Below are positions 1 to 64,000 of a DNA stretch of 64,000 nucleotides, piece after piece. The translations under genes and the position numbers were made by a program. The notes under the pieces were generated by a model. The model made no database searches, was not told the DNA's origin, and worked only from the letters and a program-made list of their open reading frames with translations. Each line of letters starts with the position of its first letter. Position 1 is the stretch's first letter. The stretch is from Herbaspirillum sp. CF444 (GTDB lineage Bacteria; Pseudomonadota; Gammaproteobacteria; Burkholderiales; Burkholderiaceae_D). The stretch covers positions 1-64,000 of the forward strand of contig NZ_AKJW01000011.1 in the NCBI RefSeq assembly GCF_000282135.1, in the 5' to 3' direction.

Positions 1-578
1 CAGCGGCCGCTACCGTGGTTGCCGCCCCGACGCACGCCGTCGACACGATGGCGCGGGACGCCGAGATGCCTGTCAGCGCCGACATCTACGTGCTCAATGC
101 CGGCCAGGTGCTGGCGGCGCCGTATCTGCCGCGCTTGTGGGAGGCGCTAGGCCTGCTGCACGAGGGGCGTTTCAAGGACGAGGCCGCCGCCCAGCGTGCG
201 GTGCATCTGTTGCAATTCCTGGTGTTCGAACAGACCGCGACGCCGGAATATCAACTGGCGTTGAACAAACTGCTGTGCGGCGTGCGCTCGCAAGTGCCGA
301 TGGTGCGCGAGATCGAGATCACGACGCATGAAGTGGAGATCGTGGAACAGTTGCTGTCGGCCATGATCGCGCACTGGAAAATCATCGGCAGTACTTCGCT
401 GCGTGGTTTGCGCGAGACCTTTTTGCAGCGTCCCGGTCATCTGCAATTGAAGGACGACGCCTGGCATCTGCGGGTGCAGGAAGGGACCTTCGACATGTTG
501 CTGGATCAGTTGCCGTGGAGTTTTTCGATCATCCGCTATGCGTGGATGGAGAGGCCGGTGCATGTCAACTGGCGCTAA
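1..578 (+). CDS. eCIS tape-measure protein, C-terminal part (5' truncated by window)
   Basis: The frame is open to the left edge, so the start lies outside the window; a GTG at 15 is only an internal candidate. The visible 190 or so residues match what I know of the C-terminal block of contractile injection system tape-measure proteins (Afp14-like): a stretch on a proximal position such as YLPRLWEALGLL, then LLQFLVFEQ, LNKLLCGV, IAHWKIIGSTSLRGLRETFL and the closing PWSFSIIRYAWMERP. In eCIS particles this protein sets the length of the inner tube and sheath. Full-length members are many hundreds of residues, so most of the gene is missing here. The next gene, 42 bases downstream, is the matching AAA+ ATPase, which is the usual order in Afp/PVC-type loci. 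The assignment is by motif recognition, not by alignment. Confidence 0.85.
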   Translation, partial: AAATVVAAPTHAVDTMARDAEMPVSADIYVLNAGQVLAAPYLPRLWEALGLLHEGRFKDEAAAQRAVHLLQFLVFEQTATPEYQLALNKLLCGVRSQVPMVREIEITTHEVEIVEQLLSAMIAHWKIIGSTSLRGLRETFLQRPGHLQLKDDAWHLRVQEGTFDMLLDQLPWSFSIIRYAWMERPVHVNWR

Positions 579-620
579 CAAGATGAAGATCAGGAAGATG
601 ACGGTAAACGGGGAGGCGAG

Positions 621-1967
621 ATGGACGCATTGACCGCCAATGCACGCAGTCTGGAACGCGAAGTCGCCTGGTTCAGCGAAGTGCTGACCACGCGCTTCCA
701 TGCCTATTTCATGCATGAAGGCGGACCGTACGACATCCACGCCCATGTGCCGCCCGACGTCGCACAGGATGCATCGCCGTTCGCCGCTGCGATCCGCGAG
801 CACAATATGGGCTTTGACGAACGCATTGTGCTGATCCTCACCTTGCTGCCGCATATACGGCCGCAAGCGCTGGACCTGTTGTTGACCGCGAATAAGAATA
901 CCGAGCGCAGCTATACCGAATTCGGCGGCTGGAAAGGCAAAAACCATGCTGGCGTGTTGCCGACTTGCGAAACCGCCGTCTTCATCCTCGCGGGCGACGA
1001 CCTGGCGCGACGCTTTGCCGTGCTGGAGTTGTTCGACGCCGAGCATTTTTTTACGCGCCAGTCGATTCTCCGGATGGAGCAAAAGGCCGATGGCGAACCT
1101 TTCCTGAGCGCGGCGCTGACGATAGAAAGCGATTTTTTCGATCGCTGCACCTCCGGCCAGCAGCACAAACCGGATTACAGCGCCGGTTTCCCGGCCAAGC
1201 GCATCACCACGCAATTGAGCTGGGACGATCTGGTGTTGGCGCCTGAAGTGTTCGAGGAGATCGAAAATATCCGTATCTGGCTCAAGGGCGGTGCCGCCGT
1301 CATGCAACGCTGGCATCTCGACAAGAGCGTGAAGCCCGGATATCGCAGCCTGTTTTACGGTCCTCCCGGGACTGGCAAAACCTTGACGGCGACCTTGCTC
1401 GGTCAGGCGGCGATGGTTGATGTATATCGCATCGACCTGTCCAAGATCGTTTCCAAATACATCGGCGAGACCGAGAAAAACATGGCCAATGTGTTCGACC
1501 AGGCGCAAAACAAGAACTGGATATTGTTCTTCGATGAAGCCGACGCCTTGTTCGGCAAGCGTACGGAAGGCAGCACTTCCAACGACCGTCATGCCAATCA
1601 GGAAATTTCGTATCTGTTGCAACGCATTGAAGATTTTCCGGGCGTGGTGATTTTGGCGAGCAACCTGAAAAGCAATATCGACGAGGCGTTTGCGCGGCGT
1701 TTCCAGACCGCGATTTATTTTCCGCTGCCGGACGGCTTGCAACGGTTGCGGCTCTGGAAGAATATTTTTCCGCAACGCCGCCACCTGGCGCCGGATGTGA
1801 ACCTGGAAGACCTGGCGGAAGAAAACATCCTCTCCGGCGGCGCCTTGATCAACGTCGTCCGCTATGCCGCGATGCGTGCAGAACGGCAGGGACGCGATGC
1901 GATTTGCAAGGAAGATCTTCTGCGCGGCATCAAGAAGGAATTCATCAAGGAAGGGCGGACGATCTGA
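621..1967 (+). CDS. eCIS-associated AAA+ ATPase (Afp15-like)
   Basis: A 448-residue protein with one AAA+ module in its C-terminal half. Walker A GPPGTGKT lies near residue 247, Walker B FFDEADALF near 302, and an arginine-finger-like AFARRF near 357. The N-terminal 200 residues are unlike classic AAA proteins and probably form the family-specific adaptor. ATPases of this type are encoded next to the tape-measure gene in eCIS loci and are thought to act in the cytoplasm on particle assembly or cargo loading. The start is ATG at 621 behind a GGGGAGGCGAG ribosome-binding stretch. The stop is one base away from the ATG of the next gene, so the two are probably translated together. The family is clear; the exact role in assembly is inferred from context. 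Confidence 0.88.
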   Translation: MDALTANARSLEREVAWFSEVLTTRFHAYFMHEGGPYDIHAHVPPDVAQDASPFAAAIREHNMGFDERIVLILTLLPHIRPQALDLLLTANKNTERSYTEFGGWKGKNHAGVLPTCETAVFILAGDDLARRFAVLELFDAEHFFTRQSILRMEQKADGEPFLSAALTIESDFFDRCTSGQQHKPDYSAGFPAKRITTQLSWDDLVLAPEVFEEIENIRIWLKGGAAVMQRWHLDKSVKPGYRSLFYGPPGTGKTLTATLLGQAAMVDVYRIDLSKIVSKYIGETEKNMANVFDQAQNKNWILFFDEADALFGKRTEGSTSNDRHANQEISYLLQRIEDFPGVVILASNLKSNIDEAFARRFQTAIYFPLPDGLQRLRLWKNIFPQRRHLAPDVNLEDLAEENILSGGALINVVRYAAMRAERQGRDAICKEDLLRGIKKEFIKEGRTI

Positions 1968-1968
1968 T

Positions 1969-4900
1969 ATGAGGACTGCTTCGATAGCTTGCTCCATGCG
2001 CGTAACCGTGCTGCAGTGCGTGCTGGCGCTGACCGGCTTGCTGCTGACGCCGCAGAATGGCAGTGCAGAAGTCTCGGCCGAGACCCCTGCAGAAACCCCG
2101 GCGGAAAACGCATCGGCGCCCGAGATGCTTGCACCGTCGGTGCCCCCCGCATCGAAAAAGCTGCGGGCGGCGCCTGCCGTATCTGCACCCATATCTGCAC
2201 CTGTATCTGTACCGGAAGCAGCACCGGTGCCTGGCGCGTTGATGACGCCCGAGGCGGCCAAGGCGATTGTCGGCAAGGTCAGGGTGAGCAAGACCGACGG
2301 GGAAGGTCCTGCGGCCCGGTTGCTGTCGTACGATGTATTGAAAAAATTCACGCCCGCGCTACGCCAGCAAATCCAGCAAGCCTTGCTGGAAATCTATGCC
2401 GAAGACGCCGCCTACATGCAAGCCTATCGCGAAAGCACGGCACCGCTGTCGGACAATGTGGTCGGTCCGATCACATTGTCATGGCTGAACCGCTTCTGGT
2501 TCGATTTCAAAATGGAGCCGGTGGGCAACCTGACCAATGCATCTGTCCAGGCTTTGCTGCATTTTGCCGCGACCGTCAAGGCGCACCCCGAATGGAAGGT
2601 GGATCTGATCAGTGCGGATCTGGGACGCTGGATCGATGGCTTCGAGCCCGAAGACCGGGCGCGCTATTATCAGATTCGCCTCGCCGGCACCGACGAGCAG
2701 ATCATCGCCATGCTGCGCTTGTATCACTACGAGACCGACAACACGCGCCAGCCGCCGCCGGACCAGGATCGCGCCTTGCTGACGATCTACAGCTACAGCC
2801 TGACGGCGACCGACATCAGATTGCTGGCGTCGAAATCGCAAGTCATCGCCAAATTGTCCGCCTTGCAGGATGTGGTGTATATCAACCAGCCGCTGTTCGA
2901 TGCGGCGGTGCTCGGCGCGCTCAAGGATCTCGGATCGCAGGCGGCTTCTTATCTGCCTGCCGCCAGGGACGCCGCGCTCGAGAAAAGCTATCGATTGACG
3001 CTGTCCTCGCTGCAGATGCTAAGGGAAGGCAACATCGTGCCGGAAACGGTCATCGGCGAGCTTGAAAAACTCACCGGCGCCTATCCCGATCAAGCGATGT
3101 TCATGGAAGCCGTGATCGATGCCACCGCCCAGGTCAACGAGCCGATCGATCAATACATGCCGGACATCCTCAACGCCGCCGAGACCAGCACTTCGTACAT
3201 CCTGACCGCGCGCGCGTTGGCCGAGCTGAGCGCGAATCGCAAGAACGATTCGGTGCCGCAGGTGATCTTGGACATGATCAAAGGCCTGCAAGGACTCGAA
3301 TATGCGCAGCAATGGCTGTTCGACAAGGCCGTCATGGCGCGTCTGCGTAATGGCGTCGGCGCTTGCCAGAGCGGCATACCAGAAAACGTCGCCGACCGGC
3401 GCAAGGTCTCCGCAGAGCAGATGAAGCAGCTCGAGAGCGCGCTGAAAGACCCGGCGCTGTTTGAAAAACTGGACAAGCTGTGGCACGGAACATCCTGCAG
3501 TCCCGATGAAACGATTGCCATGAATCAGCAGATCGAAGCCTTGTACGTCAAGTACCGGGCCTCGATACGCGAAAGCGCGCGCAAGAAACCGGCTTACGAC
3601 CCCAACAAACACGTGCAGTGGAACGGCGACGGCTGCGGTTGCGTGCTCGACCGGCTGGTGGGAGAAGTGTATGGCTTCTATCCGTTCTGGTTTGCCGGCA
3701 CCCCGCAAAAGGTGAATTTCAGCACCTTGTCGCGGGTCGCTTATTACGGCCCGACGTTCGACGATACCGGCATTTTGAGGCAGGCGAACGACGGCCGCGA
3801 TTTCGTTGCAGCAGCCGAAAACGGCGACCTGGCGCAACACGATTTCGTCAACATCGCGCGCGATCACCAGACCGCGGTGGATTGGGTGGTCCAGCGCAAC
3901 GACTGGCGCTCCTGGCAAAAAATGGACAAGGGGCGCAAGGAACAGATACTCGAACGCCTGGCGACCAGCATCGTGCGCCTGATGTCGATCCGGCTGCATA
4001 GCTGGACCGCAACCGTGTCCAATCACCTGCCATTCGGCGCACGCTTCGTGCCGACCAATGGCGACGGTGTCACGCTGTTCTTCGACGACTATCCGGACGA
4101 CGAGGTGTCGGTCGGGGTGTTCAACAAGTTCGTCGATACGCTGCGCAGCCGTTTGCGCGGCGCCAGGGCGGGCGACATCATCAACGTGATGATGCGTCAT
4201 TCGGCCTTGGGCAAGGGCATCTACGACTATCCCAATCTGTATGGACTGATCGCCGCGAGCGATGCCAACCCAAGGAAGGACTTGCTGGCCCAGGTCGAGC
4301 GCGACAGCAACATGCGGCCGCATTTCCTGGTGCTGCTGGAAGAACAGACGACCGATTCCAAGAAACAATTGCGGCTGCGCATGGAAGGACCGCTGCACGG
4401 CGAGCGGCGCGAAATGGTGTTGCGACAAATCGTGCCGGTGATCACCTTCGACCACGACAACTGGCAGCAACTGCAGGACGACATCATTTACTTCAAGGAC
4501 AACTTCGGCGGCATCGGCTTCTGGCCGATGCCGATGACGCCTCCGGCCGCCGCGGCTGAGGCGGTCGGAGGCGCCGCCAAGGATGGGCCTGCGGTACTGG
4601 TCGACTTCGCCGGCGTGCAGCAATGCGACGTCAGCAGGGACGTGAGCCAATGCCTGGTCGATTTCTACCAGACGGTGCCTGGAGCCGAAGCCTCGCCGGT
4701 CTGCAAGACGGTGTGCGAAAACCTGTACGCCTTCCGTCTTGCGGCCAAACTGGCGGTGCTGTTGCTGATCGCTTGCGTCGCCCTGTATTACTGGTCCTGC
4801 ATGTGGCGCGAACGGATGGCGCGTTGCTACCATGCCCCGACCGTGGCGATCGCCGCCGTCTGGAGCTTGCTGGCGCTGGCCTTGCTGTTTTGCGATCCGT

Positions 4901-5013
4901 TCCTGCGATGGCTGGCGCGCGGTTACATGATTCCGATTTTCCTGGTGCTGTTTATCTGCGCGCTGATTGCCTGGTATCAGTACCGCTTGAAGGAGCGTGA
5001 CGAGCAGCCGTAA
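1969..5013 (+). CDS. large exported, membrane-anchored protein with GH18-like region
   Basis: A 1014-residue protein starting at ATG 1969, two bases after the ATPase stop. The N terminus has a secretion signal (hydrophobic VTVLQCVLALTGLLL, then Ala-rich cleavage region) followed by a Pro/Ala/Glu-rich linker. The middle, about residues 110-560, is helical and unrecognised. From about residue 566 the pattern EVYGFYPFWF followed by ITRIAYY-like LSRVAYYGP, and near residue 700 GVTLFFDDYPDDE, resembles the start and the catalytic-strand region of GH18-type barrels, but the classical DxxDxDxE motif is not intact, so chitinase activity should not be assumed. Three hydrophobic segments near 925, 959 and 987 anchor the C terminus in the membrane. 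Its coupling to the eCIS ATPase suggests a role in particle release, docking or envelope binding; that is inference. Confidence 0.7.
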   Translation: MRTASIACSMRVTVLQCVLALTGLLLTPQNGSAEVSAETPAETPAENASAPEMLAPSVPPASKKLRAAPAVSAPISAPVSVPEAAPVPGALMTPEAAKAIVGKVRVSKTDGEGPAARLLSYDVLKKFTPALRQQIQQALLEIYAEDAAYMQAYRESTAPLSDNVVGPITLSWLNRFWFDFKMEPVGNLTNASVQALLHFAATVKAHPEWKVDLISADLGRWIDGFEPEDRARYYQIRLAGTDEQIIAMLRLYHYETDNTRQPPPDQDRALLTIYSYSLTATDIRLLASKSQVIAKLSALQDVVYINQPLFDAAVLGALKDLGSQAASYLPAARDAALEKSYRLTLSSLQMLREGNIVPETVIGELEKLTGAYPDQAMFMEAVIDATAQVNEPIDQYMPDILNAAETSTSYILTARALAELSANRKNDSVPQVILDMIKGLQGLEYAQQWLFDKAVMARLRNGVGACQSGIPENVADRRKVSAEQMKQLESALKDPALFEKLDKLWHGTSCSPDETIAMNQQIEALYVKYRASIRESARKKPAYDPNKHVQWNGDGCGCVLDRLVGEVYGFYPFWFAGTPQKVNFSTLSRVAYYGPTFDDTGILRQANDGRDFVAAAENGDLAQHDFVNIARDHQTAVDWVVQRNDWRSWQKMDKGRKEQILERLATSIVRLMSIRLHSWTATVSNHLPFGARFVPTNGDGVTLFFDDYPDDEVSVGVFNKFVDTLRSRLRGARAGDIINVMMRHSALGKGIYDYPNLYGLIAASDANPRKDLLAQVERDSNMRPHFLVLLEEQTTDSKKQLRLRMEGPLHGERREMVLRQIVPVITFDHDNWQQLQDDIIYFKDNFGGIGFWPMPMTPPAAAAEAVGGAAKDGPAVLVDFAGVQQCDVSRDVSQCLVDFYQTVPGAEASPVCKTVCENLYAFRLAAKLAVLLLIACVALYYWSCMWRERMARCYHAPTVAIAAVWSLLALALLFCDPFLRWLARGYMIPIFLVLFICALIAWYQYRLKERDEQP

Positions 5014-5056
5014 TGGACGCTGTGCATGGGGCGTGGATTGAGAAGGGCAATGCGAC

Positions 5057-6607
5057 ATGGAGTATCAGAGCAAGCCGGGGCCGGGCGCGAGCGACAGAGC
5101 GACAGACAAGGCGACCGACAGCGCAGGGGAGACCCACGCCGACGGCAGCTCTGCGCGCGCGGCGTCGTTTGTCGATGTGCGGCCGGTCATGGCAAGGGAT
5201 CGCCAACTGATGCAGATGATGCGTGCCAATGCCGATACCCATGTCGATGTCCGCAAGCAAGCCGCCGCGCCGCCGGCCGCAGCAAAACCGGTATTGCAGC
5301 CCAAGCAGATGAGCAGGCTGTCGTCGTCGCGGAGTCCGATACAGCTGGCAACAAAGGTCACGGGTGCCAAGGTCGGCGGCGTTGCTTCGGAAGCGACCCA
5401 CACGGAAGGATATTTTGCGATAGATCCGGACCGGCAGCGGGGCGTCTATGCCGAGGTCGGCACCAAGATGACTGCGACACTGTACAAGCAGAGCCCACTC
5501 AAGGGTTCGCCGGTCGGCAATCAGTGGCTGTGGATGGATGCATTGAAAAAACGTGCGAATACCACGGTGATCCGAGGGCATTTGCTGAATCATGATCTGG
5601 GCGGAAGAGGACTTCCTTACAACCTGTTTCCGATTTCGAATGCCGCCAATCAGGAGCATTCCAACAAGGTTGAACAAAGAGTGAAGGGCTTGTTGTATGG
5701 AGGTGCTCCAATAGAATTGGACACCAAAAATATTCCCCTGACCTATGAGGTCGAGGTGACAAATCGCGACGATAAAGCGTTAAAGGCGACATTTCATTGC
5801 ACATGGTCCTATCTCGATAAAAAGGAATCGCATGACGTGCACTCGGATCTGAACGTGAAGGCGAAATTTTCAATGGCAGGACCGGTAGATGAAAAAACTG
5901 GAAAGCCGATACCGAAGATCGTTCCGCCGGATGCCTGGAAAAAAGGTCAAAACGAGAAAATTACCGACCAAAAATCCATAAACGTGAAAGTGAATAGGAA
6001 AGATCCCCGTTTCAGAAATGGCGGGAAGCTGAGGGCAGGAGGGCTGATGAGTGTGCATATCGAGGGCGTTGTAGAGGGCTCTGATTATGTCAAGACCCCT
6101 TACTGGCAGCGTCAACTGGGCAGCATGGATTTCAGTCAAAAATACGTGACCGCGATAGGTAAGTGGGTGGCAAAAAAGGAGGACGAGAAGATAGGACGGG
6201 TCGAAATAAATGATGCGCTTGATTTTGCAGTCGATCAGATAGACCCTGTAGAACGCCGGGCGCCAACGGCGGTAAAGAAGCGGGGAAAGGGCACTTTGTC
6301 CGGAAAATACAAGGACAAAATTGCGCAGGGGCCAAGGAGAACCACCAGAATCATCATGCGGTCTTTCCCGCCAACAGCGGGAGATGCAAAATATGTGCGC
6401 CCACAGGGCAAGTCAGGCAAGACCGGCAAGGCGGGCGCTGCGAAGCGTCCCCCAAAACCGGTGTTGGATGCCAGGCAGCACATCGTTCACCTTGAATCGA
6501 TAAGAAAACAAAGGAAGGAGCAGGAAGAACAGTATATGTCAGACATTGACGAGGCCATAAAATCCATACTGGCGAAGGCGGAGGAGGCATTGGCAAACAA
6601 GAGTTGA
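5057..6607 (+). CDS. putative eCIS cargo toxin with DNA/RNA non-specific endonuclease-like domain
   Basis: A 516-residue protein, start ATG 5057 with a purine-rich GAGAAGGGCAA upstream. The N-terminal 100 residues are low-complexity and contain RQLMQMMRAN and SPIQL, short elements I associate with proteins encoded beside eCIS particles. Residues 173-206 carry RGHLLNHDLGG, then YNLFPISNAANQEH, a pattern typical of polymorphic-toxin nucleases of the ββα-metal type, with H175 as likely general base and N189/H201 as metal or structural residues. The C-terminal 250 residues are Lys-rich and unrecognised. Base composition drops after about 5600, as expected for an exchangeable toxin tip. It directly follows eCIS genes, so it is a good cargo candidate. 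No cognate immunity gene is obvious next door, which fits a toxin aimed at another kind of cell. Confidence 0.6.
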   Translation: MEYQSKPGPGASDRATDKATDSAGETHADGSSARAASFVDVRPVMARDRQLMQMMRANADTHVDVRKQAAAPPAAAKPVLQPKQMSRLSSSRSPIQLATKVTGAKVGGVASEATHTEGYFAIDPDRQRGVYAEVGTKMTATLYKQSPLKGSPVGNQWLWMDALKKRANTTVIRGHLLNHDLGGRGLPYNLFPISNAANQEHSNKVEQRVKGLLYGGAPIELDTKNIPLTYEVEVTNRDDKALKATFHCTWSYLDKKESHDVHSDLNVKAKFSMAGPVDEKTGKPIPKIVPPDAWKKGQNEKITDQKSINVKVNRKDPRFRNGGKLRAGGLMSVHIEGVVEGSDYVKTPYWQRQLGSMDFSQKYVTAIGKWVAKKEDEKIGRVEINDALDFAVDQIDPVERRAPTAVKKRGKGTLSGKYKDKIAQGPRRTTRIIMRSFPPTAGDAKYVRPQGKSGKTGKAGAAKRPPKPVLDARQHIVHLESIRKQRKEQEEQYMSDIDEAIKSILAKAEEALANKS

Positions 6608-6652
6608 AATAGTGTGATGCGCAAGTAACTGCACCGCTCAAAAGACAATGCA

Positions 6653-8224
6653 ATGGTCAAAAAGATGAAAAAAATGGTCTACATGCTGGAACGCGATCAG
6701 CTGTTTCGCAAGTCCCTGCTGTGGGAATTGCAGAGCCGGTATTTCAGCGAGCGCGGCGTGCAAGCCTGGCGCGACGAAGAAGTGCCGCACTACATCACCA
6801 GCAACCCGACCATCGCGCGCGCCTATGCCGAAACGGTGTTTGCGTTTTACCAGGACCGGCAGCGCCTGTCGGCCAGTACCGAGGCGCTGACCATCTGCGA
6901 ACTCGGCGCCGGCTCGGGGCGCTTTGCGTTTTATTTCCTGTCGCATCTGATGACGCTGTGCGCTTCGTCCGGCGTGGCGCTGACGGCGTTTCGCTACGTT
7001 CTGACCGATTTCACGCAAAGCAACCTGGATGCGTGGCGCGTGCATCCGCGCTTCCAGCCATGGTTTGCGAGCGGTTTGCTGGAGGTGGCGCTGTTCGACG
7101 CGAATCACACGCACACGCTGGAATTGCAAGTCGGCGGCGGCGCCGTGGCGGCCGGCGGCCTGGAACAGCCGCTGGTGGTGGTGGCCAATTATTTGTTCGA
7201 CGGCGTGCCGCAAGACCTGTTTTATTTTCAGGATGGCGCGGCGCACGATTGCCTGGTTTCGCTGCACACCGAGGCAGATCCGCAACAGATGGATGCAGCC
7301 GATCTGCTTGAGAACATCCACGTCGACTACGGCTATCGGCCGTTGACGCAAAAACCGTATGGCGACGCGATCCTGCTGCAATTATTTGCGCAATATCGCG
7401 CGCAGTTGCAAGCGGCCCATGTCTTGTTTCCGGCCACCGGCCTGCAGTGCCTGACGCGCTTGCGCGCCTTGTCGCGCAACGGCCTCATGCTGTTGTCGGC
7501 CGACAAGGGCCAATGCGAGCTGGCGACGGTGGCGCTGCGCGATCCGCCGGCGCTGACGCGGCACGGTTCATTTTCGTTGAGCGTCAATTACCACGCCTTG
7601 CTGGAATGGGCCGAGATCGGCGGCGGCTTTACGCTGCGGCCGCAAAACCGTCATCGCAGCCTGGCCGTCGTCGCGCTGCTGCTGGTGGAGCGCGCATCCG
7701 AACATGATGCGACCTGCGCCGCATATGGCCGGCATATCGCCGGCTTCGGTCCCGATGACTTCTACACGATTGCCAGCTTGCTGTATCGCGGCATGGAAGT
7801 CATGAGCATCGACGAGATCCTGGCTTACATGCGACTCAATCACGCCGACGCCCATCAACTGGCCAGGCTCATGCCGCGCCTGACGGAACTGGCGCCGAAG
7901 TTGGACGATGGCCAGGTCGAGGCGCTCAAGACGATGCTGGCGCAGAGTTGGGCGATGTATTTCCCGTTGGGCGAGGAGCGCGACCTGGCGTTCGAGATCG
8001 GCTGCCTGCTGTACGAGCTCGACGAGTTCGAGGCGGCGCTGACGTACTTTGCGCGCACCGAGGAAATCTACGGCCGCGATGCCGGGGTCTGGTACAACAT
8101 GGCGGCTTGCCATCAGCAACTCGGGCAATTTCAACAGGCGCGGGCGCTGCTTGAAAATACGCTGAACGTGATGCCGGACAATGCGGGCGCGCGGGCGTTG
8201 CTGGAGCAGATGGCGGAGCGCTGA
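6653..8224 (+). CDS. SAM-dependent methyltransferase with C-terminal TPR repeats
   Basis: A 523-residue protein. Residues near 83 read ELGAGSGRF, the class I methyltransferase SAM-binding glycine loop, and near 178 VVVANYLFDGVPQD fits the MidA-like acceptor strand in which a catalytic Asp/Asn-rich loop follows. The last 100 residues contain TPR-like helices (for example DAGVWYNMAACHQQLGQFQQA). MidA-type enzymes methylate protein side chains or complex subunits, and TPRs suggest a protein target here, though no substrate can be named. The ATG at 6653 has a weak ribosome-binding site; further ATGs at 6665 and 6674 or so are in frame. It lies 45 bases behind the toxin gene and may belong to the eCIS transcription unit or just abut it. 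Base composition is back to the high-GC norm. Confidence 0.72.
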   Translation: MVKKMKKMVYMLERDQLFRKSLLWELQSRYFSERGVQAWRDEEVPHYITSNPTIARAYAETVFAFYQDRQRLSASTEALTICELGAGSGRFAFYFLSHLMTLCASSGVALTAFRYVLTDFTQSNLDAWRVHPRFQPWFASGLLEVALFDANHTHTLELQVGGGAVAAGGLEQPLVVVANYLFDGVPQDLFYFQDGAAHDCLVSLHTEADPQQMDAADLLENIHVDYGYRPLTQKPYGDAILLQLFAQYRAQLQAAHVLFPATGLQCLTRLRALSRNGLMLLSADKGQCELATVALRDPPALTRHGSFSLSVNYHALLEWAEIGGGFTLRPQNRHRSLAVVALLLVERASEHDATCAAYGRHIAGFGPDDFYTIASLLYRGMEVMSIDEILAYMRLNHADAHQLARLMPRLTELAPKLDDGQVEALKTMLAQSWAMYFPLGEERDLAFEIGCLLYELDEFEAALTYFARTEEIYGRDAGVWYNMAACHQQLGQFQQARALLENTLNVMPDNAGARALLEQMAER

Positions 8225-8297
8225 AAAATCATTTTTGCCCCGCCGTGGCTGTTGATTGCCATCAACGATCCCGGCGGCTGCGGCGAGGAATCCCCGG

Positions 8298-8322
8298 CCC
8301 GTGCGACAGGCACAAGCACGGG
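8298..8322. terminator. hairpin between convergent genes
   Basis: CCCGTGC and GCACGGG form a perfect 7-bp stem with an 11-base loop between the stop of the + strand methyltransferase and the stop of the - strand oxidoreductase. There is no clean T-run on either side, so it is at best a weak or factor-assisted terminator. Confidence 0.35.
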
Positions 8323-8339
8323 GCGCCCATGTCGGCTGC

Positions 8340-10571
8340 TTACGTCAGCTTGAATGGCAATTGGCGCAGGGGCTTTCCGGTCAGGTGCGCAATGGCGTTG
8401 GCAAATGCCGGCGCTAGCGGCGGCAGGCCGGGTTCGCCCATCCCGGTCGGCGGATCCGCACTCGGCACGATGTTCACGCTGAATACCGGAACGTCGGTAA
8501 TACGCGCCACAGTGAAGTCGCCGAAGTTGCTTTGCTCCACCACGCCATCTTTGAGCGTAATGGCTGCGCCCGGCAAGCACATGGACATCCCCATGATTGC
8601 CGCACCTTGCACCTGCGCTTCCAGCGTGCGTGGATTGACGGCGAGATTGCAGTGCACGCCGGCGGTCACGCGATGCAACACCGGCTGACCATCTTGCACC
8701 GAGGCCTCCACGACATACGCCACGACGGAACTGAAAGCCTCGTGTACGGCAACGCCCCAGGCTCGCCCGGCAGGCAGTTGCTGCTTGCCGTAGCCGCTCT
8801 TGTCCACTGCCAGTTGCAGGGCTGCCCGGTGGCGAGGGTGCTTGTCGCCGAAGAGCTGCATGCGGTAGGCGACCGGATCCTGCCCGGTGTTGCGCGCGAT
8901 CTCGTCGATCAAGGTTTCCATCACGAACGCCGTGTGCGTGGAACCCACGCTACGCCACCACAGTACCGGCACATTGAGCTTGGGATGGTGCACCGTCAGG
9001 CGCATTGGAATGGGATAGGGGTCGCGCATGCCTTCCGTCGCCGTGCCGTCTATGCCGTTCTTGACCTGAAACTGTTCAAAGACCGATCCGGCAGTGATGG
9101 ATTGACCGACGATGACATGGTCCCAGGCCAGCACTTTGCCGCGTTCATCGAAGCCGATGCGGGCGCGGTGCAGATGCATGGGACGGTAGTAGCCGCCATG
9201 CATGTCGTCCTCGCGGCTCCAGAGCGTGCGCACCGGCACGTTGAAACCTGCAGCGCGCGCTGCCTTCGCGATTTCGCACGCTTCGACGACAAAGTCGCTG
9301 CCGCTTGAGAAACGGCGACCGAAACCGCCGCCGGCCATTTGCACGTGGACGTCGACTTGTTCCGGCTTCACCCCGAATACGCGAGCGACTGCAGCACCAT
9401 CCAGCCCGGGGCACTGGGATCCGGTCCATATTTCGACGCGTCCATCGCTATTGATTGCGACAGTGCAGTTCAATGGTTCCATGGCGGCGTGCGCCAGGTA
9501 GGGAAAGACATACTCGGCGTCCAACTGGTGCGGTGCTGTTGCCAACGGCGCCATGTCGGCGTCGAATTTGCGTGGGCCGGGCTGGGTGGCAAGGGTACGA
9601 TATTGCGCGAGCTGCTTTTCGCTATCGACTTTTTCGACGGCCGAAGTATTCCACTCCAGCTTCAGCGCGTCGCGTCCCTGTTTGGCCGGCCAGTAACCGT
9701 CGGCGATGACCGCCACGCCTTCGGCGCCCCGGTCCAGCGGCACGCGCACCACGGCTTTGACACCTTTTACGGCACGCGTCGCGCTGTCGTCCACGGAAGC
9801 CAGGCGAGCACCGAACATCGGTGGACGCGCCACTACGGCAGTCAATTGACCGGGCAGGCGAGTGTCAATGCCGAATTGTTGCCGGCCGCTGCTTTTGTCG
9901 CGTGCGTCCAGGCGTGTCGTCGGGCGTCCGATGATGCGGAAATCCCTGGGATCTTTCAGCATCACTTTTTCGGGCACGGGAAAAGCCATCGCCGTTTCCG
10001 CCAGTTCGCCGTAGCTCAGCTTGCGACCTCCCGGTCCCAGCACCCAACCGGTTTCCGTGCGCAACGTGCTCGTATCGACGTTCCAGCGCGCTGCTGCGGC
10101 ACCGAGCAACATGGCGCGGGCGCGGGCGCCGAGTTCGCGATATTGCGTGAAACTGTTTTTGACCGAATTCGAGCCGCCGGTAAGATGAATTCCGAATAGC
10201 GGATCAATATACGCCGGGTCGTTCGAACCGTGCCGGGCACGCACCAGCGTCCAATCCGCATCCAGCTCTTCGGCCAGGATCATGGGCAATGCCGTTTGCA
10301 CTCCCTGGCCGAACTCCAGTCGATTGACGGCCACCATTACCTCGCCATCGGGCGTAATGTGCACGAAGGCCGCAGGTTGCTGGGTCGGCTTGAGTGCGTT
10401 GCCGGTCTGTCCCATGGCCAGGTGAGGGAAGGCGCCGAGAGCCAGCCCTATCGAACCGGCAAGTTTGAGGAAAGTGCGGCGCCGCAAGAGCGGGGCCGCA
10501 TCGTTTTGCTCTCGCTCCAGCAGATGCTGCAAGGCGCGCGGCATGTCGCGGTAATCTACATTGGGCAACAT
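8340..10571 (-). CDS. iorB: molybdopterin-binding subunit of isoquinoline 1-oxidoreductase-type hydroxylase
   Basis: A 743-residue large subunit of the xanthine dehydrogenase superfamily. I start it at ATG 10571 because AAGGAG sits 6 bases upstream; an earlier in-frame start at 10640 would overlap the partner gene. A twin-arginine signal (LLRRRTFLKLAG) followed by a hydrophobic stretch sends the folded cofactor-loaded complex to the periplasm. Family landmarks include GGGFGRRF and, near the C terminus, GMGEPGLPP, whose Glu is the expected proton-abstracting residue. Such enzymes hydroxylate N-heterocycles or oxidise aldehydes using water, passing electrons through the iron-sulfur subunit to membrane cytochromes. 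The partner gene ends 10 bases upstream. Sequence alone does not fix the substrate; many relatives are aldehyde oxidases. Confidence 0.88.
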   Translation of the reverse strand: MLPNVDYRDMPRALQHLLEREQNDAAPLLRRRTFLKLAGSIGLALGAFPHLAMGQTGNALKPTQQPAAFVHITPDGEVMVAVNRLEFGQGVQTALPMILAEELDADWTLVRARHGSNDPAYIDPLFGIHLTGGSNSVKNSFTQYRELGARARAMLLGAAAARWNVDTSTLRTETGWVLGPGGRKLSYGELAETAMAFPVPEKVMLKDPRDFRIIGRPTTRLDARDKSSGRQQFGIDTRLPGQLTAVVARPPMFGARLASVDDSATRAVKGVKAVVRVPLDRGAEGVAVIADGYWPAKQGRDALKLEWNTSAVEKVDSEKQLAQYRTLATQPGPRKFDADMAPLATAPHQLDAEYVFPYLAHAAMEPLNCTVAINSDGRVEIWTGSQCPGLDGAAVARVFGVKPEQVDVHVQMAGGGFGRRFSSGSDFVVEACEIAKAARAAGFNVPVRTLWSREDDMHGGYYRPMHLHRARIGFDERGKVLAWDHVIVGQSITAGSVFEQFQVKNGIDGTATEGMRDPYPIPMRLTVHHPKLNVPVLWWRSVGSTHTAFVMETLIDEIARNTGQDPVAYRMQLFGDKHPRHRAALQLAVDKSGYGKQQLPAGRAWGVAVHEAFSSVVAYVVEASVQDGQPVLHRVTAGVHCNLAVNPRTLEAQVQGAAIMGMSMCLPGAAITLKDGVVEQSNFGDFTVARITDVPVFSVNIVPSADPPTGMGEPGLPPLAPAFANAIAHLTGKPLRQLPFKLT

Positions 10572-10581
10572 GGCAACTCCT

Positions 10582-11055
10582 TCAGGCGAGGGCTTTGGCG
10601 GCATCGGCCACCGCGGCGCGAATGCGGACATAGGTACCACAGCGGCAAATGTTGCCGGCCATGGCGGCGTCGATATCGGCGACGCTGGGCTGGGTGCCGC
10701 GGGGCAGGGATTTCAGGAACCCGGTTGCGCTCATGATCTGGCCGCTTTGACAATAGCCGCACTGCGCCACGTCATGCTTGAGCCAGGCGGCATGCACTGC
10801 TGCACCGACAGGATCGCTGCCGTCAGTCGTGGCTTCGATCGTCGCGATTTTCTTGCCTTCGGCAGCCGAAATCGGCGTAATGCACGAGCGGATGGCCTGA
10901 CCATCCAGATGCACTGTGCAGGCGCCGCACAAAGCGGCTCCGCATCCGAACTTGGTGCCGGTCATGCCAAGGTTGTCGCGCAAGGCCCAGAGGATAGGGG
11001 TGCTGGGATCGGCGTCGACGGTGTGTTGGCGACCGTTGATGTTGAGCGTACTCAT
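10582..11055 (-). CDS. iorA: [2Fe-2S] subunit of isoquinoline 1-oxidoreductase-type hydroxylase
   Basis: A 157-residue iron-sulfur subunit. The plant-type ferredoxin cluster is seen in [12 protein letters not shown] with a fourth Cys in the following strand, and the second cluster in the helical domain in CGYCQSGQ and NICRCGTY. This is the normal length and cysteine arrangement for the family. It is first in the operon and is followed after 10 bases by the molybdopterin subunit, which alone carries the Tat signal, so this subunit is probably co-exported with it. No accessory XdhC-like gene is present in the window. The start ATG at 11055 is preceded by AGGAGAAT. Confidence 0.92.
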
Positions 11056-11428
11056 GGCTGGCTATTCTCCTGGGTGAGTGAGGAAGGAGGGTGGCTAATT
11101 GCGGTTGTCTGAAATCCGATGCCGGGTGCTTGGGGGGGAAACTCCGACAAGCTTGAACAGATGGATGCGACTCTCTTCAAACCATGAAAGTATGCTCCTC
11201 CGTCCACGAAATGTTCTTGCCGGTTTTGACTTATCTCTTGCCTATTCCAACAAATTTTTCGCTGAATCGGGTTAAACGCTCGACATTGCTTTCAGGAAGC
11301 TTTCAGCCGTTTGATGTCTCGTTGTGACCGTGAGCCAGACAAGTGCTTGAACAGCCCCCCTGATTCTGAGAGCCGCATTGGAAGGGCAAGGATTGGCATT
11401 TTAAAGGCCATGCGCAGCACGCGCATGT
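11056..11428. other. intergenic region upstream of iorA
   Basis: This 373-base stretch must hold the promoter of the iorA-iorB operon on the - strand and the 3' end of the hydrolase transcript. I see no coding signal, no convincing -35/-10 pair, no strong hairpin and no repeat. Confidence 0.5.
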
Positions 11429-12496
11429 TCATTTCAGATGTCCCCTGAAGAAGGCCAGCACCTGAGCGTTGAAATCGCGATGAAAAGCTGCGCGGTCGAA
11501 TCCGGGCCGGTCGCCGCAGATCTCCGGTTTCGACTCGCGCAGCGCGGGCGAGCAAGGCGGAATGAAACCAAAGTGCGTGGCGTTTTCCGCCAACCGCCAA
11601 TCCGGAGCGACGGGCAGGTTGCGGCGAACCTCGGCCACGCTTTCGGGCGTGACGCCATCGCCGCCGTAGGCGGAGCTCCACAGCTGAATCGGAATGCTCA
11701 CGTTCTTCAGACCTGCGGCGTCGAAAATCATGCTGAGCGGGTCGACGATCACGGCCGCCCGGATGCGGTTGTCATGAGTCAGCGGAAACGTGAGGAGTTC
11801 CTGGAATCTCTGCCTGACAAGTCCGCATGCCGGGCTTTCCGGCGCCGACATGCATGGAGATGACGGCGACAGCGGAAGGCGCTGGAAATCCGGCCGCGCG
11901 CCGGCGAGCACCAGGCCCGTGTAGCCGCCCCTTGAGAAACCGTAGAAGCCGATCTTGTCGGCGGCAAGCGAGATATGCCCCTCCCATTGCTGAAGCATGT
12001 AGTCGATCAGCCGCTTGATGTCGGTCGTCCGCGTCGCGAGTGCCGATAACTTGTCGTTCGGGCCGCCGCGAATCTGATAGTTGTCGTCCGAATGGTTGAT
12101 GGCGGCGACCACAAAACCCGCATTGGCCAGCGCATCCGCGGTGTCGCGCTGGTTGAAGAAGGAGCCTCCATAGCCATGAGAGATCACGACCAGCGGCAGT
12201 TGCGTTCCGGAGACCGGACAGTTTTTTACGCCGTCGATGACCAACTGGCCGAGCACGATCTTGTCCGCGGGCGCATCGCAGGGCGTCCACACAACGCCAC
12301 GCAGCGCGGGGCCGTCCTTGTCTGCCGGCACCTCGATAAACTGGAAGCCTGCGGCATGCGCCAGGCTAGTGCAAAGACAGAGGGTGGCGAGCGAGAGAAA
12401 ACGGCGCAAGGTCGCAGCAGGTTCGCGCGGCGGCCGCCCTTGATCGCAGGAATTGACGTGCCTGAAAATATCGCGCGCATTCGAGAGTTTTTTCAT
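11429..12496 (-). CDS. secreted alpha/beta hydrolase (dienelactone hydrolase / PAF-acetylhydrolase-like)
   Basis: A 355-residue protein. I choose ATG 12496 because GGAAGG lies 8 bases upstream; an ATG two codons earlier is too close to that site. A hydrophobic segment ending in LAHA about 50 residues in indicates a signal peptide with a long basic n-region. The fold is shown by the oxyanion region VISHGYGGS and the nucleophile elbow GFSRGG (Ser flanked by Gly and Arg), with a His near NATHFGF as the probable catalytic base. Relatives hydrolyse esters of lipids or small acids. It starts 31 bases after the stop of the upstream GIN-domain gene, so it is probably the third gene of the padR operon. 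The substrate is unknown. Confidence 0.8.
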   Translation of the reverse strand: MKKLSNARDIFRHVNSCDQGRPPREPAATLRRFLSLATLCLCTSLAHAAGFQFIEVPADKDGPALRGVVWTPCDAPADKIVLGQLVIDGVKNCPVSGTQLPLVVISHGYGGSFFNQRDTADALANAGFVVAAINHSDDNYQIRGGPNDKLSALATRTTDIKRLIDYMLQQWEGHISLAADKIGFYGFSRGGYTGLVLAGARPDFQRLPLSPSSPCMSAPESPACGLVRQRFQELLTFPLTHDNRIRAAVIVDPLSMIFDAAGLKNVSIPIQLWSSAYGGDGVTPESVAEVRRNLPVAPDWRLAENATHFGFIPPCSPALRESKPEICGDRPGFDRAAFHRDFNAQVLAFFRGHLK

Positions 12497-12527
12497 TTGC
12501 ATTTCCTTCCGCGGTAATGAGCAGGCC

Positions 12528-13895
12528 CTAAGGCACGTTCTCGATTCGTCCACTGCCCGAGACGGTCGAATGCAGGGTCGCCGGATGGCCGTACAGTTTC
12601 ACGGACCCACTGCCGGCGATGGCAATGTTTGCGCTGTCCTGGGCCGCGACCCGCGCGTCGCCGCTCCCGTGCACGACGATCTCCGCGGATCGGGCCGAGA
12701 GTTCTTGCAGTTGTGCCGTTCCCGAGCCTGCAACGTTGAGCCCGATGTCCTGCACGGAACCTTTCGCCACGATATGGCCGCTTCCCCTGATGAGAAGCTC
12801 CAGCCTTGGCTGATCGATGTCTGACAGGACGAGATCGCCGCTGCCGTTGACTCTCCATCGGGTGATGGAAGGCGCCGTCAGTCGGACCGTAAGATGCGTT
12901 GCCGGGATGCAGTCGATTTCATCGTCGAACCCGAGTCTGCCATTGGCAATACGCACATGGCTGATGACAGCCGGATCACCGCTCACTGTCGCCTCGGCTT
13001 TGGTGCCAGGCCGATAGCTGACCGGGGTGGGCAAATCGATGTCGAGACTGTCGCGCGACTCGAAAGGAAACGTCACGGTCCCGGATGAAACGCCATCGCT
13101 ACCGTCCGCTGTGCGATGGCCTGCCCGCGCGCGTTGAAGCCAGCTCAGCCCGCAAGCCCATCGTGTATTCCGAGACCAGGAGGCGCCCTCGACGCCATTT
13201 GATCCGATGCGCGAAGCGCCGAACGCAAGGAGGCTGACGGCGATGATCAGGCCGACGATTGCGGCCAGGGTCCGTTTCCCGACGGCGTTCGATTTCCGCG
13301 GCGGGACGTCGCTGCCTGGTTCCGGCGCTTCGTTCCGAGCGGGATCAAGCAAGCGGTAATGCAACCGGACATAGCGCCCGAGCAAGCGCACGCCGGCGCC
13401 AAGACCGAGCAGCAGCAACGAACCGCCAAACACAAGGCAGGCGACCAACCCGAAACCGACCACCATGCGAATCAGCGCACCAGGGATCGAGCCTCCATGT
13501 GCTGAGAATACCGCGCCGAATATCACGTGGACGCCGGCCGCACCGAGCGCCACGAGGCCGGCGCCGATACCGATGGCAACGACCGCGATGACGAGCAGCA
13601 GCGGCAGCAGGAAGAAGATGTCGACTGCCGCGAGGCCCGCCAGAGCGAACATGGCCGTCGCGAGGTTGGCAACGCTGCGGTGGGCCTCGAAACGTCGCAA
13701 GCCGGTCTCGGCGCGCAGCTCCCGGGCGAGCCGCGCCGGATCGCCGAGCGCCTGCGCAACCTCTGCCTCGCTGCGCCCCGAAGCGCTGGCCTCGTCGAAG
13801 TGCGTCTCGTAGTCGGCAAGGATCTCGTCGATCTCTTGTCTGGACAGGCCTGCGAGTCCGGCTCGCAGCGTACGCAAAAATGTCTCGCGGTTCAT
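12528..13895 (-). CDS. HAAS (DUF1700)-transmembrane-GIN (DUF2807) domain protein
   Basis: A 455-residue membrane protein. The first 80 residues form the HAAS domain usually found with PadR regulators (LSRQEIDEILADYETHF, then a helical EVAQALGDPARLA). Four to five hydrophobic segments follow (about residues 90-260), then a fifth membrane helix and an extracytoplasmic C-terminal half rich in repeating VNGSGDLVLSD-, VAGSGTAQL- and VHGSGDARV-type strands: the right-handed beta-helix GIN/DUF2807 repeat. Its ATG overlaps the stop of padR by four bases (ATGA), so both are translationally coupled. PadR/HAAS pairs often act as a sensor-regulator unit for membrane stress; fusion to a GIN sensor is plausible, but no ligand is known. 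The earlier in-frame start at 14171 would lie inside padR and is rejected. Confidence 0.82.
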   Translation of the reverse strand: MNRETFLRTLRAGLAGLSRQEIDEILADYETHFDEASASGRSEAEVAQALGDPARLARELRAETGLRRFEAHRSVANLATAMFALAGLAAVDIFFLLPLLLVIAVVAIGIGAGLVALGAAGVHVIFGAVFSAHGGSIPGALIRMVVGFGLVACLVFGGSLLLLGLGAGVRLLGRYVRLHYRLLDPARNEAPEPGSDVPPRKSNAVGKRTLAAIVGLIIAVSLLAFGASRIGSNGVEGASWSRNTRWACGLSWLQRARAGHRTADGSDGVSSGTVTFPFESRDSLDIDLPTPVSYRPGTKAEATVSGDPAVISHVRIANGRLGFDDEIDCIPATHLTVRLTAPSITRWRVNGSGDLVLSDIDQPRLELLIRGSGHIVAKGSVQDIGLNVAGSGTAQLQELSARSAEIVVHGSGDARVAAQDSANIAIAGSGSVKLYGHPATLHSTVSGSGRIENVP

Positions 13896-14218
13896 GCTTG
13901 ATCTCCGAGAAGTTGATCGACCGCCTCGACGAAGGCGCGCCAGTCGCGTCGATGTGCCGCCAGCGTCGTGTGACCCAGGGGGGTGAGGCGAAAGTATTTG
14001 CGCGAAGGCCCGCTGCTCGATTCGACCAGGCGGGTCGCAACCAGCCCATCGTTCTGCATGCGACGCATGAGCGGATAGATCGTGCCTTCGCCCATGCCGA
14101 CGGCACCGGCGAGCGTGCTCGCGATCTCGTAGCCGTAGCTCTCGCCGCGTGACAGCAGGGCGAGCACGCACAGGTCCAGTGCGCCTTTTTTCAGTTGAAT
14201 TTGGATCGATTCGGGCAT
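13892..14218 (-). CDS. PadR-family transcriptional regulator
   Basis: A 108-residue winged-helix protein of the short PadR class. Diagnostic features are the opening KKGALDLCVLALLS, GESYGYEI at the start of the recognition region, GEGTIYPLMRRMQ in the wing and SGPSRKYFRLTPLG in the hairpin. These proteins usually repress their own operon and are released by small ligands or membrane stress. Here the operon adds a HAAS-GIN membrane protein (ATGA overlap) and a secreted hydrolase. The start ATG 14218 lies just downstream of an AT-rich promoter region with a repeated GTATATAAAA motif that is a good candidate operator. Confidence 0.9.
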   Translation of the reverse strand: MPESIQIQLKKGALDLCVLALLSRGESYGYEIASTLAGAVGMGEGTIYPLMRRMQNDGLVATRLVESSSGPSRKYFRLTPLGHTTLAAHRRDWRAFVEAVDQLLGDQA

Positions 14219-14242
14219 GTTGGCTTGAGGTGGTTTACTAGA

Positions 14243-14281
14243 GTATATAAAACACTACCTGTTTATGCAAGGTATATAAAA
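14243..14281 (-). promoter_or_regulatory. candidate padR promoter with two GTATATAAAA repeats
   Basis: Two identical 10-mers GTATATAAAA start at 14243 and 14272, 29 bp apart, in an AT-rich patch in otherwise GC-rich DNA directly upstream of padR. On the - strand the proximal copy supplies a TATATA-like -10 about 26 bases before the ATG, and TTGCAT (14270-14265) could act as -35 with a short 15-base spacer. The repeated element would suit autoregulation by PadR. Confidence 0.5.
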
Positions 14282-14698
14282 TGACTCCGTGATCGAGGGA
14301 TGCCAAGGCAGTGTGACGTCGAGTGAAAATGCTTGTGCGTCCTGTGATGCGCCCTTTTGCTTGTGGAGCGCTCGTTGAGCACGATCGGATGGATGGCGAA
14401 GGCGCGTGGCGATCACATTCGATGATCGCATCGCTTTGGGGGCGATCTTGGACGCGTTGTATGGACCTCGTCGCGCTTAAAACATACCCCGAGGGTAGGG
14501 ATGCAAGGAAGGCTTGCGGCCGACGGGGTCAAATTTCGGTGCGAATCAACAAATTGACTATGCGGTGGTAAAAAAAACTTCCCGGCGAACCACGGGCATT
14601 ATCCATGCCACTAAAGAATATCGAGAAAGCAATGCGAGAACGTCGCATTTCTTTCTTCGGGGAGGATAGATCTCGATAAACTTTATTTGGAGTTCGAA
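14282..14698. other. intergenic region between padR and the lysozyme-like gene
   Basis: About 420 bases. An 82-codon open frame at 14323-14571 lacks a ribosome-binding site and recognisable sequence and is not called. The right end (14640-14698) is AT-rich and carries GGAG six bases before the next start. Nothing else is seen. Confidence 0.45.
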
Positions 14699-15346
14699 AT
14701 GATCACGAAAGTTGGCACGATTGGAGATGTTTATTATTGCCCAATTGACGATAAGACGTACAAAATCACCCGCGACCATACAGTGATCGAAGACAACGAT
14801 CCCAAGGACATCAGTGCGGCACACGATACCCGCATCAGCAACTGGAGGGATTTTCACGTTGATGGGCAAGTGAATCCTGCCGGCGATATCGGCGATATTC
14901 ACGACAATTATCCACCCCACAATGAGCTCTACAATAGTGGCAATACAACTCCCACCAATAGCAATACCAATTACCCAAGCGATATTCCCGCCAACGTTCG
15001 CTCCTGGGTAGACCAGGCAGCCGAGGAACTGGCGAAGAACGGCATCCACATGAGCGACCAGGACAAGGTCAACATGGCGATCATCGCGATGCACGAATCG
15101 GGCGGAGACCCCAATGCGGTCAACAACACGGACGAGAATGCACGGGAAGGCCACCCCTCGAAGGGACTGGTGCAAACCATCGATTCGACCTTCAACGCAT
15201 ATTCGTTGCCAGGCCATGGCGACATCTTCAACCCAGTGGACAACATCATCGCCGGTTACCGTTATGCGGAAGCTACCTACGGTTCGACCAACACCGTGCC
15301 GGGCATCCTGGCGCTCAATAGAGGCGACGGTTACGTAGGTTATTGA
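14699..15346 (+). CDS. lysozyme-like / transglycosylase SLT-fold protein without signal peptide
   Basis: A 215-residue protein, started at ATG 14699 (GGAG six bases upstream) rather than at the TTG at 14687. The first 100 residues are hydrophilic, Asn/Asp-rich and unrecognised. From about residue 100 the sequence fits an SLT-type fold: IAMHESGGDPNAVN holds the expected catalytic Glu (near residue 133) in an ES context, KGLVQTIDSTF corresponds to the GLMQ-type strand, and NPVDNIIAGYRYA to the NP..NI..G..Y block. Such enzymes cleave peptidoglycan between MurNAc and GlcNAc. No Sec or Tat signal is visible, so export by a specialised system, a phage-like role or a cargo role are open options. It stands alone, without operon partners. 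Confidence 0.72.
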   Translation: MITKVGTIGDVYYCPIDDKTYKITRDHTVIEDNDPKDISAAHDTRISNWRDFHVDGQVNPAGDIGDIHDNYPPHNELYNSGNTTPTNSNTNYPSDIPANVRSWVDQAAEELAKNGIHMSDQDKVNMAIIAMHESGGDPNAVNNTDENAREGHPSKGLVQTIDSTFNAYSLPGHGDIFNPVDNIIAGYRYAEATYGSTNTVPGILALNRGDGYVGY

Positions 15347-15368
15347 AATCAGCCTGTTGAGCAGGGTT

Positions 15369-15435
15369 GGCGACCGCCGCGCATCGCGGCTCGGTGCGAT
15401 TCCTACATGTGCCCCCGAGCCCAGGCCGGGGGCAC
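15369..15435. repeat. REP-like pair of GC-rich hairpins
   Basis: Two adjacent palindromes follow the lysozyme-like gene. The first contains GCCGCG-CAT-CGCGGC and ends in GATTCCTACA, which on the other strand begins TGTAGGAATCG, the style of REP elements in other proteobacteria. The second, 15409-15435, is a perfect 9-bp stem GTGCCCCCG / CGGGGGCAC with a 9-base loop. No T-run follows, so this is more like an extragenic repeat than a simple terminator. Only one copy is in the window. Confidence 0.5.
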
Positions 15436-15660
15436 GGATTTGCTTCGGCAAACGCTGGACGGCTGAAAAGCCATCGACTGAAGACAATGTATCTCATTGT
15501 GTAAATTCATCAGTCGTTGATTTCATGATGTCGTTTGCCCCTCGTGAACGACGGATACTTCATCTCAATAAGGTATTGAAACCGGACTGCACGCCAGCCT
15601 GAGAACAGGTAGCGATAAGTGTCAGCAGTCTCAGCAGGACTGCTGTTTATCGTTTGTTTA

Positions 15661-15855
15661 TCATTTTTTGGAATGCAGTTTGCCACTGTCACTGTCGAGA
15701 ATGTCGGCAAAGCCGTCAATGCCTTCAATACCGGCAATCCTGACAATTGTTTGATGCCGGGCTTGCTGAATTTCTTCTTCGGCCGGCTTGGCTTGCGTCG
15801 CTTGTTGCGGCTGTTTGCTACCATTAGTCGGGTTGTTTGAAGTGGGTTTTTGCAT
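15661..15855 (-). CDS. small hypothetical protein
   Basis: A 64-residue protein, start ATG 15855 with GGGAG seven bases upstream. It opens MQKPTSNNPTNGSKQPQQA and is rich in Asn, Gln and Ser, then becomes more ordered (QTIVRIAGIEGIDGFADIL) and ends in a basic LHSKK. There are no cysteines, signal peptide or membrane segment. I do not recognise the family. The well placed ribosome-binding site and the abrupt low-complexity start speak for a real gene; a 73-codon frame on the opposite strand (15619-15840) looks worse. The surrounding DNA is less GC-rich than the rest of region 2. Confidence 0.45.
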   Translation of the reverse strand: MQKPTSNNPTNGSKQPQQATQAKPAEEEIQQARHQTIVRIAGIEGIDGFADILDSDSGKLHSKK

Positions 15856-16476
15856 GATGTGCTCCCTGCCGTGAACGATAGAAAGAATAGAAGAAAAAGA
15901 ATGGAAGAATGAGTGCAGGAACAGGAGCATCGAAAATGATGCTGGACCTTCGCACTGACATTAACAATTAGTATGATCTGACACTTTGTCACGACACCAT
16001 CAGCCATCGTCCTATACCGCTGTAAGACGAGCGGCAACGAAAACTTCTCTTGCCTGGATTTGAGGCCGTTGCTTATCGGCGTATCCGGGGTATCTGTCTG
16101 GAATGAGTTGTTATTAGAGCAAATTTGTGTAACCGACATCGTTCAAAAACACTGCTGCAGTATCACGACCTTGCTCCGGGCCGGGCAACTGATGTACAAG
16201 GACACAATTCCATCGTCATGGCTGCCAATACCGTCTTTAATGCCCGCAGGCTCGTCAATCTCGATGCGGGAATCGACGGCGTCGGAGAGATTCCCTCTCG
16301 GTGGCGTCAACTGCGGTGGTCATCGCGCCACTCCTCTATTCTTACAAGCGGCAGCGGCGCTGTCCGATTTTCTCGCGGCCTTTGCGGCACTACATTGGCA
16401 GCATGTTGTTTGCCGCGATGTCCGGTGTTAACCGGGCTGAGATGCAGACCTGTTTTCGTCAATAAGGAGAATCGCC
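15856..16476. other. intergenic region
   Basis: About 620 bases of mixed composition between divergent genes. It contains the leader of the small - strand gene and the promoter region of the DUF4142 gene, with AAGGAG eight bases before its start. Several overlapping short frames on both strands show no ribosome-binding site or recognisable sequence. No hairpin or repeat stands out. Confidence 0.45.
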
Positions 16477-17058
16477 ATGTCGCAGCCGCAATTTCGCCCG
16501 CAATTTCGCATGCAGTCACGTCGTTCCGGCGCCATGTTCAAAGTACTCGGTCTGGCGGCGATCAGTGTTGCCGGCCTGGCGCTGGTGATGAGTCATGCGC
16601 GCGCCGATGACCTGCCGCATGCCGACAAGAGTTTCATCAACAGCGCTGCAGAAGCAGGAAATTTTGAAGTCAAGGCCAGCAAAATCGCACTGGAAAAGAC
16701 CGGAAACCCCGACGTCAAGGATTTCGCGACCCTGATGGTCGACGAACATACCACCGTCGGCGACAACCTCAGGAAGCTCGCCGCCAGCAAGAACGTCGAA
16801 CCGCCCACCGAGCCTGGCATGGCGCAACGCGCCAAGATCGCAGTGCTGGAGAAACTGGAGGGTAGCACCTTCGACAAGCAATACGTCCGCATGATCGGCG
16901 TGGCGGCGCACAAGGATGCCGTCAAGCTGTTTCGCAAGAACGCCGGCGAGGCCAAGGATCCGGACGTGAAGGATTTTGCGGCCAAGACGCTACCGAATCT
17001 AGAACATCACTTGGCAATGGCAAACGCACTAAAAATCAAAATGGACGCCAAGAAGTAA
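16477..17058 (+). CDS. DUF4142 exported protein
   Basis: A 193-residue protein with a strong AAGGAGAATCGCC leader before ATG 16477. A basic n-region (QSRRSGAMFK) and a hydrophobic stretch ending in SHARA indicate a Sec-type signal peptide cleaved near residue 43. The mature part is a ferritin-like four-helix DUF4142 domain: FINSAAEAGNFEVKASKIAL, VKDFATLMVDEHTTVGDNL, and a matching C-terminal pair VKDFAAKTLPNLEHHLAMA. The paired D/E and H residues in each half are typical. Members are periplasmic and often stress-induced, but no activity is established. It is probably monocistronic and converges on the ceramidase-like gene. Confidence 0.88.
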   Translation: MSQPQFRPQFRMQSRRSGAMFKVLGLAAISVAGLALVMSHARADDLPHADKSFINSAAEAGNFEVKASKIALEKTGNPDVKDFATLMVDEHTTVGDNLRKLAASKNVEPPTEPGMAQRAKIAVLEKLEGSTFDKQYVRMIGVAAHKDAVKLFRKNAGEAKDPDVKDFAAKTLPNLEHHLAMANALKIKMDAKK

Positions 17059-17201
17059 ATATAAGCTGTTAAGGCCAAACCACTTCGACACCTCGGCCAC
17101 ACCTTCCACAGTTCTGGCTATCTATGCTGCGTATCCTCTTTGGCATGCAAAGGCATGTCTCAATGTCCCAGAGGGGAGCAAGGATGGTCAAGGACAGGCG
17201 A

Positions 17202-17879
17202 TCAAGCCTGATTAGCTTGCCTGAAAGCGCGAAGGTTCAGAATGAATGCTCGCGTCGTGAGGTAAAGCACAACGCTGTTGAGCAGGTGCCAGAACATATG
17301 CGTACCGATGCTGAGGTACTTGCAGACAGCCATATCGGCAGAGCGGAATATCAGCGAAAGGCTGAACACCCCTGCGGCCAGCAACAAGGCCATGGGTTCG
17401 TGCTTGCGTGTACGCCAATGATAAATCCCCAGCCCGGCAATGAAGAGCCACGCGGAGCCGTATGACGACAAGGAGCCATTCAGCCATTGCGCGGGCAAGG
17501 CGCCGAACCAGTACGTTACAGCGAAGAAGGCAATGACCCAGCCGCCCACTTTCAGCGCTGAGAGCCGCGCAACTTGACACAGGTAGAAAGTCAGGAACAG
17601 CACCTGATAAATTGAAATGGGAATGACATCGGCAAACAATGCCCAACGCACTGCAAAGGTATGGAAGAGGAAGCTGCCGATACCGATCACGGCAATCATC
17701 AGCGTCAATATCCATGTCGTAATGGAGGTTTTCAAGCCTCGGGACTCGAGCAATCGCCACACGCAATAGGCAGCGAGCAAAAAACCTGCATTCGAAAGGG
17801 CATTGACGGGTTCAGCCCAGAAATTCGGGCTGAGTCGTTCACAGTACAGATCCACTGGGGCGAAAAATGATTCGTTCAT
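17202..17879 (-). CDS. ceramidase-family integral membrane protein
   Basis: A 225-residue protein with about seven membrane helices. It keeps the signature positions of the alkaline ceramidase superfamily: an acidic residue with Asn pair in EPVNALSNAGF, a helix ending in GSFLFHTFA whose His would bind zinc, the Asp in LFADVIPISIYQ, and the C-terminal HMFWHLLNS with two more His ligands. Eukaryotic members hydrolyse ceramides in membranes; bacterial members are poorly characterised and may act on other lipid amides. The start at ATG 17879 is chosen because the family begins with a short loop before the first helix. It lies right beside an IS30 remnant and has no operon partner. Confidence 0.85.
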   Translation of the reverse strand: MNESFFAPVDLYCERLSPNFWAEPVNALSNAGFLLAAYCVWRLLESRGLKTSITTWILTLMIAVIGIGSFLFHTFAVRWALFADVIPISIYQVLFLTFYLCQVARLSALKVGGWVIAFFAVTYWFGALPAQWLNGSLSSYGSAWLFIAGLGIYHWRTRKHEPMALLLAAGVFSLSLIFRSADMAVCKYLSIGTHMFWHLLNSVVLYLTTRAFILNLRAFRQANQA

Positions 17880-17897
17880 GGCGTGCGGTAAAAGAAG

Positions 17898-18036
17898 GCG
17901 TTACCCTTCGCAAATTCAAAATGTGATGCAACAGTCCACTGGTAAATCGGTTCAGTGATCTGCCGCTAAGGAGTCGAGCGGACGTTAGCCGGCCTGGTCG
18001 TTTTCTCGGTCGATTATTGAGTGTTCTCTCAACTTT
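17898..18036 (-). mobile_element. decayed 3' end of an IS30-family transposase
   Basis: In one - strand frame the conceptual translation runs KVERTLNNRPRKRPGR, LTSARLL and SLNRFTSG, the closing block of IS30-type transposases (LNNRPRKRLGW, then TP..LL, LNR.TSGVAL). After TSG the expected VALH appears out of frame (GCATCACA), so the copy is frameshifted. The upstream DDE domain is not found. This is a relic about 550 bases upstream of the megasynthase cluster. Confidence 0.68.
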
Positions 18037-18586
18037 GGCAATCTCTGCATTTTGCCCAAAGTGGATACAAGTTTGTGCAAACCAACGACGGCACCAGATA
18101 AGGCTGCGTAAGTTACGTCCCGCAGGTCCCAAGTGGTGGTCGGCTCTACGTGCGCCAAACATCGGATGTTTGCCATATCTTCCGCACACATTGAGCCCGG
18201 CATTTCCGATCGCTCCTGACGGGGTGCAACGGTGCAGGCATGCCAGTCGAAGTCAATAAAGTTGCCTCGTGAAAACATCTCGCCTCACTCCCATTGCTGC
18301 GATGCTGCCTGCCGAATGGATTTGCCAGGATATATTTTGAAAAAGTGAGACAGGAAGTCAACTCTCGGAGCGATTCAGTGGCAATATTGCGGGCAGAAAA
18401 TATTCTCATTTTTTACGAGAATAAACTCAAGCACTCAACGGGGTCGGAATGACAGGGCGTTGAGTCGTAAAAGATAAGGGCAAGATCAAATCACCCTTGC
18501 AGGATGGGGCTTTGCTTGTTAAGCGGATAGTTTGCCGAAATAAACAAGCTTGCCGATGTTGGGTCGGCAATGCTCAGGGGAGCGGG
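18037..18586. other. leader region of the + strand PKS/NRPS cluster
   Basis: About 550 bases between the IS30 relic and the first megasynthase start. It must hold the promoter of the operon. The part from 18290 to 18440 is AT-rich and contains the palindrome listed separately. Short frames on both strands (for example 17985-18278 on the - strand) have no recognisable product. No regulatory gene is present beside the cluster in this window. Confidence 0.5.
18401..18423. promoter_or_regulatory. AT-rich 7-bp inverted repeat upstream of the PKS/NRPS operon
   Basis: TATTCTC and GAGAATA form a perfect inverted repeat with a 9-base spacer, 164 bases before the first ATG. It could be an operator for the cluster. 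The half-site resembles parts of Fur boxes (ATTCTC), but the halves point the opposite way from a canonical Fur palindrome, so no regulator is assigned. Confidence 0.4.
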
Positions 18587-21500
18587 ATGCTGGAACGTAT
18601 TGTGCCGGAGAACACTATCATTGCAGCGCTCGGAACACGGCTGCTCGCAGTGCCGGCGGTCGCGGCCGTCCATCTCGTCGCCGCAGCGAGGGAGGGGGAG
18701 GCGGGCGTTGGCCTGGTCGCCTATGTCGTCGGCGGTCAGCGCAAGGCTTTGGACGCCGCCATTGCAGACTCGGCGCATCCGGGGCCGGTGGCGCTGGTGC
18801 GCGTGCATGCTTTGCCGCGTCGACCCGACGGCAGCGTGGATGACGCTGCCCTGGCCGCATTGCCGGCCTGGGTCGAGGCGTCGTTGCCGCCGACCGCCGT
18901 CTATCGGCCGCTTGCGCCGCTGCGGCAGCGCATCCATCTGGCCGATCTCCTGCCGGACTATCCCTTGCTGACCTCCACCGTGCAGGAAACACCGCTCTCC
19001 AGGACGCCGGCGAACGGCGCTGCCGACAAGCCGGCGGTTTCCCGTCTCAGGCCGCTTCCCGCACAGCCGCGAATGCCCGCCAACCTGGCCGAAGCATTGG
19101 CGCGCGCGGCGCAGCATCCCGAACTCGGCATCGTCCATGTCGCCGCCGACATGCGTGAAACCCGGGTCAGTTATGCCCAATTGTTCGATCAGGCGCGCCG
19201 GATACTGGGCGGCTTGCGCGCACGCGGCGTTCGCAGCGGCGATGTGGTTCTGGTCGATGCGGCAGACAGCCGCAGCCTGCTGCCGCTGTTCTGGGCCTGT
19301 CTGCTCGGCGCCATTGTGCCGGCGCCGTTCAAGGTCGCTGCGGCGGCAGTCGGCGGCGCGCCGCTCAAGCGTCTGCGCGATTCCTGGGAAGTGCTGGGGC
19401 GGCCGCTCATTGCCGCCGATCCGGCCAGCTTGCAGGCGCTGGCGCCACTGGGAGCGGATGCGCTGAGCGGAATGACCTTGCTGGATGCGTCTGAACTCTG
19501 CCGCGCCGAAAGCGCAACCCCTTCGCCGGCAAGCGACCTGCGGGCCTTGTCCATGGTGTTCATGACCTCGGGCAGCACCGGTCTTCCCAAGGGCGTCATG
19601 CTGAGCCAGGCCAACGTGCTGGCGATGATCGGCGGCGTAGCCGAACGCGGCGCCGCGCTGACGCCCGGCGCGACGACCATGAACTGGATGCCGCTCGACC
19701 ATGTCGGCGGTCTGGGCTTCTTGTCGATCTTGCCGCTGGTGCTGGGCATGAACCAGATACAGGTCGATACCGCCACCGTGCTGGAAGCCCCCGTACGCTG
19801 GCTGGAACTGGCGCACCGGCATCGGGTCTGCATGGTCTGGACGCCCAACTTTGCGTTCGAGCTGTTGCAGCAGGCGGCTTCTGCGCCCGGCGCGGCGCGC
19901 GACTGGGACCTGTCCAACCTGCGCATGATCCTCAACGGCGGGGAGGCCGTTTCCGACAGCGTGCTGACGGCTTTTGCCGCGCGTTTCGCAGAGAACAAAT
20001 TACCCGACGGCGCGATCTGGCCGTCGTTCGGCATGACGGAAACCGTCAGCGCATTTTCCATGTCGCAGTGGATCCCGGGCAACGGCGAAGTGGTTTCCCT
20101 CGGCCTGCCGATCTGCGGCGCCGCGCATCGCATCGTCGACCAGCACGGCGAAGTGGTCCCGGAAGGCATCATCGGCGCCGTCGAGCTGTCCGGCGACTCC
20201 CTGTTCATGGGGTATTTCGGCCGCGACGACCTGACGGCCGAAGCGATGCACGGTAACTGGTTCCGCTCCGGCGACATGGGCCTCATCCGCAATGACGAGC
20301 TCTTCGTGGTCGGGCGCATCAAGGAAATGATCATCGTCAACGGCGCCAATTTCTACAGCAGCGAAATTGAAGAAGTCGTGGCGCAGACGGAGGGCGTAGA
20401 GCGCATCAGCATCGCGGCTGTTGGCGTGCGCGCGCCGGCTGCGCGGACGGATCAGCTGGCCTTGTTTTTCCATGTTTCCGGTGTTTCCGATATTGCCGAT
20501 GTGCGCGACGACGTCCTCAGGCGTGTCATGCAAGACATGCGCATGCGCCTGGGCAAGCAGCTGTCGCTGATGCCCGCGTATTTCATCCATGTACCGTCAG
20601 ATCGCCTGCCGCGCACCAATTCCGGCAAGGTCCAGCGGATCGAACTCAAGCGCCGGCTGGAAGCCGGTGTTTTCGATGCCGAGATCAAGCAAGCCGCCTG
20701 CCTGCTGGAGGCTGCCGGCACGATCCCCCACTGGTTCTCCGAACCGTTCTGGAAAGCTTGCCCGATAGCTGTCACGGCAGGCGAATCCGTCCACGGGCAA
20801 AGCATCGCCGTACTGGGAGACGCCTCCGCCGGCGACGCCGCGATCCGGGCGGCGCTGGCGCGGGCGGCCGGCGATATCGACTGGCGGCAGTTTGTGCTGG
20901 AAGAACAACCCGATCCTTTGCCTTCCCTGGGCCGTCTTTTCAATGCGATGGCGCAGCAGGGATTGCCCGACGTCATTCTGATATTGCCCGGCTGGGCGCG
21001 CTTGCCCAGGCTGCTGTCGTTATGCCAGGCGCTGGCGGCGACGGCGCGAGGTAGCCGGCCTGTAAGACTGATCGTATGCGGCGGCGCTGATGCCGCCGAG
21101 CATGCCGCGGCCGCCGCTTTTTTGCGGACGGCGGCAGCGGAAATCGACGGCGTGCATTGCATGCATATCCAGTTTTCAGGCAAAGACCTCGGCAGCGACG
21201 CCGGCATGATTCTCGGCGACCTGCGCCAGCCCACGCGCGAAACCGAACTGGCCTATATCGACGGCGCGCGCCACCTGCGGCGCTGGCGCAACGTCGAGTT
21301 GTCCAAGGCGGATCGCCCGGCATTGCGCTCCGGAGGCCTGCATCTGATCAGCGGCGGACTCGGCGGCGTCGGCTTGTTGCTGGCGCGGCATCTGCTCGAT
21401 CGTCACGACGCAAAATTGTTGATTGTCGGCCGTACCGAAGCCGCACAGCTCGACGCCGCGCGCGCGACAGCGCTGCGGGAGCTGGAACGCAGCGGCCGCG

Positions 21501-22579
21501 TGCTCTACGTCAGCGCCGATGTGGCCGACGCCGCAGCCTTGGGGGCCGCCGTGGCGCAGGCGCGTGCGCGCTGGCAGTGCGGACTGGACGGCGTCCTGCA
21601 TCTGGCAGGCGAGGGCCGTCAGACCGAATTGCGCCGCGAAACGGCGGCAACGCTGGCGCAGATGATGCATGCGAAGGTGGCCGGCAGCCTCGCCTTGCAG
21701 GCGCTGGCGGACGCGCATCCCGGTGCCCGGCTGGTCCTGGTCGGCTCCGTTGCCGGCATGGTCGCGGGCCGGCAGGATGCCGCCTATGCCGCCGCGAACG
21801 CCTGGCAGGCGGCGCTGGCGGAACAATTGGCGGCGTCCGGCAATACGCGCTGCCATTACCTGGGATTTTCGTCCTGGCGCCATACCGGCATGAGCAAGAA
21901 CGGCGCGCCGGTATCGACGGTGGAAGCGGCAGGGTATTTTTCGCTGGAACCGGAACATGCCGTCGCCAGCTTCGACATTGCGCTATCGGCTTCCCGGCCG
22001 GTGCTGGCGATCGGTCTCGACCTGCAGCATCCGCGCCACGCAGGCTTGCAAGATGCGGCCATTGCGGTGGATGAAGCGCTGGTCGTTGAAGCCGGAGGCG
22101 CTGCGCAAGGCGCCGTGATGTTGCGCGACCATTTCGGTCGCAGCCTTCCGGTCGCGGTGCTGGCGGTGGACGCGATACCGCGCAACGAAGCGGGCGGCGT
22201 CGATCGCGAACAGCTGACCCGGATAGCCGGCGGATTCCTGCAGCTGGGCCGGCCGGACAGCGAGTTCGAGCGCTACATGGCGCAGTTGTGGAAGCAGATC
22301 CTCGACCTGTCCATATGCGGCGTGCACGACGACTTTTTTGCGTTGGGCGGCAATTCGCTGCGCGCAGCGCAAATCGCAGCGGCCACGCGCGAACGCTTCC
22401 GTCTCAATGCGGCGATGCCCGATCTGCTGCAAAACCCGACCGTGGCAGGATTCTGCGCCCACGTGCAGCGCAGCGAAAGCAAGCCGGGCATCACCGAAGC
22501 CATTGCTCGCCGCTGGCTGGAAATAGAACAAATGACACCCGAACAAAAAGCGGCACGCGTTGCTGCGAGGACTGTATGA
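18587..22579 (+). CDS. PKS/NRPS loading protein: acyl-AMP ligase - ketoreductase - carrier protein
   Basis: A 1330-residue protein, ATG 18587 behind AGGGGAGCGGG. Residues 1-90 resemble the small C-terminal subdomain of adenylation enzymes but lack its catalytic Lys. The ligase core follows: MTSGSTGLPKG near 326, WMPLDHVGG near 366 (acyl-ligase style rather than the FDxS of amino acid domains), FGMTE near 481, RSGDMGL near 561, and NSGKVQRIEL with the catalytic Lys near 682. A ketoreductase comes next: SGGLGGVG near 922, Ser near 1053, and AYAAAN with catalytic Tyr and Asn near 1066-1070. The carrier protein has GGNSL with its phosphopantetheine Ser near 1257. It probably activates a carboxylic acid, possibly a keto acid reduced to a hydroxy acid, and passes it to the next protein. 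The stop overlaps the next ATG (ATGA). Confidence 0.85.
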   Translation: MLERIVPENTIIAALGTRLLAVPAVAAVHLVAAAREGEAGVGLVAYVVGGQRKALDAAIADSAHPGPVALVRVHALPRRPDGSVDDAALAALPAWVEASLPPTAVYRPLAPLRQRIHLADLLPDYPLLTSTVQETPLSRTPANGAADKPAVSRLRPLPAQPRMPANLAEALARAAQHPELGIVHVAADMRETRVSYAQLFDQARRILGGLRARGVRSGDVVLVDAADSRSLLPLFWACLLGAIVPAPFKVAAAAVGGAPLKRLRDSWEVLGRPLIAADPASLQALAPLGADALSGMTLLDASELCRAESATPSPASDLRALSMVFMTSGSTGLPKGVMLSQANVLAMIGGVAERGAALTPGATTMNWMPLDHVGGLGFLSILPLVLGMNQIQVDTATVLEAPVRWLELAHRHRVCMVWTPNFAFELLQQAASAPGAARDWDLSNLRMILNGGEAVSDSVLTAFAARFAENKLPDGAIWPSFGMTETVSAFSMSQWIPGNGEVVSLGLPICGAAHRIVDQHGEVVPEGIIGAVELSGDSLFMGYFGRDDLTAEAMHGNWFRSGDMGLIRNDELFVVGRIKEMIIVNGANFYSSEIEEVVAQTEGVERISIAAVGVRAPAARTDQLALFFHVSGVSDIADVRDDVLRRVMQDMRMRLGKQLSLMPAYFIHVPSDRLPRTNSGKVQRIELKRRLEAGVFDAEIKQAACLLEAAGTIPHWFSEPFWKACPIAVTAGESVHGQSIAVLGDASAGDAAIRAALARAAGDIDWRQFVLEEQPDPLPSLGRLFNAMAQQGLPDVILILPGWARLPRLLSLCQALAATARGSRPVRLIVCGGADAAEHAAAAAFLRTAAAEIDGVHCMHIQFSGKDLGSDAGMILGDLRQPTRETELAYIDGARHLRRWRNVELSKADRPALRSGGLHLISGGLGGVGLLLARHLLDRHDAKLLIVGRTEAAQLDAARATALRELERSGRVLYVSADVADAAALGAAVAQARARWQCGLDGVLHLAGEGRQTELRRETAATLAQMMHAKVAGSLALQALADAHPGARLVLVGSVAGMVAGRQDAAYAAANAWQAALAEQLAASGNTRCHYLGFSSWRHTGMSKNGAPVSTVEAAGYFSLEPEHAVASFDIALSASRPVLAIGLDLQHPRHAGLQDAAIAVDEALVVEAGGAAQGAVMLRDHFGRSLPVAVLAVDAIPRNEAGGVDREQLTRIAGGFLQLGRPDSEFERYMAQLWKQILDLSICGVHDDFFALGGNSLRAAQIAAATRERFRLNAAMPDLLQNPTVAGFCAHVQRSESKPGITEAIARRWLEIEQMTPEQKAARVAARTV

Positions 22580-25500
22580 CGACACCTGAAATGCCCTCGA
22601 TCGAGACTGGATTGGATGCGGCACTGGATGCAGCGCTGCTCGCCGACCTGCTGGCCGAGGATGGTTTCGAACTGCCGTCGGAAGAATCGGCAATCCCTCG
22701 CCGCGCGGCGTCTGCGCGCGTGCTGGCGACGCCTGCCCAGCAACGGCTGTGGACGGTTGAACGCATCGACGGCGTGACCGGCGAATTCAACCTGGGCATG
22801 GATATCCGTTTCAACGCCCCTATCAACGTCGCCGCGCTGGAACGTGCTCTGCTGGCGCTGCTGCAACGCCACGAGGGCTTGCGCGCCGGCTTTTCCGAGC
22901 ATGATGACGGCTCCATCGGGCAGACCTTCACGCAAGTCGACAGCCTCTCCCTGACGCAGCATGCCATGCCCGCGGCGTCATGGCCGGCTTTCTTGCGCGA
23001 GGCCGTTGCACAGCCTTTCGACCTCGCTGCCGACCTGCTGCTGCGGGCGCAACTCCTGCACGATGACGATGCCAAGTCTGAGTCTGAGTCTGAGGGCGGA
23101 GCGAGCGCTTTATTATTAACCTTCCATCACAGCATCATCGACATGTGGTCGGGACATCTGCTGCTGCGCGAACTGGTGATGCTGTATGCGCGCGAACTCG
23201 GCAAGGGCAATGAAACGGTGACGCTGCCCGAGCCGGTGCAGTTCGGCGACTATGCGACGTGGCTGCGCGAGCCGCAGCAAGCCGCCGCGCGCGAACAGTT
23301 GCACGGCTATTGGAAGACGCGGCTGGAGCAGTTGCCGACAGCGCTGGAATTGCCGTTTTCAGGACCGCGCGGACAAGCCGGCGCAACATTGTGCGAACGC
23401 ATCCCGGTGGTCTTGCCGGCACCGCTGACGGCAGCCGTCAAACGCTTTGCCGATACCGCCGGAACCACGCCGTTCGTGGTGATCCTGGCGGCGTTCCATG
23501 CCGTGCTGGCGCGCTATTCCGGCATGGACGACATCGCCGTCGGCGTTCCGGTCGTCAACCGTCCGCGGCAGCAGGAGCAGGGCATCGTCGGTTTCCTGAG
23601 CGAGACCATGGTGTCGCGCAATCTCTCGGAGCGCAGCCAAAGTTTCGGCACGTTGACCGAACAGGTGCGCGATCACATGCTGGAAGACTTGCGCCATCAG
23701 GGACTGCCGTTCGATGACGTCGTCAAGCTCGTCAATCCGGAGCGCCGCACAGGGCTTGCGCCGCTGTTCCAGGCCATGCTGGTGTTCCAGACGATGCCGC
23801 CGCTGCAGGCGCAAGCAGGCGCGATATGCGCGCACGCCGCAACCGTCCCGCTTCCCGCCGCCCGGGCGGACCTGCTCCTGGAACTGGAAGCCGGCGCGGA
23901 ACACATCGAGGGTGGACTGGAGTATCGCCGCAACTTCATCGATCCGCAGATCGCCGCCGCGATGGCGGCATCGGTTGAAGTCGTGCTGGAAGCCGCGCTG
24001 GCCGATCCGCAACTGCCATTGTCGCAACTGCCGCTTCAACGCAGCGACGCGGCGCGCGAGATGCTGGCACGCCTCAATCCACCGTTGCCATCCTTGCCGG
24101 GAGCCGCGCCGCGCACACTGAGCGCCTGGTTTACCGAACAGGCTGCAAGGACGCCGGATGCCGTGGCGCTGATCGATGCGGAAGGCGGGGGCGAAACTAC
24201 CTATGCCGAACTCGACCGTCGTTCCGCCGCGCTGGCCGCGCATCTGGCGCAACTGGGCGTCGTTGCCGAAACGCCGGTCGCCATCTGCCTGCCTCGCTCG
24301 GCGGATCTGGCCGTGGCCATCCTGGCGACCCTGCGTGCGGGCGGCGCCTTCGTCCCGATGGATCCGAATTTCCCCGCCGAGCGCCTGCGCTACATGCTCG
24401 ACAGCAGCGGTGCGACGGTGTTGATGACGACAGGCGCGCCGGACTGGCTTGCCGCCGACGTTCCCGCGGCACAGCAGCCCAGGCTGGTCGATCCTTCACG
24501 GGCATTTCCGCAGGCATCCGCGCCGCCGGATCTCAACGGTCCCGACAGCCTTTTGTACATCCTCTACACCTCCGGCTCGACCGGTCGCCCGAAAGCGGTG
24601 ATGGGCCTGCACCGGGGCGCGGTGAACCGCATCGCCTGGATGCTGGAGCGCTATCCGTTCGAACCGCGCGATCGCTATTGCCAGAAAACCACGCCGACTT
24701 TTGTCGACTTCGTCTGGGAGCTGTTCGGTCCGCTGCTGGGCGGCGTGCCGTCCGTGATCTTGTCGGCGGCCCAGGTGCGCGATCCGCGGGCGCTGGCGTC
24801 GGCGATGCAGCAGCACGGGGTCACGCGCCTGACGCTGGTGCCATCGCTGCTGAAATCGCTGCTCGATCATGTCGCCGACGTCGGCAACGTCCTGGGTGGG
24901 TTGCGTCACTGCATCTGCAGCAGCGAGGCTTTTCCGGGCGACCTGGCGCGCCGCTTCCTGAGCCTGTTGCCGGATTGCCGCCTGCTCAATCTCTACGGAT
25001 CGTCGGAGGCATCGGCGGATTCGACCTGCTACGACGTCGACACCGCAGAAGGACCGCAGGTGCAGATAGGCAGACCGATCCCGGGCAATCTGCTGGCGAT
25101 TCTCGATCCGGCCGGTAACGTGTTGCCGGTGGGCGCAGCAGGAGAAATCATGATCGGCGGCATCGGCCTGGCGCGGGGGTATCTCAGTCTCAATGGCGGC
25201 GAGCCGCGCTTTGTCACCTTGCCCGCAGACGTCGCCGGCGGTCGCGCGTTCCGTTCGGGAGACCTCGGGCGCTGGCGTCCCGATGGCGGCATCGATTACC
25301 TGGGGCGACTGGATCGTCAGGTGAAGATTCGCGGTGTGCGCATCGATCCCGAGGAAGTCCGCGTCGCGCTGCGCAGGTGCCCCGGTGTAGCGGATGCCGT
25401 CGTCGTGGCGCGCGAAGTCAGTACTGACGGCAGCGGCGAACTGATACTGATGGCGTATGTCGTCGCGAAAGAATCGGTGGAGCCGGCGTTGCGGCGATGC

Positions 25501-28500
25501 CTCCAGGACATCTTGCCGATGGCCTTGCAGCCGTCCCGTTATGTCTTCATGCCGGACTTGCCGCTCAACTCCAACGGCAAAATCGATTTCCTGGCCTTGC
25601 CCGCGCCCGACGGAGAAGTAGCGGCGCAAGCGCCAGAGACAGAAAGCGCGATGACGCTGGAAGAGAACTTGCTGGCGGATATCTGGCGGCAAGTGATCGG
25701 CAGCCGCCCGCAACATCCGCAAGCCAATTTCTTCCAGTCGGGCGGCCATTCGCTGAGCGCCATACGGCTGGTCGCTGCGCTGGAAAAAAACCTGGACGTG
25801 CGCCTGCCGGTGACGGCCGTCTTTGACGCGCCGAGCTTGCGCGCCATGGCATTGGAAGTGCGTCGCGCGCAGCGCGGCGCGGGACTGCCGGAGGTGGTGG
25901 CCGGCGGCCCGCACCGGCGCGCGCGCGCCTCGTTCAATCAGGAGCGTCTCTGGCTCATCGAACAATCCGGACAACAGCGCGGCGCCTACAACCAGGCAGT
26001 GGTCTACCGCCTGCGCGGCCAGTTGGACGTCGAACGCCTGGAAACCGCATTCAGGCGCGTGATGCAACGCCACGAAGCGCTGCGCACGCGGCTGGTCCTT
26101 GCCGATGGCCTGCTGTGGCAGGAGGTGCAAGAGGTCCACGCCTCGCCTGAATTCGCTCTCGAAAGGATCGCTGCAGACGACGGCCGGCAGCAGATTGCAC
26201 CGCTGCTGCAGGAATTTTCAGAACGATTTTTCTCGCTGGCGGAAGACCTGCCGCTGCGTGCCGGCCTGATCGGGCTCGGACCCACTGAACACCTGCTGGC
26301 GATCGTGGCGCATCACACCGCCTTCGACGGCGGCTCCGGACGCGTGATTGTCGAAGAACTGGGGCAAGCCTACAGCGGTGTGCTGGATGCCGCTCCCGCA
26401 GCCTTGCAGCAAATCGATTTCTCCGAATGGCAGCGCCATTGCGACGAGCAGGGCGCTTTCGAGGCGCAGCGCAATTACTGGCGCGACCAGCTTGCCGGCG
26501 CGCCTGCCGTGCTCGGACTGGCCTTGAGCCGAATGCCGGAACAACGCGACTTCCGCCTTGGCCGCGTGCCGGTCGCGCTTGGCCGGGAGCGCAGCGAACG
26601 CCTGCAACAGGCCGCCGATGACGCCGGACTGAGCGTCTTCGCGCTGTTGCTCGGGGTGTGGGGATTGACGCTGGCGCGTTTCGGCGGCGAGCAGGAAGTC
26701 GTGGTCGGCATTCCCGTGGCCGGTCGCAGCCGCACCGGGCTGGACGGCATCGTCGGCTTCCTTGCCAATACGCTGCCGATGCGCCTGGATTGCAGCGCCG
26801 CCAATCTGGCGGAGTTCGGCCGCCGCGTCCAGCAACGCGTCGCCGAAGGACTGCAACACCAGGATATTTCTTTCAGCCGGATCGTCGAAGCCGCCGGCGT
26901 GGAGCGCATTCCCCAGCGGCCGCCTTTGCTGCAGGCGATGTTCGTGCTGGCCGATCTGCGCCAGTGGCAATTGCAACTGGACGCCATCGACGCGGTGGCG
27001 GAACCCTTGTCGGCGCCATTGGCGCGCACGGATCTCAGCATGGCTTTGCATCAGGATGCGCAAGGCATCGCGGGCGAGCTGGAATATGCCGCCGACGTTA
27101 TTGCACCGGCGCTGGCCGGGCGCATCGCCGAGGGTTTCGCACACTTGCTGGAGGCCTTGCTGGCGCAGCCCGACGTGCCGCCGCTGTCGCACTCGTTGCT
27201 GGATGCGCCGGCGCGCGCCTTGCTGGCGCAGTTCGGTCAGGCGCGCACCGTGTTGCCGCCGGCAAGCGAGCCGCTGCGGCTGCACGACTTGCTGCGCGCC
27301 GGCGTACAGCGCAACGGCGACGCCGACGCCGCAGCGCTGGCGACCCCCGAGGGCGAGCTCAGCTACCGGCAACTGGACCGGCTATCCGGCGACTTTGCTC
27401 GGCGTCTGCGTACCGCAGGTATCAATCCGGGCGACCGCATCGCGCTGATCGGCGAGCGTTCCATCGGCCTGATCGCTGCACTGCTGGGCATTTCAAAAGC
27501 CGGTTGCGTGTTCGTGCCCATCGATCCGACTTATCCGTCGGTGCGTATCGAGCAGATGCTGCAGGATGCCGGCGTCGCGCTGGTGGCCGGCGACCGTCCG
27601 GCAGACTGGAACGAGGCGCAATGGATGCGCTTGCCGGTATTGCAGGACTTGTCTTGCGCACCTGAACAGGACGAATCGAAGCATTCTCACGGCGAGTTCG
27701 ACAAGGACTTCGCGGCAACCGCCTGCATCATTTTCACGTCCGGCTCCACCGGCCGTCCCAAAGGCGTGGCGCTGGCGCATCATGCCTTGTGCCGCCTTGC
27801 GCAGAGCGCCGTGACCGAATTTTCCGTGACGCAGGAAAGCCGCATCCTGCAACTGGCCGCCTTCGGTTTCGATGTGGCGGTTTCGGATATCGTGTTTGCC
27901 CTGGCCGCCGGCGCCTGCCTGTGCCTGGCGCCGCGCGAACGTCTGCTGCCCGGTTCGCCGCTGCTGCAGACGCTGGGCGCGATGCATATCAGTCATTTGC
28001 AAATCCCGGCGTCGTTGCTGGCGGCGATGCCGCTTGCGCCTTTGCCCAGCCTGCGCACGCTGATCGTCGGGGGAGAGTTGTGTCCCGCTGCAGTGGCGTC
28101 GCAATGGCAGCAAGGCCGCGATCTGTTCATCGCCTACGGTCCGACCGAAACCACGGTGACCGTGACCGCCGGCCGCTATGCGGGTGCCGACGCGCCTTTG
28201 CAGATCGGCCGCCCGCTGGGCGATGCGCGCATCTATGTGCTGGACGAGCAGGGCGCACCGGCGCCGATCGGCGTCATCGGTGAATTGTGCATCGGCGGAC
28301 CGGGGGTGAGCATCGGCTACCTCAATAATCCGGCGCTGACGCAAGAACGCTTCCGGCCGGATCCGTTTTCCGACGATCCACAAGCGCGCCTGTATCGCAG
28401 CGGCGACCGCGCGCGCTGGCGCGAAGACGGCTCGCTGGACTTCCTCGGTCGCAGCGACCGCGAGTTCAAACTGCGCGGGTTCCGCATTGCCCCGGCCGAA

Positions 28501-31500
28501 ATCGAAGCCGCCTTGTCGCAGCAGGCCGGCGTGACTCAGGCACTGGCGATGCTGCGCCCCGACAGCGCCGGACAGCGCCGCCTGGTGGCCTATGTCGTCG
28601 GCGCCGGCACGGATGCCGCGACGATCCGCAGCGAATTGCGGCGCAGCTTGCCGTCCTTCATGGTGCCCGATTTCATCGCGATTCTGGACAGCATGCCGCT
28701 CACCGGCAACGGCAAAATCGATGTGAACGCCTTGCCGTTGCCGGTGTTTGAGCGAGAGGGCGTGGCATCGGGCAATACGGAGAGCCGCGAGGGTCGCGAT
28801 TGCCTGGCGCGTGTCGCCGGCCTGTGGCGGCAGGTGCTGAACCTCAAGGATATCGCCCCGGACGCCAATTTTTTCGACGTCGGCGGCCATTCGCTGCTGC
28901 TGGTCCGTTTGTACGACCTGCTGACGGTCGAGTTCGGTGCGGCGGCGTCGATCAGCGATCTGTTCCGTTTTCCGACCATCCGCAGCCTCGCGGCGCATTT
29001 GTCCGGTCAGGGAGACATCCGGGAAACAGGAAAAACGGTGCATGCGCCGCTGCTTGCCCAGGCGGACATCGCCGTCATCGGCATGGCATGCCGTTTCCCG
29101 GGGGCGCCGGATGTCGACGCCTTCTGGCAACTGCTGGTCGAAGGCCGCGAAGGCATCAGCCGCCACGATCCGGCATCGCTGGCAGAGGCGGGACGCGCTG
29201 CCGACGTGCAGCAACAAGCCAACTTCGTTGCCGCCGGCGGCGTGATCGGGCAGGCCGATTGTTTCGATGCCGACTTTTTCGGGCTCGGGCCGCGCGACGC
29301 CGTCACGCTGGATCCGCAACATCGCGTTGCGCTGGAATGCGCCTGGCATGCGCTGGAACATGGCGGCTATGCAGCGATGGAAGCCCGGGGCGATGTCGAC
29401 GTTGGCGTCTTCGTGGGTGTCGGCGTGAATACCTATTTGCAGGGGCAGTTGTTTGGCGGCGGCCCGATGCCCGAAAGCGCGGACACATATCACGCGATGT
29501 CCGGCAACGACAAGGATTTCGGCGCCACCCGGATTGCCTACCATCTGGACCTCAAGGGACCGGCGCTGGCCGTGCAGACGGCATGCTCGTCATCGCTGGC
29601 GGCGCTCGACATGGCTTGCCGTTCGCTGCGCAGCGGCGCTGCGGGCATGGCCCTGGCCGGCGGCGTGGCCATACGTTTCCCGCAAGGCAGCGGGTATTTC
29701 CATGAGCCGGGCATGATCCTGTCGCCCGACGGACATTGCAAACCGTTTTCCGCCGATGCACGCGGCACCGTCCCCAGCGGCGGCGTCGGCATGGTGCTGC
29801 TCAAGCCGCTGGCGCAGGCGCAAGCCGATGGCGACAACGTGCTGGCGGTGATCCGCGGCAGCGCCGTCAACAACGATGGCGGGCGCAAGGTCGGCTACGC
29901 CGCTCCCGGCGTGGACGGCCAGGCGGCGGTGATTGCCTCGGCACTGAAGCAGGCCGGACTGGAGCCGGGCGACATCGACTATGTCGAAGCACACGGCACC
30001 GGCACCGAGCTGGGCGATCCGGTGGAAATTGCCGCCTTGACGCGTGTCTTCGGCGGGCGGCAACGGCCGCTGGCGCTGGGTTCGGTCAAGAGCAACATCG
30101 GCCACGCCGACGCGGCAGCCGGCATCGCCGGCCTGATCAAGACGATTCTGGCCCTGCAGCACGGCGTGCTGCCGCCGAGCCTGCATTTCTCGTCACCCAA
30201 TCCGCATGTCGATTTCACGGCGGCGTCGATCGGCGTGGTCGGCTCCGTGCAAGCGTGGCCCGCGCAGGAAAGCGGCCATCCGCGCCGCGCCGGCGTCAGC
30301 GCCTTCGGCATCGGCGGCACCAACGTGCACGTGGTGCTGGAACAGGCGCCTGCGCGTTTGCAGACCGCCTCCGCAACGATATCGCCGCCGGTGTTGCCGC
30401 CGGTTTTACAGGTATTGCCGCTCTCGGCGCGCACGCCGGCAAGCCTGCGCAGCAGCATGCTGGCGCTCGCCGACGTCTTGCAAGGCCGGCCGCAATTGGC
30501 ATTGCGCGATGTCGCCTTCACCTTGCAGCAGGGACGCGCCGCCTTCGGCTGTCGCCACGCCCTGGTTGCATCCAGCAACGAAGAAGCCATGGTCGCGCTG
30601 CGTCTGGCGGCAGAACAGTCCGGCACTGAGCCGGTGGCCACGATCAAAGGAGCGGCGCGGCTTGCCTTCCTGTTCCCGGGGCAGGGCAGCCAATATCCGC
30701 GCATGGCGCAGGCGCTGTACGAGAGCGACGCCGGCTATCGATCCTGGTTCGACCGCTGCGCCGTCGCGCTGTTGCCGCATGTGGAGCAAGACATCCGCAC
30801 CGTGCTGTATGGCGTCGCGGCCGACGATCCCGCTGCCGTCGCGGCACTCGGGCAGACCGCGCTGGCGCAGCCGGTGCTGTTCTCGGTGATGTACGCGCTG
30901 GCGCGCAGCCTGGAGGCGCGCGGCGTCGAGGCCGTCGCCATGCTGGGTCATAGCCTCGGCGAATACGTCGCGGCATGCCTGGCCGGCGTGTTCGAGCTGG
31001 ATGATGCCCTGGCGCTGGTCGCCATGCGCGGCCGCCTGATGCAGGCCTTGCCCGGCGGCGCGATGCTGGCGGTGCAGGCGGACGAAGCGCAGGCGCATGG
31101 GCTGATGCGTACGTTGATGCGCGATTGCGGCGACGCGATCGGCCTGGCTGCCGTCAATGGCCCCGGACAGTGCGTGTTGTCCGGCGCAACGGACGCCATC
31201 GATGAATTGCAAGCACGGCTGAAAGAAATCAATGTGCCGGCCGTGCGCCTCGACACCTCGCACGCCTTCCACTCGGCAGCCATGGATCCGGTGCTGCCGG
31301 ATTTTGTCGCCCAGTTCGATCGCATCACCCTGATGCCGCCGCAACGGCGCTTCATTTCGAATGTCACCGGCACCTGGATCAGCGATGCGGATGCCGTCGA
31401 TCCCGCCTATTGGGCGCGCCATTTGCGCCAGGCAGTGCGCTTCGGCGACGGCCTCGACACCTTGCAGCGCGACGGCGTCGACCTGCTGCTCGAAGTCGGC

Positions 31501-33555
31501 CCCGGCAGCGCCTTGCAAAAACTGGCGCGCACGGGCGGCTGGCCTGCGGCGCAACTGATTGCGCTGGGCATGCACCGGCAAGCCCGGCAACAGGTCTCCG
31601 CGCTGGAAACCATCGTGGCGCAACTGTGGACGCGCGGCGCATTGATCGACTGGCGCAAAGGCAAGGTAAGCGGGCCGGCGAGCGGCGATGCAGGCGCGCC
31701 ATCGCGCGTCGCGCTGCCCGGCTATGTGTTTGAGCGCACGCGTCACTGGCCTGCGCCGCAACCGGCTATCGCCGCGACCGTGAATTCACAGGAACGGCGC
31801 GCCGATATCGCAGACTGGTTTTATCTGCCGGGCTGGCAACGCGCGCCGCAGCTGTCGGCGATTACAACATCAGCGGCGTCATCAACCGCGCCGGACGTCT
31901 GGCTGCTGCTGGGCGCAGAAACCGATGCCGGTCGCGCTTTGGCGACCGGCTTGCGCGCATTCGGCCAACAGCTTGTTGAAGTCAGGGCGGCAGCCGCATT
32001 CGAGGCGCTCTCGCCGCAGGACTACGCCATCGATCCCGCCAGTGAACAGGACTACCGCCGGCTATTGGACAGCGTCGCACCGACCCGCGTGGTACATCTC
32101 TGGGCTAGTGTTGTACAGCCTTTCGAGATGGCGCTGGAACGTGGCTTTGCCAGCGTGATGCTGTTGGCGCAGGCCATCGGCGCGGGTTCGCAGGCGCGCA
32201 CGCTGCAACTCGACATCGTCACATGCGGGGCTGCGGATGTCAGCGGCGACGAGCAGTTGGCATCGTCGCTGGGTACCTTGCTCGGCCTCGCCAAGATTCT
32301 CCCGGTGGAATATCGCAGCCTGACCTGCCGCCTCATCGATATCGAGGCGGAAGGCTCCGTGCCTATGCTGCTGAACGAACTCTTGCACGCAAAAATGGAG
32401 ACACAGGTCGCGCTGCGCCGCCGCCATCGCTGGGTGCCGCATTTGCAGCCGGTAAAGCTCGCTGCGCCGGAAGCGGGCGGCGATCGCCTGCGCAGGCAAG
32501 GCTGCTACCTGATCACCGGCGCCTTTGGCGGCATGGGTGCGAGCATTGCGCGCGATCTCGCCACGCGTTACCGCGCACGCCTCGTTTTGCTGGGGCGCCA
32601 TGTCGACCGCGCGCTCGTCGCTGAACTCGAAAGAGCGGGTGTCGAGGTACTCGCAAGCGCCTGCGACGTTGCCGACGCCGCTGCGCTGACGCCGGCGATT
32701 GCGTCGGCGCATGCACGTTTCGGCGTTATCCACGGCGTATTCCATTGTGCCGGCGTGGCCGATCTCGGCGGCATCATCCAGAACCGCAGCGTCGCGTCGA
32801 TGCATCAGGTGATGGCCGCAAAAGTGCAGGGCACGGTATTGCTGGATCGCTTGCTGGAAGGCGATGCGCTGGATTTCATGGTGTTGTTCTCGACGCTGGG
32901 CAACTTGCTGCCGCAGGCCAAGTTCGGCCAGGCCGCATATGCCGCCGCCAACGAATTCCTCGATCTGTTCGCTCATGAGCGCAATGCGCGCGGCGGTGGT
33001 TTTACCACCGTGCTCAACTGGGACGATTGGAGCGAGGCCGGCATGACTGTCGCCGCTTACCGCCGTCATGGCCAGGCTGCGCCCGATAGCAATGAAGCGA
33101 TGCGTTCGCAGGAAGGCATCGAGGTCTTGCGCAGGGTGCTGGCGTCGCCGCACGCGCGCGTTGCGGTATCGATACGCGACTTGCCTGGCCTGATGGCGCG
33201 CGCCGATGTGCTGCTGGACAGACTGTCCACGCCGACACCTTTATCTCCGGCCGGCGCCGGCATGTCTGCGTCGGCGGGTGCAAGCGGCATGAACAGCATG
33301 ACGGATACGGAAGCAAAACTGGCCGCCACCTGGCGCAGCATTCTGGGTGTTGCGGACATCACGCGCGAAGCAAATTTTTTCGAACTGGGCGGGCATTCGC
33401 TGATCGGCATGCGTTTGCTGGCTTTCGTGCGCGAGAGCTTCGGCGTCGATCTGAACATCACCGCCGTGTTCGAGCACGCCACGCTAGCCGCGCTGGCCGG
33501 CCATATTGATCAATGCCGTTCCGGAGACGACGGCATAGAGGAGTTTACGATTTGA
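22576..33555 (+). CDS. hybrid NRPS-PKS: C-A-T-C-A-T-KS-AT-KR-T
   Basis: A 3659-residue synthase. C1 spans about 50-480 with FHHSIIDMWS near 184. A1 spans 515-1010; FVDFVWELF near 709 places Val and Asp at the first two pocket positions, and my by-eye code V-D-W-T-I-S-L-A-D is close to the beta-alanine code. T1 has GGHSL near 1060. C2 has HHTAFDGGS near 1246. A2 (1568-2050) has FDVAVSD; code about D-V-S-Q-I-G-A-V-T, substrate unresolved. T2 is near 2105. The KS keeps Cys in TACSSS (2337) and both His (EAHGTGT, NIGHAD). The AT has GHSLGEYV and HAFH, which predicts malonyl-CoA. The KR has FSTLGN and AAYAAAN; there is no DH or ER, so a beta-hydroxy unit is expected. The final carrier has GGHSL near 3605. 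It thus adds a beta-amino acid, one amino acid and one ketide. Confidence 0.92.
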   Translation: MTTPEMPSIETGLDAALDAALLADLLAEDGFELPSEESAIPRRAASARVLATPAQQRLWTVERIDGVTGEFNLGMDIRFNAPINVAALERALLALLQRHEGLRAGFSEHDDGSIGQTFTQVDSLSLTQHAMPAASWPAFLREAVAQPFDLAADLLLRAQLLHDDDAKSESESEGGASALLLTFHHSIIDMWSGHLLLRELVMLYARELGKGNETVTLPEPVQFGDYATWLREPQQAAAREQLHGYWKTRLEQLPTALELPFSGPRGQAGATLCERIPVVLPAPLTAAVKRFADTAGTTPFVVILAAFHAVLARYSGMDDIAVGVPVVNRPRQQEQGIVGFLSETMVSRNLSERSQSFGTLTEQVRDHMLEDLRHQGLPFDDVVKLVNPERRTGLAPLFQAMLVFQTMPPLQAQAGAICAHAATVPLPAARADLLLELEAGAEHIEGGLEYRRNFIDPQIAAAMAASVEVVLEAALADPQLPLSQLPLQRSDAAREMLARLNPPLPSLPGAAPRTLSAWFTEQAARTPDAVALIDAEGGGETTYAELDRRSAALAAHLAQLGVVAETPVAICLPRSADLAVAILATLRAGGAFVPMDPNFPAERLRYMLDSSGATVLMTTGAPDWLAADVPAAQQPRLVDPSRAFPQASAPPDLNGPDSLLYILYTSGSTGRPKAVMGLHRGAVNRIAWMLERYPFEPRDRYCQKTTPTFVDFVWELFGPLLGGVPSVILSAAQVRDPRALASAMQQHGVTRLTLVPSLLKSLLDHVADVGNVLGGLRHCICSSEAFPGDLARRFLSLLPDCRLLNLYGSSEASADSTCYDVDTAEGPQVQIGRPIPGNLLAILDPAGNVLPVGAAGEIMIGGIGLARGYLSLNGGEPRFVTLPADVAGGRAFRSGDLGRWRPDGGIDYLGRLDRQVKIRGVRIDPEEVRVALRRCPGVADAVVVAREVSTDGSGELILMAYVVAKESVEPALRRCLQDILPMALQPSRYVFMPDLPLNSNGKIDFLALPAPDGEVAAQAPETESAMTLEENLLADIWRQVIGSRPQHPQANFFQSGGHSLSAIRLVAALEKNLDVRLPVTAVFDAPSLRAMALEVRRAQRGAGLPEVVAGGPHRRARASFNQERLWLIEQSGQQRGAYNQAVVYRLRGQLDVERLETAFRRVMQRHEALRTRLVLADGLLWQEVQEVHASPEFALERIAADDGRQQIAPLLQEFSERFFSLAEDLPLRAGLIGLGPTEHLLAIVAHHTAFDGGSGRVIVEELGQAYSGVLDAAPAALQQIDFSEWQRHCDEQGAFEAQRNYWRDQLAGAPAVLGLALSRMPEQRDFRLGRVPVALGRERSERLQQAADDAGLSVFALLLGVWGLTLARFGGEQEVVVGIPVAGRSRTGLDGIVGFLANTLPMRLDCSAANLAEFGRRVQQRVAEGLQHQDISFSRIVEAAGVERIPQRPPLLQAMFVLADLRQWQLQLDAIDAVAEPLSAPLARTDLSMALHQDAQGIAGELEYAADVIAPALAGRIAEGFAHLLEALLAQPDVPPLSHSLLDAPARALLAQFGQARTVLPPASEPLRLHDLLRAGVQRNGDADAAALATPEGELSYRQLDRLSGDFARRLRTAGINPGDRIALIGERSIGLIAALLGISKAGCVFVPIDPTYPSVRIEQMLQDAGVALVAGDRPADWNEAQWMRLPVLQDLSCAPEQDESKHSHGEFDKDFAATACIIFTSGSTGRPKGVALAHHALCRLAQSAVTEFSVTQESRILQLAAFGFDVAVSDIVFALAAGACLCLAPRERLLPGSPLLQTLGAMHISHLQIPASLLAAMPLAPLPSLRTLIVGGELCPAAVASQWQQGRDLFIAYGPTETTVTVTAGRYAGADAPLQIGRPLGDARIYVLDEQGAPAPIGVIGELCIGGPGVSIGYLNNPALTQERFRPDPFSDDPQARLYRSGDRARWREDGSLDFLGRSDREFKLRGFRIAPAEIEAALSQQAGVTQALAMLRPDSAGQRRLVAYVVGAGTDAATIRSELRRSLPSFMVPDFIAILDSMPLTGNGKIDVNALPLPVFEREGVASGNTESREGRDCLARVAGLWRQVLNLKDIAPDANFFDVGGHSLLLVRLYDLLTVEFGAAASISDLFRFPTIRSLAAHLSGQGDIRETGKTVHAPLLAQADIAVIGMACRFPGAPDVDAFWQLLVEGREGISRHDPASLAEAGRAADVQQQANFVAAGGVIGQADCFDADFFGLGPRDAVTLDPQHRVALECAWHALEHGGYAAMEARGDVDVGVFVGVGVNTYLQGQLFGGGPMPESADTYHAMSGNDKDFGATRIAYHLDLKGPALAVQTACSSSLAALDMACRSLRSGAAGMALAGGVAIRFPQGSGYFHEPGMILSPDGHCKPFSADARGTVPSGGVGMVLLKPLAQAQADGDNVLAVIRGSAVNNDGGRKVGYAAPGVDGQAAVIASALKQAGLEPGDIDYVEAHGTGTELGDPVEIAALTRVFGGRQRPLALGSVKSNIGHADAAAGIAGLIKTILALQHGVLPPSLHFSSPNPHVDFTAASIGVVGSVQAWPAQESGHPRRAGVSAFGIGGTNVHVVLEQAPARLQTASATISPPVLPPVLQVLPLSARTPASLRSSMLALADVLQGRPQLALRDVAFTLQQGRAAFGCRHALVASSNEEAMVALRLAAEQSGTEPVATIKGAARLAFLFPGQGSQYPRMAQALYESDAGYRSWFDRCAVALLPHVEQDIRTVLYGVAADDPAAVAALGQTALAQPVLFSVMYALARSLEARGVEAVAMLGHSLGEYVAACLAGVFELDDALALVAMRGRLMQALPGGAMLAVQADEAQAHGLMRTLMRDCGDAIGLAAVNGPGQCVLSGATDAIDELQARLKEINVPAVRLDTSHAFHSAAMDPVLPDFVAQFDRITLMPPQRRFISNVTGTWISDADAVDPAYWARHLRQAVRFGDGLDTLQRDGVDLLLEVGPGSALQKLARTGGWPAAQLIALGMHRQARQQVSALETIVAQLWTRGALIDWRKGKVSGPASGDAGAPSRVALPGYVFERTRHWPAPQPAIAATVNSQERRADIADWFYLPGWQRAPQLSAITTSAASSTAPDVWLLLGAETDAGRALATGLRAFGQQLVEVRAAAAFEALSPQDYAIDPASEQDYRRLLDSVAPTRVVHLWASVVQPFEMALERGFASVMLLAQAIGAGSQARTLQLDIVTCGAADVSGDEQLASSLGTLLGLAKILPVEYRSLTCRLIDIEAEGSVPMLLNELLHAKMETQVALRRRHRWVPHLQPVKLAAPEAGGDRLRRQGCYLITGAFGGMGASIARDLATRYRARLVLLGRHVDRALVAELERAGVEVLASACDVADAAALTPAIASAHARFGVIHGVFHCAGVADLGGIIQNRSVASMHQVMAAKVQGTVLLDRLLEGDALDFMVLFSTLGNLLPQAKFGQAAYAAANEFLDLFAHERNARGGGFTTVLNWDDWSEAGMTVAAYRRHGQAAPDSNEAMRSQEGIEVLRRVLASPHARVAVSIRDLPGLMARADVLLDRLSTPTPLSPAGAGMSASAGASGMNSMTDTEAKLAATWRSILGVADITREANFFELGGHSLIGMRLLAFVRESFGVDLNITAVFEHATLAALAGHIDQCRSGDDGIEEFTI

Positions 33556-36500
33556 ACGGTGTTGGACATTTGATGGCGCAACTGGCGGAGCTCGGCGTCA
33601 CGCTGACCTGCTCCGGCAGCGACCTGCGCGTGCGCGGCCCGGCAGGCGCCTTGTCGCCGGCACTGCGTGCAGAGCTGGGCGCGCGCAAGACCGAGTTGAT
33701 TGCGCATTTGCAGGCGGTGTCCGATTCGTCCCTGACGATGTCTTTCCCCGAGCTGACGCGCAGCCCGGTACAGCGCACCACGGCGCCGCTGTCGTTCAAT
33801 CAGCGCCGGTTGTGGTTTCTGGATCGTCTTGAAGGCGGCAGCAGCGCCTTCGTCATCATGGCCGGATGGCGCCTGCGGGGCGTGCTCGACCTGCCCGCGC
33901 TGGAGCGCGCATTGAGCGCGTTGACGGCGCGTCACGAGTTGCTGCGCAGCGTGATCCGCGATGAAGGCGTCGAGCCGGAGCTGCATATTCTCCCGATGAC
34001 GCCGTTTGCGCTGACGGTCGAAGCACCGGCTGCCGGTAGCAGCCACGCGTCGGCCGAGCAGGCGCTGCTGGCGCGCGAAGCGGCCCTGCCTTTCGACCTG
34101 ACTGCGGCGCCGCCCTTGCGCATCAGCCTGTTGCAGCTGGAGCCGCATAGCCATGTGCTGGCGCTGGCGATGCATCACATCGTTTCCGATCATTGGTCCA
34201 TGGGCGTGCTGATCCAGGAACTGGGCATGCTGTACGCGCTGGAAACCGGCGCATCATCGATCCGCCCGGCCGAGCTGGCGATCCAGTATTCCGACTATGC
34301 GGTGTGGCAGCGCGCGATGTTCAGCGAAGAGAGGCTGGCGCCGCATCTGCGCTATTGGCGTGAACAGCTGGCCGGCGTCGTCACCGAGCTGGCGTTGCCG
34401 CTGGACCGGCCGCGTCCGGCCGAGCGCGGCAATGCCGGCGCCATGTATCAGTTGCGCCTGGCGCCCGGCACGGTGCAAAAGGTGCAGGCCTGCGGTCTGC
34501 ACACCGGATCGACGCCGTTCATGGTGCTGCTGGCGGTCTACGCGCTGGTCTTGTCGCGCTGGTCGGGACAAGACGAAGTGGTGATCGGATGCCCGGTCGG
34601 CAACCGCGACCGCAGCGAGACGCACGGACTGGTGGGATTCTTCGTCGACACCATGCCGCTGCGCATCAACCTGCACGGCGACCCCGATCTTGCGGAGCTG
34701 ATCCGGCGCATACGGACCACTTGTCTTGAGGCGTTCGAACACCAGCAGGCGCCGTTCGAGCGCATCGTCCAGGCGGTGCGCCCGGAACGCGCGCTGAACA
34801 AGGCGCCGCTGTTCCAGACCATGTTCATGCAGCAAAGCGACTCCAGTGCGCAGCTGGCCCTGGCCGGATTGCAGGTGGAAGCGGTACCGCCGGCAGCGGG
34901 CGCTCCCGAACTGGATCTCAACTTCTTCGTGCACCTCGACGGCGACGATTATCTCTGCGCGATGGAGTACGACACCGATTTATTCGACCAGGCGAGCATT
35001 GCCGGATTTTGCGAGCAATTCGCCTACGTGCTGGAGCATGCGAGCATCGATGCGTCGCTGCCATTGTCTTGCGTTCAACTGGCGCCGCCTGCTCCGCTGC
35101 CGGTGCTGGTACCCGATGTCGAACCGGCGCCGTTGTTGCCGCAGAGGATAATCGCTGCCGCGCTTCGTCATGCCGACCGGGTTGCCGTGGAACAGGGGGC
35201 AACGCAGCTTACTTATCGTGAATTGATGCATCAGGCGGATGTGCTGGCGCAACGTCTTGTTGCCGCCGGCGTACGGCCTGGGGCCGTGGTCGGTCTCGGT
35301 TTTTCTTCATCGGCGGCCTTGGTGGTGGCGATGCTGGCGACGTGGCGCGCCGGCGCCGGCTACGCGGTCCTGAGTCCGCAGCAGCCGGTAGCGCGACGAA
35401 CACAGATGATCGCCGCCGCCGGTATTGCCCTGGTGGTCACGACCGCCGGGGAAGCGGCCGGCTGGCCGGTGCCAACGCTGTTGTCGGATTTGTCCGCATC
35501 GCCGGAATCCGCATTGCCCGCGCTTGCGCAACATGTCGACGCTGCAAATGCCGGCGCGCTCGCCTATGTCTGCTTCACCTCCGGTTCGTCGGGCACGCCC
35601 AAGGGCGTGGCCGTGACGCACGCCAATCTCGCCAACCATGCGCACGCGGTGGTGCAGGATTTCGGCTTGCGCGAGAACGATCGGGTGATGCAATTTGCCG
35701 CCGCCGATTTCGACGTCGCCGCCGAAGAGATCTTTCCGGCGTTGGCAGCCGGCGCCTGCGTGGTGATTCGTGCAGAGGGCGTCACCGATAGCATTGACGC
35801 GTTCCAGGAGCATGTCGGGCAAGCAGGCCTGAGCGTGCTGAACTTGCCGGCGGCGTTCTGGCATGAGTGGGTGCGTGCGCTCGGTCAGGCGCGCCGTGCA
35901 CCGCCTGCCTGCCTGCGTCTGGTGGTGACCGGCAGCGACCGGGTGTTTGCCCGCCGCTGGCGCGAGTGGCAGGCGTTGTGCGCGCATCCGATAGCATTTC
36001 GCAGCGGCTACGGCCCGACCGAAGCGACCATTACCTCTTCGTTTTTCGATCCCGCCGAACAGCCGTTGCCGTCGGCCGCCGAAGTCTTGCCGCTCGGCCG
36101 GGCGATCGCCAACGTCGCATTGGAAGTCGTCGATGGCCGCGGCCTGGCCGTGCCGCCCGGCGTCATCGGTGAAATCATGATCAGCGGCGCCGGCGTGGCG
36201 CAAGGCTATATCGGGCAGCCGGCACAAACTGCCGCCGTCTTCCAGCCACATCCACATTCGGCCGCGCCCGTGTTGCGCAGCTACCGCAGCGGCGATCTGG
36301 GGCGTCGCCGCATCGACGGCACGCTGGAATTCATCGGGCGCAAAGACCAGCAGGCCAAGGTGCGCGGCTATCGGATTGAACTGGCGGAAATCGAATCGGC
36401 GCTGATGGCGCATCCGCAAGTGCGCGAAGCGGTGGTGCTGATGCGTGCGGACAATACCGACAAGGCAGGCTCGGGCCAATTGCTGGCCGTCGCCGGCTGC

Positions 36501-39500
36501 GAGGCGGAACTGGAACCCGGCCTGCTGCGCGCGTGGCTGGGGGAACGCCTGCCGGCCTACATGGTGCCGGCGCGGTGCATCACCTTGCCGCAGTTGCCGC
36601 GCACGGCATCGGGCAAGACTGACCGACGGGCATTGCTGGAGATGGATAGCGCGCGTGAGGCCCCATCTCAACATGACGCGCCTGCAGTTCCCGCCACGAC
36701 GGCGGCCGAGACGCCGCTGGCGGCATTGTTTGCCGAGGTGCTGGACCGGCCCACGATCGGGCCTTGCGACAATTTCTTCGAATTGGGCATCGACTCCATC
36801 CGCAGCCTGCAGGTTGTGTCGCGTGCCCGGCAGTTGCAGCTGAACCTGACGGTGCGCGACATTTTCCGCTTCCAGACGGTGCGTGATCTGATGCGCGCGC
36901 TGGAAGCGCGCGGGCAAATCATATCCGGCAGCAAACTGCAGGAACCCGACGACGGCAACGACGATGATTTGCAGCCGACGCCGATCCAGGCATGGTTCTT
37001 CGAGCAGGCGGGAGAACATCGCACCCACTATAACCAGTCGGTCGTGCTGCAGACGCCGCTCCATGTCGACGCCGCTGCGCTGGAACGCGCGCTGGAGGCG
37101 GTGGTGGCGCGTCATCCGATGTTGCGTTTGCAGGTCGACGGCGAACGCTTGCAGGTCGCAGCTTCTGTTCCAGGACCGATACTGCGCGTTCTGCATGGCG
37201 CCGAAGCCGAACTGCCGGCGCGCATGAGCGCCTATGAGCATGCGCAGCGCAGCATGGATTTGCGCGCCGGCCGGGTGCTGCAGGCTGTTTTCGCACGACC
37301 TGCTGCGCGCTTGATGATCGCGGTGCATCATCTGGCGATTGATGCGTATTCCTGGTCGGTATTGCTGGATGACCTGAGCCTGGCCTATGCGCAGGCATTG
37401 CGCGGCGACATATCCTTGCCCGCGCCAACCACGTCCTATCGTGTCTGGTCGCGCAAGCTGCACGAACTGGCCGCCACGCCGACGGCGCAGTCTGCGTTCG
37501 ATTATTTTCTGGGGCGCTTCACAGGCCGGGGGCTTTCCGTGTTGCCGGCGCAATTGCCGGCCGGGACGGCGGGCGCCGCAGAAAGTTTGCCGCTGTCGCT
37601 CGACAGCGAAACCACGACGGTCCTTCTGCAATTGGCGCCCGGGGTATTCCAGGCCCGCGTTGACGAACTGCTCATGGCGGCGTTGTTTATCGGCGCCGCC
37701 CGTATCGGCCTCAAGGGGGCGTTGCAGATAGATCTCGAACGCAACGGTCGCGTCGACCTGTTTGAGGATGTCGACCTGTCGGGTACCGTCGGCTGGTTTA
37801 CGGCGGTGCAGCCGGTGCTGCTGGAATGGCCGGACGCAGAACCTGACGTGGCCCGGATAGTGATGCAAGTGTGCGAGCGCGTGCGCGAATCGCCGTGTCA
37901 GGGGCTGGCGATGGGGATCATGCGTTATTTGTCGGCCGATGCCGGACAGCGCGCTGCGTTGCAGGGCTTGCCCGGCGCAGAGATCCTGCTGAACTATCTC
38001 GGCAGGCTGGACATCGGCGCCACGAGTGTGCCCGGCAGCGACGGTTTTACCGCCGTCGATGAAGACAGCGGGCCGGCGCAGAGCGATGCATTCGCGCGTA
38101 GTCACGTCATCGAAATCAATGCCGGCATCCGCTCCGGTTGCCTCAGCGGCGCGGTCAGTTTTCCGGCAGGCGATGCGCAGCGTGAGCGCATCGGCGCATG
38201 GCTGCGCGAAGTCATGGCGGCGCTACGCGAGATCGCCGCTGCCGCACAGCGCCATGCGTCCTTGCCGCAGGATCGGATTGAGGAGGAGTTGCCGCTGACG
38301 CCGTTGCAGCAAGGCATGGTGTTCCACAGCCTGCGCGATCCGGACATCTACTGCAATCAGCTTTGCCTGACGCTGGACGGCGCGCTTGACGCCGAGGCCT
38401 TGCGTCGCGCATGGACGCAGGCGCTGCAACGCCACAGCATGCTGCGCACCAGTTTTCACTGGCGCGACCTGCCGGCCATGCGCCAGCGCGTGCATGCCGA
38501 CGTGGAATTGCCGTGGACCTTCGCCGACTGGCGCGGCCTGGATGAGGCCGCGCGCGCGGTGGCGCTGGACCAGCTGATGCGCGCCGACCTTGCACGCGGC
38601 TTTGAACTTGAGCAGGCGCCGCTGTTGCGATTGCAATTGTTGCAGGTTGGAGACCAGCGCCACGAGCTGGTCTGGAGTTCGCATCATCTGTTGCTGGACG
38701 GCTGGTCGGTGTCGCTTTTGCTGGCCGACATCTTTGCGCTGTATCGCCAGGCGTTGGGCGATTCGCAGGTGCGCCTGAAAGCGGCGCCGCGTTTCTCCGA
38801 CTATGTGCGCTGGCATGAGCGGCGCGATGGGCGCGAACGCAGCGAAGATATCCTCTTCTGGCAGCGCTCACTGCAGGAAATCGAAGAACCGACGTCGCTG
38901 GCGTTCGCCAGGCAGGCGGGCGACGCGGTATCGGCGCAAGGCACGACGCCCGCGTTGCATGAGTTGCATGAGTTGCATGCGATGGAGTTGTCGCCGGCGC
39001 GCATGCAGGCTGTGCAAAAACTGGCGCAACGCGCACGCACTACGCTCGGCACGGTGCTGCAGGCGGCCTGGGGACTGTTGCTGGCGCGTTGCAGCGGCAG
39101 CCGCGACGTGGTGTTCGGCGTCACCGTCTCGGGACGGTCAGCGGAACTCGACGGCGTTGAAGACATGATCGGCATGCTCATCGCCACGGTGCCGGCGCGG
39201 GTGACGATTCCGTCCGCGATGTCTTTGTCGGACTGGCTGGCGCACTTGCAGGAGCAGCATCTGGAGCGCGAGCAGCATGCCGGCGCGTCGCTGACCGAAA
39301 TTCGCCAGGCGGCGTCCTTGCCCGGCAATCAGGAATTGTTCCAGACCTTGTTGCTGGTGCAGAATTATCCCAAGGCGCAGTCCCTGTCCGGCGGCGGATT
39401 GCGCCTGGCGGGCGTAGCGGTGAGGGAGCGCACCAACTACCCGCTGACCCTGGTCTGCAGCGCCGGTGAAACGCTGAGCCTGGCCTTGCATCGCGACGGC

Positions 39501-42500
39501 AGCATTCCCGCCGCGGCGGCCGACCGCTTGCTGGCGCAACTGGGACGTTTGCTCGACAACATGGCGGCACATCCGGACTGGCCGGCGGCGCAGTTGCTGG
39601 CGCTGGACGATCTCGATGCGCAGGCGGCATTGATGGCAGGCAGAGGTCCCGTCGAGGTGATTGCGCCGGCGTATTTGCCGCAGCAGATCGATGCCTGGGC
39701 AAAACGTTCACCGGACGCCGTGGCCTTGAGCGATCAGGAACGGCGTCTGAGCTATGACGCGTTGCGCGTCGAATCGCTGCGATTGGCCCGGCGCTTGCGG
39801 GCGCTCGGCGTAGGCAACGAAACGAAAGTCGCGCTGTGCTTGCCGCGTTCCTCGGGCTACGTCGTTGCAGTCATTGCCATCCTGCGCTGCGGCGGCGCCA
39901 TCGTTCCGCTGGATCCCGCCTATCCGGCTGCACGCCGGCGTTTCATGCTGGAAGACAGCGGCGCGCCCTGGTTGATTGCGGATAGCATGTGCGCCGATGA
40001 ATTGCAGGCACGGGCGATCACGCTGGATCCGGCTGCCTTGTTCGCGGCGGCCGATGTGGAAGAGATGGATGACGGGGACTTCCCGCAACCTCGTCCGCAA
40101 GCCCTGGCTTACGTGATCTACACATCCGGGTCCACCGGCACGCCCAAGGGCGTCGGCAATACCCATGCCGGCCTGCGCTCGCTGGCGCATGCCCAGCGCG
40201 GCGCGTTCGGCTTGTTGCCGGAGGCGCGCGTGTTGCAGTTTGCCTCGCTGTCATTCGATGCATCGATCTGGGAAATGACCATGGCGTTCGGCGCAGGTGC
40301 CGCCCTGGTCGTGCCCGACGCTGGCACCGCCCGCGTCGGCGACGGATTGCAACAGTTCATGCGACACCAGCGCATCAGCGCGGCGACCTTGCCGCCGACC
40401 GCGCTGGCGACACTGGATGAGGGCGACTTGCCTGACTTGCAGACGCTGGTCGTCGCAGGCGAAAGCTGCGCAGCCGAACTGGTCTTGCGCTGGGCCCCCG
40501 GACGGCGCTTCTACAATGGTTACGGGCCGTCTGAAGCTTCCGTTGCTGTCAGCGTCGAGGCATGGTCCGAGGCCAACAATAACGACAACAATAACGATAA
40601 CGACAACGACAGCGCCGGGCAATTGCCGATCGGCCGGCCGCTGCCGAACATGCAGCTGCATGTGCTGGATAGCGACATGCAACTGCTGCCGCCCGGTGTC
40701 GTCGGCGAACTGTACATTGGCGGGGCAGGGCTGGCGCGCGGCTATCTGAACCGTCCACGCCTGACGGCGGCGAGTTTCTTGCCGGATCCTTACGGACCTC
40801 CCGGCGCGCGCCTGTATAAAACCGGGGATCGCGGCTATCGTCTCGCCGACGGCAGGGTGCAGTTCGTCGGTCGCAACGATCACCAGGTCAAGCTGCGCGG
40901 TTTCCGTATCGAATTGAGCGAAATCGAGGCGGCGCTGATGCAACATGCCGAGGTACGCCACGCCGCGGTGCTGGTGCGTCGTCACGGCGAAGGCGACCGC
41001 GACCGCCGCCTGACGGCTTATCTGGAAACGCGCTCACCGATAACGAGTGAGCTCTTGCGGGATTTCCTCGGCGATCAGTTGCCGTCGCATATGCTGCCGG
41101 CGCATTTCATCGCACTGGAATCGATGCCGTTGACCGTCAACGGCAAGATCGACCGCAAGGCATTGGAGGCGCTGCCGGTGAACATGCCGCAGCCGCCGGC
41201 GCTTGCCGAAGGCGACTATGCCGGCGAGACCGAGCGGCAACTGGCGGGCATCTGGGCGCAGGTGCTCAATGTGGCGCAAGTGCAGCCGGGACACAATTTC
41301 TTTGAACTCGGCGGCGATTCGATTCTCGCGATCCAGGTGGTGTCCAAAGCCAACCGGCAGGAAATCGCGCTGACGCTGAACCAGATCATGGATCCCGATT
41401 TGCCGACGCTGGCGAAGCTGGCTGCACAGGTGGATGCCAGCCAAGGTGCGGAACGCACGCCGGCGCCAGCTCCGGCGGCGCAGGTTACTACAGGCCCCAT
41501 ACCGCTGACGCCGATCCAGCATTGGTTCCTTCAGCAGAATCCGCCGGACCTGCATCACTACAATCAAAGTTTCTTGCTGGAGGTGCCGGCCGGATTGGAT
41601 GTGCCGGCCCTGCGCCGGGCACTCGATGTGGTTTGCGCGCGCCATGATGCGCTGAGGCTGCGTTTCAGGCAGATCGACGGTGTCTGGCAGCAGCATCTCA
41701 GCGAACATGCAACGGCGCTGCTGGAAACGGTGCCGCCGCCGGCCGAGACGGCCGGCTGGCGCGCCTTGCTGGAACAAGGCGCGGCAGACAATCAGACGCG
41801 CCTGGATATCGAACAGGGCCCCTTGCTGCGGCTGGTGCTGTATGCGCCGCCGCTGGGAACATCAACCGCGCGCCTGCACGTCGTGGCGCATCACCTGGTC
41901 ATCGACGCCGTGTCGTGGCGCGTGTTGCTGGAAGATCTGTTCGACGCCTATGCGCAAGCGCAAAAATCTGTAGCCGTCAGCTTGCCGTATGCCGCTACCG
42001 CTATGCGCGCTTCTTTTGGGCAATGGGCTGCGGCGGTAGAGCGCCATGCCGTCTCCGCGCAAGCCCTCGGCGAACTGCCTTACTGGCTGGAGCAGCCGCG
42101 CGATCTGGCGCGCCTGCCTGTGTTGCGCACCAATATCGCGGCGACTGCCGGCGCCGCGCACACCAGGGGTTTTACGCTGGATGAAAGCGTCACCGGCATG
42201 TTGGTGCGGGAGCTTCCACGCAGTCGTGGAACCCAGGTGCAGGAGATTTTGCTGACCGCCTTGAGTGTGGCACTGGATGCATTGTTATGCGGCGCAGGCA
42301 AACGCAACATCGGTATTGCGCTCGAATCCCACGGCCGCGACATCATGCTCGAAGGCCTGGCCGTCGGCGGCATACCGGGATGGTTTACTGTGCTGGCGCC
42401 ATGGACGATGCCGCTCGGCGAGCATCGCATCGACAAGATCCGCGAGACGCTCAAGGCCATGCCGCGGCATGGTTTCAGTTTCGGCGTGCTGCGTTTCCTG

Positions 42501-44135
42501 TCGCCCGACACCGCCGTGCGGGAAGCGCTGGCGGCATTGCCGGTTCCGGAAATCGCGTTCAACTACCTTGGTCAATGGGATACGGCATGGCCGGACAGCC
42601 TGCCGGTCCGGCCCGCGCCGGAAACCGATGGCGCCGGTTTTGCGCCATCGACGCCACGCCCGTATGTGCTGGAAGTCAACGCGCTGGTCTCGGGCGGACG
42701 TTTGCAGCTGGACCTGACGTTCGATCCGCGCGTGCTGGCGCAGGAATTTGCCGACCGGCTGTGCACCGGCATGCGCGACTGGCTGCAGGCGTTGGTGCAG
42801 AGTGTGTCGACGGAATCGATAGCATCAGCCGCATCGAAAGAGGTGGCGGATGCAGGCATGGCGACTTACGCATTGGCGCCGCAGCAAGCGGCCATGCTGG
42901 AACACACCGCCCGGCACCCGGATTCGTCTGCGTATGTGGTGCAATTCACCGCACGCTTGCCAGCCGAACTGCAGGTGGACGGCTTCATCGCCGCCTGGCA
43001 AACCGTGTTCTCGCGGCATCTGTCGCTGCGCGCCTGTTTCATCGCCGGAGAAAACGGCAAGGCCAGTCAACATTTTGGCGAAACGTCGGTGCTTGCCTGG
43101 CAGCGCGAGGATTGGCGCGGCTTGTCGGAGCAGGAGGCCGGTACCGGTCTTGACGCCTATTGCCGGCAAGACCGGCTGCGCGGCTTCGATCTCGCCACGC
43201 CGCCGCTGATGCGTTTTTCGCTGTTGCAAACGCGTACCGGTCATCATTTTGTATGGACTTATCATCATGCGCTGATCGACGGCTGGTCGATGCCGGTATT
43301 GCTCAGCGAGGTTACCGCTGCCTACGGCAAACAGTTGATGGCCTCGCCGGCGCCGGACTTCCGTGTTTTCCTTGACTGGCTGGACCGCCAGGACGGCGCG
43401 GCCGCGCGTCACTTCTGGCGCGGCGAGTTGGCCGGGATGAACGCATCGCGCTGGCCGGCGGAGCCGGGGACGGCCTGCAGCGGCCGCTTTGCGGAGATTA
43501 CGTGGCAGCCGCAAGCGGGAACCGGCGCCCGCCTGAGCGCGTTTGCACGCCGGCATCGCCTGTCGGCGCCGAGCATTTTCATGCTGGCATGGGCGCTGGT
43601 GCTGGCGCGCCACAGCACTGCGGACGAGGTATGTTTCGGCGTCACTTCGGTATTGCGTCCGGCCGACGTCGACGGTATCGAAACCATGGTCGGCAATCTG
43701 ATCAACACGCCGCCGTTACGCTGCCAGATCGATCCCGCTATCGGCTTCGTTGAAGCCTGCCGGCAATTGCAGCGCAGGCGCGTCTCCGCCATGGCGCATG
43801 CCACGCTGGCATTGTCGGAAATCGCGCAGTGCGCCAGCCTGTCGGACGGCGATGCCTTGTTCGGCACGGCGCTGCGCATCCAGAATTATCCGCTGGGCGA
43901 TGTCGGACGGGGCAACGCCGCGCTGCACGTCAGTGATGTCGCCATTTGCGATCAGTGGCATTACCCGTTCAATCTGGAAGTCACGCCGGGAGAACAGTTG
44001 GGCCTGATCGCGGTGTACGACGCCGGCCTGGTGTTGCAGGCGCAAGCCGAAGCCATGCTGCAGTCCTATGCCGCGCTTCTTGAAGTGCTGGATGACTCGG
44101 CGCTGGGCATCCTGATGGAAGGAATGTATGTCTGA
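33552..44135 (+). CDS. NRPS: TubC-type docking - C-A-T-E-C-A-T-E-C
   Basis: A 3527-residue NRPS. I start it at TTG 33552 because GAGGAG lies 8 bases upstream and the first 55 residues (MAQLAELGVTLTCSGSDLRV, then GALSPALRAEL) form a complete TubC-type docking domain. C1: HHIVSDHWS near 208. A1: FDVAAEEIF near 719, code about D-V-E-N-V-G-G-I-T, unresolved. T1: LGIDSI near 1080. E1: HHLAIDAYSW near 1259, with LERNGR in place of the usual EGHGR. C2: HHLLLDGWS near 1711. A2: FDASIWEM near 2235, code about D-A-W-T-V-A-G-V-A, aromatic (Phe-like). T2: LGGDSI near 2587. E2: HHLVIDAVSW and ESHGRD, intact. A last C domain (YHHALIDGWS near 3237) ends the protein with no A, T or TE. Two D-residues are therefore expected. 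The stop overlaps the mbtH start by 8 bases. Confidence 0.92.
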   Translation: MNGVGHLMAQLAELGVTLTCSGSDLRVRGPAGALSPALRAELGARKTELIAHLQAVSDSSLTMSFPELTRSPVQRTTAPLSFNQRRLWFLDRLEGGSSAFVIMAGWRLRGVLDLPALERALSALTARHELLRSVIRDEGVEPELHILPMTPFALTVEAPAAGSSHASAEQALLAREAALPFDLTAAPPLRISLLQLEPHSHVLALAMHHIVSDHWSMGVLIQELGMLYALETGASSIRPAELAIQYSDYAVWQRAMFSEERLAPHLRYWREQLAGVVTELALPLDRPRPAERGNAGAMYQLRLAPGTVQKVQACGLHTGSTPFMVLLAVYALVLSRWSGQDEVVIGCPVGNRDRSETHGLVGFFVDTMPLRINLHGDPDLAELIRRIRTTCLEAFEHQQAPFERIVQAVRPERALNKAPLFQTMFMQQSDSSAQLALAGLQVEAVPPAAGAPELDLNFFVHLDGDDYLCAMEYDTDLFDQASIAGFCEQFAYVLEHASIDASLPLSCVQLAPPAPLPVLVPDVEPAPLLPQRIIAAALRHADRVAVEQGATQLTYRELMHQADVLAQRLVAAGVRPGAVVGLGFSSSAALVVAMLATWRAGAGYAVLSPQQPVARRTQMIAAAGIALVVTTAGEAAGWPVPTLLSDLSASPESALPALAQHVDAANAGALAYVCFTSGSSGTPKGVAVTHANLANHAHAVVQDFGLRENDRVMQFAAADFDVAAEEIFPALAAGACVVIRAEGVTDSIDAFQEHVGQAGLSVLNLPAAFWHEWVRALGQARRAPPACLRLVVTGSDRVFARRWREWQALCAHPIAFRSGYGPTEATITSSFFDPAEQPLPSAAEVLPLGRAIANVALEVVDGRGLAVPPGVIGEIMISGAGVAQGYIGQPAQTAAVFQPHPHSAAPVLRSYRSGDLGRRRIDGTLEFIGRKDQQAKVRGYRIELAEIESALMAHPQVREAVVLMRADNTDKAGSGQLLAVAGCEAELEPGLLRAWLGERLPAYMVPARCITLPQLPRTASGKTDRRALLEMDSAREAPSQHDAPAVPATTAAETPLAALFAEVLDRPTIGPCDNFFELGIDSIRSLQVVSRARQLQLNLTVRDIFRFQTVRDLMRALEARGQIISGSKLQEPDDGNDDDLQPTPIQAWFFEQAGEHRTHYNQSVVLQTPLHVDAAALERALEAVVARHPMLRLQVDGERLQVAASVPGPILRVLHGAEAELPARMSAYEHAQRSMDLRAGRVLQAVFARPAARLMIAVHHLAIDAYSWSVLLDDLSLAYAQALRGDISLPAPTTSYRVWSRKLHELAATPTAQSAFDYFLGRFTGRGLSVLPAQLPAGTAGAAESLPLSLDSETTTVLLQLAPGVFQARVDELLMAALFIGAARIGLKGALQIDLERNGRVDLFEDVDLSGTVGWFTAVQPVLLEWPDAEPDVARIVMQVCERVRESPCQGLAMGIMRYLSADAGQRAALQGLPGAEILLNYLGRLDIGATSVPGSDGFTAVDEDSGPAQSDAFARSHVIEINAGIRSGCLSGAVSFPAGDAQRERIGAWLREVMAALREIAAAAQRHASLPQDRIEEELPLTPLQQGMVFHSLRDPDIYCNQLCLTLDGALDAEALRRAWTQALQRHSMLRTSFHWRDLPAMRQRVHADVELPWTFADWRGLDEAARAVALDQLMRADLARGFELEQAPLLRLQLLQVGDQRHELVWSSHHLLLDGWSVSLLLADIFALYRQALGDSQVRLKAAPRFSDYVRWHERRDGRERSEDILFWQRSLQEIEEPTSLAFARQAGDAVSAQGTTPALHELHELHAMELSPARMQAVQKLAQRARTTLGTVLQAAWGLLLARCSGSRDVVFGVTVSGRSAELDGVEDMIGMLIATVPARVTIPSAMSLSDWLAHLQEQHLEREQHAGASLTEIRQAASLPGNQELFQTLLLVQNYPKAQSLSGGGLRLAGVAVRERTNYPLTLVCSAGETLSLALHRDGSIPAAAADRLLAQLGRLLDNMAAHPDWPAAQLLALDDLDAQAALMAGRGPVEVIAPAYLPQQIDAWAKRSPDAVALSDQERRLSYDALRVESLRLARRLRALGVGNETKVALCLPRSSGYVVAVIAILRCGGAIVPLDPAYPAARRRFMLEDSGAPWLIADSMCADELQARAITLDPAALFAAADVEEMDDGDFPQPRPQALAYVIYTSGSTGTPKGVGNTHAGLRSLAHAQRGAFGLLPEARVLQFASLSFDASIWEMTMAFGAGAALVVPDAGTARVGDGLQQFMRHQRISAATLPPTALATLDEGDLPDLQTLVVAGESCAAELVLRWAPGRRFYNGYGPSEASVAVSVEAWSEANNNDNNNDNDNDSAGQLPIGRPLPNMQLHVLDSDMQLLPPGVVGELYIGGAGLARGYLNRPRLTAASFLPDPYGPPGARLYKTGDRGYRLADGRVQFVGRNDHQVKLRGFRIELSEIEAALMQHAEVRHAAVLVRRHGEGDRDRRLTAYLETRSPITSELLRDFLGDQLPSHMLPAHFIALESMPLTVNGKIDRKALEALPVNMPQPPALAEGDYAGETERQLAGIWAQVLNVAQVQPGHNFFELGGDSILAIQVVSKANRQEIALTLNQIMDPDLPTLAKLAAQVDASQGAERTPAPAPAAQVTTGPIPLTPIQHWFLQQNPPDLHHYNQSFLLEVPAGLDVPALRRALDVVCARHDALRLRFRQIDGVWQQHLSEHATALLETVPPPAETAGWRALLEQGAADNQTRLDIEQGPLLRLVLYAPPLGTSTARLHVVAHHLVIDAVSWRVLLEDLFDAYAQAQKSVAVSLPYAATAMRASFGQWAAAVERHAVSAQALGELPYWLEQPRDLARLPVLRTNIAATAGAAHTRGFTLDESVTGMLVRELPRSRGTQVQEILLTALSVALDALLCGAGKRNIGIALESHGRDIMLEGLAVGGIPGWFTVLAPWTMPLGEHRIDKIRETLKAMPRHGFSFGVLRFLSPDTAVREALAALPVPEIAFNYLGQWDTAWPDSLPVRPAPETDGAGFAPSTPRPYVLEVNALVSGGRLQLDLTFDPRVLAQEFADRLCTGMRDWLQALVQSVSTESIASAASKEVADAGMATYALAPQQAAMLEHTARHPDSSAYVVQFTARLPAELQVDGFIAAWQTVFSRHLSLRACFIAGENGKASQHFGETSVLAWQREDWRGLSEQEAGTGLDAYCRQDRLRGFDLATPPLMRFSLLQTRTGHHFVWTYHHALIDGWSMPVLLSEVTAAYGKQLMASPAPDFRVFLDWLDRQDGAAARHFWRGELAGMNASRWPAEPGTACSGRFAEITWQPQAGTGARLSAFARRHRLSAPSIFMLAWALVLARHSTADEVCFGVTSVLRPADVDGIETMVGNLINTPPLRCQIDPAIGFVEACRQLQRRRVSAMAHATLALSEIAQCASLSDGDALFGTALRIQNYPLGDVGRGNAALHVSDVAICDQWHYPFNLEVTPGEQLGLIAVYDAGLVLQAQAEAMLQSYAALLEVLDDSALGILMEGMYV

Positions 44136-44397
44136 AGTTGGTGCCGATGTCGTATGTCTGGTCGTGGTGAACGATCAGCGCCAGTATTCGGTCTGGCCGG
44201 CGCAGCGCAAGCTGCCGGCCGGATGGCGCGTTGTGGGTGAGCCGGCGTCACGGGAGAGCTGCCTGGATCGGATTGAAACCTTGTGGAGCGACGAGTACCC
44301 GGGCGCGTTGAGAGCAGCACCGGACCGGACAGAACCAGCAAAACCACGCATTTCCTTGGGAGACAAGCGAGGAGACGCTGGCATAGGAGATGAATAA
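44128..44397 (+). CDS. MbtH-like NRPS chaperone
   Basis: An 89-residue protein. The core fits the family signature: VVNDQRQYSVWP, then LPAGWR, a conserved Leu in CLDRIETLW and WSDEYP in place of the usual WTDxRP. MbtH-like proteins bind the adenylation domains of NRPSs and are needed for their solubility or activity. About 20 residues of basic, Gly/Asp-rich tail after the core are extra compared with the usual 65-75. The ATG lies 8 bases inside the end of the preceding NRPS gene, so production is coupled to the enzyme it presumably serves. A second MbtH-like gene serves the - strand NRPS. Confidence 0.92.
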   Translation: MSEVGADVVCLVVVNDQRQYSVWPAQRKLPAGWRVVGEPASRESCLDRIETLWSDEYPGALRAAPDRTEPAKPRISLGDKRGDAGIGDE

Positions 44398-44640
44398 AGC
44401 TCGTAATCAGTTTTTTTGTTGGAAATTTGTTGAATATATTGGCTGTATACCGAACAATTTCCATGGTTTACGTATATTGTTCATGCGTTGTCCGTGGTTG
44501 TCCGTGTATTGGTCTTGTGTTCGACCGGTTTCCCGAAAGTGGCGCTCTGTTGTCCGATGCGGCAGAGTCTTGTTCCCCAGCCTTGAGCTACCCAAAGACC
44601 TCATGCGCTTCAGGGCGTTTAATTTATGAAGGAGATTTCT

Positions 44641-45183
44641 ATGAAAACTACCGATGAAACGATCACAGCAGAAGAACCCGCAGTAGAGCAGGCCGCGGAA
44701 TTGACGCCGGCCGAGCGCCAGAACGAGGCGTTGCATTCCATCAAAAACCATGCCATCACGGCCATGGGCATAGGCATCTTGCCGGTTCCCGGTCTCGATC
44801 TGATCGCCCTGACAGGCGTGCAACTGAGCCTGCTGCGCAAGATCGGCGGCTTGTACGGTTTTACGCTGTCCGATGAACGCGGCAAAAAACTGTTGGCTTC
44901 GATACTCAGCGGTTATTTGCCTCTGGTGATTGCAGGTCCGGTCAGCAGCATCCTGAAGTTCATCCCGGGCGTCGGCATCGCCGCAGGCGTCCTGGCGCAA
45001 TCCACGCTGGCGGGCGCAGTGACCTATGCAGTCGGCAAACTGTTCCTGCAACATTTTGAATCGGGCGGCACCGTGCTCGACGTCGACACGAAAGAGATGG
45101 GGCAGAAGCTGAAGCAGCAGATTCAGGAAGGCAAGGAGTTTTTGAAGAAGCACGCGCCCGGTGGCAAGAAGGACGCGGTCTGA
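44641..45183 (+). CDS. DUF697/YcjF-type small membrane protein
   Basis: A 180-residue protein; ATG 44641 is preferred over 44626 because the sequence AAGGAG precedes it by six bases. After an acidic N-terminus comes the block IKNHAITAMGIGILPVPGLD followed by LIALTGVQLSLLRKI and an LYG, a layout typical of DUF697 (the helical tail of YcjF-type proteins), then two hydrophobic hairpin segments with SGYLPLVIAGP and IPGVGIAAGVLA. The C-terminus is Lys-rich. The function of such proteins is poorly known; they sit at the inner membrane. It lies within the PKS/NRPS operon, about 240 bases after mbtH, and is followed by a strong terminator. A relative is encoded at 49802-50254 on the other strand. Confidence 0.7.
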   Translation: MKTTDETITAEEPAVEQAAELTPAERQNEALHSIKNHAITAMGIGILPVPGLDLIALTGVQLSLLRKIGGLYGFTLSDERGKKLLASILSGYLPLVIAGPVSSILKFIPGVGIAAGVLAQSTLAGAVTYAVGKLFLQHFESGGTVLDVDTKEMGQKLKQQIQEGKEFLKKHAPGGKKDAV

Positions 45184-45216
45184 TCCAGGCCTGAACGACC
45201 GGCAGGAAACTGCATG

Positions 45217-45247
45217 CCGGAAGTGAATGCACTTCCGGTATTTTTAT
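45217..45247 (+). terminator. rho-independent terminator
   Basis: A perfect 9-bp stem CCGGAAGTG / CACTTCCGG with an AATG loop is followed by TATTTTTAT, 34 bases after the DUF697 gene stop. This is the clearest terminator in the window. It closes the megasynthase-mbtH-DUF697 transcript, so the thioesterase and exporter genes downstream either rely on read-through or have their own promoter. Confidence 0.85.
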
Positions 45248-45312
45248 GCGCCCAGCTTCGGCGGCTGCCATGCCAAGGCTGGGCATGCACCCCGTGGAAT
45301 GACGATTTTCTC

Positions 45313-46113
45313 ATGACTGCAATACAAGAATCACGTGCCTGGTTTCCTTTCGGTGCGGGCGGGGAAGACGCCCACACACGCTTGTTTTGTCTGCCCTTCG
45401 CGGGCGGAGGCGCGTCCAATTTCCTTCCGTGGCGCGCCCGCCTGGCAGAGGCGGGGGTAGGCGTGGCGCCGGTCCAGTATCCCGGACACGAGACACGTCT
45501 TGGCGAAGCACCTCTGCACGCATGGGAAGAGATGCTGGCGGCGTTGCAAGCCGCGCTCGTACCGCTGCTCGATCGCCCTTATGCCTTGTTCGGCTACAGC
45601 ATGGGCGCGCGCCTTGCATTCGCCCTGGCCGCGAGACTGGCTGCTGCCGGCATGGCGCCTGTGCGCCTGATCGTCGCGGCGCACGTGCCTCCGGATTTGC
45701 CGTCGCCGGCCCTGCAAGCAGCGGGCTTGGACGACCAGGCGTTCAAAGCGCTGTTGCTGCGGTACGGCGGGATTCCGGCAGAGATATCGCACGAGCAGGA
45801 ATTCTGGGATCTGACGCTGCCGCTCATGCGGGCCGATTTTGCGCTCGCTGCCGCACCCCTCGATGCGGATGCCGACGTTGCTGCTATGGCTGCTGCTGCC
45901 TCGTATCCGATCGCGGCCTATGCCGGCATCGATGATGTGCATGCCGATGCGAAAAGCATGGCGGGCTGGGGGCGGTTTACGACGGCCGGTTTCATACTGA
46001 GGGAATTTGCCGGAGATCATTTCTTTCTCCGCGGCGCCGATGTCTGCCAGGCCTTGAACACCGACCTCGCGCTTGCGCGGTCGGCCGACTTATCATCACT
46101 TGTCTCCGCCTGA
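45313..46113 (+). CDS. type II thioesterase of the PKS/NRPS cluster
   Basis: A 266-residue alpha/beta hydrolase of the editing thioesterase family. It begins with WFPFGAGGEDAHTRLFCLPF, the typical N-terminal strand with FAGGGAS after it, carries the nucleophile in FGYSMGARL (Ser near residue 95) and ends with GDHFFL, whose His (near 235) completes the triad with an Asp in between. Type II enzymes remove aberrant acyl groups from carrier proteins and restore stalled assembly lines; they do not normally release the product. I start it at ATG 45313, after the terminator; an in-frame ATG at 45214 lies inside the terminator stem and is unlikely. The next gene follows after 13 bases. Confidence 0.9.
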   Translation: MTAIQESRAWFPFGAGGEDAHTRLFCLPFAGGGASNFLPWRARLAEAGVGVAPVQYPGHETRLGEAPLHAWEEMLAALQAALVPLLDRPYALFGYSMGARLAFALAARLAAAGMAPVRLIVAAHVPPDLPSPALQAAGLDDQAFKALLLRYGGIPAEISHEQEFWDLTLPLMRADFALAAAPLDADADVAAMAAAASYPIAAYAGIDDVHADAKSMAGWGRFTTAGFILREFAGDHFFLRGADVCQALNTDLALARSADLSSLVSA

Positions 46114-46126
46114 GCGGAGCTGTCTC

Positions 46127-46696
46127 ATGAACAACAAAAGAATATTGCCGCCGGACGTCGGACGCAACACAAAAAGGGCAGGCTGGCCGGTGCTGCTGAC
46201 GGCGTTGGCAACGTTGGCCTGCATGCTGCCCGTCCATGCCCAGGATGCCAGCCATCATTTGGGCGCGGGCGCCTTCGTATCCGATCAGCCGTTGCAGGAG
46301 CTGCTCAAGAAGCGCCGCCCGAAAGGCCTGATCTACCTTGCGGTGCCGCAGGCGATCATGGTCGCCAACGAAGGCGGCAGCAAAAAACCGAGTTGTTCGC
46401 CGCAGATCCAGTTGACCAATTCGTCCAACCAGACGCTTGAAGAACTGGTCGTCGGAATCCGCTACAAGAAGGCCGGCAAGACCATCGGCAGCACCTTGTC
46501 GCGCTTCTATCTGATCAAGACCGGCAAGCAGGACGTGCACTATTTTCCTAGCGTGCTCGACACCCCGGCTTGCGAAGAAACGACCGGCGAAGCGGAAGTG
46601 ATCCAATGCCTGTACGACACCGGCGAGAGCTGCGCGCAAGACGTGCGGGCGTTGGAATACGGCGCAGTGCCTTTGAAAATCCAGGACAAGAAATAA
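46127..46696 (+). CDS. exported hypothetical protein
   Basis: A 189-residue protein, ATG 46127. A basic start and hydrophobic WPVLLTALATLACMLPVHA give a signal peptide with cleavage expected before QDASHH. The mature part has a beta-rich core around LIYLAVPQAIMVANEG and IQLTNSSNQTLEELVVGIRY, which looks like an immunoglobulin-like or transthyretin-like fold, and four cysteines (in PSCSP, PACEE, IQCLYD and ESCAQ) that could form two disulfides. No family recognised. It is the middle of a tight run: 13 bases from the thioesterase and 15 from the small membrane protein, so it probably belongs to the export or self-protection part of the cluster. Confidence 0.7.
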   Translation: MNNKRILPPDVGRNTKRAGWPVLLTALATLACMLPVHAQDASHHLGAGAFVSDQPLQELLKKRRPKGLIYLAVPQAIMVANEGGSKKPSCSPQIQLTNSSNQTLEELVVGIRYKKAGKTIGSTLSRFYLIKTGKQDVHYFPSVLDTPACEETTGEAEVIQCLYDTGESCAQDVRALEYGAVPLKIQDKK

Positions 46697-46711
46697 CAAG
46701 GAGCTATCATC

Positions 46712-46909
46712 ATGCCTATCGCATTTTTAATCTATGTCGTGTTGTGCCTGCTGGTTGCATTCATCGCGCGCAAGAGCAAGCTGGGATCGCTGCGCACACT
46801 CGTGGTGGCGTTTTTGCTGACGCCGCTGGTGGCGTTTATCTATGTGTTGTTGTTTGCCTCCATCGACGACAAGAGCAAAGCGGTTTCCAACGGTTCGGCA
46901 GAGCGATGA
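46712..46909 (+). CDS. tiny two-helix membrane protein
   Basis: A 65-residue protein with AAGGAG before ATG 46712. Two hydrophobic helices (AFLIYVVLCLLVAFIA and TLVVAFLLTPLVAFIYVLLF) are joined by a short basic turn (RKSKLGSLR), followed by a hydrophilic tail. No family is recognised. It ends four bases before the ABC exporter start, so it is likely translated together with it and may be an accessory subunit of the exporter or a membrane-protection peptide; both are inference from position. Confidence 0.65.
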   Translation: MPIAFLIYVVLCLLVAFIARKSKLGSLRTLVVAFLLTPLVAFIYVLLFASIDDKSKAVSNGSAER

Positions 46910-46913
46910 TCTG

Positions 46914-48566
46914 ATGCGCCTGACCGAACTTCTTATTCGCGATACCCAGACGTCGCTGCAGCACCTTGGCCTGATGGCGCTTCTGGCCGGCGGAGCCAGT
47001 ACCGGCATCTTGGCGGTGGTCAATTTCGCGGCCACCACGCAGGCCGGGAGCGGCAGCCAGCTTATTCCCGTCGCGCTCTACGGCCTAGCTTTGCTGGCGT
47101 ATATCTTCAGCCAACGCTACGTCTTGCAGACGACCACCGACGAGGTCGAGCGGATTGTCGACGAGCGTCGCCGCAGCCTGATCCGGAAGCTGGCCGACTG
47201 CGAACTGCTGGGGGTCGAAAAAATCGGTCACGGCGCCATTTTTTCCGCCATCAACACCGATACGCAGACCATCTCGCAGACCGCCGGCAGCCTGATCCTC
47301 GGCGTCCAGGCGGTGATGATGATCTTCTGGACCACCATTTACATCGCGACCTTGTCGATCCCGGCGCTGGCGCTGGTGGTCGTGGTCCTGCTGGTGGCGG
47401 CGCGGTTGTATCGCAAGCGCGGCGAGCGCGCCAGCATCGACCTGCGACGCGCACACGATGAAGTGGTCGCGCTGCACGAAATGGTCGAAGGGCTGCTGGC
47501 CGGTTTCAAGGAAGTGAAGCTGTCGAGCCGGCGCGCCGCCGAGTTGTTGCAGGATGCCGTCATGGTGTCCGGGAGGACGGCGTTCTTTCGTTCATTGGCG
47601 CAGCGCGCGCTGGGCGTCAATTTCGTCTTTTCGCAAGTCGCCATTTTCATCTTGCTTGGCACGCTGGTCTTCATTTTGCCCGCATTGAGCACCACCTTCG
47701 CCGACAGTACGGTCAAGGTGATGACGGCGGTGCTGTTCCTGGTGGGCCCGGTGTCCGGCGTGATTTCCGCAGCGCCGCAGATCACGGTGGCCAACGCGGC
47801 GGCCGAGAACCTGCTGAAGCTGGAGCAACTGTTCGACGAGAACGTCGAACAAGGCATCGCCACGGGCGACCAGCGGGAGAAGGCCGCTGCTGCGCCCGCG
47901 TTTGCCGGTTTCAATACCATCGATTTGCGACATCTTACCTTTGCGCGGGGCGAGGGCAGCGAACGCTTTGTCGTCGGTCCGATCGACTTGAGCATACGGC
48001 GTGGCGAGACCTTGTTCATTACCGGCGGCAACGGTTCCGGCAAGACCACCTTCGTCAAAATGCTGACCGGACTCTATCCTGCGGATTCCGGTGAAATTCT
48101 GGTCGATGGCCGGCTGGTGGGCAGGGCCGACATGCAGCGTTATCGCGATATATTCGGCGCGGTGTTCTCCGATTTCCATCTTTTCCCCACTCTGTATGGC
48201 GTCGAACGCATCGACCGTGAACGCGCGGCGAGCCTGATCGACGAAATGGAAGTCGAAAACAAGGCGCATCTCGATGGTCGCCGCTTTTCCACCGTCGATT
48301 TGTCGACCGGCCAGCGCAAGCGGCTCGCGCTGGTGGCGACACAGCTGGAGAATCCGCCGATCATGGTGCTCGACGAATGGGCAGCCGACCAGGATCCGCA
48401 TTTTCGCGCCAAGTTCTACCAACTGGTATTGCCGCGTCTGCGCGCTGCCGGCATCACGGTCATCGCGATCACCCACGACGATAAATATTTTCATCACGCA
48501 GATCGCCGCCTCCACCTTGAGGATGGCCGCGTTACCAGTATCTCCAGCAAGGGAGCCGCAACATGA
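46914..48566 (+). CDS. cyclic-peptide-type ABC exporter (fused membrane and ATPase domains)
   Basis: A 550-residue half-transporter of the SyrD/PvdE kind. The first 320 residues contain six membrane helices; the ATPase domain has Walker A GGNGSGKTT, the signature LSTGQRKRLAL, Walker B IMVLDEWAADQDP and the switch ITHDDKYF. Such proteins export non-ribosomal lipopeptides and siderophore precursors across the inner membrane as homodimers. ATG 46914 is chosen because it follows directly on the preceding gene; the earlier frame overlaps the small membrane protein. Its stop overlaps the start of the SPFH gene by four bases. Being in the cluster operon, it is the natural exporter of the product. 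Confidence 0.92.
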   Translation: MRLTELLIRDTQTSLQHLGLMALLAGGASTGILAVVNFAATTQAGSGSQLIPVALYGLALLAYIFSQRYVLQTTTDEVERIVDERRRSLIRKLADCELLGVEKIGHGAIFSAINTDTQTISQTAGSLILGVQAVMMIFWTTIYIATLSIPALALVVVVLLVAARLYRKRGERASIDLRRAHDEVVALHEMVEGLLAGFKEVKLSSRRAAELLQDAVMVSGRTAFFRSLAQRALGVNFVFSQVAIFILLGTLVFILPALSTTFADSTVKVMTAVLFLVGPVSGVISAAPQITVANAAAENLLKLEQLFDENVEQGIATGDQREKAAAAPAFAGFNTIDLRHLTFARGEGSERFVVGPIDLSIRRGETLFITGGNGSGKTTFVKMLTGLYPADSGEILVDGRLVGRADMQRYRDIFGAVFSDFHLFPTLYGVERIDRERAASLIDEMEVENKAHLDGRRFSTVDLSTGQRKRLALVATQLENPPIMVLDEWAADQDPHFRAKFYQLVLPRLRAAGITVIAITHDDKYFHHADRRLHLEDGRVTSISSKGAAT

Positions 48567-49783
48567 GCACCACACACGAGTTTCAACCATCGTTCGAATC
48601 CGTCCGGGAGCGATTGCGCCGACGCTTGCGGTTTTTCAGCAACGACCTGATGATCGCGGGCCTGGTTCTGGTGGTGATGCTGGTTTTCCTGCTGCCTTCG
48701 ATGATCGTCACGATTCCGGCCGGTCATCTCGGCGTGTTGTGGAAGCGCTTCGCCGGCGGCACCGTGATCGATCATGTGGAAAAAGAAGGCACGCATCTGA
48801 TGCTGCCCTGGGATGTGATGTATGTCTACGACGCGCGCCTGCAGAGCGTGGAACGCGAGTTCGAAGTGTTGTCGTCCGACGGCCTCAAGCTGATGGTGAC
48901 GCTGGCGTGGCGTTTCCGGGTGATTCCCCAATACCTGGGCGAATTGCACAAATATGCCGGCCCGGAGTATGCCGAGACGCTGCTGGGGCAGTCGGTCGGG
49001 GCGCGCGCACGCGATGTGATCGCGATCTATCGCCCGGAGGATATCTATACCAGCCATCGCCTGGAAATCCAGAATCAGATCTCGGAGTCGGTGCGCTATG
49101 ACATCAAGAATCGCTTCAATACGGAACTGCGTTCCGGACAAAACTGGATTTTGATCGAAGACGTGTTGGTGAAGCGCATCGTGCTGCCGGACGGCGTGGA
49201 AGATGCCATCGTGCGCAAGAACGTGGCGCGCCATGAAGTTGAACAATACGCCCTGATCGTCGAGAAGGAACAGCAAGAGAGCGAACGCAAGCGCGTGGAA
49301 GCGCTCGGCATCCGCAACTTCCAGGAAATCATCAGCGGCGGCATGTCGGATGCCTACCTGCGCTGGCGCGGCATTGAAGCGACGCTGGAGCTGGCCCGCT
49401 CGGAGAACGCCAAGGTGGTGGTGATCGGCAACGACAAGACGGGTGGTATGCCCTTGATTTCCATCAATGGCGACAGCGTGCCGCATGAGAAGAAGGATGC
49501 CAAGGACAAAGCGGTCGCTCCGCAGGCGGACATCGGCAAGGGCGATACAACCCAGGAGCTGAAATCGGGAACGCGCGGCAAGAAGAGCGTGGCCCCGGGG
49601 CCAATGCCGGCGCCGGCAGAGAAGACGTCTTCCGCAAAACCTGACGTCGCTGCCGGCAAGCCGGTGGCGCTTGCCCCTGATCTCCAGGCGCGCGAAATGC
49701 ATCGCAAGGAGCAACGGGCTTTACGCGACCATCCGCCCGTTCCTTCTGTTCCATCCGTTCCGCCTGTTCCACCCCAGCGCTAG
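48563..49783 (+). CDS. SPFH/prohibitin-like membrane protein
   Basis: A 406-residue protein with one N-terminal membrane helix (MIAGLVLVVMLVFLLPSMIV) followed by the SPFH domain, recognisable from IPAGHLGVLWKRF, LPWDVMYVYDARLQ and VTLAWRFRV, then a helical segment (ARHEVEQYALIVEKEQQESE). The last 100 residues are Lys/Ala-rich and end in a Pro/Val run (VPSVPSVPPVPP). SPFH proteins form large ring-shaped assemblies at the membrane and organise or protect membrane proteins. Its ATG overlaps the exporter stop (ATGA), a strong hint that it works with export or guards the membrane against the product. It is not a usual member of PKS/NRPS clusters. Confidence 0.88.
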   Translation: MSTTHEFQPSFESVRERLRRRLRFFSNDLMIAGLVLVVMLVFLLPSMIVTIPAGHLGVLWKRFAGGTVIDHVEKEGTHLMLPWDVMYVYDARLQSVEREFEVLSSDGLKLMVTLAWRFRVIPQYLGELHKYAGPEYAETLLGQSVGARARDVIAIYRPEDIYTSHRLEIQNQISESVRYDIKNRFNTELRSGQNWILIEDVLVKRIVLPDGVEDAIVRKNVARHEVEQYALIVEKEQQESERKRVEALGIRNFQEIISGGMSDAYLRWRGIEATLELARSENAKVVVIGNDKTGGMPLISINGDSVPHEKKDAKDKAVAPQADIGKGDTTQELKSGTRGKKSVAPGPMPAPAEKTSSAKPDVAAGKPVALAPDLQAREMHRKEQRALRDHPPVPSVPSVPPVPPQR

Positions 49784-49801
49784 GCTGCCTGCGAGGTTGA
49801 G

Positions 49802-50254
49802 TCAGGCTGTTGCCGGAGGCAATGCCGGCGCGGCCGAAGAGCTGCTTTCGCGCGGCGAAGGCAGGTCGATGCGGCCGTTGGCGATCAGTCGCTCCAGCAG
49901 CAGTTCTCCCAGGACGTAGGTATACGCGGCGCTCAGGCCGGCCGAGGGCAGGGTGCCGGTAAAATAGCTCGCAAACGACAGGTAGCGTAGCGCCGTGGCT
50001 CTGACGCTGCCAGGCGACAAACCGCCAAGGGCGCCGGTGACAATGCCGCGGGCCGCAGTGCGGTTGAATTCGGCGCCGTAAAGCACGCAGAGTTTCTTCG
50101 CCATCCGGACCTGGACCGTGAGCGCCGTGGTCATGTCCAGCAAGGGCACGGGAATGACCATGCTGGCGCCGGCCAGGGACGTATGCCGCAGGATGACATC
50201 CTGCGCGTGCAAGCGACGTAGCGCGGCTCGGGTGAGCGGGGCGGGCGCCTTCAT
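49802..50254 (-). CDS. second DUF697/YcjF-type small membrane protein
   Basis: A 150-residue protein, ATG 50254 with AGGAGAAAAT directly upstream. Its core MVIPVPLLDMTTALTVQ then VRMAKKLCVLYG is clearly related in layout to ILPVPGLDLIALTGVQ and the LYG of the 44641-45183 protein, followed by two weakly hydrophobic segments. The C-terminus is Ser/Pro-rich. The 18-base gap to the prohibitin-like gene is convergent and holds no hairpin. Whether it belongs to the left or right part of the locus is unclear: base composition is high like region 3, but the strand is that of region 4. Confidence 0.68.
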   Translation of the reverse strand: MKAPAPLTRAALRRLHAQDVILRHTSLAGASMVIPVPLLDMTTALTVQVRMAKKLCVLYGAEFNRTAARGIVTGALGGLSPGSVRATALRYLSFASYFTGTLPSAGLSAAYTYVLGELLLERLIANGRIDLPSPRESSSSAAPALPPATA

Positions 50255-50331
50255 ATTTTCTCCTGGAGAATCCGGCGAGAAGTTAATAAAAAATGTGCAA
50301 TGGGGCGCCGGGATATCGGACACCTACCCAA

Positions 50332-51465
50332 CTATCGGAACCGTTTGACCAGTTGCTGCAAATACGGCAACGAATCCCGAACCGCATCGTAGTCGATACC
50401 GAAGTCAACCAGGCAGGCGATATCGTTGACGCCTGCCTGGATGGCCTTGTCAACGATCGCGCTGGTTTGTTCGACATTGCCAAACATGGCAGCCGTCCCA
50501 AAATAGCGTTGGAATGCATAGTCGACGATTTTCTCTTTCTCTTCGCCGGAGAGCGAGCGACCATCCCGCATACCGGCGGTTTCTTTTTCCAGGCCCGCCG
50601 CTAAATGAGGGCCTAATGAGCTTTTGATATATTCTTTGAACGGCTTTTCTACTGCCGACATGATCCAGTCTTTGTCCGGATGGACGAAGGTGTGGAGCAT
50701 GAGCGAAAATATTCCGCTATCCGCATCAAATCCGGCGCCGGATCGCGCCTCCCTATACAGCTTCACTTTTTTGGCGATGCCGTCAAGGCTGATGCCTTGA
50801 AGCATGGTGAAGATGTTATATCCCAACTTGCCCGCCGCAATGTAGGTGTCGTCACTGGTGCCGAGCAGCCATACGTTCAATTCCTTTTGATGCGGGCGGG
50901 GATACACGGTGATGGGGTAGTCTTTACCGTCCGCACCACTGAACGTCACGGATTCGCCGCGCCAGAGTTTTTTGATGACGGGAATCTGATCCAGGCATAT
51001 CTGCTTCCGATTTTCGTAATTTTGCGGCGCGAAAATAAAATCCGCCTTGTTCCAACCCGATCCGAATCCCAGATCTACGCGTCCACCTGACAAGATGTCG
51101 TTCATTGCCCACCATTCAACCACCTCGGCAGGGTGGTGAAGCGGCAAAGAAACGCCTGCGGTCCGGAATCGAATACGCTTCGTTTGGGGAATGAGATGCG
51201 ATGCCATAATCGCGGAATTGGCGTAAATCGAACCGAACTCGGAAAAGTGTCGCTCCGGAATATACACGGCACTAAAACCTTCGCGATCTCCGAACAAGGT
51301 GATGTCGCGCATGAAGTCGTATTTTTCGCGATCCGACACATCTTTTCGAACATCTGAAAAGAAGAGGAAACTGAATTCGATTTTCGACACCGGCCGATTC
51401 ATGGCGGGTGCCGCCGAGGTACTCGGGAGTGTTGGCATACCCAGGATTTCTTCAATACTTGGCAC
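50332..51465 (-). CDS. MupA/Atu3671-type FMN-dependent luciferase-like monooxygenase
   Basis: A 377-residue flavoenzyme with a GTG start at 51465 behind GTGGAG. After a 25-residue leader the barrel begins with IEFSFLFFSD and keeps the features of this luciferase-like subfamily: ERHFSEFGSIYANSAIMAS, LPLHHPAEVVEWWAMND and LGFGSGWNKADF. Members from PKS/NRPS clusters hydroxylate carrier-bound intermediates, some at the beta position (MupA in mupirocin). It is the last gene of the - strand run NRPS - mbtH - P-type ATPase - monooxygenase and is therefore a likely tailoring enzyme of the right-hand assembly line. A 136-base gap separates it from the ATPase gene. Confidence 0.9.
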   Translation of the reverse strand: MPSIEEILGMPTLPSTSAAPAMNRPVSKIEFSFLFFSDVRKDVSDREKYDFMRDITLFGDREGFSAVYIPERHFSEFGSIYANSAIMASHLIPQTKRIRFRTAGVSLPLHHPAEVVEWWAMNDILSGGRVDLGFGSGWNKADFIFAPQNYENRKQICLDQIPVIKKLWRGESVTFSGADGKDYPITVYPRPHQKELNVWLLGTSDDTYIAAGKLGYNIFTMLQGISLDGIAKKVKLYREARSGAGFDADSGIFSLMLHTFVHPDKDWIMSAVEKPFKEYIKSSLGPHLAAGLEKETAGMRDGRSLSGEEKEKIVDYAFQRYFGTAAMFGNVEQTSAIVDKAIQAGVNDIACLVDFGIDYDAVRDSLPYLQQLVKRFR

Positions 51466-51601
51466 GATAGCTCCACAAATAAGAGTTGCTGATATTGTCT
51501 TTCCGGCTAAGGTATCCGGATAAATCGAAGTGCGATGGAAAGACTCCTTCCCATGAAAGAGGGACTTTGCTCACACTTCGACTTGTGCAGGCACGACTGA
51601 A

Positions 51602-53644
51602 TCAAGTCTGGCGTGAAGGTGCGTCATCGCCTGGTTTGTTTTTGTCTGAATTAAATACCGCCATCGGGTCTCTCGCGGCAACAAAGAAGAAGCCCGTATT
51701 CAGCAACAGCGAACCGAGGATGCCGAAGCGGGGGTAAAACACGGAGACCAGATTGATGCCCGATGGAATGACGGTCAAGCGGAGTCGGCGTTTGAGTTCC
51801 GCGTCCAGGCGTTGCGCAATGTCAACGAGTTTGGGGACATTGGCGAGATGTCCATCCATCAGCAAGACTTCCGCGACGTCCACGGCGATGCTTGAGGCGC
51901 CCTTCAGCGAAATCGATACATTGGCGGTTTTCATGGCAATGGAATCGTTGATTCCATCGCCGATGAAGCAGACTGAACGGCCTTCCGACTGGAGTTGTTT
52001 GACGATGTCGGCTTTTCCTTCAGGCAAAACACCGAAAAAATAGTCGTCGACTCCCAGTTGCTCGGCCAGACGCCGGGTCGGCTCTTCATGATCGCCGGAC
52101 AGAATGGCGATATGCTTGATTCCCAGGCGACGCAATCCCTGTATGACGCTGGCGGCTTCGTCGCGGATATGAGCCTGCAGTTCGATCGCGCCGTTGATCT
52201 TGTCGTCCGCACTGATGAACACCAGGGAATTGCCCGCACTGTGAGCGTCTTCCTGGAGTTCGGAAATTTTCTTGGGGATCTTGATTCCTTCGTCTTTCAA
52301 GAAACGCAAACTGCCCACTCTTATTGTTTTCCCATCAAAGTTCACTTTGACGCCAAAGCCCAGTTGATAGTCGGAAGTCTCCACTTCCTCGATGGTGATG
52401 TCTTCCTGTCTGGCCTTTTCTGTGATTGCCAGAGCGATGGGGTGCGACAGCCGACGCTCCGCCGCCGCCGCCCAGGTGAGAATCTGCCGCTCGCTATTCT
52501 GCTCAAAGGCGACAATGCGCTTCACCTCCGGGATATCGTCGGTCAAGGTGCCTGTCTTGTCGAAAACAACGGTGTCAACCGCATACAAGCTCTCCAGGGC
52601 GCGCCCGTCTTTCACCAAGATGCCTGCGCGTGAAGCTTCCGTGACGTACTCCAGGGTCGCCAGCGGCGCCAGCAGACGAATACGGTAGCCGATGTGGCTG
52701 TAGATGAAGATGGCGGCTGAACTGGGTCCCAGGGTGAGAAAGATGGGCAAGCTGATCAGGAAGGTGGGGGTAGTCGCCTTTTCTGCCCACTGCTCACCTT
52801 TCAACTGGATTTTCGATTTGAAATCCATCGATTGCTGGAGCGCCTTGACGATTTTTGCCGATACCGTTTCTTCCCCCGATTTATCCACCTTGATCAGGAC
52901 GCGACCGGATAGCACCAGGGTATTGGCAAAGACATATTCGCCTTCCGATTTTTCCGCGGGCTGCGATTCACCCGTCAGCGCGCGCTGGTCGATAGCAGCA
53001 ATGCCTTGTTGAATATAGCCGTCGACGGGAATGATTTCACCGCCTTTCACCACCAGCACATCGCCTGCCTTGAGGCTGGAAATCGGCACTTCGACTTCAG
53101 TTCCGTCGCACATGATCCAGACGGTTCCCGGCAATTGGTCAAATACATCAGTGAGCAATTTTTGGGTGCTGTTTTTGACCCGGCCGACCAACTCATATCC
53201 TGAGTACACCAGCCACATATTGATGGCGGAGGTGATGTGTTGACCCAGCCCGACGGTGATCACATTGGCAAAGAAAAACAGTAAATCGACGGTGATTTTT
53301 TTCTCCGTGCGGGCGTTTTGCCAGATATCTCTCAGGTAGGGAATGGAGGCGAAAAATAAAGTGGCAATGCCCACGATCCGGAACGGGGGAATGACGGTAC
53401 CCACAACCAGAAAAGCGGCTGAATACAGGCTCAGTCTTTTGTTCCGCTGACTCTCTTCAATGAATGCCTGCAACGGATCTTTTGCTTGCACGGGGACCAG
53501 CGCGCCGGTTTGTTGGGACGCGGATTCGGAAGAGTTTTTTGAGTGAGGCTTGGTATCGACCTTAAGTTCAGGAAAAAGCTCTTCCAAAAAACTCAGACCG
53601 GCATAGCCAGCTCCAGCTGCGATAGCTCCAAGGCGAGAAAACAT
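51602..53644 (-). CDS. P1B-like P-type ATPase lacking the CPC metal motif
   Basis: A 680-residue P-type ATPase, ATG 53644 with GGAG eight bases upstream. The engine is intact: TGES at 224-227, the phosphorylated Asp in DKTGT (D362), the P1B-specific SHP at 400-402 and GDGIND at 562-567. The helix that in heavy-metal pumps carries Cys-Pro-Cys reads LLAPLATL (about 324-331), so both ligand cysteines are gone, and no CxxC metal-binding domain precedes it. It is therefore unlikely to be an ordinary Cu/Zn/Cd pump. Being inside an NRPS operon, between mbtH and a tailoring monooxygenase, a role in product transport, cation-product complexes or resistance is conceivable. The region is less GC-rich than region 3. 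Confidence 0.9.
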   Translation of the reverse strand: MFSRLGAIAAGAGYAGLSFLEELFPELKVDTKPHSKNSSESASQQTGALVPVQAKDPLQAFIEESQRNKRLSLYSAAFLVVGTVIPPFRIVGIATLFFASIPYLRDIWQNARTEKKITVDLLFFFANVITVGLGQHITSAINMWLVYSGYELVGRVKNSTQKLLTDVFDQLPGTVWIMCDGTEVEVPISSLKAGDVLVVKGGEIIPVDGYIQQGIAAIDQRALTGESQPAEKSEGEYVFANTLVLSGRVLIKVDKSGEETVSAKIVKALQQSMDFKSKIQLKGEQWAEKATTPTFLISLPIFLTLGPSSAAIFIYSHIGYRIRLLAPLATLEYVTEASRAGILVKDGRALESLYAVDTVVFDKTGTLTDDIPEVKRIVAFEQNSERQILTWAAAAERRLSHPIALAITEKARQEDITIEEVETSDYQLGFGVKVNFDGKTIRVGSLRFLKDEGIKIPKKISELQEDAHSAGNSLVFISADDKINGAIELQAHIRDEAASVIQGLRRLGIKHIAILSGDHEEPTRRLAEQLGVDDYFFGVLPEGKADIVKQLQSEGRSVCFIGDGINDSIAMKTANVSISLKGASSIAVDVAEVLLMDGHLANVPKLVDIAQRLDAELKRRLRLTVIPSGINLVSVFYPRFGILGSLLLNTGFFFVAARDPMAVFNSDKNKPGDDAPSRQT

Positions 53645-53791
53645 AATGCCAGCTCCAATATCAACTCAAGTTCGCCGGTCTGCTCATTTTTTCCATATTG
53701 GAAAATGAGGTCCGAAAATAAAAAACGATCATGCTGCAGCTGCGCACAATATAACGCACTGCGCAGCCTGCACAAGCAGATTTGCGCCGCT

Positions 53792-54031
53792 CTATTGGGG
53801 CAAGGGAGTCATGTCGGTCCAGACGGTTTCAATATATGCAAGGCATCGCTGCTTGCTGGTCGCCGAGCTGCCGCCATCATTTTTTTCATTGAAGCCCCGG
53901 AGCCAGTCGTCGGGAATCGCGACCTCATGCCAGCCACCCGGTAAAGCCCGCTCGACAAACCAGATCGAGTATTGACCGCGCTGGTTGACGACCACTCTGT
54001 AGGCGACATCGTTGGTTGATTGTTCAGACAT
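53792..54031 (-). CDS. second MbtH-like NRPS chaperone
   Basis: A 79-residue protein starting at the Met of MSEQSTND, 17 bases after the NRPS stop; a longer frame would overlap the NRPS. The core is VVNQRGQYSIWFVERALPGGW and the end ETVWTDMTP, so the WP of the signature has become WF and the final WTDxRP is altered. Between them is an extended loop (about FNEKNDGGSSATSK) not found in typical members. The three conserved Trp are kept. It should serve the adjacent NRPS, whose two A domains are of the Ser and Thr-like type. Confidence 0.88.
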   Translation of the reverse strand: MSEQSTNDVAYRVVVNQRGQYSIWFVERALPGGWHEVAIPDDWLRGFNEKNDGGSSATSKQRCLAYIETVWTDMTPLPQ

Positions 54032-54048
54032 GGTTTTTCCTTGGCTGT

Positions 54049-57000
54049 TTATAGAGGTTCCGCTACCGTGCTTGCCTGGGTAAAGCAATCACGCAAGTAG
54101 TGCGCGAGACTTTGTACATTCGGGTTGGCCAGCATGCTGGTGTGACTGCCCGGAGTGATATGGATTGTCACCTGTTTGGCGAATCGATCCCAGCCCCATT
54201 CAGGCTCATTCTGGATGGGCCAATACTGTTTCTCGGTGTCGCCTTTGACGAGCACCAATTGATCCAGCTCTACGGCGTTTTGCGGCTGGTAATCTGCGCT
54301 GACATTGGTCCGGTACACGTTCACGATCCCCAGGAATTGCTTGGTTTCAATCTCCGGAGGGAGCCAATTGGCGGCGATGAGAATATTCTTGACGTACTCC
54401 AGCTGCTCCGGCTCGGACATGGTGGAAAGCAACTCTTCGGTGATGCCTAAAGGTCGCTCCAGATATTCCTCCATCACTTTGCCGAGTTCAGGCAGAAAGC
54501 GCGTGCCCTCCCAGTCTTGCGCTATCGGCACCATGTCGGGATGAGGGGCGGTCGTGCCCAGGACAACCACCAGAGCAACCTCGCGTCCACGCCGTATCAG
54601 CTGTTGTGCAAGTTCGAATGCGATTTTTCCGCCAAACGAATGACCACCCAGCAAGAAGGGCCCTTCCGGATGTATTTTCAAAACTTCCTCGAGCCAGTAC
54701 GCGGCCATGTCTTTGACGTCCTCCAGCGGATCGGTTTCACCATCCAGACCGACCGCTTGCAAGCCATAGAATGGTTGATCGTCGCCTAATTGCCGCGCCA
54801 GCTCATACAGATAGACCACGCTCCCTCCGGCGCCCGGGAAGCAGAAGAAGGGCAGCTTGCTGCCGTTTGCATTGACCGACACCAGGGAGGTGAAATAACG
54901 ATCGCCGTTTTGTCCTTTGAGCAGGTTCGACAGTTTCTCGACGGTGGCGTTTTGGAACAACGAGGCCAGGGGCAGTTTCTGATTGAATTTCTGTGCGATA
55001 CGGGACATCAGCGTCACGGCAACCAGCGAATGTCCTCCCAGGTCAAAGAAATTGTCGGTCATGCCTATCGGCTTGACCTGCAGGAGATCTTCCCAGACCT
55101 GACACATTCTCAGTTCAAGTCCGTCGCGTGGGGCGACATATTCCACTTCCTTGACGCGCTGGTATTTGTCTTTCGAGATTTTCGCAAGCAGCGCGCGGTC
55201 CACTTTGCCATTTCGCGTCAATGGAATCGTGTCCAGGACCACATAGGCTTGCGGCACCATGTGCACGGGCAGCCGTTGTCCCGCAAAGCGCCGGATCGCA
55301 TTGATATCGATCAGTTCCGGCGTGTCTGCGCACACAAAGGCCAGCAATTGTTTTTCTTCGCTGGCCGCGCCGACCACGATGACCACGCTTTCGATCACGT
55401 TTTCCGCTTTCAGCAGCACCGCCTCGATTTCCTCCAGCTCGATTCTGAAACCGCGAATCTTGACTTGATTATCGATGCGTCCGAGATACTCGATTTTTCC
55501 GTCGGGCAAAAATCTTCCCAGGTCGCCCGATTTGTACAAACGCGGGTTTTGCTCCCGGTTTTCGAGACCGTCCGGGTAGGCAATAAAGCGTTGCGCCGTA
55601 AGCTCCGGGCGATTCAAGTAGCCGCGTGCAAGGCCGGCGCCGGCGATATGCATTTCGCCAACCGCACCAAGGGGGACGGGCTTGAGCGACTGATCCAGGA
55701 TATGCACCTGCAAATCGGCAATGGGGACGCCGATATTGCTGACGGGGTGTTCAAGGTCGCTGAGCGTGATGGGATGGCAGGTGACATGCACCGTCGTTTC
55801 AGTGATGCCATACATATTGACAAGCTGCGGTTCCTGGTCGCCATGGCGTTCTAGCCAGGGGCGCAGTTTTTCCAGATCCAGCGCTTCGCCGCCGAAGATC
55901 ACGTAGCGCAGCGCGGTTTCACCTGTCTGATCAAGTTCGTTGTCGGCATTCATCAGCTGTCTGAATGCCGAAGGCGTTTGACTGAGCACGGTGACTTTTT
56001 GCCGTATCAGCAATTGGTAAAAATCAAGCGGAGAGCGGCTGGTCATGTAAGGGACGATCACGAGGCGTGCGCCATGCACGAAGGCGCCCCAGATTTCCCA
56101 GATCGAGAAATCAAACGCGTAGGAATGAAACAGTGTCCACACATCGTGCTCGTTGAATTCAAACCACGGCCGGGTGGCGCTGAACAAGCGGCTGACGTTG
56201 GCGTGCGTGACCAACACGCCTTTCGGCGTTCCGGTCGATCCGGAGGTGTAAATCACGTAGGCGAGGTGTTCCGGATCGATGTGCCAATCCGGATTTTGTT
56301 CATTGGTCGCCTGAATGTCCTGATCGATGAGGAGCAGGCTTGCCGTCTCTGCGCCTGTGCCGAATTTGGACGTGAGCGGTCCGGTTGTCACAATGATCGC
56401 CAATGCCGCATCCCTGACCATGAATTGCAGGCTGGAATCAGGATAGGCTGGGTCCAGCGGGACATAGGCGCCCCCCGCCTTCAGGACCGCGAGGATGGCA
56501 ACGATCATGTCGGTCGATCGTTCGAGGCAAATGCCAACCAAAAAGTCCGGCCCCACGCCCATGGCGCGGAGTTGATGCGCCAGGCGATTGGCTCGTCGAT
56601 TCAGTTGATCGTAAGTGATCGCTTCATCTTCCAGGACCAGTGCAATGGACTCCGGTGCTTTCTGAACCGCGTGCTCAAAAATCGCAGGCAGGCTTTGAAC
56701 ATGAGCCGGCACGCTTGGAAGCGCAGCGCGCCAGGTGGCCAGAAGTTCCTTTTCGCCCAAGGTCTGAATGGCATGAGAATGGACGGGCGCGTCGGGCGCA
56801 TCCAGTATGGCATCCACCAGCAGCAGGAATTGCTCGCCAAATCTTTGCATCGTCGATTCTTTGAACAAGTCGCTGTTGTATTCCAGGATGCATTCCATGC
56901 CCTTGTGATTTTCTTCCATGGAAAACAGAATATCGAACTTGGAAGTCTTATTGTGCTGCATGAGCGGGGTGGCTTGCAGGCCGGGAAGCTCCAATAATTC

Positions 57001-60000
57001 CATCGGTGCGTTTTGCAAGACAAACATGACCTGGAACAAAGGAGAAAAGCTCAGGTTGCGCTCCGGGCGCAGCTCTTGCACCAGCCGATCAAACGGAACA
57101 TCTTGATGGGAGTAGGCACCCAGGGTGATTTCCTTGACGCGCTTCAAGAGTGCGGAAAAATCGGGGGAATCCGAAAGATCGATACGCAAGGCAATCGTAT
57201 TGACAAATACGCCCACCACGGTCTCGATCTGACTAAGGTTACGGCCGGCGACCAGCGAGCCGATGACGATATCCTCGGCCCCGGAATATCGACCCAGCAA
57301 AAGTGAAAAAGCCGACAGCAGCGTCATGAACAGCGTCGCGCCTTCTTGCTGACTGAGGGCCTCAAGCCGTATTTTGGTCGATTTATCCAACGTGAAGCGC
57401 CATTCGCTGCCATTGGTGGTTTGAACCGGCGGGCGCGGAAAATCGGTTGGCAGCTGCAATAACTCCGGCGCGCTTTGCAGCTGATTTTTCCAATAGTTGA
57501 TTTGCTGCGCGAGATAATCGCGATCGAAATATTGCCGTTGCCATGCTGAAAAGTCGCCGTATTCTATCGGCAAGTCCGGCAGCAAGATGGGCTTTTCCTC
57601 GCTATATGCGGCATAGTATTCGCGCAGATCGTTCATGAGGATGCCGATTGACCATCCATCTGAAATGATATGGTGCATGGTCACCATCAGTACGTGCGAT
57701 TCTTTCCCCAGTTGCAAGAGGCTGGCGCGGAACAGGCCGCCGTCCGCCAGAACAAATGCGGTTTTTGCTTCCTCCGCGATCAGTTCATCCAATCGGGCGG
57801 ATCGCGCTTCCGGCGTCAGATGATCCAGTTGCCGGGTCGGGATCTCAAATGCGCTATCCGTGAATCCCAGGTAGGGCATGCCGTCTTTTGATATGAAATA
57901 ACTGCGCAATGCCTTGTGTCGTTCCACCAGGCTGCGCAAGGCGTTGAGAAGCGCCGGCTGATGCAGGGGGCCGTCGAACCGTATGGCGATTGCCATGTTG
58001 TAGTTGGAGCTCTGTCCCTCCAATTGATCGAGAAACCAGAAACGCGTCTGTGCATAAGACAGCGGCACCTCTTCATCCGCCACTGGCGTAATGGCTGGCA
58101 GCGCCTGCGCGAAACGCTGCGTATCTATCTGTGCCGCCATGTACTCGATGGTGGGATTCTGGAACAGCACATGCAAGGGCAGTTCGACAAAAAACACGTC
58201 CCTGATGCGCGAAACCACTTGCATGGCGAGGAGTGAATGTCCTCCCAACGCGAAGAAATCACTCCTGACACTGACTGAATCCAGTTTCAGAATATCGCAC
58301 CAGATTTCACTCAACAGGGCTTCCTGATCGCTTTTTGGCGCTGCATGTTCGACGTTTCCTGTGTCTCGAAGATCGCGGGCGCGTTGCACCAGGCGTGAAC
58401 GATCGACTTTGCCATTGGCGTTCAATGGCATCTGCTCGATGTCGATAAAGGCAGAGGGAACCATATAGGATTGCAGGCGTTCGGCACCCCAGATATGCAG
58501 GGTATTGGCGTCAAGAGACTTCCCGCCAGTGACGATGAATGCAATCAAGCGCTTGTCCAGCTCAGAATTGGTCTGCACAATCACCGTGCATTCAACGACA
58601 TTGGGATGTTCCAGAATCACATTTTCAATTTCACCCAATTCGATGCGAAATCCCCGGATCTTGACTTGATTATCTATCCGGCCCAGATATTGGATATTCC
58701 CATCGGACAGATATCGCGCAAGATCCCCCGTTTTGTACAATCGCGCGCCTGGTTCCGCGGAAAAAGGATCCGGAATAAATTTTTCAGCGGTAAGCGCGGG
58801 GCGATTGACGTATCCACGCGCAAGTCCTATGCCGCCGATCAGCAATTCGCCGACCACACCGATAGGAACAGGATTGCAATGCGGGTCGACGATGTGCAGC
58901 TGAATGTTCGCGATCGGCTTGCCGATCGGGATCAAGTCCAAGTCTTCATCGGGGCCGCAGGGGCAATGGCTCACATCGACTGCTGCCTCGGTGGGGCCAT
59001 AAAGATTGTGCAAAGCGATGGGAAGGCGTTTGAGAAAACGTGTCCTCAAGTCGAACGACAGGGCTTCTCCACTGCAAAACAGATACTTGATTGAATCCAG
59101 GGTTTCGATATTTTTTTCACGAGAAAATATCTCGAGCATGGAAGGAACAAAGTGCAGATGGGTCACATTCTGCTCGCGGATCAGCCTGACCAGGTAAGCC
59201 GGGTCCTGGTGTCCATTGGGCTTGGCAATGACCAGGCGTCCGCCGAACAGCAAGGGCAGGAAAAATTCCCATACGGAGACATCGAATCCGAATGGCGTCT
59301 TTTGCAAGACCGCGTCGCCTTCCAGGACGGGAAAGGTTTGTTGCATCCAATAGAGCCGGTTAAATATGCCTTCGTGTGAATTGCCGACGCCTTTCGGATT
59401 TCCGGTAGAGCCGGAGGTGTAGATGACATAGGCCAGATGCTCGGGCGAAGCGGGATTGGGGCAGTCGTCTTCGCTCCAGGCGTCGTCTGCATGTTGACCG
59501 TCATCGATGGCATCGCCGTCCAGCGACACGACGGTTCCTGAAAACGATGAAACGCTCTGCGCAACTGCAGGATGGGTGAGCAGAAGGGTGATGCGGGCAT
59601 CATCCATCATGTACCGCAAACGCGCATCCGGGTAAGACGGGTCCAGGGGGAGATAGGCGCCGCCTGCTTTTTGTATGGCCAGGAGACCGACCACGAGCTC
59701 TATAGAGCGCTGCATGCAAATCCCGACCACAACATTCGGCGTTACGCCATGCCGGCGAAGACAGGCGGCAAGCCGGTTGGCGCGCTGGTTCAGGAGCTTG
59801 TAGCTGAGCTGCTCACCTTCAAAAGTCAAGGCGATGCGATCCGGAGTTCGCCTGACCTGGCTGAGAAACAGCTCGGGCAGGAGTTGCTGTTCTTTGGGGT
59901 AGTCGATTGCGGTATCGTTCCACGCGCGAAGCTGCGCGGCGTCCTGTTCGCTCAAGGCGCAATAGTCAAAATGGTCCGCCTCGGGATTCTCCATCAAGGT

Positions 60001-63000
60001 ATGCAGCAACTCCTTGAAATGCAGCGCAAAGCGCTCGACGCTGGCGGCGGAAAAGAGATCGACATTGTATTCAAAGCTGGTATGAAGACCGTCTTCCGAT
60101 TCGTCCAGAGAGAGCGTCAGGTCAAATTTCGCGGTCGGATTTTCCAGCCGTTGAAAGCGGCTCTTGCTCTGGCCAAAGCCGGGCGGATTCATTTTCTGAT
60201 TCTGCAAGACGAACATCACCTGGAACAGCGGCGAGTGCGCCAGATTGCGGTCGGGCTGCAACTCTTCGACCAGACGATCAAAGGGCACATCCTGATGGGT
60301 GTAGGCGTCCAGGCAGGTCTTTCTGACGCGTCCCAGAAAGCCGGTGAAGCCTGGAGCGCCGGAATAATCCAGGCGCAGAACGATGGTGTTGAGGAACAGT
60401 CCGATCAACGATTCGACCTGGCTATTTTGCCGTCCCGCAATGGGCGAACCGATGACCACATCCGTGCCGCCGGTATAACGGGCCAGTTGAATGCCGAAAG
60501 CCGCCAGCAATACCATGAACAAGGTCGCGTCCTGTGCCTGGGCAAGTGCGTTCAGCTTGTCGGTCAAGGTTTTGTCGATGTCGAACTTCACACTGGCGCC
60601 CTTGAATGCGGGCACCGGAGGCCGAGGATAATCCAGCGGTGGATGGAACAGCGGCGGCGCGCCCTCAAGCTGCTGTTTCCAGTAGGCTAGCTGGTGTTGG
60701 GATGAGGGGCGTGTGAATTGGTCTCTCTGCCATTCGACGTAATCCGCATACTGTATCGGCAAGGCCGGCAATCGAATCTCGCGCCGGCCCAGCAGTGCGT
60801 CATAGATTTCCGCGATCTCGTCCATCAGGATGCCCAGCGACCAGCCGTCGGAAATAATATGGTGCATACACAAATAGAGTGCATTCTTCTCTGTTGAGTA
60901 GCGCACCAGGGCGGCTCTGAAGAGCGGGCCGCGCAAGAGATTGAAGGGCTTTTGAACATAGCTCAGCGCAGCCGCTTCCTGTTCTGCTTCGAACACCGCG
61001 AGTTTGAACTCCGCTTCCCGGTAAGCGGTGTATGCCTGCTGTTCCTTGATCGGATAATAGCTGTTCAAAATCCTGTGGCGCTGACAGATCATCTTGAAAC
61101 AGGTCTCCAGGATGCCGGCGTCAATTTCTCCCTCGATTTCCAGGTTGAGCGGAACACTGTAGGTTAAATTGTCCGGCACCAATTGATCCAGGAACCAGAT
61201 ACGATTCTGGGCATAGGACATCAGCGTTATCGGGTGTTCTGAGTGAACAATCTCTGCGCTCTTGTCTTGTTTTTGTATTTGCAGCTCTCGTTCAATGAGC
61301 TTGGCAAAAGACGCTATCGTCGGAAATTGAAAGAGGGAATCAAGCGTAAGCTCGAGATCGAACTGCTCCCGCACGCGTGACATCACCAGCATCGCGAGCA
61401 GCGAATGTCCGCCCAGTCTGAAGAAACTGTCGGTGACGCCGATCTGACGACAAGCCAGTATTTCCGACCAGATGCTGCGCAGCTTTTCCTCGACTGGAGA
61501 CAAGGCGCGCGGTTCTGCGGAGCTTGGCAAGCCATCTTCCACGTTGCCGGCGTGGGTCTTGAACGCAATTTCAGACGGCCTCGTTGCAACAAAATCTCGT
61601 CTCGTCAAAAACTGGTGCCCGGTTTCGTCCGGCATTTCCAAATCGGCGAGCGCCGATTCCGGGTTCCGCAAGGCGGAGTTCAACAAGGACGAAAAATGAT
61701 GCGCCATTCGAGCAATCGTCTCTTGGCAAAAAAGGCTGGTGTTATACACCCATTGGCATTCCAGATGGCTGTCATGTTCCAAAAGATTTAAGGTAATGTC
61801 GAACGCCGCGCCGCGCTGCGTGCCGGTCACTTGGCTAAACCACATTTGTGACGGATTATCAGAGATGTCCGTGCTTCGCAAAGATTGCCAATTGACCAAT
61901 ACCTGGAATAACAGTGGGCGACCAGGATCGCGTTCGATGGCCAGGTCATTGACCAATTGTTCCAGGGAATACTGCTGATGTTCCAGCGTCTCCAACACTT
62001 CGGTTCGACATGCGAGCAACAAGTCGTCAAAAGAGATAGACGATTTAAAGGGGATTCTCAGGACGACGGGATTGACAAAATAGCCGATCAGATTTCTCGT
62101 CTCTGAAGCGTCGCGCCCCGCAGCGGGCAAACCGATGAGGATGTCGTCCTGAGCGGTATAGCGGTTGAGGAGGACCTGAAAGCTGCTTAACAAAATCATG
62201 TAGGGCGTGATCCCTCGTGATTTGGATAATTCATGCACGCGGTCACAGGTGGGTTTATCAATCGCGTGGCAATAGGTCTCACCACGGTATGTCTGGATCA
62301 CAGGACGCGGATAATCGGTGGGCAAATTCAAGGTCGGCAAGTCTCCTTTTAATTTGTCGCACCAATACTGCTTCGACAGAGCGTGTTTCTCTCCGAGCAG
62401 GAATTGTTTTTCCCAATTGATATAGTCCGCATATTGCCACGGCAACTCTTCGGGAAATGTACTCGAGGCGGGAGCATAAAAATGGCCCAGCTCCTTCATC
62501 AGGATGTCGAATGAAAGATAATCCCATGCGATATGGTGGACCGAAAAGACGAACAAATTTTCTTTCGTCGCGTCTGTTTCGATCAGCGCCATTCTGCACA
62601 CGCCGTCATGGCCGAGATCAAACGGGGCATCCGCTTCTTGCGCCAGGCAGTTTTCAATTTCTTGCTCTGTCCAAGTGGTCGCGTCGATGTGTTTGAGAGG
62701 GAGGTCATGCGACGCTTCAAGAATAAAATAAGGCTCCAGAAGGACATCAGCGTGAAAGCGCGCGCGCAAGATACTGTGCCTTGCCATCACGCGAGACAAA
62801 GCCGATGCGAGGGTCGGCAAATGGATTGCGTGATTCAGATGGATCGCATAAGAAATGTTGTATGCACTGCTCGTGGGGGACAACTGTTGAATGAACCACA
62901 ATGCGCGCTGATTGCGTGACAATGCATAACGTGAAGCCTGGTCTTTGATGGTTGGAACCGTTGGCGTCTCTTGCTCCGCATGGGGTTTATTAAGCTTGAT

Positions 63001-64000
63001 CTCCTCCGCCAATCGTCGGATGCTCGTCGTGTCCGACATCAAGTGAAGAATACTGCTCGCGTAGCCAAATTCGGAGGCGAGTTCTCGCTTTAACTCCAGG
63101 AGGACCAGGGAATTGATTCCCAATCGATTCATGGGAATATCCAGGTCGATTTCTGCGCTGGCGCGCAAACGCAAGGATAAGAAACGCACGAGATATTGCG
63201 CGGGCTCGTCGCCAGTCGATAAAATCTGCGTTTCGTTTTTCGCATGACGGGACGGAACGCGTTGGATCGCGTTGGGCTCCCGATCCGCATCAAACCAATG
63301 ATAACGACGCTCAAACGGATAAGCGGGCAAGCGGATTTTTTGCCTGGGCAAATAGGCATCGCCTTTGCCATAGAGGGTCTTCCAATTGATGGCCAAGCCT
63401 TTGGACCAAATGGAGAGCAGCTTGCCAAATTTGCCCTTATCCATCCAGGCTTCAATGGTTTTCTCCATATCCTCGTCATTCGCCAGGAGCGACAAGGTGA
63501 GTTCAGTCTCGTCCTTGCAGCCAAAATAGACGTCGTTCAATGCGATGGTGGAAGAGGGCTTGGATAAGTCTTGCCGGGCTAGTTTTCCCAGGACTTCGCT
63601 CAATTCAGCCAGGCTGTGTACCAGTAGTCCTAGCCGGACGTTCATCATTTCACGACCCGTTTGCAATGAAAATGCCACATCCTCCAGCACCAGGTCGGCA
63701 TTTTCATCGATGTGTTTTTTGAGGTTCTTGACAAGGGCGCTTAACTGCCCGGGATTTTTTGCCGATAGCGGAATGAGGCAGGGAAAGTGTCCACGGCTTC
63801 CGGGGGGAGGCAATGCCGCCTGGTATTCTTCGAGCAGGATGTGGGCATTGTTGCCCCCCGTGCCGAAGGAATGGAGCGCGGCAAGCCGAGCTTGTTTTGT
63901 TCTTGCCCACGTTTCGGTGCTCGTGGCCAGGCGACAAGCTTGTCCTGCTATCTCGAGGTCTTCATTGATTTCATTCAGTCCCCGGATTTTGTGTATCTTC
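54049..64000 (-). CDS. trans-AT-type PKS/NRPS with terminal thioesterase (5' part outside window)
   Basis: The frame stays open to the right edge; more than 3300 residues are visible. At 64000-63800 the end of a ketosynthase is read (SFGTGGNNAHILLEEY). It is followed by the KS-linker seen in trans-AT systems (LIPLSAKN, then LQTGRE and LPAYPFERRYHW) with no acyltransferase. An ACP with LGINSL lies near 63110. Next C1 (HHIAWDYLS, about 62525), a carrier (GGHSL, about 61405) without any A domain between them, C2 (HHIISDGWS, about 60850), A with FDVSVWEF and code about D-V-W-H-F-S-L-V-D (Ser), T (about 58235), C3 (about 57665), A with FDFSIWEIW and code about D-F-W-S-I-G-M-V-H (near the Thr code), T (about 55040) and a TE with GGHSFGG (about 54640). 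The TE releases or cyclises the product. DNA is clearly less GC-rich than the + strand synthases. Confidence 0.9.
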   Translation of the reverse strand, partial: KIHKIRGLNEINEDLEIAGQACRLATSTETWARTKQARLAALHSFGTGGNNAHILLEEYQAALPPPGSRGHFPCLIPLSAKNPGQLSALVKNLKKHIDENADLVLEDVAFSLQTGREMMNVRLGLLVHSLAELSEVLGKLARQDLSKPSSTIALNDVYFGCKDETELTLSLLANDEDMEKTIEAWMDKGKFGKLLSIWSKGLAINWKTLYGKGDAYLPRQKIRLPAYPFERRYHWFDADREPNAIQRVPSRHAKNETQILSTGDEPAQYLVRFLSLRLRASAEIDLDIPMNRLGINSLVLLELKRELASEFGYASSILHLMSDTTSIRRLAEEIKLNKPHAEQETPTVPTIKDQASRYALSRNQRALWFIQQLSPTSSAYNISYAIHLNHAIHLPTLASALSRVMARHSILRARFHADVLLEPYFILEASHDLPLKHIDATTWTEQEIENCLAQEADAPFDLGHDGVCRMALIETDATKENLFVFSVHHIAWDYLSFDILMKELGHFYAPASSTFPEELPWQYADYINWEKQFLLGEKHALSKQYWCDKLKGDLPTLNLPTDYPRPVIQTYRGETYCHAIDKPTCDRVHELSKSRGITPYMILLSSFQVLLNRYTAQDDILIGLPAAGRDASETRNLIGYFVNPVVLRIPFKSSISFDDLLLACRTEVLETLEHQQYSLEQLVNDLAIERDPGRPLLFQVLVNWQSLRSTDISDNPSQMWFSQVTGTQRGAAFDITLNLLEHDSHLECQWVYNTSLFCQETIARMAHHFSSLLNSALRNPESALADLEMPDETGHQFLTRRDFVATRPSEIAFKTHAGNVEDGLPSSAEPRALSPVEEKLRSIWSEILACRQIGVTDSFFRLGGHSLLAMLVMSRVREQFDLELTLDSLFQFPTIASFAKLIERELQIQKQDKSAEIVHSEHPITLMSYAQNRIWFLDQLVPDNLTYSVPLNLEIEGEIDAGILETCFKMICQRHRILNSYYPIKEQQAYTAYREAEFKLAVFEAEQEAAALSYVQKPFNLLRGPLFRAALVRYSTEKNALYLCMHHIISDGWSLGILMDEIAEIYDALLGRREIRLPALPIQYADYVEWQRDQFTRPSSQHQLAYWKQQLEGAPPLFHPPLDYPRPPVPAFKGASVKFDIDKTLTDKLNALAQAQDATLFMVLLAAFGIQLARYTGGTDVVIGSPIAGRQNSQVESLIGLFLNTIVLRLDYSGAPGFTGFLGRVRKTCLDAYTHQDVPFDRLVEELQPDRNLAHSPLFQVMFVLQNQKMNPPGFGQSKSRFQRLENPTAKFDLTLSLDESEDGLHTSFEYNVDLFSAASVERFALHFKELLHTLMENPEADHFDYCALSEQDAAQLRAWNDTAIDYPKEQQLLPELFLSQVRRTPDRIALTFEGEQLSYKLLNQRANRLAACLRRHGVTPNVVVGICMQRSIELVVGLLAIQKAGGAYLPLDPSYPDARLRYMMDDARITLLLTHPAVAQSVSSFSGTVVSLDGDAIDDGQHADDAWSEDDCPNPASPEHLAYVIYTSGSTGNPKGVGNSHEGIFNRLYWMQQTFPVLEGDAVLQKTPFGFDVSVWEFFLPLLFGGRLVIAKPNGHQDPAYLVRLIREQNVTHLHFVPSMLEIFSREKNIETLDSIKYLFCSGEALSFDLRTRFLKRLPIALHNLYGPTEAAVDVSHCPCGPDEDLDLIPIGKPIANIQLHIVDPHCNPVPIGVVGELLIGGIGLARGYVNRPALTAEKFIPDPFSAEPGARLYKTGDLARYLSDGNIQYLGRIDNQVKIRGFRIELGEIENVILEHPNVVECTVIVQTNSELDKRLIAFIVTGGKSLDANTLHIWGAERLQSYMVPSAFIDIEQMPLNANGKVDRSRLVQRARDLRDTGNVEHAAPKSDQEALLSEIWCDILKLDSVSVRSDFFALGGHSLLAMQVVSRIRDVFFVELPLHVLFQNPTIEYMAAQIDTQRFAQALPAITPVADEEVPLSYAQTRFWFLDQLEGQSSNYNMAIAIRFDGPLHQPALLNALRSLVERHKALRSYFISKDGMPYLGFTDSAFEIPTRQLDHLTPEARSARLDELIAEEAKTAFVLADGGLFRASLLQLGKESHVLMVTMHHIISDGWSIGILMNDLREYYAAYSEEKPILLPDLPIEYGDFSAWQRQYFDRDYLAQQINYWKNQLQSAPELLQLPTDFPRPPVQTTNGSEWRFTLDKSTKIRLEALSQQEGATLFMTLLSAFSLLLGRYSGAEDIVIGSLVAGRNLSQIETVVGVFVNTIALRIDLSDSPDFSALLKRVKEITLGAYSHQDVPFDRLVQELRPERNLSFSPLFQVMFVLQNAPMELLELPGLQATPLMQHNKTSKFDILFSMEENHKGMECILEYNSDLFKESTMQRFGEQFLLLVDAILDAPDAPVHSHAIQTLGEKELLATWRAALPSVPAHVQSLPAIFEHAVQKAPESIALVLEDEAITYDQLNRRANRLAHQLRAMGVGPDFLVGICLERSTDMIVAILAVLKAGGAYVPLDPAYPDSSLQFMVRDAALAIIVTTGPLTSKFGTGAETASLLLIDQDIQATNEQNPDWHIDPEHLAYVIYTSGSTGTPKGVLVTHANVSRLFSATRPWFEFNEHDVWTLFHSYAFDFSIWEIWGAFVHGARLVIVPYMTSRSPLDFYQLLIRQKVTVLSQTPSAFRQLMNADNELDQTGETALRYVIFGGEALDLEKLRPWLERHGDQEPQLVNMYGITETTVHVTCHPITLSDLEHPVSNIGVPIADLQVHILDQSLKPVPLGAVGEMHIAGAGLARGYLNRPELTAQRFIAYPDGLENREQNPRLYKSGDLGRFLPDGKIEYLGRIDNQVKIRGFRIELEEIEAVLLKAENVIESVVIVVGAASEEKQLLAFVCADTPELIDINAIRRFAGQRLPVHMVPQAYVVLDTIPLTRNGKVDRALLAKISKDKYQRVKEVEYVAPRDGLELRMCQVWEDLLQVKPIGMTDNFFDLGGHSLVAVTLMSRIAQKFNQKLPLASLFQNATVEKLSNLLKGQNGDRYFTSLVSVNANGSKLPFFCFPGAGGSVVYLYELARQLGDDQPFYGLQAVGLDGETDPLEDVKDMAAYWLEEVLKIHPEGPFLLGGHSFGGKIAFELAQQLIRRGREVALVVVLGTTAPHPDMVPIAQDWEGTRFLPELGKVMEEYLERPLGITEELLSTMSEPEQLEYVKNILIAANWLPPEIETKQFLGIVNVYRTNVSADYQPQNAVELDQLVLVKGDTEKQYWPIQNEPEWGWDRFAKQVTIHITPGSHTSMLANPNVQSLAHYLRDCFTQASTVAEPL

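Follow-up and report, generated by a model that had tools for sequence, protein, structure and literature searches.

Two large biosynthetic assembly lines run toward each other in the genome of Herbaspirillum sp. CF444, and the question raised by this locus is whether they form one composite pathway with a single product or two clusters that meet tail to tail. The earlier note on this DNA had put forward both readings, with a meeting point at 49.8 kb in the second. We analyzed the window (bases 1–64000 of the 121,545-base contig C11, from a genome of 5.59 Mb in 125 contigs) and extended the analysis to the end of the contig, positions above 64000 being contig positions. Occurrence was surveyed in 34 genomes of the genus and in 195 genomes of the family (each set including this genome, with 11 members of the latter being other species of the genus), family-wide matches being taken up to an E-value of 1e-3. 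Our analysis indicated that the locus almost certainly contains two independent clusters, which meet tail to tail at ~50.25–50.33 kb and not at the position given earlier.

Arrangement and boundary of the two lines

The convergent arrangement was confirmed, with the plus-strand line spanning 18.5–50.3 kb and the minus-strand line running from position 85947 down to 50332 (Table 1). The plus-strand line starts with a loading module (A-KR-T in protein p1). The minus-strand line, the beginning of which had been suspected to lie outside the window, does start beyond it, and its last protein, m3, ends in C-A-T-C-A-T-TE. An AT-family profile bore out the proposed contrast between the cis-AT logic of the plus-strand line and the AT-less KS of the minus-strand line, and each line was found to have its own MbtH-like protein, as had been noticed. 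Two MbtH genes and differing base composition are expected of two clusters of different origin.

The three plus-strand synthetases had a GC content of 65.6%, four plus-strand accessory genes one of 60.7%, and the three minus-strand synthetases one of 53.6%, in agreement with the AT-richer DNA that the earlier note had seen from about 50.3 kb. Maximum-likelihood analysis of 44–56 kb placed the single best GC change-point at 50,249, where the content falls from 60.4% to 53.6% (log-likelihood gain, 27.7), and nucleotide synteny with four relatives stopped at 50,216–50,267. The codon usage of the minus-strand line was 0.120 away from that of the plus-strand line and 0.121–0.122 away from those of the two flanks; the plus-strand line and the flanks were mutually 0.055–0.072 apart. 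The plus-strand accessory genes (n = 4) were intermediate, at 0.081 from the plus-strand line, 0.091–0.095 from the flanks, and 0.106 from the minus-strand line. The change in composition thus falls on a cluster boundary and not within one cluster.

With regard to a mobile-element edge, there were no tRNA genes in the window or in loci L005 and L009, and no exact repeats of at least 14 bases, direct or inverted, were found between 49.9–50.6 kb and 85.9–96.0 kb. The longest repeat in this comparison was one of 13 bases in each orientation, with 0.24 direct ones expected. The right edge of the minus-strand line may lie at approximately 89–90 kb. The contig at 90.0–93.6 and 95.6–117.2 kb resembled, by eye, a type VI secretion locus with possible effector genes before it, for which one weak Peptidase_M91 match below the cut-off was obtained.

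Table 1. Features of the two convergent assembly lines. Positions above 64000 are contig positions; identities refer to the four relatives.
Feature	Position	Strand	Evidence
p1, KasA-like loading protein, A-KR-T	18497..22579	+	Pfam, domain map; 78–89% identical in 4 relatives
p2, KasB-like, C-A-T-C-A-T-KS-AT-KR-T	22288..33555	+	Pfam, domain map, motifs; 80–90% identical in 4 relatives
p3, KasC-like, TubC_N docking, C-A-T-E-C-A-T-E-C	33513..44135	+	Pfam, motifs; 81–83% in 4 relatives
p3 C-terminal condensation domain	42921..43829	+	Residues 3137–3439 matched, HHALIDG at 3251
MbtH-like protein of plus-strand line	44128..44397	+	Pfam PF03621
DUF697 protein	44626..45183	+	Pfam; 78–86% identical in 4/4 relatives
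Free-standing type II thioesterase	45214..46113	+	Pfam PF00975; 75–80% identical in 4/4 relatives
Cyclic-peptide export ABC transporter, KasE-like	46842..48566	+	NCBIfam TIGR01194, 317 bits (cut-off, 286); 91–94% in 4/4 relatives
SPFH/Band 7 protein	48563..49783	+	Pfam; 83–85% identical in 4/4 relatives
Second DUF697 protein, at the end of the conserved plus-strand block	49802..50323	-	Pfam; 73–80% in 4/4 relatives
Cluster boundary	50249..50332		GC change-point; end of synteny; end of first minus-strand line gene (50332)
MupA/Atu3671-family luciferase-like monooxygenase	50332..51465	-	NCBIfam TIGR04020, over cut-off
Heavy-metal-type P-type ATPase	51602..53644	-	NCBIfam TIGR01525, over cut-off
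MbtH-like protein of minus-strand line	53792..54088	-	Pfam PF03621
m3, KS-T-C-T-C-A(Ser-like)-T-C-A(Thr-like)-T-TE	54049..65325 (window part to 64000)	-	Profiles, domain map, motifs
m2, KS-T-Cy-Cy-A(Cys-like)-T-Ox-KS-T-KS-KR-T	65247..79778	-	Profiles, domain map, motifs
m1 loading gene, weak C-domain end and A-T-KS-flavin monooxygenase	79780..85947	-	Profiles, domain map
PPTase of minus-strand line	86535..87344 (upstream of m1)		Profiles
Sigma-54-type regulator	87929..88972 (upstream of m1)		Membership in minus-strand line by position

The plus-strand line as a kasumigamide-type cluster

Domain order, protein sizes, and the transporter identified the plus-strand line as a kasumigamide-type cluster, the Kas proteins being compared by description. 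The described proteins are KasA (A-KR-PCP, 1381 aa), KasB (C-A-PCP-C-A-PCP-KS-AT-KR-ACP, 3694 aa), and KasC (C-A-PCP-E-C-A-PCP-E-C, 3560 aa), with a cyclic-peptide transporter in the same cluster, and clusters of this kind comprise kasA–I of 'Entotheonella', makasA–D of Microcystis, dakas of Delftia acidovorans, and hkasA–H of Herbaspirillum sp. CF444, the last with a GC content of 64.7% (PMC5061366). The domain orders of p1, p2, and p3 (1360, 3755, and 3540 aa) were identical to those of KasA, KasB, and KasC, respectively, and the plus-strand line shares with the kasumigamide clusters the absence of a TE, the terminal C domain, and the cyclic-peptide transporter; its predicted substrates may likewise be compatible. 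Some differences were also found. No KasD-like (CmlA-like) hydroxylase was seen beside the line, and the corresponding profile, PF18456, used without a positive control, matched in none of five genomes. The type II thioesterase, DUF697, and Band 7 genes of the plus-strand line are not among kasA–I as described (PMC5061366).

The plus-strand line had been said to contain no release domain. This was correct for a TE in cis, but a terminal C domain and a free-standing type II thioesterase are present. As far as the family has been described, its clusters lack a TE and the terminal C domain has been proposed to act instead (PMC5061366), so that the missing TE of the plus-strand line can be regarded as a family trait. 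The last C domain of p3 is likely the release domain and provides the line with a plausible release function of its own.

The A-domain codes were GLLWLGSSA in p1, VDWTISLAD and DVSQIGAVT in p2, and DVENVGGIT and DAWTVAGVA in p3. With a ruler fragment and code meanings that we take to be correct, these were compatible with phenylpyruvate, beta-alanine, tryptophan, arginine, and phenylalanine or phenylserine; the first code of p2 is presumably beta-alanine-like, and the second stands at the tryptophan position of kasumigamide. We propose that p1 would activate phenylpyruvate and reduce it to phenyllactate on the carrier, and that p2 would add beta-alanine, tryptophan, and then one malonyl unit, which would be ketoreduced. 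p3 would contribute D-Arg and one further residue, D-Phe or phenylserine, its terminal C domain would release the chain, and the ABC transporter would export the product.

A piece of p1 gave strong matches (E ≤ 1e-30) in 5 of the 34 genus genomes, i.e., this genome and the four relatives G204 (88%), G201 (90%), G195 (87%), and G152 (78%). Nucleotide synteny in these relatives extended from ~18.1–18.6 kb to 50.22–50.27 kb, and the genes of the line, up to and including the second DUF697 gene, were kept at 73–94% identity, MbtH excepted. At the left end, the homology of p1 began at residue 23–24 (~18566) in three of the four relatives; at the right end, the likely start of the second DUF697 protein was near 50254. 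The two DUF697 genes, which lie on opposite strands, bracket the accessory genes of the plus-strand line both here and in all four relatives. The MbtH of the plus-strand line was matched in the region of one of the four relatives (57%) despite synthetases that are 78–90% identical, showing that the presence of MbtH varies within the kasumigamide-type family. In the family-wide survey, where true relatives were told apart from generic hits by score, identity, and length only, the p1 piece matched in 92 of the 195 genomes through generic domains, and a plasmid search with p1 yielded nothing closer than remote A/KR proteins, the best of them at 30% over 81%.

No orthologs of the minus-strand line were found to the right of the plus-strand line in the 22.7–31.3 kb examined per relative. 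The best matches there were generic, at 42% or less, and consisted of a different NRPS in G201 (23–42%), a P-type ATPase in G204 (27%), and the PPTases of G152, G195, and G201 (27–28%). In G201, a large NRPS encoded on the other strand (66.5–80 kb of the joined and reverse-complemented locus L056) likewise runs toward the kasumigamide-type line and is 40% identical to m3 over its best-matching part. The right side of the kasumigamide-type line may be a gathering place for NRPS clusters.

The minus-strand line and its predicted product

The minus-strand line is complete from m1 to the TE. Reading the contig to the right of 64000, which had been set beforehand as a test, revealed an A-T loading module at the start of the line, with the A-domain code DVSNMAIIY. 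m2 contains two Cy motifs (DPIIADGAS and DLLVADGAC), a nitroreductase-family oxidase domain after A-T, and an A-domain code (DLFNFSLVW) that we take to be of the Cys type; the features of a thiazole module, namely, Cy DxxxxD motifs, a Cys-type code, and an oxidase domain, were therefore all found in this protein. In m3, residues 802–1344 form a C-T pair with no A domain, located between KS-T and the Ser-like module. In the P-type ATPase, the usual metal-site motif, which we take to be CPx, was seemingly absent by eye.

Among the five KS domains of the minus-strand line, the full Cys-His-His set with HGTGT occurred only in the third KS of m2. The KS of m1 retained the His within an altered motif, and the His was absent from the first and second KS of m2 (EAQGTAN and EAAAPGA) and from the KS of m3 (EAQGMGN). 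KS domains devoid of this His probably hand the chain on without extending it. With these KSs non-extending, the line would require just one or two malonyl units, and this may account for the absence of a dedicated trans-AT: m1, m2, and m3 gave no PF00698 match, and no dedicated free-standing trans-AT was found near the line. The whole genome contained three AT-family matches: one is the cis-AT of p2, one a 311-aa protein on contig C68 that stands free, and one a malonate decarboxylase subunit on contig C121. The last is the acyltransferase subunit of a malonate decarboxylase operon, read from its residues, at ~2.7–10.4 kb of C121 (locus L037).

Residues 54–2002 of m1 were colinear with a gene of Rhizobium paknamense (41%) and residues 129–2055 with a gene of a Verrucomicrobia MAG (43%); plasmid genes of Rhizobium lusitanum (44%) and Agrobacterium vitis (40%) matched over 86%, and a Xanthomonas cannabis match covered residues 766–2052 (37%). 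R. paknamense additionally has, after its m1 homolog, a match to the KS-T region with which m2 begins. Five C-domain queries detected no C domain in the Rhizobium (L045) or Xanthomonas (L046) locus (E, 1e-5) and a full one upstream of the m1 homolog in the Verrucomicrobia MAG (L047). Contig 99 of this MAG (OFTM167) carries, in the order of the minus-strand line, the m1 homolog and then matches to KS-T, to the two Cy regions (as C-type regions), to A-T (56%), and to Ox; the first half of the minus-strand line recurs there. Unlike the minus-strand line, the MAG contig has an additional KS region among these and continues downstream with many more PKS modules. No other genome was found to contain the whole minus-strand line; what was seen elsewhere was its first part. 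Within the genus, the luciferase-like monooxygenase had some match in all 34 genomes, owing to its common family, and a strong match in this genome alone (E, 7e-260), the next best being at E = 8e-14 and 25%. Similarly, the flavin-oxygenase piece of m1 matched in 194 of the 195 family genomes, with the best match elsewhere (E, 3e-31; 32%) among apparently generic proteins. The minus-strand line is probably a horizontally acquired trans-AT PKS-NRPS.

In necroxime biosynthesis, a glycine primer is used and the oxygenase, DH, and MT domains of the first modules install an oxime; in the same source, Allorhizobium and Rhizobium are mentioned as having related clusters (PMC7318616). m1 shares the A-T-KS-flavin oxygenase order of the lobatamide, necroxime, and oximidine oxime starters and is ~40–44% identical to the rhizobial genes; from that mention, we infer that the rhizobial relatives of m1 belong to lobatamide-type clusters. 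The oxime modules of necroxime, however, include DH and MT domains, neither of which was matched in m1 or m2, and the oxime assignment is therefore one by analogy. The minus-strand line further differs from the lobatamide/necroxime type in that it proceeds to Cy-Cy-A(Cys-like)-T-Ox and Ser/Thr-like NRPS modules. The largimycins of the leinamycin family, likened here by description only, are also PKS-NRPS products with an oxime and an azole, although their oxime is attributed to the oxidoreductase LrgO and their azole is an oxazole (PMC13200230). In the open-access literature searched, we found no description of an oxime-type loader combined with a thiazole-type module and a terminal NRPS part.

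We propose that m1 would load an amino acid, by analogy glycine, the nitrogen of which would be oxidized by the KS-linked flavin monooxygenase, probably toward an oxime. m2 would then introduce a thiazole derived from cysteine as well as one malonyl unit, which would be ketoreduced; Ser and Thr would be added by m3, and the TE would release the product. The minus-strand line would thus probably make an undescribed compound, different from that of the plus-strand line.

Relationship between the two clusters

In all four relatives, a PPTase gene directly follows the second DUF697 gene and is itself followed by metA, encoding homoserine O-succinyltransferase (Pfam assignments on the G152 copies). 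The minus-strand line occupies this place in the present genome. A query with the G152 PPTase found here only the PPTase of the minus-strand line (29%), and metA, present in all four relatives (72–100%), was not found. Since the minus-strand line lies at the place of both genes and both are missing, it probably replaced the PPTase–metA segment. PPTase-family matches numbered three in this genome (that of the minus-strand line, a 169-aa open frame on contig C68, and a 264-aa one on contig C59), and each relative also had three.

The two clusters may be coupled through shared activation, with the PPTase of the minus-strand line modifying the carriers of both lines after loss of the PPTase belonging to the plus-strand line. 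The exchange of the neighboring PPTase, the result of the G152 query, and the concomitant absence of metA are in favor of such coupling, but the 264-aa PPTase-family gene remains, the relatives likewise have a third one, and it may serve both lines; we regard shared activation as possible but less likely than not. The more extensive proposal, that the minus-strand line makes an undescribed N-oxidized (oxime-type) thiazole-Ser-Thr hybrid and has also displaced the native PPTase, leaving the native line dependent on a foreign one, is rather doubtful.

An ancestral presence of the AT-rich block, followed by its loss from the relatives, is highly improbable. Occurrence in a single genome does not polarize the change, but the retention of PPTase and metA at that spot in four relatives together with the absence of both from this genome, a codon usage apart from that of the other contig genes tested, and a strong monooxygenase match in 1 of the 34 genus genomes argue for a gain by this strain.

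A single composite pathway, with the chain handed from the plus-strand to the minus-strand line or in reverse, was not supported and is scarcely credible: the lines do adjoin, the plus-strand line has no cis TE, and the search for a trans-AT dedicated to the minus-strand line was negative, but the plus-strand line exists without the minus-strand line in four other genomes of the genus and fits a cluster type with a known stand-alone product, and the minus-strand line begins with its own A-T loader and terminates in its own TE. For a handover from p3 to m1, the start of m1 matched the C-terminal end of a condensation domain at only 21 bits (cut-off, 30.6), without HHxxxDG, and the five C-domain queries did not find the missing half in 85.6–89.5 kb (best E, 0.056). 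Without a complete C domain at the start of m1, the minus-strand line has no evident route by which a chain could pass to it from p3. The earlier note had named as refuting a composite either a loading module on the minus-strand line together with a release enzyme for the plus-strand line, or homologous clusters occurring separately; each of these was observed, the release function being a plausible one.

The reading of two independent clusters removes the supposed unusual hybrid pathway from this locus. Gene content, domain order, motifs, the boundary, and the occurrence of the plus-strand line on its own were observed directly; substrates, the oxime, the thiazole, products, release chemistry, and a gain of the minus-strand line as opposed to a loss are inferred from homology. 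The plus-strand line is of a kind already known and takes its place in a published family, and the minus-strand line is a trans-AT PKS-NRPS variant whose loading module is of the oxime type. The locus is of interest for the product of the minus-strand line and for the PPTase exchange rather than for a composite pathway. If shared activation were true, two assembly lines would be coupled by activation and not by chain transfer. The PPTase exchange at the cluster edge provides a simple test of the dependence of neighboring lines on each other's activating enzyme.
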